Assembly: GCA_026018925.1 (NCBI GenBank)
Contig: JAKSZU010000032.1
Span: 868,001-932,000, forward strand
Direction of reading: 5' to 3'
Length of the DNA stretch: 64,000 nt
Source: Tupaia tana
Taxonomy: Eukaryota; Chordata; Mammalia; Scandentia; Tupaiidae
Positions 1 to 64,000 of the stretch are shown here, piece by piece. Every line of letters starts with the position of its first letter. Within the stretch, counting starts at the first letter, position 1. The notes below the pieces were generated by a model. That model ran no database searches, was not told the DNA's origin, and worked only from the letters and a program-made list of their open reading frames with translations. A program made the position numbers and the translations under genes.

Positions 1-168
1 TTACTCCCTCAAACTAAGTTCAAACCTAACCTAACCTGAAGCCTAAATCAAACCATACAGCTAACCCTAACCCTAGGCGGACACCTGAAGCTCAAACCCA
101 ACCCTAACCTGACCCTCACACTAACTCCAACCGTAACACTGATCCTAAAATTAACAGTAGCCCTATAC
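1..168 (+). repeat. First complete monomer (reference phase)
   Basis: This monomer sets the phase used here: TTACTCCCTC at 1, TTCAAACCTAACCTAACCTG from 20, the telomeric core at 61-77, CGGACACCTGAAGCTCAA following, and AACAGTAGCCCTATAC at the end. It departs from the usual form in three visible places: CATACAGCTAA instead of CATACACCTAA, CTGATCCTAAAATTAAC where CTGAACCGAAAACTAAC is usual, and CCCTATAC for CCCTAAAC. The half from GTAGCC to GCCTAA is well conserved through the window. The half from ACACCT to AACCG carries most differences that define monomer types. Confidence 0.9.
61..77 (+). promoter_or_regulatory. Intact telomeric core with two overlapping TRF-type motifs (example; recurs every monomer)
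   Basis: CTAACCCTAACCCTAGG holds two and a half perfect CCCTAA units. On the opposite strand it reads CCTAGGGTTAGGGTTAG, which has two overlapping matches to YTAGGGTTR, the known Myb-domain site of TRF1 and TRF2. It ends in the palindrome CCTAGG (an AvrII site), so an AvrII digest should give a 168-bp ladder. The core recurs in most monomers with scattered substitutions. Binding by telomere proteins is inferred from the motif only. Confidence 0.6.
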
Positions 169-1709
169 TTACTCCCTAAAACTAAGTTAAAACATAACCT
201 AACCTGAAGCCTATCTCAAACCATAGACCTAACCCTAACCCTAGGCGGACACCTGAAGCTCAACCCCAACCCTAGCCTGACCCTGACGCTATCTCCAACC
301 GTACAACTGAACTGAAAACTAACAGTAGCCCTAAACTTAATCCCTCAAACTAAGTTCAAACCTAACCTAACCTGAAGCCTAACTCAAACCATAGACCTAA
401 CCCTAACCCTAGGCGGACACCTGAAGCTCAACCCCAACCCTAACCTGACCCTGACGCTAACTCCAACAGTAACAGTTACCCGAAAACTAACAGTAGCCCT
501 AAACTTACTCCCTCAAACTAACTTCAAACCTAACCTAACTTGAAGCCTAACTCAAACCATAGACCTAACCCTAACCCTAGGCGGACACCTGTAACTCAAC
601 CACAACCCTAACCAGACCCTGACGCTATCTCCAACCGTAACACTGAACTGAAAACTAACAGTAGCCCTAAACTTACTCCCTCAAACTAAGTTCAAACCTA
701 ACCTAACCTGAAGCCTAACTCAAACCATAGACCTCACCCTAACCCAAGGCGGAAACCTGAAGCTCAACCCCAACCCTAACCTGACCCTGACGCTATCTCC
801 AACCGTAACACTGAACCGAAAACTAACAGTAGCCCTAAACTTACTCAATCAAACTAAGTTCAAACCTAACCTAACCTGAACCCTAACTCAAATCACAGAC
901 CTAACCCTAACCCTAGGCGGACACCTTAAGCTCAACCCCAACCCTAACCTGGCCCTGACGCTAACTCCAACCGTAACAGTTACCCGAAAAGTAACAGTAG
1001 CCCTAAACTTACTGCCTCAAATTAAGTTCCAACCTAACCTAACCTGAAGCCTAAATCAAACAATACACCTAACCCTAACCCTAGGCGGACACCTGAAGTT
1101 CAAACCCAACCCTAACCTAACCCTCACGCTAATTCCAACCGTACAACTGAACCGAAAACTAACAGTAGCCCTAAACTTAATCCCTCAAACTAAGTTCAAA
1201 CCTAACGTAACCTGAGGCCTAACTCAAACCATAGACCTAACCCTAACCCTAGGCGGACACCTGAAGCTCAACCCCAACCCTAACCTGACCCTGACGCTAA
1301 CTCCAACAGTAACAGTTACCCGAAAACTAACAGTAGCCCTAAACTTAATCCCTCAAACTAACTTCAAACCTAACCTAATTTGAAGCCTAACTCAAACCAT
1401 AGAACTAACCCTAACCCTAGGCGGACACCTGAAACTCAACCACAATCCTAACAAGAACCTGACGCTATCTCCAACCGTAACACTGAACCGAAAACTAACA
1501 GTAGCCCTAAACTTACTCCCTCAAACTACGTTCAATCCTAACCTAACCTGAAGCCTAAATGAAAACATAGACCTAACCCTAACCCTAGGCGGACACCTTA
1601 TGCTTAACCCCCACCCTAACCTGACCCTGACGCTTACTCCAACCGTAACAGTTAAATGAAAACTAACAGTAGCCCTAAACTGTCTCCCTCAAACTAAGTT
1701 CAAACCTAA

Positions 1710-2715
1710 ACTAACCTGAAGCCTCACTCAAACCACAGACCTAACCCTAACCCTAGGAGGACACCTAAAGCTCAACCCCAACCCTAACCTGACCCTCACG
1801 CTAACTCCAACCGTAACACAGTACCGAAAACTAACAGTAGCCCTAAACTTACTCCCTCAAACTAAGTTCAAACCTAACCTAACCTGAAGCCGAACTCAAA
1901 CAATAGACGTAAACCTAACCCTAGGCGGACACCTTAAGCTTGACCCTAACCCTAACCTGACCCTGACGCTTACTTCAACCGTAACAGTTAACCGAAAATT
2001 AACAGTAGCCCTAAACTTACTCCCTCAAACTAATTGCAAACCTAACCTAACATGAAGCCTAACTCAAACCACAGACCTAACCCTAACCCTAGGCAGACAC
2101 CTTAAGCTCAACCCCAACCCTAACCGGACCGTCACGCTAACTCCAAACGTAACATTGAACCGAAAACTAACAGTAGCCCTAAACTTATTCCCTCAAACTA
2201 AGTTCAATCCTAACCTAACCTGAAGCCTAAATGAAACCATAGACCTAACCCTACCCCTAGGAGGACACCTTAAGCACAACCCCAACCCTAACCTGACCCT
2301 CACGCTAACTCCAACCGTAACACTGAACCGAAAACTAACAGTAGCCCTAAACATACTCCCTCAAACTAAGTTCAAACCTAACCTAACCTGAAGACTAACT
2401 CAAACAATAGACCTAACCCTAACCCTAGCGGACACCTTAAGCTTGACCCCAACCCTAACCTGACCCTGACGCTTACTCCACCGTAACAGTTAACCGAAAA
2501 CTAACAGTAGCCCTAAACTTACTCCCTCAAACTAAGTTCAAACCTAACCTAACCTGAAGCCTAACTCAAACCACAGACCTAACCCTAACCCTAGGCGAAC
2601 ACCTTAAGCTTAACCCCAACCCTAACCGGACCCTCACGCTAACTCCAAACGTAACATTGAACCGAAAACTAACAGTAGCCCTAAACTTACTCCCTCAAAC
2701 TAAGTTCAATCCTAA
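1710..2715 (+). repeat. Three-monomer higher-order repeat, two copies
   Basis: Three monomer types follow each other twice: one with CTGACCCTCACGCTAAC, one with CAATAG and AAGCTTGAC, and one with CCACAG, ACCGGACC and ACATTGAACC. AAGCTTGAC falls at 1936 and 2439, an offset of 503 bp, which is three monomers less one base; the second copy lacks a G at about 2427 (CTAGCGGAC). The copies differ at many positions, so this duplication is older than those further right. A related block recurs near 2824 (GTTAAATGAA, also at 1651, offset 1,173 bp). Confidence 0.65.
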
Positions 2716-4249
2716 CCTAACCTGAAGCCTAAATGAAACCATAGACCTAACCCTAACCCTAGGCGGACACCTTATGCTTAACCCCCACCTAACCTGACCC
2801 TGACGCTTACTCCAACCGTAACAGTTAAATGAAAACTAACAGTAGCCCTAAACTGTCTCCCTCAAACTAAGTTCAAACCTAACCTAACCTGAAGCCTAAC
2901 TCAAACAATAGACCTAACCCTAACCTTAGGGGGACACCTTAAGCTTAACCCCAAACCTAACCTGACCCTGAGGCTAAATTGAACCGTAACACTGAACCAA
3001 AAACTAACAGTGGCCCTAAACTTACTCCCTCAAACTAAGTTCAGTCCTAACCTAACCTGAAGCCTAAATGAAACCATAGACCTAACCCTAACCCTAGGCG
3101 GACACCTTATGCTTAACCCCCACCCTAACCTGTCCCTGACGCTTACTCCAACCGTAACAGTTAAACGAAAACTAACAGTAGCCCTAAACTTACTCCCTCA
3201 AACTAAGTTCAAACCTAACCTAACCTGAAGCCTAAATCAAACCACACACCTAACCCTAACCCTAGGCGGACACCTTAAGCTCAACCCCAAACCTAACATG
3301 ACCCTGACGCTTACTCCAACCGTAACAGTTAACCGAAAACTAACAGTAGCCCTAAACTGACTCCCTCAAACTAAGTTCAAACCTAACCTAACCTGAAGCC
3401 TAAATCAAATCATAGACCTAACCCTAACCCTAGGCGGACACCTTATGCTTAACCCCCACCCTAACGGGACCCTGACGCTTACTCCAACTGTAACAGTTAA
3501 CCGAAAACTAACAGTAGCCCTAAACTTACTCCCTCAAACTAACTTCAAACCTAACCTAACCTGAAGCCTAAATCAAACCATACACCTAACCCTAACCCTA
3601 GGCGGACACCTTAAGCTCAACCCCAACCCGAACCTGGCCCTGACGCTAACTCCAACAGTAACAGTTACCCGAAAACTAACAGTAGCCCTAAACTTACTCC
3701 CTCAAACTAACTTCAAACCTAACCTAACTTGAAGCCTAACTGAAACCATAGACCTAACCCTAACCCTAGGCGGACACCTGAAACTCAACCACAACCCTAA
3801 CCAGACCCTGACGCTATCTCCAACCGTAACACTGAACCGAAAACTAAAAGTAGCCCTAAACTTACTCCCTCAAACTAAGTTCAAACCTAACCTAACCTGG
3901 ACCCTAACTCAAACCACAGACCTAACCCTAACCCTAGGCGGACACCTGAAGCTCAATCACAACCCTAACCTGACCCTGACGCTATCTCCAACTGTAACAC
4001 TGAACCGAAAACTAACAGTAGCCCTAAACTTACTCCCTCAAACTAAGTTCAAACCTAACCTAACCTGAAGCCTAACTCAAACCACAGACCTAACCCTCAC
4101 CCTAGGAAGACACCTTAAGCTCAACCCCAACCCTAACCTGACCCTCACGCTATCTCCAACCGAAACACTGAACCGAAAACTAACAGTAGCCCTAAACTTA
4201 CTCCCTCATACTAAGTTCAAACCTAACCTAACCTGAAGCCTAACTCAAA
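2716..4249 (+). repeat. Diverged satellite, no resolved higher-order repeat
   Basis: About nine ordinary monomers of mixed type. Those with TTATGCTTAACCCCC alternate with CTTAAGCTC types. A typical pair of types appears at about 3780-3900: CTGAAACTCAACCACAACCC followed by a monomer with CCTGGACCCTAACTC. No clear paralogous block of several monomers was found, and nothing other than satellite is visible. Confidence 0.7.
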
Positions 4250-4720
4250 CAATAGACCTAACCCTAACCCTAGGCGGACACCTTAAGCTTGACCCCAACC
4301 CTAATCTGACCCTGAGGATAATTTCAACCGTAACACTGAACCAAAAAATAAATAGGCCTAAACTTACTCCCTCAAACTAAGTTCAAACCTAACCTAACCT
4401 GAAGCCTAACTCAAACCATAGACCTAACCCTAACCCTAGGCGGACAGCTGAATCTCAAACCCAACCCTAACATGACCATGACGCTATCTCCAACCATAAC
4501 ACTGAACCAAAAACTAACAGTAGCCCTAAACTTACTCGCTCAAACTAAGTTCAAACCTAACCTAACCTGAAGCCTAAATCAAATCATAGACCTAACCCTA
4601 ACAATAGGCGGACATCTGAAGCTCAACCCCAACCCTAACCTGACCCTGACGCTATCTCCAACCGTAACTATGAACCGAAAACTAACAGTAGCCCTAAACT
4701 TACTCCCTCAAACTAAGTTC
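4250..4720 (+). repeat. Four-monomer cassette, partial copy 1
   Basis: First appearance of a recurring series: a CAATAG/AAGCTTGAC monomer ending in the short AAAAAATAAATAGGCCT form, then CTGAATCTCAAACCC with CATGACCATGACG, then CTCGCTCAAAC leading to ACAATAGGCGG. The fourth member (CCCTATCTCAAACCACAG, AGGTGGAC) is missing. It shares rare variants with 7.8-8.3 kb at an offset of about 3,522 bp. Confidence 0.7.
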
Positions 4721-5519
4721 AAACCTAACCTAACCTGATGCCTAAATCAAATGATAGACCTAACCCTAACCCTGGGCGGACACCTTAAACTTGACCCCAA
4801 CCCTAACCTGACCCTGACGCTTACTCCAACCGTAACAGTTAACCGAAAACTAACAGTAGCCCTAAACTGACTCCCTCAAACTAAGTTCAAACCTAACCTA
4901 ACCTGAAGCCTAAATCAAATCATAGACCTAACCCTAACTCAAGGCGGACACCTTATGCTTAACCCCCACCCTAACGTGACCCTGACGCTTACTCCAACTG
5001 TAACAGTTAACCGAAAACTAACAGCAGCCCTAAACTTACTCCCTCAAACTAACTTCAAACCTAACCTAACCTGAAGCCTAAATCAAACCATACACCTAAC
5101 CCTAACCCTAGGCGGACACCTGAAACTCAGCCACAACCCTAACCAGACCCTGACGCTATCTCCAACCGTAACACTGAACCGAAAACTAACAGTAGCCCTA
5201 AACTTACTCCCTCAAACTAAGTTCAAACCTAACCTAACCTGTACCCTAACTCAAACCATAGACCTAACCCTAACCCTAGACGGACACCTGAAGCTCAATC
5301 ACAAACCTAACCTGACGCTGACGCTATCTCCAACCATAACACTGAAACGAAAACTAACAGTAGCCCTAACTTACTCCCTCAAACTAAGTTCAAACCTAAC
5401 CTAACCTGAAGCCTAACTCAAACCACAGACCTAACCCTAACCCTAGGAGGACACCTTAAGCTCAACCCCAACCCTAACCTGACCCTCCCGCTATCTCGAA
5501 CCGAAAAACTGAACCGAAA

Positions 5520-6455
5520 ACTAACAGTAGCCCTAAACTTACTCCCTCAAACTAAGTTCAAACCTAACCTAACCTGAAGCCTAACTCAAACAATAGACCT
5601 AACCCTAACTCTAGGCGGACATCTTAAGCTTGACCCCAAACCTAACCTGACCCTGACGCTTACTCCAACTGTAACAGTTAACCGAAAACTAACAGTAGCC
5701 CTAAACTTACTCCCTCAATCTAAGTTCAAACCTAACCTAACCTGAAGCCTAACTCAAACAATAGACCTAACCCTAACACTAGGCGGACACCTAATTGTCC
5801 CCAACCCTAACCTGACCCTGAGGCTAAATTCAACCGTAACACTGAACCAAAAAATAAAATAGGCCTAAACTTACTCCCTCAAACTAAGTTCAAACCTAAC
5901 CTAACCTGAAGCCTAAATGAAAGCATAGACCTAACCCTAACCCTAGGCGGACACCTTATGGATAACCCCCACCATAATCTGACCCTGACGCTTACTCCAA
6001 CCATAACAGTTAAACGAAAACTAACAGTAGCCCTAAACTTACTCCCTCAAACTAAGTTCAAACCTATCCTAACCTGAAGACTAAATCAAACCATACACCT
6101 AACCCTAACCCTAGGCGGACACCTAAAGCTCAACCCCAAACCGAACCTGGCCCTGACGCTAACTCCAACAGTAACAGTTACCCGAAAACTAACAGTAGCC
6201 CTAAACTTACTCCCTCAAACTAACTTCAAACCTAACCTAACCTGAAGCCTAACTCAAACCATAGACCTAACCCTAACTCTAGGCGGACACCTGAAGCTCA
6301 ACCCCAACCCTAACCTGACCCTGACGCTATCTCCAACCGTAACACTGAACCGAAAACTAACAGTAGCCCTAAACTTACTCCCTCAAACTAAGTTCAAACC
6401 TAACCTAACCTGAAGCCTAACTCAAACCACAGACCTAACACTAACCCTAGGAGGA
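5520..6455 (+). repeat. Duplicated block, left member of the 3,184-bp pair
   Basis: Matches 8,700-9,635 over about 5.5 monomers. The diagnostic rare form CTAATTGTCC (a 3-bp loss relative to CTTAAGCTTGACC) lies at 5791 here and at 8974 in the partner. Both also share AAAATAAAATAGGCCT, TTATGGATAACCCCC, TAAGGTTCs' usual replacement CCTATCCTAACCTGAAGACT, and AACTCTAGGCGG. The spacing is 19 monomers less about 8-9 bases. The members differ at scattered single bases. Confidence 0.75.
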
Positions 6456-7779
6456 CACCTTAAGCTCAACCCCAACCCTAACCTGACCCTCACACTAACT
6501 CCAACCGTAACACTGAAACGAAAACTAACAGTAGCCCTAAACTTACTCCCTCAAACTAAGTTCAAACCTAACTAACCTGAAGCCTAACTCAAACAATAGA
6601 CCTAACCCCAACCCTAGGCGGACACCTTAAGCTTGACCCCTACCCTTACCTGACCCTGAGGCTAAATTCAACCGTAACACTGAACCAAAAAATACAATAG
6701 GCCTAAACTTACTCCCTCAAACTAAGTTCAAACCTAACATAACCAGAAGCCTAACTCAAATCATAGACCTAACGCTAACAATAGGCGGACACCTGAAGCT
6801 CAACCCCAACCCTAACCTGACCCTGACGCTATCTCCAACCGTAACACTGAACCGAAAACTAACAGTAGCCCTAAACTTACTCCCTCAAACTAAGTTCAAA
6901 CCTAACCTAACCTGAAGCCTAAATCAAATCATAGACCTAACCCTAACCCTGGGCGGACACCTTAAGCTCAACCCCAACCCTAACCTGACCTCCAGGCTAA
7001 CTCCAACCATATCACTGAAGCGAAAACTAAGAGTAGCCCTAAACTTACTCCCTCAAACTAAGTTCAATCCTAACCTAACCTGAAGCCTAAATGAAACCAT
7101 AGACCTAACCCTAACCCTAGGCAGACACCTTAACTTCAACCCCAAACCTAATCTGACCCTGACGCTTACTCCAACTGTAACAGTTAACCGAAAACTAACA
7201 GTAGCCCTAAACTTACTCCCTCAAACTAAGTTCAAACATAACCTAACCTGAAGCCTAAATCAAACCATACACCTAACCCTAACCCTAGGTGGACACCTTA
7301 AGCTCAACCCCAACCCTAACCTGGCCGTGACGCTAACTCCAATCGTAACAGTTACCCGAAAACTACCAGTAGCCCTAAACTTACTCCCTCAAACTAAGTT
7401 CAAACCTAACCTAACCTGAAGCCTAAATCAAACCATACACCTAACCCTAACCCTAGGCGGACACCTGAAGCTCAAACCCAACCCTAACCTGACCTTCACG
7501 CTAACTCCAAACGTAACACTGAACCGAAAACTAACAGTAGCCCTAAACTTACTCACTCAAACTAAGTTCAAACGTAACCTAACCTGGAGCCTAAATCAAA
7601 CCATGGACCTAACCCTAACCCTAGGCAGACACCTCAAGCTAACCCCAACCCTGACCTGACCCTGACGCTAACTCAAACCATAATATTGAACCGAAAACTA
7701 ACAATAGCCCTAAACTTACTCTCTCAAACTAAGTTCACACCTAACCTAACCTGAAGCCTAAATCAAACCATACACCTAA

Positions 7780-8330
7780 TCCTAACCCTAGGCGGACACA
7801 TTAAGCTTGACCCCAACCCTAACCTGACCCTGAGGCTAAATTCAACCGTAACACTGAACCAAAAAATACAATAGGCCTAAACTTACTCCCTCAAACTAAG
7901 TTCAAACCTAACCTAACCTGAAGCCTAACTCAAACCATAGACCTAACCCTAACCCTAGGCGGACACCTGAATCTCAAACCCAACCCTAACATGACCATGA
8001 CGCTATCTGCAACCATAACACTGACCCAAAATCTAACAGTAGCCCTAAACTTACTCGCTCAAGCTAAGTTCAAACTTAACCTAACCTGAAGCCTAAATCA
8101 AATCATAGACCTAACCCTAACAATAGGCGGACACCTGAAGCTCAACCCCAATCCTAACCTGACCCTGACTCTATCTCCAACCGTAACACTGACCCGAAAA
8201 CTAACAGTAGCCCTAAACTTACTCCCTCAAACTAAGTTCAAAACTATCCTAACCTGAACCCTATCTCAAACCACAGACCTAACCCTAACCCTAGGTGGAC
8301 ACCTTAAGCTCAACCCCAACCCTAACCTGA
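7780..8330 (+). repeat. Four-monomer cassette, copy 2
   Basis: Order is AAGCTTGACC with AATACAATAGGCCT (AGGCCT at 7873), CTGAATCTCAAACCC with CATGACCATGACG, CTCGCTCAAGC with ACAATAGGCGG, then CCCTATCTCAAACCACAG with AGGTGGAC. The fourth monomer then switches to the CTGACCTCCAGG type in place of ACCAGACATTCACG, so an exchange junction probably lies near 8,310-8,330. Confidence 0.75.
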
Positions 8331-8699
8331 CCTCCAGGCTAACTCCAACCATATCACTGAACCGAAAATTAAGAGTAGCCCTAAACTTACTCCCTCAAAC
8401 TAAGTTCAATCCTAACCTAACCTGAAGCCTAAATGAAATCATAGACCTAACCCTAACCATAGGCGGACACCTTATGGTTAACCCCCACCCTAACCTGACC
8501 CTGACGCTTACTCCAACCGTAACAGTTAAACGAAAACTAACAGTAGCCCTAAACTTACTGCCTCAAATTAAGTTCAAACCTATCCTAACCTGAAGACTAA
8601 ATCAAACCATACACCTATCCCTAACCCTAGGCGGACACCTTAAGCTAAACCCCAATCCGAACCTGGCCCTGACGCTAACTCCAACAGTAACAGTTACCC

Positions 8700-9635
8700 G
8701 AAAACTAACAGAAGCCCTAAACTTACTCCCTCAAACTAAGTTCAAACCTAACCTAACCTGAAGCCTAACTCAAACAATAGACCTAACCCTAACCCTAGGC
8801 GGACACCTTAAGCTTGACCCCAAACCTAACCTGACCCTGACGCTTACTCCAACTGTAACAGTTAACTGAAAACTAACAGTAGCCCTAAACTTACTCCCTC
8901 AATCTAAGTTCAAACCTAACCTAACCTGAAGCCTAACTCAAACAATAGACCTAACCCTAACACTAGGCGGACACCTAATTGTCCCCCACCCTAACCTGAC
9001 CCTGAGGCTAAATTCAACCGTAACACTGAACCAAAAAATAAAATAGGCCTAACCTTACTCCCTCAAACTAAGTTCAAACCTAACCTAACCTGAAGCCTAA
9101 ATGAAAGCATAGACCTAACCCTAACCCTAGGCGGACACCTTATGGATAACCCCCACCATAATCTGACCCTGACGCTTACTCCAAACGTAACAGTTAAACG
9201 AAAACTAACAGTAGCCCTAAACTTACTCCCTCAAACTAAGTTCAAACCTATCCTAACCTGAAGACTAAATCAAACCATACACCTAACCCTAACCCTAGGC
9301 GGACACCTAAAGCTCAACCCCAAACCGAAGCTGGCCCTGACGCTAACTCCAACAGTAACAGTTACCCGAAAACTAACAGTAGCCCTAAACTTACTCCCTC
9401 AAACTAAGTTCAAACCTAACCTAACCTGAAGCCTAATTCAAACCATAGACCTAACCCTAACTCTAGGCGGACACCTGAAGCTCAACCCCAACCCTAACCT
9501 GACCCTGACGCTATCTCCAACCGTAACACTGAACCGAAAACTAACAGTAGCCCTAAACTTACTCCCTCAAACTAAGTTCAAACCTAACCTAACCTGAAGC
9601 CTAACTCAAACCACAGACCTAACACTAACCCTAGG
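8700..9635 (+). repeat. Duplicated block, right member of the 3,184-bp pair
   Basis: Partner of 5,520-6,455. It carries CTAATTGTCC at 8974 and AATAGGCCTAACC (AGGCCT at 9045). The left edge falls just after AACAGAAGCCC at about 8,710; the right edge is where CTAGGCGGACACCTGAACC here replaces CTAGGAGGACACCTTAAG in the partner. Confidence 0.75.
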
Positions 9636-10299
9636 CGGACACCTGAACCTCAACCCCAACCCTAACCTGACCCTGACGCTATCTCCAACCGTAACACTGA
9701 ACCGAAAACTAACAGTAGCCCTAAACTTACTCCCTCAAACTAAGTTCAAACCTAACCTAACCTGAAGCCTAACTCAAACCACAGACCTAACCCTAACCCT
9801 AGGCGGACACCTTAAGCTCAACCCCAACCCTAACCTGGCCCTGACTCTAACTCCAACCGTAACAGTTACCCGAAAACTAACAGTAGCCCTAAACTTACTG
9901 CCTCAAACTAAGTTCCAACCTAACCTAACCTGAAGCCTAAATGAAACCATACACCTAACCCTAACCCTAGGCGCACACTTTAAGCTCAACCCCAACCCTA
10001 ACCTGGCCATGACGCTAACTCCAACAGTAACAGTTACCCGAAAACTAACAGTAGCCCTAAACTTACTCCCTCAAACTAAGTTCAAACCTAACCTAACCTG
10101 AAGCCTAACGCAAACCACAGACCTAACCCTAACCGTAGGCGGACACCTGAAGCTCAACCCTAACCCTAACTTGACCCTCACGCTAACTCCAAACGTAACA
10201 CTGAACCAAAAACTAACAGTAGCCCTAAACTTACTCCCTCAAACTAAGTTCAAACCTAACCTAACCTGAAGCCTAACTCAAACAATAGACCTACCCTAA
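9636..10299 (+). repeat. Ordinary satellite between duplicated blocks
   Basis: About four monomers of the CTTAAGCTC/CCTGGCC and ACCCTCACGC/CCAAACG types. One base is missing from the telomeric core at about 10,291 (AGACCTACCCTAACC). No gene or other element is visible. Confidence 0.7.
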
Positions 10300-12700
10300 C
10301 CCTAGGCGGACACCTTAAGCTCAACCCCAAACCTAACCAGACCCTGACACTTAATCCAACCATAACAGTTAACCGAAAACTAACAGTAGCCCTAAACTTA
10401 CGCCCTCAAACTAAGTTCAAACATAACCTAACCTGAAGCCTAAATAAAACCATACACCTAACCGTAACTCTAGGCGGACACCTTAAGCTCAACCCCAAAC
10501 ATAACCTGGCCCTAACGCTAACTCCAACCGTAACAGTTACCCGAAAACTAACAGTAGCCCTAAACTTACTCACTAAAACTAAGTTCAAACGTAACCTAAC
10601 CTGGAGCCTAAATCAAACCATGGACCTAACCCTAACCCTAGGCAGACACCTCATGCTAACCCCAACCCTAACCTGACCCTGACGCTAACTCCAATCATAA
10701 TACTGAACCGAAAACTAACAATAGCCCTAAACTTACTCCCTCACACTAAGTTCACACCTAACCTAACCTGAAGCCTAAATCAAACCATACACCTAACCCT
10801 AACACAAGGTGGACACCTTAAGCTCAACCCCTACCCGAACCTGGCCCTGACGCTAACTCCAACAGTAACAGTTACCCGAAAACTAACAGTAGCCCTAAAC
10901 TTTCTCCCTGAAACTAACTTCAAACCTAACCTAACTTGAAGCCTAACTCAAACCATAGACCTAACCCTAACCCTAGGTGGACACCTGAAACTCAATCACA
11001 ACCCTAACCAGACCCTGACGCTATCTCCAACCGTAACACTGAACCGAAAACTAACAGTAGCCCTAAACTTACTCCCTCAAACTAAGTTCAAACCTACCCT
11101 AACCTGGACCCTAACTCAAACCATAGACCTAACCCTAACCCTAGGCGGACACCGGAAGCTCAATCACAACCCTAACCTGACCCTGACGCTATCTCCAACC
11201 GTAACACTGAACCGAAAACTAATAGTAGCCCTAAACTTACTCCCTCAAACTAAGTTCAAATCTAACATAACCTGAAGCCTCACTCAAACCACAGACCTAA
11301 CCCTAACCCTAGGAGGACACCTTTAGCTCAACCCCAACCCTAACCTGACACTCACGCTAACTCCAACCGTAACACTGTACCGAAAACTAACAGTAGCCCT
11401 AAACTTACTCCCTCAAACTAAGTTCAAACCTAACCTAACCTGAAGCCTAACTCAAACAATAGACCTAACCCTAACCCTAGGCGGACACCTTCAGCTTGAC
11501 CCCAACCCTAACCTGACCCTCAGGCTAAATTCAACCGTAACACTGAACCAAAAATACAATAGGCCTAAACTTACTCCCTCAAACTAAGTTCAAACCTAAC
11601 CTAACCTGAAGCCTAACTCTAACCATAGACCTAACCCTAAGCCTAGGCGGACACCTGAATCTCAAACCCAACCCTAACTTGACCATGACGCTATCTCCAA
11701 ACATAACACTGAACCAAAAACTAACAGTAGCCCTAAACTTACTCGCTCAAACTAAGTTCAAACCTAACCTAACCTGAAGCCTAAATCAAATCATAGACCT
11801 AACCCTAACAATAGGCGGACACCTGAAGCTCAACCCCTACCCTAACCTGACCCTGACGCTATCTCCAACCGTAACACTGAACCGAAAACTAACAGTAGCC
11901 CTAAACTTACTCCGTCAAACTAAGTTCAAACCTAACCTAAACTGAACCCTATCTGAAACCACAGACCTAAGCCTAACCCTAGGTGGACACCTTAAGATCA
12001 ACCCCAACCCTAACCAGACATTCACGCTAACTCCAAATGTAACACTGAACCAAAAACTAACAGTAGCCCTAAACTTACTCCCTCAAACTAAGTTCAAACC
12101 TAACCTAACCTGAAGCCTAAATCAAATCATAGACCTAACCTTAACCCTAGGCGGACACCTTAAGCTCAACCCCAACCCTAACCTGACCTCCAGGCTAACT
12201 CCAACCATATCACTGAACCGAAAACTAAGACTAGACCTAAACTTACTCCCTCAAACTAAGTTCAATCCTAACCTAACCTGAAGCCTAAATGAAACCATAG
12301 ACCTAACCCTAACCCTAGGCGGACACCTTATGGTTAACCCCCACCATAACCTGACCCTGACGCTTACTCCAACCGTAACAGTTAAACGAAAACTAACAGT
12401 AGCCCTAAACTTACTCCCTCAAACCAAGTTCAAACCTATCCTAACCTGAAGACTAAATCAAACCATACACCTAACCCTAACCATAGGCGGACACCCCTAG
12501 CTAACCCCAACCCGAACCTGGCCCTGACGCTAACTACAACAGTAACAGTTACCCGAAAACTAACAGTAGCCCTAAACTTACTCCCTCAAACTAACTTCAA
12601 ACCTAACCTAACTTGAAGCCTAACTCAAACCATAGACCTAACCCTAACCCTAGGCGGACACCTGAAACTCAACCACATCCCTAACCAGACCCTGACGCTA
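10300..12700 (+). repeat. Duplicated block, left member of the 3.2/3.36-kb pair
   Basis: Matches 13,490-16,060. Shared rare forms include TTACGCCCTCAAAC, AAATAAAACCATACACC with GTAACTCTAGG or GTAATTCTAGG, CACTAAAACTAAG, AACGTAACCTAACCTGGAGC, CAAACCATGGACC, and later the full four-monomer cassette. The offset is 3,188 bp at the left and 3,357 bp further right, so the right member has one additional monomer (about 13,981-14,148) or this member lost it. Most differences are single bases. Confidence 0.85.
11440..12052 (+). repeat. Four-monomer cassette, copy 3 (complete)
   Basis: Complete series: CAATAG with AGCTTGACC and the short AATACAATAGGCCT form (AGGCCT at 11561), CTGAATCTCAAACCC with CTTGACCATGACG, CTCGCTCAAAC with ACAATAGGCGG, then CCCTATCTGAAACCACAG with AGGTGGAC and ACCAGACATTCACG. 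It lies inside the 10.3-12.7-kb duplicated block and repeats at 14.8-15.4 kb. Confidence 0.85.
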
Positions 12701-13489
12701 TCTCCAACCGTAACACTGAACCGAAAACTAACAGTAGCCCTAAACTTACTCCCTCAAACTAAGTTCAACCCTAACCTAACCTGAAGCCTAACGCAAACCA
12801 TAGACCTAACCCTAACCCAAGGCGGACACCTGAAGCTCAACCCCAACCCTAACCTGACCCTGACGCTATCTCCAACCGTAACACTGAACTGAAAACTAAC
12901 AGTAGCCCTAAACTTACTCCCTCAAACTAAGTTCAAACCTAACCTAACCTGAAACGTATCTCAAACCACAGACCTGACCCTAACCGTAGGCGGACACCTT
13001 AAGTTCAACCCCAACCCTAACCTGACCCTCACGCTAACTCCAAACGTAACACTGAACCAAAAACTAGCAGTAGCCCTAAACTTACTCCCTCAAACTAAGT
13101 TCAAACCTAACCTAACCTGAAGCCTAACTCAAACAATAGACCTAACTCTAACCCTAGGCGGACACCTTAAGCTTAACCCCAACCCTAACCTGACCCTGAG
13201 GCTAAATCCAACCGTAACACTGAACCGAAAACTAACAGTAGACCTAAACTGACTCCCTCAAAGTAAGTTCAAACCTAACCTAACCTGAAGCCTAAATCAA
13301 ATCATAGACCTAACCCTAACCCTAGGCGGACACCTCATGCTTAAACCCCACCGTACCCTGACCTTGACGCTTACTCCAACTGTAACAGTTAACCGAAAAC
13401 TAACAGTAGCCATAAGCTTACTCCCTCAAACTAACTTCAAACCTAACCTAACCTGAAGCCTAAATCAAATCATACACCTAAACCTAACC
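12701..13489 (+). repeat. Satellite spacer between the 3.2-kb duplicates
   Basis: About 4.7 ordinary monomers, including a CCTGAGGCTAAATCC type and a CTCATGCTTAAACCCC type. The same two types reappear in this order near 19.5-19.8, 26.1-26.3, 46.6-46.8 and 50.8-51.0 kb. No non-satellite sequence is present. Confidence 0.7.
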
Positions 13490-16060
13490 CTAGGCGGACA
13501 CCTTAAGCTCAACCCCAAACCTAACCAGACCCTGACGCTTAATCCAACCATAACAGTGAACCGAAAACTAACAGTAGCCCTAAACTTACGCCCTCAAACT
13601 AAGTTCAAACATAACCTAACCTGAAGCCTAAATAAAACCATACACCTAACCGTAATTCTAGGCGGACACCTTAAGCTCAACCCCAAACATAACCTGGCCC
13701 TAACGCTAACTCCAACCGTAACAGTTACCCGAAAACTAACAGTAGCCCTAAACTTACTCACTAAAACTAAGTTCAAACGTAACCTAACCTGGAGCCTAAA
13801 TCAAACCATGGACCTAATCCTAACACTAGGCAGACACCTCAAGCTAACCCCAACCCTAACCTGACCCTGAAGCTAACTCCAACCATAATACTGAACCGAA
13901 AACTAACAATAGCCCTAAACTTACTCCCTCACACTCAGTTCACACCTAACCTAACCTGAAGCCTAAATCAAACCATACACCTAACCCTAACCCTAGGCGG
14001 ACACCTTAACTTCAACCCCAAACCTAACCTGACCCTGACGCATACTCCAACTGTAACATTTAACCGAAAACTAACAGTAGCCCTAAACTTACTCCCTCAA
14101 ACTAAGTTCAAACATAACCTAACCTGAAGCCTAAATCAAACCATACACCTAACCCTAACCCTAGGTGGACACCTTAAGCTCAACCCCAACCCGAACCTGG
14201 CCCTGACGCTAACTCCAACAGTAACAGTTACCCTAAAACTAACAGTAGCCCTAAACTTTCTCCCTGAAACTAACTTCAAACCTAACCTAACTTGAAGCCT
14301 AACTCAAACCATAGACCTAACCCTAACCCTAGGCGGACACCTGAAACTCAACCACAACCCTAACCAGACCCTGAGCTATCTCCAACCGTAATACTGAACC
14401 GAAAACTAACAGTAGCCCTAAACTTACTCCCTCAAACTAAGTTCAAACCTACCCTAACCTGGACCCTAACTCAAACCATAGACGTAACCCTAACCCTAGG
14501 CGGACACCTGAAGCTCAATCACAACCCTAACCTGACCCTGACGCTATCTCCATCCGTAACACTGAACCGAAAACTAATAGTAGCCCTAAACTTACTCCCT
14601 CAAACTAAGTTCAAACCTAACCTAACCTGAAGCCTCACTCAAACCACAGACCTAACCCTAACCCTAGGAGGACACCTTAAGCTCAACCCCAACCCTAACC
14701 TGACACTCACGCTAACTCCAATCGTAACACTGTACCGAAAACTAACAGTAGCCCTAAACTTACTCCCTCAAACTAAGTTCAAACCTAACCTAACCTGAAT
14801 CCTAACTCAAACAATAGACCTAACCCTAACCCTAGGCGGACACCTTCAGCTTGACCCCAACCCTAACCTGACCCTGAGGCTAAATTCAACCGTAACACTG
14901 AACCAAAAAATACAATAGGCCTAAACTTACTCCCTCAAACTAAGTTCAAACCTAACCTAACCTGAAGCCTAACTCAAACCATAGACCTAACCCTAAGCCT
15001 AGGCGGACACCTGAATCTCAAACCCAACCCTAACTTGACCATGACGCTATCTCCAACCATAACACTGAACCAAAAACTAACAGTAGCCCTAAACTTACTC
15101 GCTCAAACCAAGTTCAAACCTAACCTAACCTGAAGCCTAAATCAAATCATAGACCTAACCCTAACAATAGGCGGACACCTGAAGCTCAACACCTACCCTA
15201 ACCTGACCCTGACGCTATCTCCAACCGTAACACTGAACCGAAAACTAACAGTAGCCCTAAACTTACTCCCTCAAACTAAGTTCAAACCTAACCTAACCTG
15301 AACCCTATCTCAAACCACAGACCTAACCCTAACCCTAGGTGGACACCTTAAGATCAACCCCAACCCTAACCAGACATTCACGCTAACTCCAAATGTAACA
15401 CTGAACCAAAAACTAACAGTAGCCCTAAACTTACTCCCTCAAACTAAGTTCAAACCTAACCTAACCTGAAGCCTAAATCAAATCATAGACCTAACCCTAA
15501 CCCTAGGCGGACACCTTAAGCTCAACCCCAACCCTAACCTGACCTCCAGGCTAACTCCAACCATATCACTGAACCGAAAACTAAGACTAGCCCTAAACTT
15601 ACTCCCTCAAACTAAGTTCAATCCTAACCTAACCTGAAGCCTAAATGAAACCATAGACTTAACCCTAACCCTAGGCGGACACCTTATGGTTAACCCCAAC
15701 CATAACCTGACCCTGACGCTTACTCCAACCGTAACAGTTAAACGAAAACTAACAGTAGCCCTAAACTTACTCCCTCAAACTAAGTTCAAACCTATCCTAA
15801 CCTGAAGACTAAATCAAACCATACACCTAACACTAACCCTAGGCGGACACCCCTAGCTCAACCCCAACCCGAACCTGGCCCTTTCGCTAACAACAACAGT
15901 AACAGTTACCCGAAAACTAACAGTAGCCCTAAACTTACTCCCTCAAACTAACTTCAAACCTAACATAACTTGAAGCCTAACTCAAACCATAGACCTAACC
16001 CTAACCCTAGGCGGACACATGAAACTCAACCACAACCCTAACCAGACCCTGACGCTATCT
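13490..16060 (+). repeat. Duplicated block, right member of the 3.2/3.36-kb pair
   Basis: Partner of 10,300-12,700, with one extra monomer at about 13,981-14,148 carrying CTTAACTTCAACCCC and GACGCATACTCC. The offset changes from 3,188 to 3,357 bp across it (169 bp). Similarity ends near 16,060, where AACAAACAGTAGCC and a CCTGGACCC monomer follow. Confidence 0.85.
14800..15412 (+). repeat. Four-monomer cassette, copy 4 (complete)
   Basis: Same order as 11.44-12.05 kb, with AGGCCT at 14917 and ACCAGACATTCACG in the fourth monomer. It is the paralogue of copy 3 through the enclosing block duplication. Confidence 0.85.
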
Positions 16061-16799
16061 CCAACCGTAACACTGAACCGAAAACAAACAGTAGCCCTAA
16101 ACTTACTCCCTCAAACTAAGTTCAAACCTAACCTAACCTGGACCCTAACACAAACCATAGACCTAACCCTAACCCTAGGCGGACACCTTAACCTCAACCC
16201 CAACCCTAACCTGAACCTCACGCTAACTCCAACCGTAACACTGAACCGAAAACTAACAGTAGCCCTAAACTTACTCCCTCAAACTAAGTTCAAACCTAAC
16301 CTAACCTGAAGCCTAACTCAAACCATAGACCTAACCCTAACCCTAGGCGGACACCTGAAGCTCAACCCCAACCCTAACCTGACCATGACGCTATCTCCAA
16401 CCGTAACACTGAACCGAAAACTAACAGTAGCCCTAAACTTACTTCCTCAAACTAAGTTCAAACCTAACCTAACCTGAAGCCTAACTCAAACCACAGACCT
16501 AACCCTAACCCTAGGCGGACACCTTAAGCTCAACCCCAAACCTAACCGGACCCTCACGCTAACTCCAAACGTAACATTGAACCGAAAACTAACAGTAGCC
16601 CTAAACTGTCTCCCTCAAACTAAGTTCAAACCTAACCTAACCTGAAGCCTAACTCAAACAATAGACCTAACGCTAACACTAGGCGGACACCTTAATCTTA
16701 ACCCCAACCCTAACCTGACCCTGAGGCTAAATCGAACCGTAACACTGAACCGAAAACTAACAGTGGCCCTAAACTTACTCCCTCAAACTAAGTTCAATC
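16061..16799 (+). repeat. Transition-zone satellite monomers
   Basis: About 4.4 ordinary monomers. A CCTGGACCC monomer at about 16,138 lacks the usual in-frame TGA, which is why a frame stays open from 16,019 to 16,309; this is not a gene. A CAGTGGCC monomer at about 16,763 belongs to a type that becomes common between here and 33 kb. Confidence 0.7.
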
Positions 16800-17455
16800 C
16801 TAACCTAACCTGAAGCCTAAATCAAACCATACACCTAACCCTTACCCTAGGCGGACACCTTAAGCTCAACCCCAAACCTAACCTGACCCTCACGCTTACT
16901 ACAACCGTAACAGTTAACCAAAAACTAACAGTAGCCCTAAACTGACTCCCTCAAACTAAGTTCAAACCTAACCTAAGCTGAAGCCTAAATCAAATCATAG
17001 ACCTAACCCTAACCCTAGGCAGACACCTTATGCTTAACCCCCACCCTAAACTGACCCTGACGCTTACTCCAACTGTAACAGTTAACCGAAAACTAACAGT
17101 AGCCCTAAACTTACTCCCTCTAACTAACTTCAAACCTAACCTAACCTGAAGCCTAAATCAAACCATACACCTAACCCTAACCCTAGGCAGACACCTTAAG
17201 CTAAACCCCAAACCTAACTTGGCCCTGACGCTAACTCCAACAGTAACAGTTACCCGAAAACTAACAGTAGCCCTAAACTTACTCCCTCAAACTAAGTTCA
17301 AACCTAACCTAACCTGAAGCCTAACTCAAACAATAGACCTAACCCTAACCCTAGGCGGACACCTTAAGCTTGACCCCAACCCTAACCTGACCCTGACGCT
17401 TACTCCAACCGTAACAGTTAACCGAAAACTAAAAGTAGCCCTAAACTGACTCCCT
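16800..17455 (+). repeat. CTTACTAC / CTCTAACTAAC cassette, copy 1
   Basis: Monomer order: CTTACTACAACC with GTTAACCAAAAAC; then CTGACTCCC with ATCATAG and TTATGCTTAACCCCC; then CCTCTAACTAACTTC leading to AACTTGGCCC; then CAATAG with AAGCTTGACC. This order recurs at about 33.4, 43.5 and 51.7 kb, so it is an inherited multi-monomer unit now dispersed over 35 kb. Confidence 0.75.
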
Positions 17456-17747
17456 CAAACTAAGTTCAAACCTAACCTAACCTGAAGCCTAAATCAAATC
17501 ATAGACCTAACCCTAACACTAGGCGGACACCTTAAGGTCAACCCCAACCCTAACCTGACCTCCAGGCTAACTCCAACCATATCACTGAACCGAAAACTAA
17601 GAGTAGCCCTAAACTTACTCCCTCAAACTAAGTTCAATCCTAACCTAACCTGAAGCCTAAATGAAACCATAGACCTAACCCTAACCCTAGGCGGACACCT
17701 TATGGTTAACCCACACCATAACCTGACCCTGAGGCTAAATCGAACCG

Positions 17748-20700
17748 TAACACTGAACCGAAAACTAACAGTAGCGCTAAACTTACTCCCTCAAACTAAG
17801 TTCAAACCTAACCTAACCTAGAGCCTAACTCAAACCGTAGACCTAACCCTAACACTAGGCGGACACCTGAAGCTCAACCCCAACCCTAACCTGACCCTGA
17901 CGCTATCTCCAACCGTAACACTGAACCGAAAACTAACAGTAGCCCTAAACTTACTCCCTCAAACTAAGTTCAAACCTAACCTAACCTGAAGCCTAACTCA
18001 AACCACAGACCTAACCCTAACCCTAGGCGGACACCTTAAGCTCAACCCCAACCCTAACCTGGCCCTGACGCTAACTCCAACCGTAACAGTTACCCGAAAA
18101 CTAACAGAAGCCCTAAACTTACTGCCTCAAACTAAGTTCCAACCTAACCTAACCTGAAGCCTAAATGAAACCATACACCTAACCCTAACCCTAGGCGGAC
18201 ACCTTAAGCTTGACCCCAACCCTAACCTGACCCTGACGCTTACTCCAACCGTAACAGTTAACCGAAAACTAACAGTAGCCCTAAACTTACTCCCTCAAAC
18301 TAAGTTGAAACCTAACCTAACCTGAAGCCTAATTCAAACCACAGACCTAACCCTAACCCTAGGCGGACACCTTAAGCTTAACCCCAACCTAACCTGACCC
18401 TGAGGCTAAATCGAACCGTAACACTGAACCGAAAACTAACAGTGGCCCTAAACTTACTCCCTCAAAATAAGTTCAATCCTAACCTAACCTGAAGCATAAA
18501 TGAAACCATAGACCTAACCCTAACCCTAGGCGGACACCTTATGCTTAACCCCCCCCCCTAACCTGACCCTGACGCTTACTCCAACCGTAACAGTTAACCG
18601 AAAACTAACAGTAGCCCTAAACTCACTCACTCAAACTAAGTTCAAACCTAACCTAACCTGAAGCCTAAATCAAATCATAGACCTAACCCTAACCCTAGGC
18701 GGACACCTTATGCTTAACCCCCACCCTAACCTGACCCTGACGCTTACTCCAACTGTAACAGTTAACCGAAAACTAACTATAGCCCTAAACTTAGTCCCTC
18801 AAACTAACTTCAAACCTAACCTAACCTGAAGCCTAAATCAAACCATACACCTAACCCTAACCCTAGGCTGACACCTTAAGCTCAATCCCAACCCTAACCT
18901 GGCCCTGACGCTAACTCCAACAGTAACAGTTACCCGAAAACTAACAGTAGCCCTAAACTTACTCCCTCAAACTAACTTCAAACCTAACCTAACTTGACAC
19001 CTAACTCAAACCATAGACCTAACCCTAACCCTAGGCGGACACCTGAAACTCAACCACATCCCTAACCAGACCCTGACGCTATCTCCAACCATAACACTGA
19101 ACCGAAAACTAACAGTAGCCCTAAACTTACTCCCTCAAACTAAGTTCAAACCTAACCTAACCTGAAGCCTAACTCAAACCATAGACCTAACCGTAACCCA
19201 AGGAGGACACCTGAAGCTCAACCCCAACCCTAACCTGACCCTGACGCTATCTCCAACCGTAACACTGAACCGAAAAATAACAGTAGCCCTAAACTTACTC
19301 CCTCAAACTAAGTTCAAACCTAACCTAACCTGAAGCCTATCTCAAACCACAGACCTAACCCTAACACTAGGCGGACACCTTAAGCTCAACCCCAACCCTA
19401 ACCTGAAACTCACGCTAACTCCAAACGTAACACTGAACCAAAAACTAACAGTAGCCCTAATCTTACTCCCTCAAACTAAGTTCAAACCTAACCTAACCTG
19501 AAGCCTAACTCAAACAATAGACCTAAACCTAACAGTAGGCGGAAACCTTAAGCTTAACCCCAACCCTAACCTGACCCTGAGGCTAAATCCAACCGTAACA
19601 CTGAACCGAAAACTAACAGTAGACCTAAACTGACTCCCTCAAACTAAGTTCAAACCTAACCTAACCTGAAGCCTAAATCAAATCATAGACCTAACCCTAA
19701 ACCTGGGCGGACACCTCATGCTTAAACCACACCCTACCCTGACCTTTACGCTTACTCCAACTGTAACAGTTAACCGAAAACTAACAGTAGCCCTAAACTG
19801 ACTCCCTCAAACTAAGTTCAAACCTAACCTAACCTGAAGAATAAATCAAACCATATACCTAACCCAAACCCTAGGCGGACACCTTAAGCTCAACCCCAAC
19901 CCTAACCTGACCTCCAGGCTAACTCCAACCATATCACTGAACCGAAAACTAAGAGTAGCCCTAAACTTACTCCCTCAAACTAAGTTCAATCCTAACCTAA
20001 CCTGAAGCCTAAATGAAACCATAGACCTAACCCTAACCCTAGGCGGACACCTTATGGTTAACCCCCACCATAATCTGACCCTGACGCTTACTCCAACCGT
20101 AACAGTTAAACGAAAACTAACAGTAGCCCTAAACTTACTCCCTCAAACTAAGTTCAAACCTATCCTAACCTGAAGACTAAATCAAACCATACACCTAACC
20201 CTAACCCTAGGCGGACACCTTAAGCCCAACCCCAACCCGAACCTGGCCCTGACGCTAACTCCAACAGTAACAGTTACCCGAAAAATAACAGTAGCCCTAA
20301 ACTTACTCCCTCAAACTAACTTCAAACCTAACCTAACTTGAAGCCTAACTTAAACCATAGACCTACCCCTAACCCTAGGCGGACACCTGAAACTCAACCA
20401 CAACCCTAACCAGACCCTGACGCTATCTCCAACCGTAACACTGAACCGAAAACAAACAGTAGCCCTAAACTTACTCGCTCAAACTAAGTTCAAACCTAAC
20501 CTAACCTGGACCCTATCTCAAACCATAGACCTAACTCTAACCCTAGGCGGACACCTGAAGATCAATCACAACCCTAACCTGACCCTGACGCTATCTCCAA
20601 CCGTAACACTGAACCGAAAACTAACAGTGGCCCTAAACTTACTCCCTCAAACTAAGTTCAATCCTAACCTAACCTGAAGCCTAAATGAAACCATAGACCT

Positions 20701-21115
20701 AACCCTAACCCTAGGCGGACACCTTATGGTTAACCCCCACCATAACCTGACCCTGAGGCTAAATCGAACCGTAACACTGAACCGAAAACTAACAGTGGCC
20801 CTAAACTTACTCCCTCTAACTAACTTCAAACCTAACCTAACCTGAAGCCTAAATCAAACCATACACCTAACCCTAACCCTAGGCGGACACCTTAAGCTCA
20901 ACCCCAACCCTAACTTGGCCCTGACGCTAACTCCAACAGTAACAGTTACCCGAAAACTAACAGTAGCCCTAAACTTACTCCCTCAAACTAAGTTCAAACC
21001 TAACCTAACCTGAAGCCTAACTCAAACAATAGACCTAACCCTAACCCTAGGCGGACACCTTAAGCTTGACCCAAACCCTAACCTGACCCTGACGCTTACT
21101 CCAACCGTAACAGTT
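17748..21115 (+). repeat. 6,551-bp tandem duplication, left copy of the shared part
   Basis: Matches 24,299-27,667 at a constant offset of 6,551 bp (39 monomers less one base). Shared rare forms: CAGTAGCGC then CCTAGAGCC (17820 and 24371), AAAATAAGTTCAATCC, CTTAGTCCCTC (18790 and 25341), GTAACCCAAGGAGGACAC, TTTACGCTTACTCC, GAAGAATAAATC, and TTAAGCCCAACCCC. Most of the block is near-identical, but about 18,200-18,420 here is a different pair of monomer types from 24,750-24,970. Similarity ends at about 21,115, where AAACTAAATTAGCCC begins. Confidence 0.9.
18549..18558 (+). repeat. Run of ten C
   Basis: CTTAACCCCCACCCTAACC is the usual sequence. Here the A is replaced and one C is added, giving a 10-base C run. 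The paralogous site at about 25,100 has the ordinary form, so the change came after the 6.55-kb duplication, or is a homopolymer error in the assembly. Confidence 0.9.
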
Positions 21116-21417
21116 AACCGAAAACTAAATTAGCCCTAAACTGACTCCCTCAAACTAAGTTCAAACCTAACCTAACCTGAAGCCTAAATCAAATCATAGA
21201 CCTAACCCTAACCCTAGGCGGACACCTTAAGCTCAACCACAACCCTAACCTGTCCTCGAGGCTAACTCCAACCATATCACTGAACCGAAAACTAAGAGTA
21301 GCCCTAAACTTACTCCCTCAAACTAAGTTCAATCCTAACCTAACCTGAAGCCTAAATGAAACCATAGACCTAACCCTAACCCTAGGCGGACACCTTATGG
21401 TTAACCCCCACCATAAC

Positions 21418-24191
21418 CTGACCCTGAGGCTAAATCGAACCGTAACACTGAACCGAAAACTAACAGTGGCCCTAAACTTACTCCCTCAAACTAAGTTCAA
21501 TCCTAACCTAACCTGAAGCCTAAATGAAACCATAGACCTAACCCTAACCCTAGGCGGACATCTTATGCTTAACCCCCACCCTAACCTGACCCTGACGCTT
21601 ACTCCAACTGTAACAGTTAACCGAAAACTAACAGTAGCCCTAAACTTACTCCCTCAAACTAAGTTCAAACCCAACCTAACCTGGAGCCTAACTCAAACCA
21701 CAGACCTAATCCTAACCCTAGGCGGACACCTTAAGCTCAACCCCAAACATAACCTGGCCCTGACGCTAACTCCAACCGTAACAGTTACCCGAAAACTAAC
21801 AGTAGCCCTAAACTTACTGCCTCAAACTAAGTTCCAACCTAACCTAACCTGAAGCCTAAATGAAACCATACACCTAAACCTAACCCTAGGCGGACACCTT
21901 AAGCTCAACCCCAACCCTAACCTGGCCGTGACGCTAACTCCAACAGTAACAGTTACCCGAAAAATAACAGTAGCCCTAAAGTTACTCCCTCAAACTAAGT
22001 TCAAACCTAACCTAACCTGAAGACTAACTCAAACAATAGACCTAACCCTAACCCTAGGCGGACACCTTAAGCTTGACCCCAACCCTAACCTGACCCTGAC
22101 GCTTACTCCAACCGTAACAGTTAACTGAAAACTAACAGTAGCCCTAAACTTACTCCCTCAAACTAAGTTCAAACCTAACCTAACCTGAAGTCTAACTCAA
22201 ACCACAGACCTAACCCTAACCCTAGGCGGACACCTTAAGCTTAACCCCAAACCTAACCTGACCCTGAGGCTAAATCGAACCGTAACACTGAACCGAAAAC
22301 CAACAGTGGCCCTAAACTTACTCCCTCAAACTAAGTTCAATCCTAACCTAACCTGAAGCCTAAATGAAACCATAGACCTAACCCTAACCCTAGGCGGACA
22401 CCTTATGCTTAACCCCCACCCTAACCTGACCCTGACGCTTACTCCAACTGTAACAGTTAACCGAAAACTAACAGTAGCCCTAAACTTACTCCCTCAAACT
22501 AAGTTCAAACCCAACCTAACCTGGAGCCTAACTCAAACCACAGACCTAATCCTAACCCTAGGCGGACACCTTAAGCTCAACCCCAAACATAACCTGGCCC
22601 TGACGCTAACTCCAACCGTAACAGTTACCCGAAAACTAACAGTAGCCCTAAACTTACTGCCTCAAACTAAGTTCCAACCTAACCTAACCTGAAGCCTAAA
22701 TGAAACCATACACCTAAACCTAACCCTAGGCGGACACCTTAAGCTCAACCCCAACCCTAACCTGGCCGTGACGCTAACTCCAACAGTAACAGTTACCCGA
22801 AAAATAACAGTAGCCCTAAAGTTACTCCCTCAAACTAAGTTCAAACCTAACCTAACCTGAAGACTAACTCAAACAATAGACCTAACCCTAACCCTAGGCG
22901 GACACCTTAAGCTTGACCCCAACCCTAACCTGACCCTGACGCTTACTCCAACCGTAACAGTTAACTGAAAACTAACAGTAGCCCTAAACTTACTCCCTCA
23001 AACTAAGTTCAAACCTAACCTAACCTGAAGTCTAACTCAAACCACAGACCTAACCCTAACCCTAGGCGGACACCTTAAGCTTAACCCCAAACCTAACCTG
23101 ACCCTGAGGCTAAATCGAACCGTAACACTGAACCGAAAACCAACAGTGGCCCTAAACTTACTCCCTCAAACTAAGTTCAATCCTAACCTAACCTGAAGCC
23201 TAAATGAAACCATAGACCTAACCCTAACCCTAGGCGGACACCTTATGCTTAACCCCCACCCTAACCTGACCCTGACGCTTACTCCAACTGTAACAGTTAA
23301 CCGAAAACTAACAGTAGCCCTAAACTTACTCCCTCAAACTAAGTTCAAACCCAACCTAACCTGGAGCCTAACTCAAACCACAGACCTAATCCTAACCCTA
23401 GGCGGACACCTTAAGCTCAACCCCAAACATAACCTGGCCCTGACGCTAACTCCAACCGTAACAGTTACCCGAAAACTAACAGTAGCCCTAAACTTACTGC
23501 CTCAAACTAAGTTCCAACCTAACCTAACCTGAAGCCTAAATGAAACCATACACCTAAACCTAACCCTAGGCGGACACCTTAAGCTCAACCCCAACCCTAA
23601 CCTGGCCGTGACGCTAACTCCAACAGTAACAGTTACCCGAAAAATAACAGTAGCCCTAAAGTTACTCCCTCAAACTAAGTTCAAACCTAACCTAACCTGA
23701 AGACTAACTCAAACAATAGACCTAACCCTAACCCTAGGCGGACACCTTAAGCTTGACCCCAACCCTAACCTGACCCTGACGCTTACTCCAACCGTAACAG
23801 TTAACTGAAAACTAACAGTAGCCCTAAACTTACTCCCTCAAACTAAGTTCAAACCTAACCTAACCTGAAGTCTAACTCAAACCACAGACCTAACCCTAAC
23901 CCTAGGCGGACACCTTAAGCTTAACCCCAAACCTAACCTGACCCTGAGGCTAAATCGAACCGTAACACTGAACCGAAAACCAACAGTGGCCCTAAACTTA
24001 CTCCCTCAAACTAAGTTCAATCCTAACCTAACCTGAAGCCTAAATGAAACCATAGACCTAACCCTAACCCTAGGCGGACACCTTATGCTTAACCCCCACC
24101 CTAACCTGACCCTGACGCTTACTCCAACTGTAACAGTTAACCGAAAACTAACAGTAGCCCTAAACTTACTCCCTCAAACTAAGTTCAAACC
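21418..24191 (+). repeat. 840-bp (five-monomer) higher-order repeat, about 3.3 copies
   Basis: Comparing line by line, 21,562-24,191 repeats with period exactly 840 bp and I found no mismatch between copies. A looser extension to about 21,418 has one substitution at the CTAACAGTGG/CCAACAGTGG site and one at 21561 (T for C). The five monomers are: TTATGCTTAACCCCC with CCAACTG; CTGGAGCC with CCAAACATAACCTGGCC; CACCTAAACC with CCTGGCCGTGACG and AAAATAACAG; GACTAACTC with CAATAG and AAGCTTGACC; and GAAGTCTAAC with CCTGAGGCTAAATCG and CCAACAGTGG. Repeated open frames from 21,565, 22,405, 23,245 and 24,085 arise from TTATGC plus a TGG in place of the usual TGA; they are repeat artefacts. Confidence 0.97.
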
Positions 24192-24298
24192 TAACCTAAC
24201 CTGGAGCCTAACTCAAACCACAGACCTAACCCTAACCCTAGGAGGACACCTTAAGCTCAACCCCAACGCTAACCTGACCCTCACGCTAACTCCAACCG

Positions 24299-27200
24299 TA
24301 ACACTGAACCGAAAACTAACAGTAGCGCTAAACTTACTCCCTCAAACCAAGTTCAAACCTAACCTAACCTAGAGCCTAACTCAAACCGTAGACCTAACCC
24401 TAACACTAGGCGGACACCTGAAGCTCAACCCCAACCCTAACCTGACCCTGACGCTATCTCCAACCGTAACACTGAACCGAAAACTAACAGTAGCCCTAAA
24501 CTTACTCCCTCAAACTAAGTTCAATCCTAACCTAACCTGAAGCCTAACTCAAACCACAGACCTAACCCTAACCCTAGGCGTACACCTTAAGCTCAACCCC
24601 AACCCTAACCTGGCCCTGACGCTAACTCCAACCGTAACAGTTACCCGAAAACTAAAAGAAGCCCTAAACTTACTGCCTCAAACTAAGTTCCAACCTAACC
24701 TAACCTGAAGCCTAAATGAAACCATACACCTAACCCTAACCCTAGGCGGACACCTTAAGCTCAAGCCCAACCCTAACCTGGCCCTGACGCTAACTCCAAC
24801 ATTAACATTTACCCGAAAACTAACAGTAGCCCTAAACTTACTCCCTCAAACTAAGTTCAAACCTAACCTAACCTGAAGACTAACTCAAACAATAGACCTA
24901 ACCCTAACCCTAGGCGGACACCTTAAGCTTGACCCCAACCCTAACCTGACCCTGACGCTTACTCCAACCGTAACACTGAACCGAAAACTAACAGTGGCCC
25001 TAAACTTACTCCCTAAAAATAAGTTCAATCCTAACCTAACCTGAAGCCTAAATGAAACCATAGACCTAACCCTAACCCTAGGCGGACACCTTATGCTTAA
25101 CCCCCACCCTAACCTGACCCTGACGCTTACTCCAACCGTAACAGTTAACCGAAAACTAACAGTAGCCCTAAACTCACTCCCTCAAACTAAGTTCAAACCT
25201 AACCTAACCTGAAGCCTAAATCAAATCATAGACCTAACCCTAACCCTAGGCGGACACCTTATGCTTAACCCCCACCCTAACCTGACCCTGACGCTTACTC
25301 CAACTGTAACAGTTAACCGAAAACTAACTATAGCCCTAAACTTAGTCCCTCAAACTAACTTCAAACCTAACCTAACCTGAAGCCTAAATCAAACCATACA
25401 CCTAACCCTAACCCTAGGCTGACACCGTAAGCTCAATCCCAACCCTAACCTGGCCCTGACGCTAACTCCAACAGTAACAGTTACCCGAAAACTAACAGTA
25501 GCCCTAAACTTACTCCCTCAAACTAACTTCAAACCTAACCTAACTTGACGCCTAACTCAAACCATAGACCTAACCCTAACCCTAGGCGGACACCTGAAAC
25601 TCAACCACATCCCTAACCAGACCCTGACGCTATCTCCAACCATAACACTGAACCGAAAACTAACAGTAGCCCTAAACTTACTCCCTCAAACTAAGTTCAA
25701 ACCTAACCTAACCTGAAGCCTAACTCAAACCATAGACCTAACCGTAACCCAAGGAGGACACCTGAAGCTCAACCCCAACCCTAACCTGACCCTGACGCTA
25801 TCTCCAACCGTAACACTGAACCGAAAAATAACAGTAGCCCTAAACTTACTCAATCAAACTAAGTTCAAACCTAACCTAACCTGAAGCCTATCTCAAACCA
25901 CAGACCTAACCCTAACCCTAGGCGGACACCTTAAGCTCAACCCCAACCCTAACCTGAAACTCACGCTAACTCCAAACGTAACACTGAACCAAAAACTAAC
26001 AGTAGCCCTAAACTTACTCCCTCAAACTAAGTTCAAACCTAACCTAACCTGAAGCCTAACTCAAACAATAGACCTAAACCTAACAGTAGGCGGAAACCTT
26101 AAGCTTAACCCCAACCCTAACCTGACCCTGAGGCTAAATCCAACCGTAACACTGAACCGAAAACTAACAGTAGACCTAAACTGACTCCCTCAAACTAAGT
26201 TCAAACCTAACCTAACCTGAAGCCTAAATCAAATCATAGACCTAACCCTAACCCTGGGCGGACACCTCATGCTTAAACCACACCCTACCCTGAACTTTAC
26301 GCTTACTCCAACTGTAACAGTTAACCGAAAACTAACAGTAGCCCTAAACTGACTCCCTCAAACTAAGTTCAAACCTAACCTAACCTGAAGAATAAATCAA
26401 ACCATACACCTAACCCAAACCCTAGGCGGACACCTTAAGCTAAACCCCAACCCTAACCTGACCTCCAGGCTAACTCCAACCATATCACTGAACCGAAAAC
26501 TAAGAGTAGCCCTAAACTTACTCCCTCAAACTAAGTTCAATCCTAACCTAACCTGAAGCCTAAATGAAACCATAGACCTAACCCTAACCCTAGGCGGACA
26601 CCTTATGGTTAACCCCCACCATAATCTGACCCTGACGCTTACTCCAACCGTAACAGTTAAACGAAAACTAACAGTAGCCCTAAACTTACTCCCTCAAACT
26701 AAGTTCAAACCTTTCCTAACCTGAAGACTAAATCAAACCATACACCTAACCCTAACCCTAGGCGGACACCTTAAGCCCAACCCCAACCCGAACCTGGCCC
26801 TGACGCTAACTCCAACAGTAACAGTTACCCGAAAACTAACAGTAACCCTAAACTTACTCCCTCAAACTAACTTCAAACCTAACCTAACTTGAAGCCTAAC
26901 TTAAACCATAGACCTACCCCTAACCCTAGGCGGACACCTGAAACTCAACCACAACCCTAACCAGACCCTGACGCTATCTCCAACCGTAACACTGAACCGA
27001 AAACAAACAGTAGCCCTAAACTTACTCGCTCAAACTAAGTTCAAACCTAACCTAACCTGGACCCTATCTCAAACCATAGACCTAACTCTAACCCTAGGCG
27101 GACACCTGAAGCTCAATCACAACCCTAACCTGACCCTGACGCTATCTCCAACCGTAAAACTGAACCGAAAACTAACAGTGGCCCTAAACTTACTCCCTCA

Positions 27201-27667
27201 AACTAAGTTCAATCCTAACCTAACCTGAAGCCTAAATGAAACCATAGACCTAACCCTAACCCTAGGCGGAAACCTTATGGTTAACCCCCACCATAACCTG
27301 ACCCTGAGGCTAAATCGAACCATAACACTGAACCGAAAACTAACAGTGGCCCTAAACTTACTCCCTCTAACTAACTTCAAACCTAACCTAACCTGAAGCC
27401 TAAATCAAACCATACACCTAACCCTAACCCTAGGCGGACACCTTAAGCTCAACCCCAACCCTAACTTGGCCCTGACGCTAACTCCAACAGTAACAGTTAC
27501 CCGAAAACTAACAGTAGCCCTAAACTTACTCCCTCAAACTAAGTTCAAACCTAACCTAACCTGAAGCCTAACTCAAACAATAGACCTAACCCTAACCCTA
27601 GGCGGACACCTTAAGCTTGACCCCAACCCTAACCTGACCCTGACGCTTACTCCAACCGTAACAGTTA
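24299..27667 (+). repeat. 6,551-bp tandem duplication, right copy of the shared part
   Basis: Partner of 17,748-21,115. It has its own changes such as CAAACCAAGTTC, GGCGTACACC, AAAAGAAGCCC and CTTTCCTAACC. About 24,750-24,970 carries CTGGCC/ACATTAACATTTACC and CAATAG/AAGCTTGACC monomers resembling the 840-bp repeat rather than its partner. At about 27,667 the copy runs directly into AACTGAAAACTAAC and GAAGTCTAAC, which are 840-bp-repeat monomers. Confidence 0.9.
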
Positions 27668-28269
27668 ACTGAAAACTAACAGTAGCCCTAAACTTACTCC
27701 CTCAAACTAAGTTCAAACCTAACCTAACCTGAAGTCTAACTCAAACCACAGACCTAACCCTAACCCTAGGCGGAGACCTTAAGCTTAACCCCAAACCTAA
27801 CCTGACCCTGAGGCTAAATCGAACCGTAACACTTAACCGAAAACCAACAGTGGCCCTAAACTTAATCCCTCAAACTAAGTTCAATCCTAACCTAACCTGA
27901 AGCCTAAATGAAACCATAGACCTAACCCTAACCCTACGCGGACACCTTATGCTTAACCCCCACCCTAACCTGACCCTGACGCTTACTCCAACTGTAACAG
28001 TTAACCGAAAACTAACAGTAGCCCTAAACTTACTCCCTCAAACTAAGTTCAAACCTAACCTAACCTGGAGCCTAACTCAAACCACAGACCTAACCCTAAC
28101 CCTAGGCGGACACCTTAAGCTCAACCCCAACCCTAACCTGTCCTCCAGGCTAACTCCAACCATATCACTGAACCGAAAACTAAGAGTAGCCCTAAACTTA
28201 CTCCCTCAAACTAAGTTCAATCCTAACCTAACCTGAAGCCTAAATGAAATCATAGACCTAACCCTAACC
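27668..28269 (+). repeat. Single collapsed remnant of the 840-bp repeat plus junction
   Basis: The monomers with AACTGAAAAC, GAAGTCTAAC, CCAACAGTGG and TTATGCTTAACCCCC occur once here in the same order as in 21.4-24.2 kb. Sequence then changes at about 28,100 to a CTGTCCTCCAGG/CATATCAC monomer. A similar stretch lies at 34.16-34.50 kb. This looks like the unamplified or collapsed counterpart of the triplicated pentamer. Confidence 0.75.
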
Positions 28270-31200
28270 CTAGGCGGACACCTTAAGCTTAACCCCAAAC
28301 CTAACCTGACCCTGAGGCTAAATCGAACCGTAACAGTGAACTGAAAACTAACAGTGGCCCTAAACTTACTCCCTCAAACTAAGTTCAATCCTAACCTAAC
28401 CTGAAGCCTAAATGAAACCATAGACCTATCCCTAACCCTAGGCGGACACCTTATGCTTAACCCCCACCCTAACCTGACCCTGACGCTTACTCCAACCGTA
28501 ACAGTTAACCGAAAACTAACAGTAGCCCTAAACTTAATCCCTCAAACTAAGTTCAAACCTAACCTAACCTGAAGCCTAACTCAAACCATAGACCTAACCC
28601 TAACCCTAGGCGGACACCTGAAGCTCAACCCCAACCCTAACGTGACCCTGACGCTCTCTCCAACCGTAACACTGAACCGAAAACTAACAGTAGCCCTAAA
28701 CTTACTCCCTCAAACTAAGTTCAAACCTAACCTAACCTGAAGCCTAACTCAAACCACAGACCTAACCCTAACCCTAGGCGGACACCTTAAGCTCAACCCC
28801 AACCCTAACCGGACCCTCACGCTAACTCCAAACGTAACATTGAACCGAAAACTAACAGTAGCCCTAAACTTACTCCTTCAAACTAAGTTCAATCCTAACC
28901 TAACCTGAAGCCTAAATGAAACCATAGACCTAACCCTAACCCTAGGCGGACACCTTATGCTTAACCCCCACCCTAACTTGACCCTGACGCTTACTCCAAC
29001 CGTAACAGTTAAACGAAAACTAACAGTAGCCCTAAACTGTCTCCCACAAACTAAGTTCAAACCTAACCTAACCTGAAGCCTAACTCAAACAGTAGACGTA
29101 ACCCTAACCCTAGGCGGACACCTTAAGCTCAACCCCAACCCTAACCTGGCCCTGACGCTAACTCCAACCGTAACAGTTACCCGAAAACTAACAGTAGCCC
29201 TAAACTTACTGCCTCAAACTAAGTTCCAACCTACCTAACCTGAAGCATAAATAAAACCATACAGCTAACCCTAACCCTAGGCGGACACCTTAAGCTCAAC
29301 CCCAACCCTAACCTGGCCCTGACGCTAACTCCAACAGTAACAGTTACCCGAAAACTAACAGTAGACCTAAACTTACTCCCTCAAACTAAGTTAAAACCTA
29401 ACCTAACCTGAAGACTAACTCAAACAATAGACCTAACCCTAACCCTAGGCGGACACCTTAAGCTTGACCCCAACCCTAACCTGACCCTGACGCTTACTCC
29501 AACCGTAACAGTTAACCGAAAACTAACAGTAGCCCTAAACTTACTCCCTCAAACTAAGTTCAAACCTAACCTAACCTGAAGCCTAACTCAAACCACAGAC
29601 CTAACCCTAACCCTAGGCGGACACCTTAAGCTTAACCACAAACCTAACCTGACCCTGAGGCTAAATCGAACCGTAACACTGAACCGAAAACTAACAGTGG
29701 CCCTAAACTTACTCCCTCAAACTAAGTTCAATCCTAACCTAACCTGAAGCCTAAATGAAACCATAGACCTAACCCTAACCCTATGCGGACACCTTATGCT
29801 TAACCCCCACCCTAACCTGACCCTGACGCTTACTCCAACCGTAACAGTTAACCGAAAACTAACAGTAGCCCTAAACTTAATCCCTCAAACTAAGTTCAAA
29901 CCTAACCTAACCTGAAGCCTAACTCAAACCATAGACCTAACCCTAACCCTAGGCGGACACCTGAAGCTCAACCCCAACCCTAACGTGACCCTGACGCTCT
30001 CTCCAACCGTAACACTGAACCGAAAACTAACAGTAGCCCTAAACTTACTCCCTCAAACTAAGTTCAAACCTAACCTAACCTGAAGCCTAACTCAAACCAC
30101 AGACCTAACCCTAACCCTAGGCGGACACCTTAAGCTCAACCCCAACCCTAACCGGACCCTCACGCTAACTCCAAACGTAACATTGAACCGAAAACTAACA
30201 GTAGCCCTAAACTTACTCCTTCAAACTAAGTTCAATCCTAACCTAACCTGAAGCCTAAATGAAACCATAGACCTAACCCTAACCCTAGGCGGACACCTTA
30301 TTCTTAACCCCCACCCTAACTTGACCCTGACGCTTACTCCAACCGTAACAGTTAAACGAAAACTAACAGTAGCCCTAAACTGTCTCCCACAAACTAAGTT
30401 CAAACCTAACCTAACCTGAAGCCTAACTCAAACAGTAGATGTAACCCTAACCCTAGGCGGACACCTTAAGCTCAACCCCAACCCTAACCTGGCCCTGACG
30501 CTAACTCCAACCGTAACAGTTACCCGAAAACTAACAGTAGCCCTAAACTTACTGCCTCAAACTAAGTTCCAACCTACCTAACCTGAAGCATAAATAAAAC
30601 CATACACCTAACCCTAACCCTAGGCGGACACCTTAAGCTCAACACCAACCCTAACCTGGTCCTGACGCTAACTCCAACAGTAACAGTTACCCGAAAACTA
30701 ACAGTAGACCTAAACTTACTCCCTCAAACTAAGTTAAAACCTAACCTAACCTGAAGACTAACTCAAACAATAGACCTAACCCTAACCCTAGGCGGACACC
30801 TTAAGCTTGACCCCAACCCTAACCTGACCCTGACGCTTACTCCAACCGTAACAGTTAACCGAAAACTAACAGTAGCCCTAAACTTACTCCCTCAAACTAA
30901 GTTCAAACCTAACCTAACCTGAAGCCTAACTCAAACCACAGACCTAACCCTAACCCTAGGCGGACACCTTAAGCTTAACCACAAACCTAACCTGACCCTG
31001 AGGCTAAATCGAACCGTAACACTGAACCGAAAACTAACAGTGGCCCTAAACTTACTCCCTCAAACTAAGTTCAATCCTAACCTAACCTGAAGCCTAAATG
31101 AAACCATAGACCTAACCCTAACCCTAGGCGGACACCTTATGCTTAACCCCCACCCTAACCTGACCCTGACGCTTACTCCAACCGTAACAGTTAACCGAAA

Positions 31201-31690
31201 ACTAACAGTAGCCCTAAACTTAATCCCTCAAACTAAGTTCAAACCTAACCTAACCTGAAGCCTAACTCAAACCATAGACCTAACCCTAACCCTAGGCGGA
31301 CACCTGAAGCTCAACCCCAACCCTAACCTGACCCTGACGCTATCTCCAACCGTAGCACTGAACCGAAAACTAACAGTAGCCCTAAACTTACTCCCTCAAA
31401 CTAAGTTCAAACCTAACCTAACCTGAAGCCTAACTCAAACCACAGACCTAACCCTAACCCTAGGCGGACACCTTAAGCTCAACCCCAACCCTAACCGGAC
31501 CCTCACGCTAACTCCAAACGTAACATTGAACCGAAAACTAACAGTAGCCCTAAACTTACTCCTTCAAACTAAGTTCAATCCTAACCTAACCTGAAGCCTA
31601 AATGAAACCATAGACCTAACCCTAACCCTAGGCGGACACCTTATGCTTAACCCCCACCCTAACTTGACCCTGACGCTTACTCCATCCGTA
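28270..31690 (+). repeat. 1,343-bp (eight-monomer) higher-order repeat, about 2.5 copies
   Basis: TACTCCTTCAAACTAAG occurs at 28871, 30214 and 31557, an exact spacing of 1,343 bp: eight monomers less one. The missing base is the same in both copies (CCTACCTAACCTGAAGC at about 29,232 and 30,575), so it predates amplification. Shared rare forms include CTCTCTCCAACC, CCCACAAACTAAG, CAAACAGTAGACG or CAAACAGTAGATG, GCATAAATAAAACC and GTTAAAACC. Copies differ at a handful of bases. Similarity ends near 31,690, where CCATCCGTAACAGTTACCC begins. Confidence 0.93.
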
Positions 31691-33419
31691 ACAGTTACCC
31701 GAAAACTAACAGTAGCCCTAAACTTACTCCCTCAAACTAACTTCAAACCTAACCTAACTTGAAGCCTAACTCAAACCATAGACCTAACCCTAACCCTAGG
31801 CGGACACCTGAAACTCAACCACAACCCTAACCAGACCATGACGCTATCTCCAACCGTAACACTGAACCGAAAACTAACAGTAGCCCTAAATTACTCCCTC
31901 AAACTAAGTTCAAACCCACCCTAACCTGGACCCTCACTCAAACCATAGATCTAACCCTAACCCTAGGCGGACACCTGAAGCTCAATCACAACCCTAAGCT
32001 GACCCTGACGCTATCTCCAACCGTAACACTGAACCGAAAACTAACAGTAGCCCTAAACTTACTCCCTCAAACTAAGTTCAATCCTAACCTAACCTGAAGC
32101 CTCACTCAAACCACAGACCTAACCCTAACCCTAGGCGGACACCTTAAGCTCAACCCCAACCCTAACCTGACCCTCACGCTAACTCCAACCGTAACACTGT
32201 ACCGAAAACTAACAGTAGCCCTAAACTTACTCCCTCAAACTAAGTTCAAACCTAACCTAACCTGAAGCCTAACTCAAACAATAGACCTAACCCTAAACCT
32301 AGGCGGACACCTTAAGCTTGACCCCAACCCTAACCTGACCCTGACGCTTACTCCAACCGTAACAGTTAACCGAAAACTAACAGTAGCCCTAAACTTACTC
32401 CCTCAAACTAAGTTCAAACCTAACCTAACCTGAAGCCTAACTCAAACCACAGACCTAACCCTAACCCTAGGCGGACACCTTAAGCCCAACCCCAACCCTA
32501 ACCTGGCCCTGACGCTAACTCCAACCGTAACAGTTACCCGAAAACTAACAGAAGCCCTAAACTTACTGCCTCAAACTAAGTTCCAACCTAACCTAAACTG
32601 AAGCCTAAATGAAACCATACACCTAACCCTAACCCTAGGCGGACACCTTAAGCTCAACCCCAACCCTAACCTGGCCCTGACGGTAACTCCAACAGTAACA
32701 GTTACTCGAAAACTAACAGTAGCCCTAAACTTACTCCCTCAAACTAAGTTCAAACCTAACCTAACCTGAAGACTAACTCAAACAATAGACCTAACCCTAA
32801 CCCTAGGCGGACACCTTAAGCTTGACCCCAACCCTAACCTGGCCCTGACGCTAACTCTAACAGTAACAGTTACCCGAAAACTAACAGTAGCCCTAAACTT
32901 ACTCCCTCAAACTAACTTCAAACCTAACCTAACTTGAAGCCTAACTGAAACCATAGACCTACCCCTAACCCTAGGCGGACACCTGAAACTCAACCACAAC
33001 CCTAAACAGACCCTGACGCTATCTCCAAACGTAACACTGAACCGAAAACAAACAGTAGCCCTAAACTTACTCGCTCAAACTAAGTTCAAACCTAACCTAA
33101 CCTGGACCCTATCTCAAACCATAGACCTAACTCTAACCCTAGGCGGACACCTGAAGCTCAATCACAACCCTAACCTGACCCTGACGCTATCTTCAACCGT
33201 AACACTGAACCGAAAACTAACAGTGGCCCTAAACTTACTCCCTCAAACTAAGTTCAATCCTAACCTAACCTGAAGCCTAAATGAAACCATAGACCTAACC
33301 CTAACCCTAGGCGGACACCTTATGCTTAACCCCCACCCTAACCTGACCCTGACGCTTACTCCAACCGTAACAGTTAAACGAAAACTAAAAGTAGTCCTAA
33401 ACTTACTCCCTCAAACTAA
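31691..33419 (+). repeat. Mixed satellite monomers
   Basis: About ten monomers. CTGAAACTCAACCAC followed by CCTGGACCC occurs twice (about 31,808/31,925 and 32,980/33,100). A CTCGCTCAAAC/CCTGGACCCTATCTC stretch at about 33,070-33,120 resembles 20.47-20.52 and 27.02-27.07 kb. No gene or other element was seen. Confidence 0.7.
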
Positions 33420-34075
33420 GTTCAAACCTAACCTAACCTGAAGCCTAAATCAAACCATACACCTAACCCTAACCCTAGGCGGACACCTTAAGCTCAACCC
33501 CAAACCTAACCTAACCCTGACGCTTACTACAACCGTAACAGTTAACCAAAAACTAACAGTAGCCCTAAACTGACTCCCTCAAACTAAGTTCAAACCTAAC
33601 CTAACCTGAAGCCTAAATCAAATCATAGACCTAACCCTAACTTTAGGCGGACACCTTATGCATTACCCCCACCCTAACCTGACCCTGACGCTTACTCCAA
33701 CTGTAACAGTTAACCGAAAACTAACAGTAGCCCTAAACTTACTCCCTCTAACTAACTTCAAACCTAACCTAACCTGAAGCCTAAATCAAACCATACACCT
33801 AACCCTAACCCTAGGCGGACACCTTAAGCTCAACCCCAACCCTAACTTGGCCCTGACGCTAACCCCAACAGTAACAGTTACCCGAAAACTAACAGTAGCC
33901 CTAAACTTACTCCCTCAAACTAAGTTCAAACCTAACCTAACCTGAAGCCTAACTCAAACAATAGACCTAACCCTAACCCTAGGCGGACACCTTAAGCTTG
34001 ACCCAAACCCTAACCTGACCCTAACTCTTACTCCAACCGTAACAGTTAACCGAAAACTAAAAGTAGCCCTAAACT
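33420..34075 (+). repeat. CTTACTAC / CTCTAACTAAC cassette, copy 2
   Basis: Same monomer order as 16.8-17.5 kb: CTTACTACAACC (33523) with GTTAACCAAAAAC, then CTGACTCCC with TTATGCATTACCCCC, then CTCTAACTAACTTC with AACTTGGCCC, then CAATAG with AAGCTTGACCC. The 43.5-kb copy lies 10,074 bp to the right. Confidence 0.75.
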
Positions 34076-34079
34076 GACT

Positions 34080-35250
34080 CCCTCAAACTAAGTTCAAACC
34101 TAACCTAACCTGAAGCCTAAATCAAATCATAGACCTAACCCTAACCCTAGGCGGACACCTTATGCTTAACCCCCACCCTAACCTGACCATGACGCTTACT
34201 CCAACTGTAACAGTTAACCGAAAACTAACAGTAGCCCTAAACCTACTCCCTCAAACTAAGTTCAAACCTAACCTAACCTGGAGCCTAACTCAAACCACAG
34301 ACCTAACCCTAACCCTAGGCAGACACCTTAAGCTCAACCCCAACCCTAACCTGTCCTCCAGGCTAACTCCAACCATATCACTGAACCGAAAACTAAGAGT
34401 AGCCCTAAACTTACTCCATCAAACTAAGTTCAATCCTAACCTAACCTGAAGCCTAAATGAAATCATAGACCTAACCCTAACCCTAGGCGGACACCTTAAG
34501 CTTAACCCCCACCCTAACCTGACCCTGACGCTTACTCCAACCGTAACAGTTAACCGAAAACTAACAGTAGCCCTAAACTTAATCCCTCAAACTAAGTTCA
34601 AACCTAACCTAACCTGAAGCCTAACTCAAACCATAGACCTAACCCTAACCCTAGGCGCACACCTGAAGCTCAACCCCAACCCTAACCTGACCCTGACGCT
34701 CTCTCCAACCGTAACACTGAACCGAAAACTAACAGTAGCCCTAAACTTACTCCCTCAAACTAAGTTCAAACCTAACCTAACCTGAAGCCTAACTCAAACC
34801 ACAGACCTAACCCTAACCCTAGGCGGACACCTTAAGCTCAACCCCAAACCTAACCGGACCCTCACGCTAACTCCAAACGTAACATTGAACCGAAAACTAA
34901 CAGTAACCCTAAACTTACTCCTTCAAACTAAGTTCAATCCTAACCTAACCTGAAGCCTAAATGAAACCATAGACCTAACCCTAACCCTAGGCGGACACCT
35001 TATGCTTAACCCCCACCCTAACTTGACCCTGACGCTTACTCCAACCGTAACAGTTAAACGAAAACTAACAGTAGCCCTAAACTGTCTCCCACAAACTAAG
35101 TTCAAACCTAACCTAACCTGAAGCCTAACTCAAACAGTGGACGTAACCCTAACCCTAGGCGGACACCTTAAGCTCAACCCCAACCCTAACCTGGCCCTGA
35201 CGCTAACTCCAACCGTAACAGTTACCCGAAAACTAACAGTAGCCCTAAAC
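34080..35250 (+). repeat. Displaced partial copy of the 27.9-29.2-kb region
   Basis: 34,162-34,500 matches 27,949-28,280, and 34,500-35,240 matches part of the 1,343-bp unit (TCCTTCAAACTAAG at about 34,919, CCCACAAACTAAG, CAAACAGTGGACG). The step between them skips about one monomer present in the source. At about 35,250 CCCACAAACTAAG recurs, followed by a CTCACTCAAACC monomer of another type. Its position 3 kb from the main block suggests out-of-register exchange or conversion. Confidence 0.8.
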
Positions 35251-36309
35251 TGTCTCCCACAAACTAAGTTCAAACCTAACCTAACCTGAAGCCTCACTCA
35301 AACCACAGACCTAACCCTAACCCTAGGAGGACACCTTAAGCTCAACCCCAACCCTAACCTGACCCTCACGCTAACTCCAACCGTAACACTGTACCGAAAA
35401 CTAACAGTAGCCCTAAACTTACTCCCTCAAACTAAGTTCAAACCTAACCTATCCTGAAGCCTAACTCAAACAATAGACCTAACCCTAAACCTAGGCGGAC
35501 ACCTTAAGCTTGACCCCAACCCTAACCTGACCCTGACGCTTACTCCAACCGTAACAGTTAACCGAAAACTAACAGTAGCCCTAAACTCACTCCCTCAAAC
35601 TAAGTTCAAACCTAACCTAACCTGAAGCCTAACTCAAACCACAGACCTAACCCTAACCCTAGGCAGACACCTTAAGCTCAAACCCAACCCTAACCGTACC
35701 GACACGCTAACTCCAAACGTAATATTGAACCGAAAACTAACAGTAGCCCTAAACTTACTCCCTCAAACTAAGTTAAATCCTAACCTAACCTGAAGCCTAA
35801 ATGAAACCATAGAACTAACCCTAACCCTAGGCGGACACCTTATGCTTAACCCCCACCCTAACCTGACCCTGACGCTTACTCAAACCGTAACAGTTAAACG
35901 AAAAGTAACAGTAGCCCTAAACTTACTCCCTCAAACTAAGTTCAAACCTAACCTAACCTGAAGCCTATATCAAACGATACACCTAACCCTAACCCTAGAC
36001 GGACACCTTAAGCTCAACCCCAAACCTAACCTGACCCTGACGCTTACTCCAACCGAAACAGTTAATCGAAAACTGACAGTAGCCCTAAACTGACTCCCTC
36101 AAACTAAGTTCAAACCTAACCTAACCTGAAGCCTAAATCAAATCATAGACCTAACCCTAACCCTAGGCGGACACCTTATGCTTAACCCCCACCCTAACCT
36201 GACCCTGACGCTTACTCCAACTGTAATAGTTAACCGAAAACTAACAGTAGCCCTAAACTTACTCCCTCAAACTAACTTCAAACATAACCTAACCTGAAGC
36301 GTAAATCAA
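35251..36309 (+). repeat. Ordinary satellite monomers
   Basis: About six monomers, including the recurring order AAGCTTGACC, then AATATTGAACCG, then TTAAATCC (usually TTCAATCC) with TTATGCTTAACCCCC. No non-satellite sequence is visible. Confidence 0.7.
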
Positions 36310-36905
36310 ACCATACACCTAACCCTAACCCTAGGCGGACACCTTAAGCTCAACCCCAACCCGAACCTGGCCCTGACACTAACTCCAACAGTAACAGTTA
36401 CACGAAAACTAACAGTAGGCCTAAACTTACTCCCTCAAACTAACTTCAAACCTAACCTAACTTGAAGCCTCACTCAAACCATAGACCTAACCCTAACCCT
36501 AGGCGGACACCTGAAACTCAACCACAACCCTAACCAGACCCTGACGCTATCTCCAACCGTAACACTGAACTGAAAACTAACAGTAGCCCTAAACGTACTC
36601 CCTCAAACTAAGTTCAAACCTAACCTAAACTGGACCCTAACTAAAACCATAGACCTAACCCTAACCCTAGGCGGACACCTGAAGCTCAATCACAACCCTA
36701 ACCTGACCCTGACGCTATCTCCAATCGTAACACTGAACCGAAAACTAACAGTAGCCCTAAACTTACTCCCTCAAACTAAGTTCAAAACTAACCTAACCTG
36801 ACGCCTCACTCAAACCACAGACCTAACCCTAACCCTAGGAGGACACTTTAAGCTCAACCCCAACCCTAACCTGACCCTCACGCTAACTCCAACCATAACA
36901 CTGAA
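36310..36905 (+). repeat. Duplicated block, left member of the 3,357-bp pair
   Basis: Matches 39,667-40,262. The shared rare forms CTAAACTGGACCCTAACTAAA (TGGACCCTAA at 36631 and 39988), AACCTGACGCCTCACTC, GGAGGACACTTTAAG and CCAATCGTAACACTG make common descent clear. The offset is 3,357 bp, twenty monomers less three bases. Confidence 0.85.
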
Positions 36906-37679
36906 CCGCAAACTAACAGTAGCCCTAAACTTACTCCCTCAAACTAAGTTCAAACCTAACCTAACCTGAAGCCTAACTCAAACCATAGACCTAACCCTAA
37001 CCCTAGGCGGACACCTGAAGCTCAACCCCAACCCTAACCTGACCCTGATGCTATCTCCAACCGTAACACTGAACCGAAAACTAACAGTAGCCCTAAACTT
37101 ACTCCCTCAAACTAAGTTCAAACCTAACCTAACCTGAAGCCTAACTCAAACCACAGACCTAACCCTAACCCTAGGCGGACACCTTAAGCTCAACCCCAAA
37201 ACTAACCGGACCCTCACGCTAACTCCAAACGTAACATTGAACCGAAAACTAACAGTAGCCCTAAACTTACTCCCTCAAACTAAGTTCAATCCTAACCTAA
37301 CCTGAAGCCTAAATGAAACCATAGACCTAACCCCAACCCTAGGCGGACACCTTATGATTAACCCCCACCCTAACCTGACCCTGACGCTTACTCCAACTGT
37401 AACAGTTAACCGAAAACTAACAGTAGCCCTGAACTTACACCCTCAAACTAATTTCAAACCTAATCTAACCTGAAGCCTAACTCAAACCATAGACTTAACC
37501 CTAACCCTAGGCGGACACCTTAAGCTCAACCCCAACCCTAACCTCACCCTGACGCTATCTCCAACCGTAACACTGAACCGAAAACTAACAGTAGCCCTAA
37601 ACTTACTCCCTCAAACTAAGTTCAATCCTAACATAACCTGAAGCCTAAATTAAACCATACACCTAACCCTAACCCTAGG

Positions 37680-38460
37680 CGGACACCTTAAGCTCAACCC
37701 CAACCCTAACCTGACCTCCAGGCTAACTCCAACCATATCACTGATCCGAAAACTAAGAGTAGCCCTAAACTTACTCCCTAAAACTAAGTTCAATCCTAAC
37801 CTATCCTGAAGCCTAAATGAAACCATAGACCTAACCCTAACCCTAGACTGACACCTTATGGTTAACCCCCACCATAACCTGACCTGACGCTTACTCCAAC
37901 CGTAACAGTTAAACGAAAACTAACAGTAGCCCTAAACTTACTCCCTCAAACTAAGTTCAAACCTATCCTAACCTGAAGAGTAAATCAAACCATACACCTA
38001 ACTCTAACCCGAGGCGGACACCTTAATCTCAACCCCAATCCAAACCTTGCCCTGACGCTAACTCCAACCATAACAGTTTCCCGAAAACTAACAGTAGCCC
38101 TAAACTTACTCCCTCAAACTAAGTTCATTCCTAACCTAACCTGAAGCCTAAATGAAACCATAGACCTAACCCTAACCCTAGGCGGACACCTTATGCTTAA
38201 CCCCCACCCTAACGTGACCCTGACGCTTACTCCAACTGTAACAGTTAACCGAAAACTAACAGTAGCCCTAAACTTACTCCCTCAAACTAAGTTCAAACCT
38301 AACCTAACCTGAAGCCTAACTCAAACAATAGACCTAACCCTAACCTTAGGCGGACACCTTAAGCTTGACCCCAACCCTAACCTGACCCTGAGGCTAAATT
38401 CAACCGTAACACTCAACCAAAAAATACAATAGGCCTAAACTTACTCCCTCAAACTAAGTT
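37680..38460 (+). repeat. Long-range duplicate of 54.64-55.42 kb
   Basis: Shares AACCTGACCTGACGCTT (a 4-base loss, GACCTGACGC at 37881 and 54833), AACCTTGCCCTGACG, AACAGTTTCCCG, AAGTTCATTCC and ACTCAACCAAAAAATACAAT with a block about 16.95 kb to the right. About 4.6 monomers are involved. Confidence 0.85.
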
Positions 38461-39666
38461 CAAACCTAACCTAACCTGAAGCCTAACTCAAACCATAGAC
38501 CTAACCCTAATCCTAGGAGGACAACTTAAGCTCAACCCCAACCCTAACCGGACCCTCACGCTAATTCCAAACGTAACATTGAACCAAAAACTAACAGTAG
38601 CCCTAAACTTACTCACTCAAACTAAGTTCAAACGTAACCTAACCTGGAGCCTAAATCAAAACATGGACATAACCCTAACCCTAGGCAGACACCTCAAGCT
38701 AACCCCAACCCTAACCTGACCCTGACGCTAACTCAAACCATAATACTGAACCAAAAACTAACAATAGCCCTAAACTTACTCCCTCAAACTAAGTTCACAC
38801 CTAACCTAACCTGAAGCCTAAATCAAACCATACACCTAACCATAACCCTAGGCGGACACCTTAACTTCAACCCCAAACCTAACCTGACCCTGACGCTTAC
38901 TCCAACTGTAACAGTTACCCGAAAACTAACAGTAGCCCTAAACTTACTCCCTCAAACTAAGTTCAAACATAACCTAACCTGAAGCCTTAAACAAACCATA
39001 CACCTAACCCTAACCCTAGGCGGACACCTTAAGCTCAACCCCAACCCTAACCTGGCCGTGACGCTAACTCCAACCGTAAAAGTTACCCGAAAACTAACAG
39101 TAGCCCTAAACTTACTCCCTCAAACTAAATTCAAACCTAACCTAACCTGAAGCCTAAATCAAACCATACACCTAACCCTAACCCTAGGCGGACACCTGAA
39201 GCTCAAAACCAACCCTATCCTGACCCTCACGCTAACTCTAACCGTAACACTGATCCTAAAATTAACAGTAGCCCTAAACTTACTCCCTAAAACTAAGTTA
39301 AAATCTAACCTAACCTGAAGCCTATCTCAAACCATAGACCTAACCCTATCCCTAGGCGGACACCTGAAGCTCAACCCCAACCCTAACCTGACCCTGACGC
39401 TATCTCCAACAGTAACACTGAACCGAATACTAACAGTTGCCCTAAACTTACTCCCTCAAACTAAGTTCAAACCTAACCTAACCTGAAGCCTAACTCAAAC
39501 CACAGACCTAACCCTAACCCTAGGCGGACACCTTAAGCTCAACCCCAACCCTAACCGGACCCTCATGCTAACTCCAAACGTAACACTGAACCGAACACTA
39601 ACAGTAGCCCTAAACTTACTCCCTCAAACTAAGTTCAATCCTAACCTAACCTGAAGCCAAAATCAA
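38461..39666 (+). repeat. Ordinary satellite, including the ATGG monomer type
   Basis: Contains the monomer with AACGTAACCTAACCTGGAGC and CAAAACATGGAC (about 38,634), also found near 7,571, 10,588, 13,776 and 55,752. At about 39,240-39,310 lies the CTGATCCTAAAATTAACAG form, also seen at 1-200, 48.8, 49.16, 53.35, 53.69, 56.88 and 58.22 kb. Confidence 0.7.
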
Positions 39667-40262
39667 ACCATACACCTAACCCTAACCCTAGGCGGACACC
39701 TTAAGCTCAACCCCAACCCGAACCTGGCCCTGACGCTAACTCGAACAGTAACAGTTACCCGAAAACTAACAGTAGCCCTAAACTTACTCCCTCAAACTAA
39801 CTTCAAACCTAACCTAACTTGAAGCCTCACTCAAACCATAGACCTAACCCTAACCCTAGGCGGACACCTGAAACTCAACCACAACCCTAACCAGACCCTG
39901 ACGCTATCTCCAACCGTAACACTGAACTGAAAACTAACAGTAGCCCTAAACTTACTCCCTCAAACTAAGTTCAAACCTAACCTAAACTGGACCCTAACTA
40001 AAACCATAGACCTAACCCTAACCCTAGGCGGACACCTGAAGCTCAATCACAACCCTAACCTGACCCTGACGCTATCTCCAATCGTAACACTGAACCGAAA
40101 ACTAACAGTAGCCCTAAACTTACTCCCTCAAACTAAGTTCAAACCTAACCTAACCTGACGCCTCACTCAAACCACAGACCTAACCCTAACCCTAGGAGGA
40201 CACTTTAAGCTCAACCCCAACCCTAACCTGACCCTCACGCTAACTCCAACCATAACACTGTA
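39667..40262 (+). repeat. Duplicated block, right member of the 3,357-bp pair
   Basis: Partner of 36,310-36,905. It ends at about 40,262, where ACTGTACCGAAAACTAAAAG is followed by a CCCTAACTCAAATCACAG monomer not present in the partner. Confidence 0.85.
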
Positions 40263-41369
40263 CCGAAAACTAAAAGTAGCACTAAACTTACTCCCTCAAA
40301 CTAAGTTCAAACCTAACCTAACCTGAACCCTAACTCAAATCACAGACCTAACCCTAACCCTAGGCGGACACCTTAATCTCAACCCCAACCCTAACCTGGC
40401 CCTGACGCTAACTCCAACCGTAACAGTTACCCGAAAACTAACAGTAGCCCTAAACTTACTGCCTCAAACTAAGTTCCAACCTAACCTAACCTGAAGCCTA
40501 AATCAAACCATACACCTAACCCTAACCCTAGGCGGACACCTGAAGTTCAAACCCAACCCTAACCTGACCCTCACGCTAACTCCAACCGTAACACTGAACC
40601 GAAAAATAACAGTAGCCCTAAACTTAATCCCTCAAACTAAGTTCAAACCTAACCTAACCTGAAGCCTAACTCAAACCATAGACCTAACCCTAACCCTAGG
40701 CGGACACCTGAAGCTCAACCCCAACCCTAACCTGACCCTGACGCTATCTCCAACCGTAACACGGAACCGAAAACTAACAGTAGCCCTAAACTTACTCCCT
40801 CATACTAAGTTCAAACCTAACCTAATCTGAAGCCTAACTCAAACCACAGACCTAACCCTAACCCTAGGCGGACAACTTAAGCTCAACCCCTACCCTAACC
40901 GGACCCTCATGCTAACTCCAAACGTAACATTGAACCGAAAACTAACAGTAGCCCTAAACTTACTCCCTCAAACTAAGTTCAATCCTAACCTATCCTGAAG
41001 CCTAAATGACACGATAGACCTAACCCTAACCCTAGGCGGACACCTTATGCTTAACCCCCACCCTAACCTGACCCTGACGCTTACTCCAACCGAAACAGTT
41101 AACCGAAAACTGACAGTAGCCCTAAACTGACTCCCTCAAACTAAGTTCAAACCTAACCTAACCTGAAGCCTAAATAAAATCATAGACCTAACCCTAACCA
41201 TAGGCGGACACCTTATGCTTAACCCCCACCCTAATTGACCCTGACGCTTACTCCAACTGTAACAGTTAACCGAAAACTAACAGTAGCCCTAAACTTACTC
41301 CCTCAAACTAACTTCAAACCTAACCTAACTGAAGCCTAAATCAAACCATACACCTAACCCTAACCCTAG
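40263..41369 (+). repeat. Ordinary satellite monomers
   Basis: About 6.6 monomers of common types, including ACATTGAACCG followed by TTCAATCC (about 40,927-40,985). A base is missing at about 41,329 (AACTGAAGCC) and several near 41,232 (CCCTAATTGACC). No other feature is visible. Confidence 0.65.
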
Positions 41370-42970
41370 GCGGACACCTTAAGCTCAACCCCAACCCGAA
41401 CCTGGCCCTGACGCTAACTCCAACAGTAACAGTTACCCGAAAACTAACAGTAGCCCTAAACTTACTCCCTCAAACTAACTTCAAACCTAACCTAACTTGA
41501 AGCCTAACCCAAACCATAGACCTAACCCTAACCCTAGGCGGACACCTGAAACTCAACCACAACCCTAACCAGACCCTGACGTTATCTCCAACCGTAACAC
41601 TGAACCGAAAACTAACAGTAGCCCTAAACTTACTCCCGCATACTAAGTTCAAACCTACCCTAACCTGGACCCTAACTCAAACCATAAACCTAACCCTAAC
41701 CCTAGGCAGACACCTGAAGCTCAATCACAACCCTAACCTGACCCTGACGCTATCTCCAAAAGTAACACTGAACCGAAAACTAACAGTAGCCCTAAACTTA
41801 CTCCCTCAAACTAAGTTCAAACCTAACCTAACCTGAAGCCTCACTCAAACCACAGACCTAACCCTAACCCTAGGAGGACACCTTAAGCTCAACCCCAACC
41901 CTAACCTGACACTCACGCTAACTGCAACCGTAACACTGTACCGAAAACTAACAGTAGCCCTAAACTTACTCCCTCAAACTAAGTTCAAACCTAACCTAAC
42001 CTGAAGCCTAACTCAAACAATAGACCTAACCCTAACCCTAGGCGGACACCTTAAGCTTGACCCCAACCCTAACCTGACCCTGACGCTTACTCCAACCGTA
42101 ACAGTTAACCGAAAACTAACAGTAGCCCTAAACTTACTCCCTCAAACTAAGTTCAAATCTAACCTAACCTGAAGCCTAACTCAAACAATAGACCTAACCC
42201 TAACCCTAGGCGGACACCTTAAGCTTGACCCCAACCCTAACCTGACCCTGAGGCTAAATTCAACCGTAACACTGAACTAAAAAATACAATAGGCCTAAAC
42301 ATACTCCCTCAAACTAAGTTCAAACCTAACCTAACCTGAAGCCTAACTCAAACCATAGACATAACCCTAACCCTAGGCGGACACCTGAATCTCAAACCCA
42401 ACCCTAACTTGACCATGACGCTATCTCCAACCATAACACTGAACCAAAAACTAACAGTAGCCCTAAACTTACTCGCTCAAACTAAGTTCAAACCTAACCT
42501 AACCTGAAGCCTAAATCAAATCATAGACCTAACCCTAACAATAGGCGGACACCTGAAGCTCAACCCCAACCCTAACCTGACCCTGACGCTATCTCCAACC
42601 GTAACACTGTACCGAAAACTAACAGTAGCCCTAAACTTACTCCCTCAAACTAAGTTCAAACCTAACCTAACCTGAACCCTATCTCAAACCACAGACCTAA
42701 CCCTAACCCTAGGTGGATACCTTAAGCTCAACCCCAACCCTAACCAGACATTCACGCTAAATCCAAATGAAACACTGAACCAAAAACTAACAGTAGCCCT
42801 AAACTTACTCCCTCAAACTAAGTTCAAACCTAACCTAACCTGAAGCCTAAATCAAACCATACACCTAACCCTAACCCTAGGCGGACACCTTAAGCTCAAC
42901 CCCAAACCTAACCTGACCCTGATGCTTACTCCAACCGTAACAGTTAACCGAAAACTAACAGTAGCCCTAA
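41370..42970 (+). repeat. Duplicated block, left member of the 3,190-bp pair
   Basis: Matches 44,560-46,158 over about 9.5 monomers. Shared forms include CTAACTGCAACCGTAACACTG, ATAGGCCTAAAC, AGACATTCACGC and CCTGATGCTTACTCC. ATAGGCGGAC falls at 42541 and 45731, an offset of 3,190 bp. The block encloses a complete four-monomer cassette. Confidence 0.85.
42175..42783 (+). repeat. Four-monomer cassette, copy 5 (complete)
   Basis: Complete series with AGGCCT at 42291, CTGAATCTCAAACCC, CTTGACCATGACG, CTCGCTCAAAC, ACAATAGGCGG, CCCTATCTCAAACCACAG, AGGTGGATACC and ACCAGACATTCACG. It lies about 27 kb from the nearest cassette to the left, with none in between. Confidence 0.85.
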
Positions 42971-43496
42971 ACTGACTCCCTCAAACTAAGTTCAAACCTA
43001 ACCTAACCTGAAGCCTAAATGAAACCATAGACCTAACCCTAACCCTAGGCGGACACCTTATGGTTAACCCCCACCATAACCTGACCCTGACGCTTACTCC
43101 AACCGTAACAGTTAAACGAAAACTAACAGTAGCCCTATACTTACTCCCTCAAACTAAGTTCAAACCTATCCTAACCTGAAGACTAAATCAAAACATACAC
43201 CTAACCCTAACCCTAGGCGGACACCTTAAGCTCAACCCCAACCCGAACCTGGCCCTGACGCTAACTCCAACAGTAACAGTTACCCGAAAACTAACAGGAG
43301 CCCTAAACTTACTCCCTCAAACTAAATTCAAACCTAACCTAACCTGAAGCCTAAATGAAACCATAGACCTAACCCTAACCCTAGGCGGACACCTTATGCT
43401 TAACCCCCACCCTAACCTCACCCTGACGCTATCTCCAACCGTAACAGTTAAACGAAAACTAACAGTAGCCCTAAACTTACTCCCTCAAATTAAGTT
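42971..43496 (+). repeat. Ordinary satellite monomers
   Basis: About three monomers: TTATGGTTAACCCCC, CCTATCCTAACCTGAAGACT and TTATGCTTAACCCCC types in the order also seen near 12.3-12.5 and 15.7-15.8 kb. Nothing else is visible. Confidence 0.65.
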
Positions 43497-44150
43497 CAAA
43501 CCTAACCTAACCTGAAACCTAAATCAAACCATACACCTAACCCTAACCCTAGGCGGACACCTTAAGCTCAACCCCAAACCTAACCTGACCCTGACGCTTA
43601 CTACAACCGTAACAGTTAACCAAAAACTAACAGTAGCCCTAAACTGACTCCCTCAAACTAAGTTCAAACCTAACCTAACCTGAAGCCTAAATCAAATCAT
43701 AGACCTAACCCTAACCCTAGGCGGACACCTTATGCTTAACCCCCAACCTAACCTGACCCTGAAGCTTACTCCAACTGTAACAGTTAACCGAAAACTAACA
43801 GTAGCCGTAAACTTACTCCCTCTAACTAACTTCAAACCTAACCTAACCTGAAGCCTAAATCAAACCATACACCTAACCCTAACCCTAGGCGGACACCTTA
43901 AGCTCAACCCCAACCCTAACTTGGCCCTGATGCTAACTCCAACAGTAACATTTACCCGAAAACAAACAGTAGCCCTAAACTTACTCCCTCAAACTAAGTT
44001 CAAACCTAACCTATCCTGAAGCCTAACTCAAACAATAGACCTAACCCTAACCCTAGGCGGACACCTTAAGCTTGACCCCAAACCTAACCTGACCCTGACG
44101 CTTACTCCAACCGTAACAGTTAACCGAAAACTAACAGTAGCCCTAAACTG
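43497..44150 (+). repeat. CTTACTAC / CTCTAACTAAC cassette, copy 3
   Basis: CTTACTAC at 43597, then CTGACTCCC with TTATGCTTAACCCCC, CTCTAACTAACTTC with AACTTGGCCC, and CAATAG with AAGCTTGACCCC. It then continues into CTGACTCCC/ATCATAG and CTGACCTCCAGG/CATATCAC monomers exactly as at 17.45-17.64 kb. Confidence 0.75.
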
Positions 44151-44559
44151 ACTCCCTCAAACTAAGTTCAAACCTAACCTAACCTGAAGCCTAAATCAAA
44201 TCATAGACCTAACCCTAACCCTAGGCGGACACCTTAAGCTCAACCCCAACCCTAACCTGACCTCCAGGCTAACTCCAACCATATCACTGAACCGAAAACT
44301 AAGAGTAGCCCTAAACTTACTCCCTCAAACTAAGTTCAATCCGAACCTAACCTGAAGCCTAAATGAGACCATAGACCTAACCCTAACCCTATGCGGGCAC
44401 CTTATGGTTAACCCCCAACATAACCTGACCCTGACGCTTACTCCACCCGTAACAGTTAATTGAAAACTAACAGTAGCCCTAAACTTACTCCCTCAAACTA
44501 AGTTCAAACCTAACCTAACCTGAAGCCTAAGTCAAACAATAGACCTAACCCTAACCCTA

Positions 44560-46158
44560 GGCGGACACCTTAATCTCAACCCCAACCCTAACCTGGCCCT
44601 GACGCTAACTCCAACAGTAACAGTTACCCGAAAACTAACAGTAGCCCTAAACTTACTCCCTCAAACTAACTTCAAACCTAACCTAACTTGAAGCCTAACT
44701 CAAACCATAGACCTAACCCTAACCCTAGGCGGACACCTGAAACTCAACCACATCCCTAACCAGACCCTGACGCTATCTCCAACCGTAACACTGAACCTAA
44801 AACTAACAGTAGCCCTAAACTTACTCCCTCAAACTAAGTTCAAACCTACCCTAACCTGGACCCTAACTCAAACCATAGACCTAACCCTAACCCTAGGCGG
44901 ACACCTGAAGCTCAATCACAACCCTAACCAGACCCTGACGCTATCTCCAACCGTAACACTGAACCGAAAACTAACAGTAGCCCTAAACTTACTCCCTCAA
45001 ACTAAGTTCAAACCTAACCTAACCTGAAGCCTCACTCAAACCACAGACCTAAACCTAACCCTAGGAGGACACCTTAAGCTCAACCCCAACCCTAACCTGA
45101 CCCTCACGCTAACTGCAACCGTAACACTGTACCGAAAACTAACAGTAGCCCTAAACTTACTCCCTCAAACTAAGTTCAAACCTAACCTAACCTGAAGCCT
45201 AACTCAAACAATAGACCTAACCCTAACCCTAGGCGGACACTTTAAGCTTGACCCCAACCCTAACCTGACCCTGACGCTTACTCCAACCGTAACAGTTACC
45301 CGAAAACTAACAGTAGCCCTAAACTTACTCCCTCAAACTAAGTTCAAACCTAACCTAACCTGAAGCCTAACTCAAACAATAGACCTAACCCTAACCCTAG
45401 GCGGACACCTTAAGCTTGACCCCAACCCTAACCTGACCCTGAGGCTAAATTCAACCGTAACACTGAACCAAAAAATACAATAGGCCTAAACTTACTCCCT
45501 CAAACTAAGTTCAAACCTATCCTAACCTGAAGCCTAACTAAAACCATAGACCTAACCCTAACCCTAGGCGGACACCTGAAATCAAACCCAACCCTAACTT
45601 GACCATGACCCTATCTCCAACCATAACACTAAACCAAAAACTAACAGTAGCCCTAAACTTACTCGCTCAAACTAAGTTCAAACCTAACCTAACCTGAAGC
45701 CTAAATCAAATCATAGACCTAACCCTGACAATAGGCGGACACCTGAAGCTCAACCCCAACCCTAACCTGACCCTGACGCTATCTCCGTCTGTAATACTGA
45801 ACCGAAAACTAACAGTAGCCGTAAACTTACTCCCTCAAACTAAGTTCAAACCTAACCTAACCTGAACCCTATCTCAAACCACAGACCTAACCCTAACCCT
45901 AGGTGGACAACTTAAGCTCAACCCCAACCCTAACCAGACATTCACGCTAACTCCAAATGTAACACTGAACCAAAAACTACCAGTAGCCCTAAACTTACTC
46001 CCTCAAACTAAGTTCAAACCTAACTTAACCTGAAGCCTAAATCAAACCATACACCTAACCCTAAACCTGGGCGGACACCTTAAGCTCAACCCAAAAACTA
46101 ACCTGACCCTGATGCTTACTCCAACCGTAACAGTTAACCGAAAACTAACAGTAGCCCT
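44560..46158 (+). repeat. Duplicated block, right member of the 3,190-bp pair
   Basis: Partner of 41,370-42,970. Private changes include CCCTGACAATAGG, ATCTCCGTCTGTAATACTG and CTACCAGTAGCC. It ends near 46,158, where CTAAACTTACTCCC replaces CTAAACTGACTCCC of the partner. Confidence 0.85.
45360..45975 (+). repeat. Four-monomer cassette, copy 6 (complete)
   Basis: Complete series with AGGCCT at 45482. One base is missing at about 45,580 (CCTGAAATCAAACCC for CCTGAATCTCAAACCC). Confidence 0.85.
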
Positions 46159-46334
46159 AAACTTACTCCCTCAAACTAAGTTCAAACCTAACCTAACCTG
46201 AAGCCTAACTCAAACCACAGACCTAACCCTAACCTTAGGCAGACACCTTAAGCTCAACCCCAACCCTAACCGGACCGTCACGCTAACTCCAAACGTAACA
46301 TTGAACCGAAAACTAACAGTAGCCCTAAACTTAC

Positions 46335-49300
46335 TCCCTCAAACTAAGTTCAATCCTAACCTAACCTGAAGCCTAACTCAAACCATAGACCTAACCCTAA
46401 CCCTAGGCGGACACCTGAAACTCAACTACATCCCTAACCAGACCCTGACGCTATCTCCAACCGTAACACTGAACCGAAAACTAACAGTAGCCCTAAACTT
46501 ACTCCCTCAAACTAAGTTCAATCCTAACCTAACCTGAAGCCTAACTCAAACAATAGACCTAACCGTAACCCTAGGCGGACACCTTAAGCTTAACCCCAAC
46601 CCTAACCTGACCCTGAGGCTAAATCCAACCCTAACACTGAACCGAAAACTAACAGTAGACCTAAACTGACTCCCTCAAACTAAGTTCAAACCTAACCTAA
46701 CCTGAAGCCTAAATCAAATCAAAGACCTAACCCTAACCCTAGGCGGACACCTCATGCTTAAACCCCACCCTACCCTGACCTTGACGCTTACCCCAACTGT
46801 AACAGTTAACCGAAAACTAACAGTAGCCCTAAACTTACGCCCTCAAACTAACTTCAAACCTAACCTAACCTGAAGCCTAAATTAAACCATACACCTAACC
46901 CTAACCCTAGGCGGACACCTTAAGCTCAACCCCAAACCTAACCTGACCCTGACGCTTACTCCAACCATAACAGTTAACCGAAAACTAACAGTAGCCCTAA
47001 ACTTACGCCCTCAAACTAAGTTCAAACATAACCTAACCTGAAGACTAAATAAAACCATACACCTAACCGTAACTCTAGGCGGACACCTTAAGCTCAACCC
47101 CAAACATAACCTGGCCCTAACGCTAACTCCAACCGTAACAGTTACCCGAAAACTAACAGTAGCCCTAAACTTACTCCCTCAATCTAAGTTCAAACCTAAC
47201 CCAACCTGAAGCTTAAATCAAACAATAAACCTAACACTAACCCTAGGCGGACACCTTAAGCTTAACCCCAACCCTAACCTGACCCTGAGGCTAAATCGAA
47301 CCGTAACACTGAACCGAAAACTAACAGTGGCCCTAAACTTACTCCCTCAAACTAAGTTCAATCCTAACCTAACCTGAAGCCTAAATGAAACCATAGACCT
47401 AACCCTAACCCTAGGCGGACACCTTATGCTTAACCCCCACCCTAACCTGACCCTGACGCTTACTCCAACCGTAACAGTTAAACGAAAACTAACAGTAGCC
47501 CTAAACTTACTCCCTCAAACTAAGTTCAAACCTAACCTAAGCTGAAGCCTAAATCAAACCATACACCTAACCCTAACCCTAGGCGGACACATTAAGCTCA
47601 ACCCCAAACGTAACCTGACCCTGACGCTTACTACAACCGTAACAGTTAACCGAAAACTAACAGTAGCCCTAAACTGACTCCCTCAAACTACGTTCAAACC
47701 TAACCTAACCTGAAGCCTAAATCAAATGATAGACCTAACCCTAACCCTAGGCGGACACCTGAAGCTCAATCACAACCTAACCTGTCCCTGTCGCTATCTC
47801 CAACCGTAACACTGAACAGAAAACTAACAATAGCCCTAAACTTACTCCCTCAAACTAAGTTCAAACCTAACCTAACCTGAAGCCTAACTCAAACCACAGA
47901 CCGAACCCTAACCCTAGGAGGACACCTTAAGCTCAACCCCACCCCTAACCTGACCCTCACGCTAACTCCAACCATAACACTGAACCGAAAACTAACAGTA
48001 GCCCTAAAATTACTCCCTCAAACTAAGTTCAAACCTAACCTAACCTGAAGCCTAACTCAAACAATAGACCTAACCCTAACCCTAGGCGGACACCTTAAGC
48101 TTGACCCCAACCCTAACCTGACCCTGACGATAAATTCAACCGTAACATTCAACCAAAAAATACAATAGGCCTAAACTTACTCCCTCAAACTAAGTTCAAA
48201 CCTAACCTAACCTGAAGCCTAACTCAAACCACAGACCTAACCGTAACCCTAGGTGGACACCTTAAGCTCAACCCCAAACCTAACCGGACCCTCACGCTAA
48301 CTCCAAACGTAACATTGAACCGAAAACTAACAGTAGCCCTAAACTTACTCCCTCAAACTAAGTTCAATCCTAACCTAACCTGAAGCCTAAATGAAACCAT
48401 AGACCTAACCCCAACCCTAGGCGGACACCTTATGCTTAACCCCCACCCTAACCTGACCCTCACGCTAACTCCAACCGTAACACTGAACCGAAAACTAACA
48501 GTAGCCCTAAACTTACTCCCTCAAACTAAGTACAAACCTAACCTAACCTGAAGCCTAACTCAAATCACAGACCTAAACCTAACCCTAGGCGGACACCTTA
48601 AGCTAACCCCAACCCTAACCTGACCCTGACGCTAACTGAAACCATAATACTGAACCAAAAACTAACAATAGCCCTAAACTTACTCCCTCAAACTAAGTTC
48701 ACACCTAACCTAACCTGAAGCCTAAATCAAACCATACACCTAACCCTAACCCTAGGCGGACACCTGAATCTCAAACCCAACCTTAACCTGACCCTCACGC
48801 TAACTCCAACCGTAACACTGATCCTAAAATTAACAGTAGCCCTAAACTTACTCCCTAAAACTAAGTTAAAATCTAACCTAACCTGAAGCCTATCTCAAAC
48901 CATAGACCTAACCCTAACCCTAGGCGGAAACCTGAAGCTCAACCCCAACCCTAACCTGACCCTGACGCTATCTCCAACAGTAACACTGAACCGAAAACTA
49001 ACAGTAGCCCTAAACTTACTCCCTCAAACTAAGTTCAAACCTAACCTAACCTGAAGCCTAAATCAAACCATACACCTAACCCTAACCCTAGGCGGACACC
49101 TGAAGCTCAAACCCAACCTTAACCTGATCCTCACGCTAACTCCAACCGTAACACTGATCCTAAAATTAACAGTAGCCCTAAACTTACTCCCTAAAACTAA
49201 GTTAAAATCTAACCTAACCTGAAGCCTATCTCAAACCATAGACCTAACCCTAACCCTAGGCGGACACCTGAAGTTCAACCCCAACCCTAACCTGACCCTG

Positions 49301-50106
49301 ACGCTATCTCCAACAGTAACACTGAACCGAAAACTAACAGTAGCCCTAAACTTACTCCCTCAAACTAAGTTCAATCCTAACCTAACCTGAAGCCTAAATG
49401 AAACCATAGACCTAACGCTAACCCTAGGCGGACAACTTATGCTTAACCCCCACCCTAACCTGACCCTGACGCTTACTCCAACAGTAACACTGAACCGAAA
49501 ACTAACAGTAGCCCTAAACTTACTCCCTCAAACTAAGTTCAAACCTACCCTAACCTGGACCCTAACTCAAACCATAGACCTAACCCTAACCCTAGGCGGA
49601 CACCTGAAGCTCAATCACAACCCTAACCTGACCCTGACGCTATCTCCAACCGTAACACTGAACCGAAAACTAACAGTAGCCCTAAACTGACTCCCTCAAA
49701 CTAAGGTCAAACCTAACCTAACCTGAAGCCTAAATCAAATCATAGACCTAACCCTAACCCTAGGCGGACAACTTATGCTTAACCCCCACCCTAACCTGAC
49801 CCTGACGCTAACTCCAACCGTAACAGTTACCCGAAAATTAACAGTAGCCCTAAACTTACTCCCTCAAACTAAGTTCAAACCTAACCTAACCAGAAGCCAA
49901 ATTCAAACCATACACCTAACCCTAACCCTAGGCTGACACCTTAAGCTCAACCCCAACCCTACCTGACCCTCACGCTAACTCCAACCGTAACACTGAACTG
50001 AAAACTAACAGTAGCCCTAAACTTACTCCCTCAAACTAAGTTCAAACCTAACCTAACCTGAAGCCTAAATCAAACCATAGACCTAACCCTAACCCTAGGC
50101 GGACAC
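46335..50106 (+). repeat. Large recent duplication, copy A
   Basis: Matches 50,570-54,638. The offset is 4,196 bp at CTCAACTACA (46421 and 50617) and 4,532 bp at CCTGTCCCTG (47781 and 52313). The 336-bp difference is exactly two monomers, absent from this copy at about 47,755. I counted about ten substitutions over 3.7 kb by eye, so the copies are roughly 99.7% identical. The left edge is where ACCGTCACGCTAACTCC upstream no longer matches; the right edge is where TTATGCTTAACCCCC here faces TTAAGCTCAACCCC in copy B. Confidence 0.93.
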
Positions 50107-50569
50107 CTTATGCTTAACCCCCACCCGAACCTGACCCTGACGCGTACTCCAACTGTAACAGTTAACCGAAAACTAACAGTAGCCCTAAACTTACTCCCTC
50201 AAACTAACTTCAAACCTAACCTAACCTGAAGACTAAATCAAACCATACACCTAACCCTAACCCTAGGCAGACACCTTAAGCTCAACCCCAACCCTAACCT
50301 GGCCCTGACGCTAACTCCAACAGTAACAGTTACCCGAAAACTAACAGTAGCCCTAAACTTACTCCCTCAAACTAACTTCAAACCTAACCTAACTTGAAGC
50401 CTAACTCAAACCATAGACCTAACCCTAACCCTAGGCGGACACCTGAAACTCAACTACATCCCTAACCAGACCCTGACGCTATCTCCAACCGTAACACTGA
50501 ACCGAAAACTAACAGTAGCCCTAAACTTACTCCCTCAAACTAAGTTCAAACCTAACCTAACCTGAAGCC
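50107..50569 (+). repeat. Spacer between large duplicates, with a repeated junction monomer
   Basis: About 2.7 monomers. CTCAACTACATCCC, otherwise seen only at the start of each large copy, also occurs at 50449, exactly 168 bp before its place in copy B. The same monomer is thus present twice in a row at the junction, as expected if unequal exchange happened within or next to it. Confidence 0.75.
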
Positions 50570-53500
50570 TAACTCAAACCATAGACCTAACCCTAACCCT
50601 AGGCGGACACCTGAAACTCAACTACATCCCTAACCAGACCCTGACGCTATCTCCAACCGTAACACTGAACCGAAAACTAACAGTAGCCCTAAACTTACTC
50701 CCTCAAACTAAGTTCAATCCTAACCTAACCTGAAGCCTAACTCAAACAATAGACCTAACCGTAACCCTAGGCGGACACCTTAAGCTTAACCCCAACCCTA
50801 ACCTGACCCTGAGGCTAAATCCAACCCTAACACTGAACCGAAAACTAACAGTAGACCTAAACTGACTCCCTCAAACTAAGTTCAAACCTAACCTAACCTG
50901 AAGCCTAAATCAAATCAAAGACCTAACCCTAACCCTAGGCGGACACCTCAGGCTTAAACCCCACCCTACCCTGACCTTGACGCTTACCCCAACTGTAACA
51001 GTTAACCGAAAACTAACAATAGCCCTAAACTTACGCCCTCAAACTAACTTCAAACCTAACCTAACCTGAAGCCTAAATCAAACCATACACCTAACCCTAA
51101 CCCTAGGCGGACACCTTAAGCTCAACCCCAAACCTAACCTGACCCTGACGCTTACTCCATCCATAACAGTTAACCGAAAACTAACAGTAGCCCTAAACTT
51201 ACGCCCTCAAACTAAGTTCAAACATAACCTAACCTGAAGACTAAATAAAACCATACACCTAACCGTAACTCTAGGCGGACACCTTAAGCTCAACCCCAAA
51301 CATAACCTGGCCCTAACGCTAACTCCAACCGTAACAGTTACCCGAAAACTAACAGTAGCCCTAAACTTACTCCCTCAATCTAAGTTCAAACCTAACCCAA
51401 CCTGAAGCTTAAATCAAACAATAAACCTTACACTAACCCTAGGCGGACACCTTAAGCTTAACCCCAACCCTAACCTGACCCTGAGGCTAAATCGAACCGT
51501 AACACTGAACCGAAAACTAACAGTGGCCCTAAACTTACTCCCTCAAACTAAGTTCAATCCTAACCTAACCTGAAGCCTAAATGAAACCATAGACCTAACC
51601 CTAACCCTAGGCGGACACCTTATGCTTAACCCCCACCCTAACCTGACCCTGACGCTTACTCCAACCGTAACAGTTAAACGAAAACTAACAGTAGCCCTAA
51701 ACTTACTCCCTCAAACTAAGTTCAAACCTAACCTAAGCTGAAGCCTAAATCAAACCATACACCTAACCCTAACCCTAGGCGGACACATTAAGCTCAACCC
51801 CAAACCTAACCTGACCCTGACGCTTACTACAACCATAACAGTTAACCGAAAACTAACAGTAGCCCTAAACTGACTCCCTCAAACTACGTTCAAACCTAAC
51901 CTAACCTGAAGCCTAAATCAAATGATAGACCTAACCCTAACCCTTGGCGGACACCTTATGCTTAACCCCCACCCTAACCTGACCCTGACGCTTACTCCAA
52001 CTGTAACAGTTAACCGAAAACTAACAGTAGCCCTAAACTTACTCCCTCTAACTAACTTTAAACCTAACCTAACCTGAAGCCTAAATCAAACCACACACCT
52101 AACCCTAACCCTAGGCGGACACCTTAAGCTCAACCCCAACCCTAACTTGGCCCTGACGCTAACTCCAACAGTAACAGTTATCCGAAAACTAACAGTAGCC
52201 CTAAACTTACTCCCTCAAACTAAGTTCAAACCTAACCTAACCTGGAGCCTAACTCAAACCATAGACCTAACCCTAACCCTAGGCGGACACCTGAAGCTCA
52301 ATCACAACCTAACCTGTCCCTGTCGCTATCTCCAACCGTAACACTGAACAGAAAACTAACAATAGCCCTAAACTTACTCCCTCAAACTAAGTTCAAACCT
52401 AACCTAACCTGAAGCCTAACTCAAACCACAGACCGAACCCTAACCCTAGGAGGACACCTTAAGCTCAACCCCACCCCTAACCTGACCCTCACGCTAACTC
52501 CAACCATAACACTGAACCGAAAACTAACAGTAGCCCTAAAATTACTCCCTCAAACTAAGTTCAAACCTAACCTAACCTGAAGCCTAACTCAAACAATAGA
52601 CCTAACCCTAACCCTAGGCGGACACCTTAAGCTTGACCCCAACCCTAACCTGACCCTGACGATAAAATCAACCGTAACATTCAACCAAAAAATACAATAG
52701 GCCTAAACTTACTCCCTCAAACTAAGTTCAAACCTAACCTAACCTGAAGCCTAACTCAAACCACAGACCTAACCGTAACCCTAGGTGGACACCTTAAGCT
52801 CAACCCCAAACCTAACCGGACCCTCACGCTAACTCCAAACGTAACATTGAACCGAAAACTAACAGTAGCCCTAAACTTACTCCCTCAAACTAAGTTCAAT
52901 CCTAACCTAACCTGAAGCCTAAATGAAACCATAGACCTAACCCCAACCCTAGGCGGACACCTTATGCTTAACCCCCACCCTAACCTGACCCTCACGCTAA
53001 CTCCAACCGTAACACTGAACCGAAAACTAACAGTAGCCCTAAACTTACTCCCTCAAACTAAGTACAAACCTAACCTAACCTGAAGCCTAACTCAAATCAC
53101 AGACCTAAACCTAACCCTAGGCGGACACCTTAAGCTAACCCCAACCCTAACCTGACCCTGACGCTAACTGAAACCATAATACTGAACCAAAAACTAACAA
53201 TAGCCCTAAACTTACTCCCTCAAACTAAGTTCACACCTAACCTAACCTGAAGCCTAAATCAAACCATACACCTAACCCTAACCCTAGGCGGACACCTGAA
53301 TCTCAAACCCAACCTTAACCTGACCCTCACGCTAACTCCAACCGTAACACTGATCCTAAAATTAACAGTAGCCCTAAACTTACTCCCTAAAACTAAGTTA
53401 AAATCTAACCTAACCTGAAGCCTATCTCAAACCATAGACCTAACCCTAACCCTAGGCGGAAACCTGAAGCTCAACCCCAACCCTAACCTGACCCTGACGC

Positions 53501-54638
53501 TATCTCCAACAGTAACACTGAACCGAAAACTAACAGTAGCCCTAAACTTACTCCCTCAAACTAAGTTCAAACCTAACCTAACCTGAAGCCTAAATCAAAC
53601 CATACACCTAACCCTAACCCTAGGCGGACACCTGAAGCTCAAACCCAACCTTAACCTGATCCTCACGCTAACTCCAACCGTAACACTGATCCTAAAATTA
53701 ACAGTAGCCCTAAACTTACTCCCTAAAACTAAGTTAAAATCTAACCTAACCTGAAGCCTATCTCAAACCATAGACCTAACCCTAACCCTAGGCGGACACC
53801 TGAAGCTCAACCCCAACCCTAACCTGACCCTGACGCTATCTCCAACAGTAACACTGAACCGAAAACTAACAGTAGCCCTAAACTTACTCCCTCAAACTAA
53901 GTTCAATCCTAACCTAACCTGAAGCCTAAATGAAACCATAGACCTAACGCTAACCCTAGGCGGACAACTTATGCTTAACCCCCACCCTAACCTGACCCTG
54001 ACGCTTACTCCAACAGTAACACTGAACCGAAAACTAACAGTAGCCCTAAACTTACTCCCTCAAACTAAGTTCAAACCTACCCTAACCTGGACCCTAACTC
54101 AAACCATAGACCTAACCCTAACCCTAGGCGGACACCTGAAGCTCAATCACAACCCTAACCTGACCCTGACGCTATCTCCAACCGTAACACTGAACCGAAA
54201 ACTAACAGTAGCCCTAAACTGACTCCCTCAAACTAAGGTCAAACCTAACCTAACCTGAAGCCTAAATCAAATCATAGACCTAACCCTAACCCTAGGCGGA
54301 CAACTTATGCTTAACCCCCACCCTAACCTGACCCTGACGCTAACTCCAACCGTAACAGTTACCCGAAAATTAACAGTAGCCCTAAACTTACTCCCTCAAA
54401 CTAAGTTCAAACCTAACCTAACCAGAAGCCAAATTCAAACCATACACCTAACCCTAACCCTAGGCTGACACCTTAAGCTCAACCCCAACCCTACATGACC
54501 CTCACGCTAACTCCAACCGTAACACTGAACTGAAAACTAACAGTAGCCCTAAACTTACTCCCTCAAACTAAGTTCAAACCTAACCTAACCTGAAGCCTAA
54601 ATCAAACCATAGACCTAACCCTAACCCTAGGCGGACAC
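50570..54638 (+). repeat. Large recent duplication, copy B
   Basis: Partner of 46,335-50,106 with two further monomers at about 51,950-52,285. Private or partner-differing changes include CTCAGGCTTAAACC for CTCATGCTTAAACC, CCATCCATAAC, ATAAACCTTACAC, ACAACCATAAC, GATAAAATCAACC and CCCTACATGACCC. Confidence 0.93.
51720..52215 (+). repeat. CTTACTAC / CTCTAACTAAC cassette, copy 4 (truncated)
   Basis: CTTACTACAACC, then CTGACTCCC with ATGATAG and TTATGCTTAACCCCC, then CTCTAACTAACTTT with AACTTGGCCC. The usual fourth monomer (CAATAG/AAGCTTGACC) is replaced by a CCTGGAGCC monomer. The second and third members are the two monomers missing from copy A near 47,755. Confidence 0.75.
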
Positions 54639-54639
54639 C

Positions 54640-55415
54640 TTAAGCTCAACCCCAACACTAACCTGACCTCCAGGCTAACTCCAACCATATCACTGAACCG
54701 AAAACTAAGAGTAGCCCTAAACTTACTCCCTCAAACTAAGTTCAATCCTAACCTAACCTGAAGCCTAAATAAAACCATAGACCTAACCCTAACCCTAGAC
54801 GGACACCTTATGGTTAACCCCCACCATAACCTGACCTGACGCTTAATCCAACCGTAACAGTTAAACGAAAACTAACAGTAGCCCTAAACTTACTCCCTCA
54901 AACTAAGTTCAAACCTATCCTAACCTGAAGACTAAATCAAACCATACACCTAACTCTAACCCTAGGCGGACACCTTAATCTCAACCCCATCCCTAACCTT
55001 GCCCTGACGCTAACTCCAACCATAACAGTTTCCCGAAAACTAACCGTAGGCCCTAAACTTACTCCCTCAAACTAAGTTCATTCCTAAACTAACCTGAAGC
55101 CTAAATGAAACCATAGACCTAACCCTAACCCTAGGCGGACACCTTATGCTTAACCCCAACCCTAAACTGACCCTGACGCTTACTCGAACTGTTACAGTTA
55201 ACCGAAAACTAACAGTAGCCCTAAACTTACTCCCTCAAACTAAGTTCAAACCTAACCTAACCTGAAGCCTAACTCAAACAATAGACCTAACCCTAACCGT
55301 AGGCGGACACCTTAAGCTTGACCCCAACCCTAACCTGACCCTGAGGCTAAATTCAACCGTAACACTCAACCAAAAAATACAATAGGCTTAAACTTACTCC
55401 CTCAAACTAAGTTCA
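54640..55415 (+). repeat. Long-range duplicate of 37.68-38.46 kb
   Basis: Same rare forms as the partner about 16.95 kb to the left, with AATAGGCTTA in place of AATAGGCCTA and an inserted G at about 55,050 (CCGTAGGCCCTAAAC). Confidence 0.85.
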
Positions 55416-55899
55416 AACATAACCTAACCTGAAGCCTAAATCATACCATATACCTAACCCTAACCCTAGGCGGACACCAGAAGCTCAACCCCAACCCTAA
55501 CCTGACCCTGACGCTATCTCCAACCGTAACACTGAACCGAAAACTAACAGTAGCCCTAAATTTACTCCCTCAAACTAAGTTCAAACCTAACCTAACCTGA
55601 AGACTAACTCAAACCACAGACCTAACCCTAACACTAGGCGGACACCTTAAGCTCAACCCCAACCCTAACCGGACCCTCATGCTAACTCCAAACGTAACAC
55701 TGAACCGAAAACTAACAGTAGCCCTAAACTTACTCAATCAAACTAAGTTCAAACGTAACCTAACCTGGAGCCTAAATCAAACCATGGACCTAACCCTAAC
55801 CCTAGGCAGACACCTTAAGCTAACCCCAACCCTAACCTGACCCTGACGCTTACTCCAACTGTATCACTTAACCGAAAACTAACAGTAGCCCTAAACTTA
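55416..55899 (+). repeat. Ordinary satellite monomers
   Basis: About three monomers, including the AACGTAACCTAACCTGGAGC and CAAACCATGGACC type at about 55,752. Nothing else is visible. Confidence 0.65.
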
Positions 55900-58800
55900 C
55901 TCCCTCAAACTAAGTTCAATCCTAACGTAACCTGAAGCCTAAATGAAACCATAGACCTAACGCTAACCCTAGGCGGACACCTTATGCTTAACCCCCACCC
56001 TAACCTGACCCTGACGCTTACTCCAACTGTATCAGTTAACCGAAAGCTAACAGTACCCCTAAACTTACTCCCTCAAACAAACTTCAAACCTAACCTAACC
56101 TGAAGTCTAAATCAAACCATACACCTAACCCTAACCCTAAGCGGACACCTTAAGCTCAACCCCAACCCTAACCTGACCCTGACGCTAACTCCAACCGTAA
56201 CAGTTACCCGAAAATTAACAGTAGCCCTAAACTTACTCCCTCAAACTAAGTTCAAACCTAACCTAACCAGAAGCCAAATTCAAACCATACACCTAACCCT
56301 AACCCTAGGCTGACACCTTAAGCTCAACCCCAACCCTACCTGACCCTCACGCTAACTCCAACCGTAACACTGAACTGAAAACTAACAGTAGCCCTAAACT
56401 TACTCCCTCAAACTAAGTTCAAACCTAACCTAACCTGAAGCCTAAATCAAACCATAGACCTAACCCTAACCCTAGGCGGACACCTGAAGCTCAACCACAA
56501 CCCTAACCTGACCCTGACGCTATCTCCAACCGTAACACTGAACCGAAAACTAACAGTAGCCCTAAACTTACTCCCTCCAACTAAGTTCAAACCTAACCTA
56601 ACCTGAAGCCTAACTCAAACCACAGACCTAACTCTAACCCTAGGCGGACACCTTAAGCTCAACACCAACCCTAACCTAGCCCTGACGCTAACTGCAACCG
56701 TAACAGTTACCCGAAAACTAACAGTAGCCCTAAACTTACTCCCTCAAACTAAGTTCAAACCTGACCTAACCTGAAGCCTAAATCAAACAATACACCTAAC
56801 CCTAACCCTAGGCGGACACCTAAAGCTCAAACCCAACCCTAACCTGACCCTCACGCTAACTCCAACCGTAACACTGATCCTAAAATTAACAGTAGCCCTA
56901 AACTTACTCCCTCAAACTAAGTTCAAACCTAACCTAACCTGAAGCCTAACTCAAACCACAGACCTAACCCTAACCCTAGGCGGACTACTTAAGCTCAACC
57001 CCAAGCCTAACCGGACCCTCATGCTAACTCCAAACGTAACACTGAACCGAAAACTAACAGTAGCCCTAAACTTACTCCCTCAAACTAAGTTCAATCCTAA
57101 CCTAACTTGAAGCCTAAATGAAACCATAGACCTAACACTAACCCTAGGCGGACACCTTATGCTTAACCCCCACCCTAACCTGACCCTGACGCTTACTCCA
57201 ACTGTATCAGTTAACCGAAAACTAACAGTAGCCCTAAACATACTCCCTCAAACTAACTTCAAACCTAACCTAACCTGAAGCCTAAATCAAACCATACACC
57301 TAACCCTAACCCTAAGCGGACACCTTAAGCTCAACCCCAACCCTAACCTGACCCTGATGCTAACTCCAACCGTAACAGTTACCCGAATATTAACAGTAGC
57401 CCTAAACTTACTCCCTCAAAGTAATTTCAAACCTAACCTAACCAGAAGCCAAAATCAAACCATACACCTAACCCTACCCCTAGGCGGAAACCTTAAGCTC
57501 AACCCCAACCCTAAACTGACCCTCACGCTAACTCCAACCGTAACACTGAACTGAAAACTAACAGTACCCCTAAACTTACTCCCTCAAACTAAGTTCAAAC
57601 CTAACCTAACCTGAAGCCTAAATCAAACCATAGACCTAACCCTAACCCTAGGCGGACACCTGAAGCTCAACCACAACCCTAACCTGACCCTGATGCTATC
57701 TCCAACAGTAACACTGAACCGAAAACTAACAGTAGCCCTAAACTTACTCCCTCAAACTAAGTTCAAACCTAACCTAACCTGAAGCCTAACTCAAACCACA
57801 GACCTAACACTAACCCTAGGCGGACACCTTAAGCTCAACCCCAAACCTAACCCGACCCTGACGCTTACTCCAACCGTAACAGTTAACCGAAAACTAACAG
57901 TAGCCCTAAACTTACTCCCTCAAACTAAGTACAAACCTAACCTAACCTGAAGCCTAACTCAAATCACAGACCTAACCCTAACCCTAGGCGGACACCTTAA
58001 GCTAACCCCAACCCTAACCTGACCCTGACGCTAACTGAAACCATAGTACTGAACCAAAAACTAACAATAGCCCTAAACTTACTCCCTCAAACTAAGTTCA
58101 CACCTAACCTAACCTGAAGCCTAAATCAAACCATACACCTAACCCTAACCCTAGGCGGACACCTGAATCTCAAACCCAACCTTAACCTGACCCTCACGCT
58201 AACTCCAACCGTAACACTGATCCTAAAATTAACAGTAGCCCTAAACTTACTCCCTAAAACTAAGTTAAAATCTAACCTAACCTGAAGCCTATCTCAAACC
58301 ATAGACCTAACCCTAACCCTAGGCGGACACCTGAAGCTCAACCCCAACCCTAACCTGACCCTGACGCTATCTCCAACAGTAACACTGAACCGAAAACTAA
58401 CAGTAGCCCTAAACTTACTCCCTCAAACTAAGTTCAAACCTAACCTAACCTGAAGCCTAAATCAAACCATACACCTAACCCTAACCCTAGGCGGACACCT
58501 TAAGCTCAACCCCAACCCTAACCTGACCCTGACGCTAACTCCAACCGTAACAGTTACCCGAAAATTAACAGTAGCCCTAAACTTACTCCCTCAAACTAAG
58601 TTCAAACCTAACCTAACCAGAAGCCAAATTCAAAACATACACCTAACCCTAACCCTAGGCGGAAACCTTAAGCTCAACCCCAACCCTAAACTGACCCTCA
58701 CGCTAACTCCAACCGTAACACTGAACTGAAAACTAACAGTACCCCTAAACTTACTCCCTCAATCTAAGTTCAAACCTAACCTAACCTGAAGCCTAAATCA

Positions 58801-59100
58801 AACCATAGACCTAACCCTAACCCTAGGCGGACACCTGAAGCTCAACCACAACCCTAACCTGACCCTGACGCTATCTCCAACAGTAACACTGAACCGAAAA
58901 CTAACAGTAGCCCTAAACTTACTCCCTCAAACTAAGTTCAAACCTAACCTAACCTGAAGCCTAACTCAAACCACAGACCTAACACTAACCCTAGGCGGAC
59001 ACCTTAAGCTCAACCCCAAACCTAACCCGACCCTGACGCTTACTCCAACCGTAACAGTTAACCGAAAACTAACAGTAGCCCTAAACTGACTCCCTCAAAC
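55900..59100 (+). repeat. 1,175-bp (seven-monomer) higher-order repeat, about 2.7 copies
   Basis: ACCAGAAGCC occurs at 56266, 57441 and 58616, spaced exactly 1,175 bp each time (seven monomers less one base). CTAAGCGGACACC (about 56,138 and 57,313), CTGAAGCTCAACCACAACCC (about 56,486, 57,660, 58,838) and CCTAACCCGACCCTGACG (about 57,846 and 59,023) keep the same step. Middle monomers differ: 57.9-58.5 kb carries a block also found at 48.5-49.1 and 53.05-53.6 kb (CTGAAACCATAGTACTG here, CATAATACTG there), so later conversion or exchange has altered the unit. Confidence 0.85.
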
Positions 59101-60100
59101 TAAGTTCAAACCTAACCTAACCTGAAGCCTAAATCAAATCATAGAACTAACCCTAACCCTAGGCGGACACCTTAAGCTCAACCCCAACCCTAACCTGGCC
59201 CTGACGCTAACTCCAACAGTAACAGTTACCCGAAAACTAACAGTAGCCCTAAACTTACTCCCTAAAACTAAGTTCAAACCTAACCTAACCTGAACCCTAA
59301 CTCAAATCACAGACCTAACCCTAACCCTAGGCGGACACCTTAAGCTCAACCCCAACCCTAACCTGGCCCTGACGCTAACTCCAACCGTAACAGTTACCCG
59401 AAAACTAACAGTAGCCCTAAACTTACTGCCTCAAACTAACTTCAAACCTAACCTAACTTGAAGCATAACTCAAAACATAGACCTAACCCTAACCCCAGGT
59501 GGACACCTGAAACTCAACCACAACCCTAACCAGACCCTGACGCTATCTCCAACCGTAACACTGAACCGAAAACTAACAGTAGCCCTAAACTTACTCCCTC
59601 AAACTAAGTTCAAACCTACCCTAACCTGGACCCTAACTCAAACCATAGACCTAACCCTAACGCTAGGCGGACACCTGAAGCTCAATCACAACCCTAACCT
59701 GACCCTGACGCTATCTCCAACCGTAACACTGAACCGAAAACTAACAGTAGCCCTAAACTTACTCCCTCAAACTAAGTTCAAACCTAACCTAACCTGAAGC
59801 CTCACTCAAACCACAGACCTAACCCTAACCCTAGGAGGACACCTTAAGCTCAACCCCAACCCTAACCTGACCCTCACGCTAACTCCAACCGTAACACTGT
59901 ACTGTACCGAAAACTAACAGTAGCCCTAAACATACTCCCTCAAACTAAGTTCAAACCTAACCTAAACTGAAGCCTAAATCAAATCATAGACCTAACCCTA
60001 AACCTAGGCGGACACCTTATGCTTAACCCCACCCTAACCTGACCCTGACGCTTACTCCAACTGTAACAGTTAACCGAAAACTAACAATAGCCCTAAACTT
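59101..60100 (+). repeat. Satellite leading into the terminal repeat
   Basis: About six monomers. AAGCATAACTC with CCCCAGGTGGACAC at 59461 resembles the same pair in the terminal repeat (60808 and 62823). One base is lost near 60,029 (TTAACCCCACCC). Confidence 0.7.
59897..59906 (+). repeat. Five-base tandem duplication
   Basis: CACTGTACTGTACCG replaces the usual CACTGTACCG: CTGTA is present twice, at 59897-59901 and 59902-59906. This is one of the few insertions in an array where small losses predominate. Confidence 0.9.
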
Positions 60101-62115
60101 ACTGCCTCAAACTAGGTTCCAACCTAACCTACCCTGAAGCCTAACTCAAACCATAGACCTAACCCTAACCCTAGGCGGACAGCTGAAGCTCAACCCCAAA
60201 CCTAACCTGACCGTGACACTATCTCCAACCGTAACACTGAACCGAAAACTAACAGTAGCCCTAAACTTACTCCCTCAAACTAAGTTCAAACCTAACCTAA
60301 CCTGAAGCCTAACTCAAACCACAGACCTAACCGTAACCCTAGGCGGACACGTTAAGCTCAACCCCAACCCTATCCGGACCCTCACGCTAACTCCAAACGT
60401 AACATTGAACCGAAAACTAACAGTAGCCCTAAACTTACTCCCTCAAATTAAGTTCAATCCTAACCTAACCTAAACCCTAAATGAAACCATAGACCTAAGC
60501 CTAACCCTAGGCGACACCTTATGCTTAACCCCCACCCTAACTTGACCCTGAGGCTTACTCCAACCGTAACAGTTAAACGAAAACTAATAGTAGCCCTAAA
60601 CTTACTCCCTCAAACTAAGTTCAAACCTAACCTAACCTGAAGCCTAACTCAAACTATAGACCTAACCCTAACCCTAGGTGGACACCTAAAGCTCAACCCC
60701 AACCCTAACCTGGCCCTGACGCTAACTCCAACAGTAACAGTTACCCGAAAACTAATAGTAGCCCTAAACTTACTCCCTCAAACTAACTTCAAACCTAACG
60801 TAACTTGAAGCATAACTCAAAACATAGACCTAACCCTAACCCCAGGTGGACACCTGAAACTCAACCACAACCCTAACCAGACCCTGACGCTATCTCCAAC
60901 CGTAACACTGAACCGAAAACTAACAGTAGCCCTAAACTTACTCCCTCAAACTAAGTTCAAACCTACCCTAACCTGGACCCTAACTCAAACCATAGACCTA
61001 ACCCTAACCCTAGGCGGACACCTGAAGCTCAATCACAACCCTAACCTGACCCTGACGCTATCTCCAACCGTAACACTGAACCGAAAAGTGACAGTAGCCC
61101 TAAACTTACTCCCTCAAACTAAGTTCAAACCTAACATAACCTGAACCCTAACTCAAATCACAGACCTAACCCTAACCCTAGGCGGACACCTTAAGATCAA
61201 CCCCAACCCTCACATGGCCCTGACGCTAACGCCAACCGTAACAGTTACCCGAAAACTAACAGTAGCCCTAAACTTACTCCCTCAAACTAAGTTCAAACCT
61301 AACCTAACCTGAAGCCTAACTCAAACCACAGACCTAACACTAACCCTAGGCGGACACCTTAAGCTCAACCCCAAACCTAACCCGACCCTGACGCTTACTC
61401 CAACCGTAACAGTTAACCGAAAACTAACAGTAGCCCTAAACTGACTCCCTCAAACTAAGTTCAAACCTAACCTAACCTGAAGCCTAAATCAAATCATAGA
61501 ACTAACCCTAACCCTAGGCGGACACCTTATGCTTAACCCCCACCCTAACCTGACCCTGACGCGTACTCCAACTGTAACAGTTAATCGAAAACTAACAGTA
61601 GCCCTAAACTTACTCCCTCAAACTAACTTCAAACCTAACCTAACCTGAAGCCTAAATCAAACCATACACCTAACCCTAACCCTAGGCGGACACCTTAAGC
61701 TCAACCCCAACCCTAACCTGGCCCTGACGCTAACTCCAACAGTAACAGTTACCCGAAAACTAACAGTAGCCCTAAACTTACTCCCTAAAACTAAGTTCAA
61801 ACCTAACCTAACCTGAAGCCTAACTCAAACCATAGACCTAACCCTAACCCAAGGCGGAAACCTGAAGCTCAACCCCAACCCTAACCTGACCCTGACGCTA
61901 TCTCCAACCGTAACACTGAACCGAAAAGTGACAGTAGCCCTAAACTTACTCCCTCAAACTAAGTTCAAACCTAACCTAACCTGAACCCTAACTCAAATCA
62001 CAGACCTAACCCTAACCCTAGGCGGACACCTTAAGATCAACCCCAACCCTCACATGGCCCTGACGCTAACTCCAACCGTAACAGTTACCCGAAAACTAAC
62101 AGTAGCCCTAAACTT
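60101..62115 (+). repeat. 2,015-bp (twelve-monomer) higher-order repeat, copy 1
   Basis: ACTGCCTCAAACTAGGTTCC lies at 60101 and 62116, AAGCATAACT at 60808 and 62823, and CCGAAAAGTG at 61081 and 63096, all 2,015 bp apart (twelve monomers less one base). The missing base, CTAGGCGACACC at about 60,508 and 62,523, is shared. CCGAAAAGTG also recurs at 61921, 840 bp after 61081, so part of the unit was itself made by a five-monomer step. Confidence 0.93.
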
Positions 62116-64000
62116 ACTGCCTCAAACTAGGTTCCAACCTAACCTACCCTGAAGCCTAACTCAAACCATAGACCTAACCCTAACCCTAGGCAGACAGCTG
62201 AAGCTCAACCCCAAACCTAACCTGACCGTGACGCTATCTCCAACCGTAACACTGAACCGAAAACTAACAGTAGCCCTAAACTTACTCCCTCAAACTAAGT
62301 TCAAACCTAACCTAACCTGAAGCCTAACTCAAACCACAGACCTAACCGTAACCCTAGGCGGACACGTTAAGCTCAACCCCAACCCTATCCGGACCCTCAC
62401 GCTAACTCCAAACGTAACATTGAACCGAAAACTAACAGTAGCCCTAAACTTACTCCCTCAAATTAAGTTCAATCCTAACCTAACCTGAACCCTAAATGAA
62501 ACCATAGACCTAAGCCTAACCCTAGGCGACACCTTATGCTTAACCCCCACCCTAACTTGACCCTGACGCTTACTCCAACCGTAACAGTTAAACGAAAACT
62601 AATAGTAGCCCTAAACTTACTCCCTCAAACTAAGTTCAAACCTAACCTAACCTGAAGCCTAACTCAAACTATAGACCTAACCCTAACCCTAGGTGGACAC
62701 CTAAAGCTCAACCCCAACCCTAACCTGGCCCTGACGCTAACTCCAACAGTAACAGTTACCCGAAAACTAATAGTAGCCCTAAACTTACTCCCTCAAACTA
62801 ACTTCAAACCTAACGTAACTTGAAGCATAACTCAAAACATAGACCTAACCCTAACCCCAGGTGGACACCTGAAAATAAACCACAACCCTAACCAGACCCT
62901 GACGCTCTCTCCAACCGTAACACTGAACCGAAAACTAACAGTAGCCCTAAAATTACTCCCTCAAACTAAGTTCAAACCTACCCTAACCTGGACCCTAACT
63001 CAAACCATAGACCTAACCCTAACCCTAGGCGGACACCTGAAGCTCAATCACAACCCTAACCTGACCCTGACGCTATCTCCAACCGTAACACTGAACCGAA
63101 AAGTGACAGTAGCCCTAAACTTACTCCCTCAAACTAAGTTCAAACCTAACATAACCTGAACCCTAACTCAAATCACAGACCTAACCCTAACCCTAGGCGG
63201 ACACCTTAAGATCAACCCCAACCCTCACATGGCCCTGACGCTAACTCCAACCGTAACAGTTACCCGAAAACTAACAGTAGCCCTAAACTTACTCCCTCAA
63301 ACTAAGTTCAAACCTAACCTAACCTGAAGCCTAACTCAAACCACAGACCTAACACTAACCCTAGGCGGACACCTTAAGCTCAACCCCAAACCTAACCCGA
63401 CCCTGACGCTTACTCCAACCGTAACAGTTAACCGAAAACTAACAGTAGCCCTAAACTGACTCCCTCAAACTAAGTTCAAACCTAACCTAACCTGAAGCCT
63501 AAATCAAATCATAGAACTAACCCTAACCCTAGGCGGACACCTTATGCTTAACCCCCACCCTAACCTGACCCTGACGCGTACTCCAACTGTAACAGTTAAT
63601 CGAAAAGTAACAGTAGCCCTAAACTTACTCCCTCAAACTAACTTCAAACCTAACCTAACCTGAAGCCTAAATCAAACCATACACCTAACCCTAACCCTAG
63701 GCGGACACCTTAAGCTCAACCCCAACCCTAACCTGGCCCTGACGCTAACTCCAACAGTAACAGTTACCCGAAAACTAACAGTAGCCCTAAACTTACTCCC
63801 TAAAATTAAGTTCAAACCTAACCTAACCTGAAGCCTAACTCAAACCATAGACCTAATCCTAACCCAAGGCGGAAACCTGAAGCTCAACCCCAACCCTAAC
63901 CTGACCCTGACGCTATCTCTAACCGTAACACTGAACCGAAAAGTGACAGTAGCCCTAAACTTACTCCCTCAAACTAAGTTCAAACCTAACCTAACCTGAA
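62116..64000 (+). repeat. 2,015-bp higher-order repeat, copy 2 (cut by window edge)
   Basis: First 1,885 bp of the second copy; the array continues beyond the window. Differences from copy 1 seen by eye include GGCAGACAGCTG, CTGAAAATAAACC and CGCTCTCTCC, and AACTCCAACC for AACGCCAACC. CCGAAAAGTG recurs at 63936, again 840 bp after 63096. Confidence 0.93.

Follow-up and report, generated by a model that had tools for sequence, protein, structure and literature searches.

Primate alpha-satellite is a nucleosome-length centromere satellite with a unit near 170 bp, and it forms megabase arrays. The described systems that come closest to the repeat analyzed here are built from telomeric repeats. 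Large blocks of such repeats inside chromosomes, referred to as het-ITS, are described for example in the Chinese hamster (PMC6410037), and satellites with the telomere hexamer as base unit are on record from reports of the 1970s. In Eulemur collaris, the repeat Ec6 consists of centromeric TTAGGG arrays of megabase size (average 6.22 Mb); as its authors describe it, higher-order units could not be distinguished and centromere function is supported by immunoFISH in a close relative (PMC13228423). Here we analyzed a stretch of 64,000 nucleotides (the window) that a first-pass annotation had described as a 168-bp satellite frozen out of a decayed telomere tract. The explanation that accounts best for the observations overall, and that we consider probable, is that this repeat is a major satellite of a most likely mammalian genome and that its entire unit descended from interstitial telomeric DNA by decay and amplification, with a likely role in heterochromatin.

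Results

The claim of a 168-bp satellite over the whole window was borne out, as positions 1 to 64,000 form a single array with a period of 168, 381.2 copies and 89% matches (Tandem Repeats Finder). A consensus built from the 380 monomers of the window is 168 bp long; the monomers are spaced by exactly 168 in 331 of 380 cases and have a mean identity to the consensus of 0.938. The 168-bp repeat thus forms a long head-to-tail array with many copies of a common unit, as expected of satellite DNA. The + strand of the window contains 36% A, 35% C, 19% T and 10% G. Since the exact consensus was found only once in the assembly, it is to be read as a summary of the monomers and not as their common form. 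The features referred to below are the following.

1..64000, + strand (the C-rich, CCCTAA-like strand): satellite array of 168-bp monomers, head-to-tail, from repeat finding, composition and the monomer consensus
1..168, + strand: first monomer, framed so that its 28 hexamers all read as degenerate CTAACC
25..36, + strand: CCTAACCTAACC block of the first monomer, with a 5-bp step in the hexamer register, from the gapped parse
61..75, + strand: CTAACCCTAACCCTA, the core at which the first monomer most resembles telomere, with two overlapping YTAGGGTTR sites on the other strand

To judge the telomere register, the consensus was compared with composition shuffles, dinucleotide shuffles and second-order Markov simulations (5000 each). 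Aligned without gaps to (CTAACC)28 in a single register, the consensus agrees with it at 107 of 168 positions; the control means were 63-67, and none of the 5000 sequences reached 107 in any of the three controls. The identity at lag 6 was 0.530, compared to a mean of 0.300 for the composition and dinucleotide shuffles and 0.325 for the second-order simulations (0/5000 reached 0.530 in each), so that the absence of a 6-bp periodicity beyond composition, named in the first-pass annotation as its refutation, was not seen. A scan of periods 2-42 on the consensus gave a z of 11.6 at 6 and of 5.3-10.0 at the multiples of 6, the highest value at any other period being 1.4. The reported excess of A at hexamer position 4 (22 of 28) was reproduced on the new consensus, and this value was reached by one of the 5000 second-order simulations and by none in the other two controls; the number of hexamers that agree with CTAACC in at least four positions, reported as 15 of 28, shifted slightly to 16 of 28. 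When insertions and deletions were allowed, the unit resolved into 28 hexamers, each monomer carrying two insertions and two deletions, one of the latter being the CCTAACCTAACC step at 25..36. In this parse, 73% of the positions matched the pure repeat, compared to 64% in the ungapped comparison. The unit thus lies fully in the telomere register, in agreement with the earlier description of a monomer that is readable throughout as degenerate telomere hexamers. The window lacks CTAACCCTAACCCTAACC and is internal to contig C453, and it is therefore not a telomere proper, that is, TTAGGG at a chromosome end.

The telomere likeness might be coincidental if slippage on some hexamer unrelated to it had given rise to an A+C-rich satellite. 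Without gaps, CTAAAC indeed fits best, with 108 matches, one more than CTAACC. With indels allowed, however, the CCCTAA cycle (written AACCCT) ranked first of 60 scored, with a log-likelihood of −348.3 versus −362.7 for the next; these 60 cycles had been preselected by their ungapped match. Coincidence is further opposed by degenerate TTAGGG arrays elsewhere in the same assembly, at 23.748-23.810 Mb and 43.586 Mb of contig C111 and at 237-264 kb of C66, and by a site on C110 (near L034:2460) at which degenerate TTAGGG/TTAGGGTACGGG DNA gives way directly to the 168-bp unit, nothing being visible between the two. Under one model, the telomere match was 81-89% for the degenerate arrays, 70-73% for the satellite and 53% for the Markov control. 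No specific parent tract with clear homology was found among 21 degenerate-array targets, which would fit a coincidental likeness: compared to 30 order-shuffled copies, the unit aligned only modestly better to these targets (z −0.5 to 3.4; on the telomere-like strand 0.7 to 3.3; above all 30 shuffles in 6 of the 21). Taking both sides together, we regard coincidence as extremely unlikely. A coding fragment at 43.58 Mb of C111 matches human LINE-1 ORF2 (E 1e-38).

The register, the degenerate arrays in the genome, the one that adjoins the satellite and the TTAGGG found at the end of C608, a contig sampled mostly as satellite, support an origin of the unit from a degenerate TTAGGG tract, as had been proposed. 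That the unit was frozen first and amplified afterwards is a sequence of events that we infer, because no parent tract was identified and monomers at array edges are no closer to the telomere than interior ones. The latter comparison covered four edge pieces (telomere match 0.656-0.684) and one piece beside the C110 tract (0.704), with 0.694 (sd 0.009) in blocks of the window. A telomere junction was seen at one of the two edges read base by base, because the satellite edge on C33 adjoins other DNA directly, without a telomere tract. Less in keeping with this origin, the departures of the satellite from TTAGGG are richer in G (C to G 0.10 and T to G 0.11) than those in the C111 and C66 tracts (0.012-0.035), though the C110 tract has a T to G value of 0.20. 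Near the gap on C453, the monomers closest to the array edge had 17-25% of their 12-mers in common with the consensus versus 36-52% further in, as is predicted by homogenisation.

We also considered that the 6-bp register is kept by telomere-binding proteins (TRF1/TRF2-like) or G-quadruplexes acting on the satellite, which would then be an internal platform for telomere proteins. The G-rich strand of the window carries 829 YTAGGGTTR motifs, which we take to be TRF1/TRF2 sites (2.18 per monomer, versus about 30 expected in total under a Markov-1 model), and a 25-base stretch of this strand has a G4Hunter score of 1.56, near the 1.50 of the telomere; the whole monomer scores 0.66. TRF1 and TRF2 are also reported on long interstitial telomeric tracts (PMC6410037). 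Against such an activity, sites of this type are expected from descent alone, the consensus contains no run of four G3 tracts, and conservation among monomers is not significantly higher at telomere-matching positions (0.939) than at others (0.936, p = 0.66). Because the telomere-matching positions are not better conserved, the register looks inherited rather than selected; nothing in the data suggests that telomere-protein binding still preserves it, and we consider this alternative very unlikely.

A 26-mer of the satellite has 88,539 + 85,391 exact copies in the assembly and 195 in the window. Taking the window as representative, this extrapolates to about 340,000 monomers, which would make up some 57 Mb or 1.9% of the assembly. 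The same 26-mer had no exact match in viral and prokaryote collections, from which records near the genome of the window may be absent. On C453, satellite was found at 36 of 43 sampled places, the remaining seven (five other DNA, two N) all lying at 1.764-1.786 Mb. Sampling indicates array sizes of about 4.1 Mb in two arrays on C453, 1.6 Mb on C608 and 1.2 Mb on C864; by this measure the 168-bp arrays are large blocks (up to megabases), as in het-ITS. On C864, the 18 satellite-containing samples out of 39 (20 other DNA, one N) all lie at 186.40-187.56 Mb of 228.35 Mb. On C111, satellite was found in 3 of 11 samples of one series, at 89.88-89.95 of 90.46 Mb, and its G-rich strand does not run toward the nearest contig end, as it would in a telomere, but in the other direction. 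On C608, 15 of 21 samples contained satellite (0.10-1.70 Mb), followed by an N gap; the final 5.6 kb beyond it was sampled at its two ends, and each showed TTAGGG (near 1.710 Mb and in the terminal 200 bases). Among 20 sampled contig starts, only one had satellite. Scaffold joins could mislead here because there are gaps between satellite and TTAGGG on C608 and to the right of the C864 block.

The TTAGGG beyond the C608 array and the position of the C111 array about 0.5 Mb from a contig end would agree with a subtelomeric satellite that owes islands of telomere sequence to its place beside chromosome ends. However, the telomere identity is not confined to islands but runs throughout the unit (58/84 and 49/84 positions by half), and the C864 block is interstitial, 41 Mb from the contig end, which makes this reading quite unlikely.

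The C864 block and the near-end arrays on C111 and C608 would fit a centromeric or pericentromeric location, but no centromere marker was seen there. Telomere DNA might have turned into a nucleosome-length kinetochore repeat, the functional centromere satellite of the species. Points that speak for this possibility are a unit about as long as those of nucleosome-scale centromere satellites, the megabase arrays, the single interstitial block, some 1.2 Mb in size, that was sampled on the 228-Mb contig, and the precedent of TTAGGG arrays as centromeres in brown lemur (PMC13228423). On the other side stands a satellite of about 312 bp, which has 229,956 exact 28-mer matches in the assembly and may be as abundant as the 168-bp one; by eye, C608 resembles it over its initial 200 bases, which lie at the contig end opposite TTAGGG. 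The best CENP-B box candidate in the unit has 5 of 9 core bases, below the shuffle mean of 6.3; the CENP-B box is not universal among centromeric satellites. Window positions 1-336 contain no inverted repeats of at least 10, and folding of the C-rich strand does not exceed that of shuffles. No stable higher-order repeat was seen in the window, where lags are local and changing (best mean identity by monomer lag 0.9035 at lag 19, versus an average of 0.897 over lags 1-59); a single 2-kb sample at 3.0 Mb of C453 showed a 7-monomer period (lag 1174, identity 1.0). On balance we consider centromere function possible but unlikely.

As to other features of the unit, a duplication of an 84-bp half (168 = 2 x 84) is suggestive only. 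Lag 78 exceeded hexamer-order shuffles (p = 0.0008 uncorrected, 0.02 over 14 lags), as did the half-to-half alignment (p = 0.0175); we do not claim this duplication because column-resampled and HMM-simulated nulls gave p-values of 0.05 and 0.16. Open frames of at least 250 codons were absent from the window, and positions 1-10000 gave no Rfam match at the gathering threshold.

Discussion

Descent of the 168-bp unit from interstitial telomeric DNA could have taken the following course. Point changes, together with a small number of short indels, would have eroded a heterochromatic block of interstitial telomere repeats. When a 28-hexamer stretch had become sufficiently distinct, it may have turned into the unit of unequal exchange (or of rolling-circle re-insertion), and this unit would then have spread to many contigs and been homogenised, by which the decayed register would have become fixed. 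The most likely, though putative, role of the satellite is as constitutive pericentromeric or short-arm heterochromatin, and on acrocentric chromosomes its arrays might have the telomere on one side and, on the other, the ~312-bp satellite, which is a candidate for the centromere repeat. A more far-reaching idea, about which we are doubtful, is that the genome preserves a path from telomere to centromere, leading from TTAGGG through degenerate arrays and short-period telomere-like repeats to a nucleosome-length 168-bp satellite that consists entirely of decayed telomere hexamers and that serves, or served until recently, as the kinetochore repeat of some chromosomes. If true, this would be a natural test of the descent of centromere DNA from telomere DNA.

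For most satellites no ancestor is visible. In the present case the sequence of the unit itself allows the ancestor to be named, and the assembly still contains decayed forms of that ancestor. These observations suggest that complex satellites can be seeded by blocks of interstitial telomere repeats, by way of decay, a nucleosome-scale exchange unit and homogenisation, and they bear on the telomere-repeat centromeres of a brown lemur in showing what such arrays might become.

Large interstitial telomere blocks, hexamer-based satellites and telomere-repeat centromeres are already known. With alpha-satellite, the 168-bp unit shares length and array size; no CENP-B box was found in it. The snake satellite PFL-MspI, as described, is also 168 bp long and was set aside as comparable by length alone. 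The satellites reported in the 1970s have the same hexamer base, and the accounts consulted mention no 168-bp unit for them. Like Ec6 as reported, the 168-bp satellite presents telomere-like repeats as megabase arrays, most likely in a mammal; Ec6, however, has a unit of 6 bp and a centromere role backed by immunoFISH, whereas such a role of the 168-bp satellite is hypothetical. With het-ITS, as these are described, it shares large telomere-like blocks inside chromosomes, but those are blocks of telomeric repeats, whereas here 28 decayed hexamers together make up a repeating monomer with a fixed length of 168 bp.

A 168-bp satellite in telomere register

Tandem-repeat analysis showed that the window (C453:868,001-932,000; whole assembly 2.95 Gb) is satellite from end to end in 168-bp units, which bears out the first-pass annotation of positions 1 to 64000. 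We parsed 380 monomers with a mean identity to the consensus of 0.938, the spacing being exactly 168 bp in 331/380. It had also been claimed that the unit can be read as 28 degenerate CTAACC hexamers, and this 6-bp telomere register is real: the lag-6 identity of the consensus is 0.530 and 107 of 168 positions agree with (CTAACC)28, and neither value was attained in any of 5000 composition shuffles, 5000 dinucleotide shuffles or 5000 second-order Markov simulations. When periods from 2 to 42 were scanned, multiples of 6 alone stood out. In a cyclic model with indels, the unit resolves into 28 hexamers that match at 73%, at the cost of two insertions and two deletions, and the vertebrate telomere hexamer ranks first among 60 hexamer cycles, which had been preselected by ungapped match; in the ungapped ranking itself CTAAAC leads CTAACC by one match, which we counted as a tie.

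Adjacent monomers (window 1-64000) differ by 1858 transitions versus 4666 transversions (ratio 0.40), and the ratio is 0.50 for variants private to one monomer; a comparison pair of SINE copies on C111 gave 18 transitions versus 1-2 transversions. Because other tandem repeats of this genome gave ratios of 0.06 to 1.5, many from small counts, the transversion excess may be a trait of its satellites. Further along C453 (3000001-3002000, sample L023), a seven-monomer segment recurs at lag 1174 with identity 1.0, which is a recent local duplication.

Abundance and placement

Counting an exact 26-mer gave 173,930 occurrences across the assembly and 195 within the window (~381 monomers), which extrapolates to ~340,000 monomers, 57 Mb or 1.9% of the assembly if the window is taken as typical. 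For a 148-mer taken from the consensus, 41 copies were counted on 18 contigs, and the full 168-bp consensus occurs once. On C453, two arrays in opposite orientation flank other DNA and N, and this flip is possibly a scaffold join. On C864 (228.35 Mb), satellite was recovered in 18 of 39 samples, every one of these lying within 186.40-187.56 Mb, the remainder being other DNA (20) and N (1); on C111 (90.46 Mb), satellite was found in 3/11 samples of one sampling set, at 89.88-89.95 Mb. The small contig C608 (1.716 Mb) is satellite in 15 of 21 samples. Its first 200 bases resemble a ~312-bp repeat by eye, one sample at ~1.710 Mb is N followed by TTAGGG, the final 200 bases consist of TTAGGG units, one of them a variant, and the other non-satellite samples are two of other DNA and one of N. 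Among sampled contig starts, 1/20 carries this satellite.

Located features
C453:1.764-1.787 Mb, non-satellite DNA and N at the orientation flip, ~22-24 kb
C111:43.586 Mb (L031:6318-7570), degenerate telomere tract, 1.25 kb, 89% matching
C3, C7 and C9 (listed places), and in part the sampled contig starts L086-L101 (these by eye), ~312-bp satellite

Other repeats of the genome

A 28-mer of the ~312-bp satellite was matched exactly 229,956 times, corresponding to ~70 Mb if each match represents one 312-bp unit; the genome therefore has two or more major satellites, the 168-bp unit among them. A ~134-bp spacing accompanies the ~312-bp satellite on C7. Two samples of C66 (237001-243000 and 259001-265000) contain telomere-like repeats whose periods are 25, 31 and 37 bp (6n+1); a 36-bp repeat of GACACGTGTGTCA type is interleaved with them. 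Exact 36-base telomere runs recur in C508:10102-12315 and C337:264430-269139 at intervals of ~215-220 bp (or double) and 2334 bp; these are other repeats bearing telomere blocks. A GC-rich satellite with a ~129-bp period lies on C1 (L041), and its motif recurs at the starts of C10 and C130 (L082, L084).

Origin of the unit

The first-pass annotation derived the unit from a degenerate telomere tract, and for this the general case is strongly supported while the detail is unproven. Degenerate TTAGGG arrays are present elsewhere in the assembly, in other settings: under one model, the telomere match is 81-89% for tracts on C111, C66 and C110, compared with 70-73% for the satellite and 53% for a Markov control. 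On C110, ~1.07 kb of degenerate telomere sequence, starting ~440 bp past a repeat of 132-bp period, runs directly into the satellite; on C33, the satellite stops sharply at other DNA. However, a specific parent tract was not found among 21 targets, where the real unit was only modestly ahead of copies shuffled in hexamer order (above all 30 shuffles in 6/21), and edge monomers are no nearer to telomere than interior ones (0.656-0.704 versus 0.694, sd 0.009). The C111 tract lies near L1 sequence and tRNA-like SINE copies (SINE named by eye), and a coding fragment at this locus matches human LINE-1 ORF2 (E 1e-38), a match that points to a mammalian genome.

In the window monomers, telomere-matching positions are no better conserved than the rest (0.939 versus 0.936, p 0.66), and therefore ongoing selection for the binding of telomere proteins need not be invoked, although the window retains 829 YTAGGGTTR sites. 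Telomeric repeats are described in PMC8122249 as disfavouring nucleosomes. A search for a CENP-B box found none, window positions 1-336 hold no inverted repeats of at least 10, and the C-rich strand folds no better than shuffles.

Among the matches listed from open-access papers, there was no fixed ~168-bp monomer made wholly of degenerate telomere hexamers. Interstitial telomere blocks are described, in an excerpt of a review (PMC6410037), as unstable and heterochromatic. Probably one such block decayed, a segment of 28 hexamers then turned into the exchange unit, and this unit was homogenised across arrays. As homogenisation predicts, exact 12-mers of the consensus are fewer in the pieces edging the C453 gap than in samples farther from it. 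Most simply, the satellite would be pericentromeric or short-arm heterochromatin.
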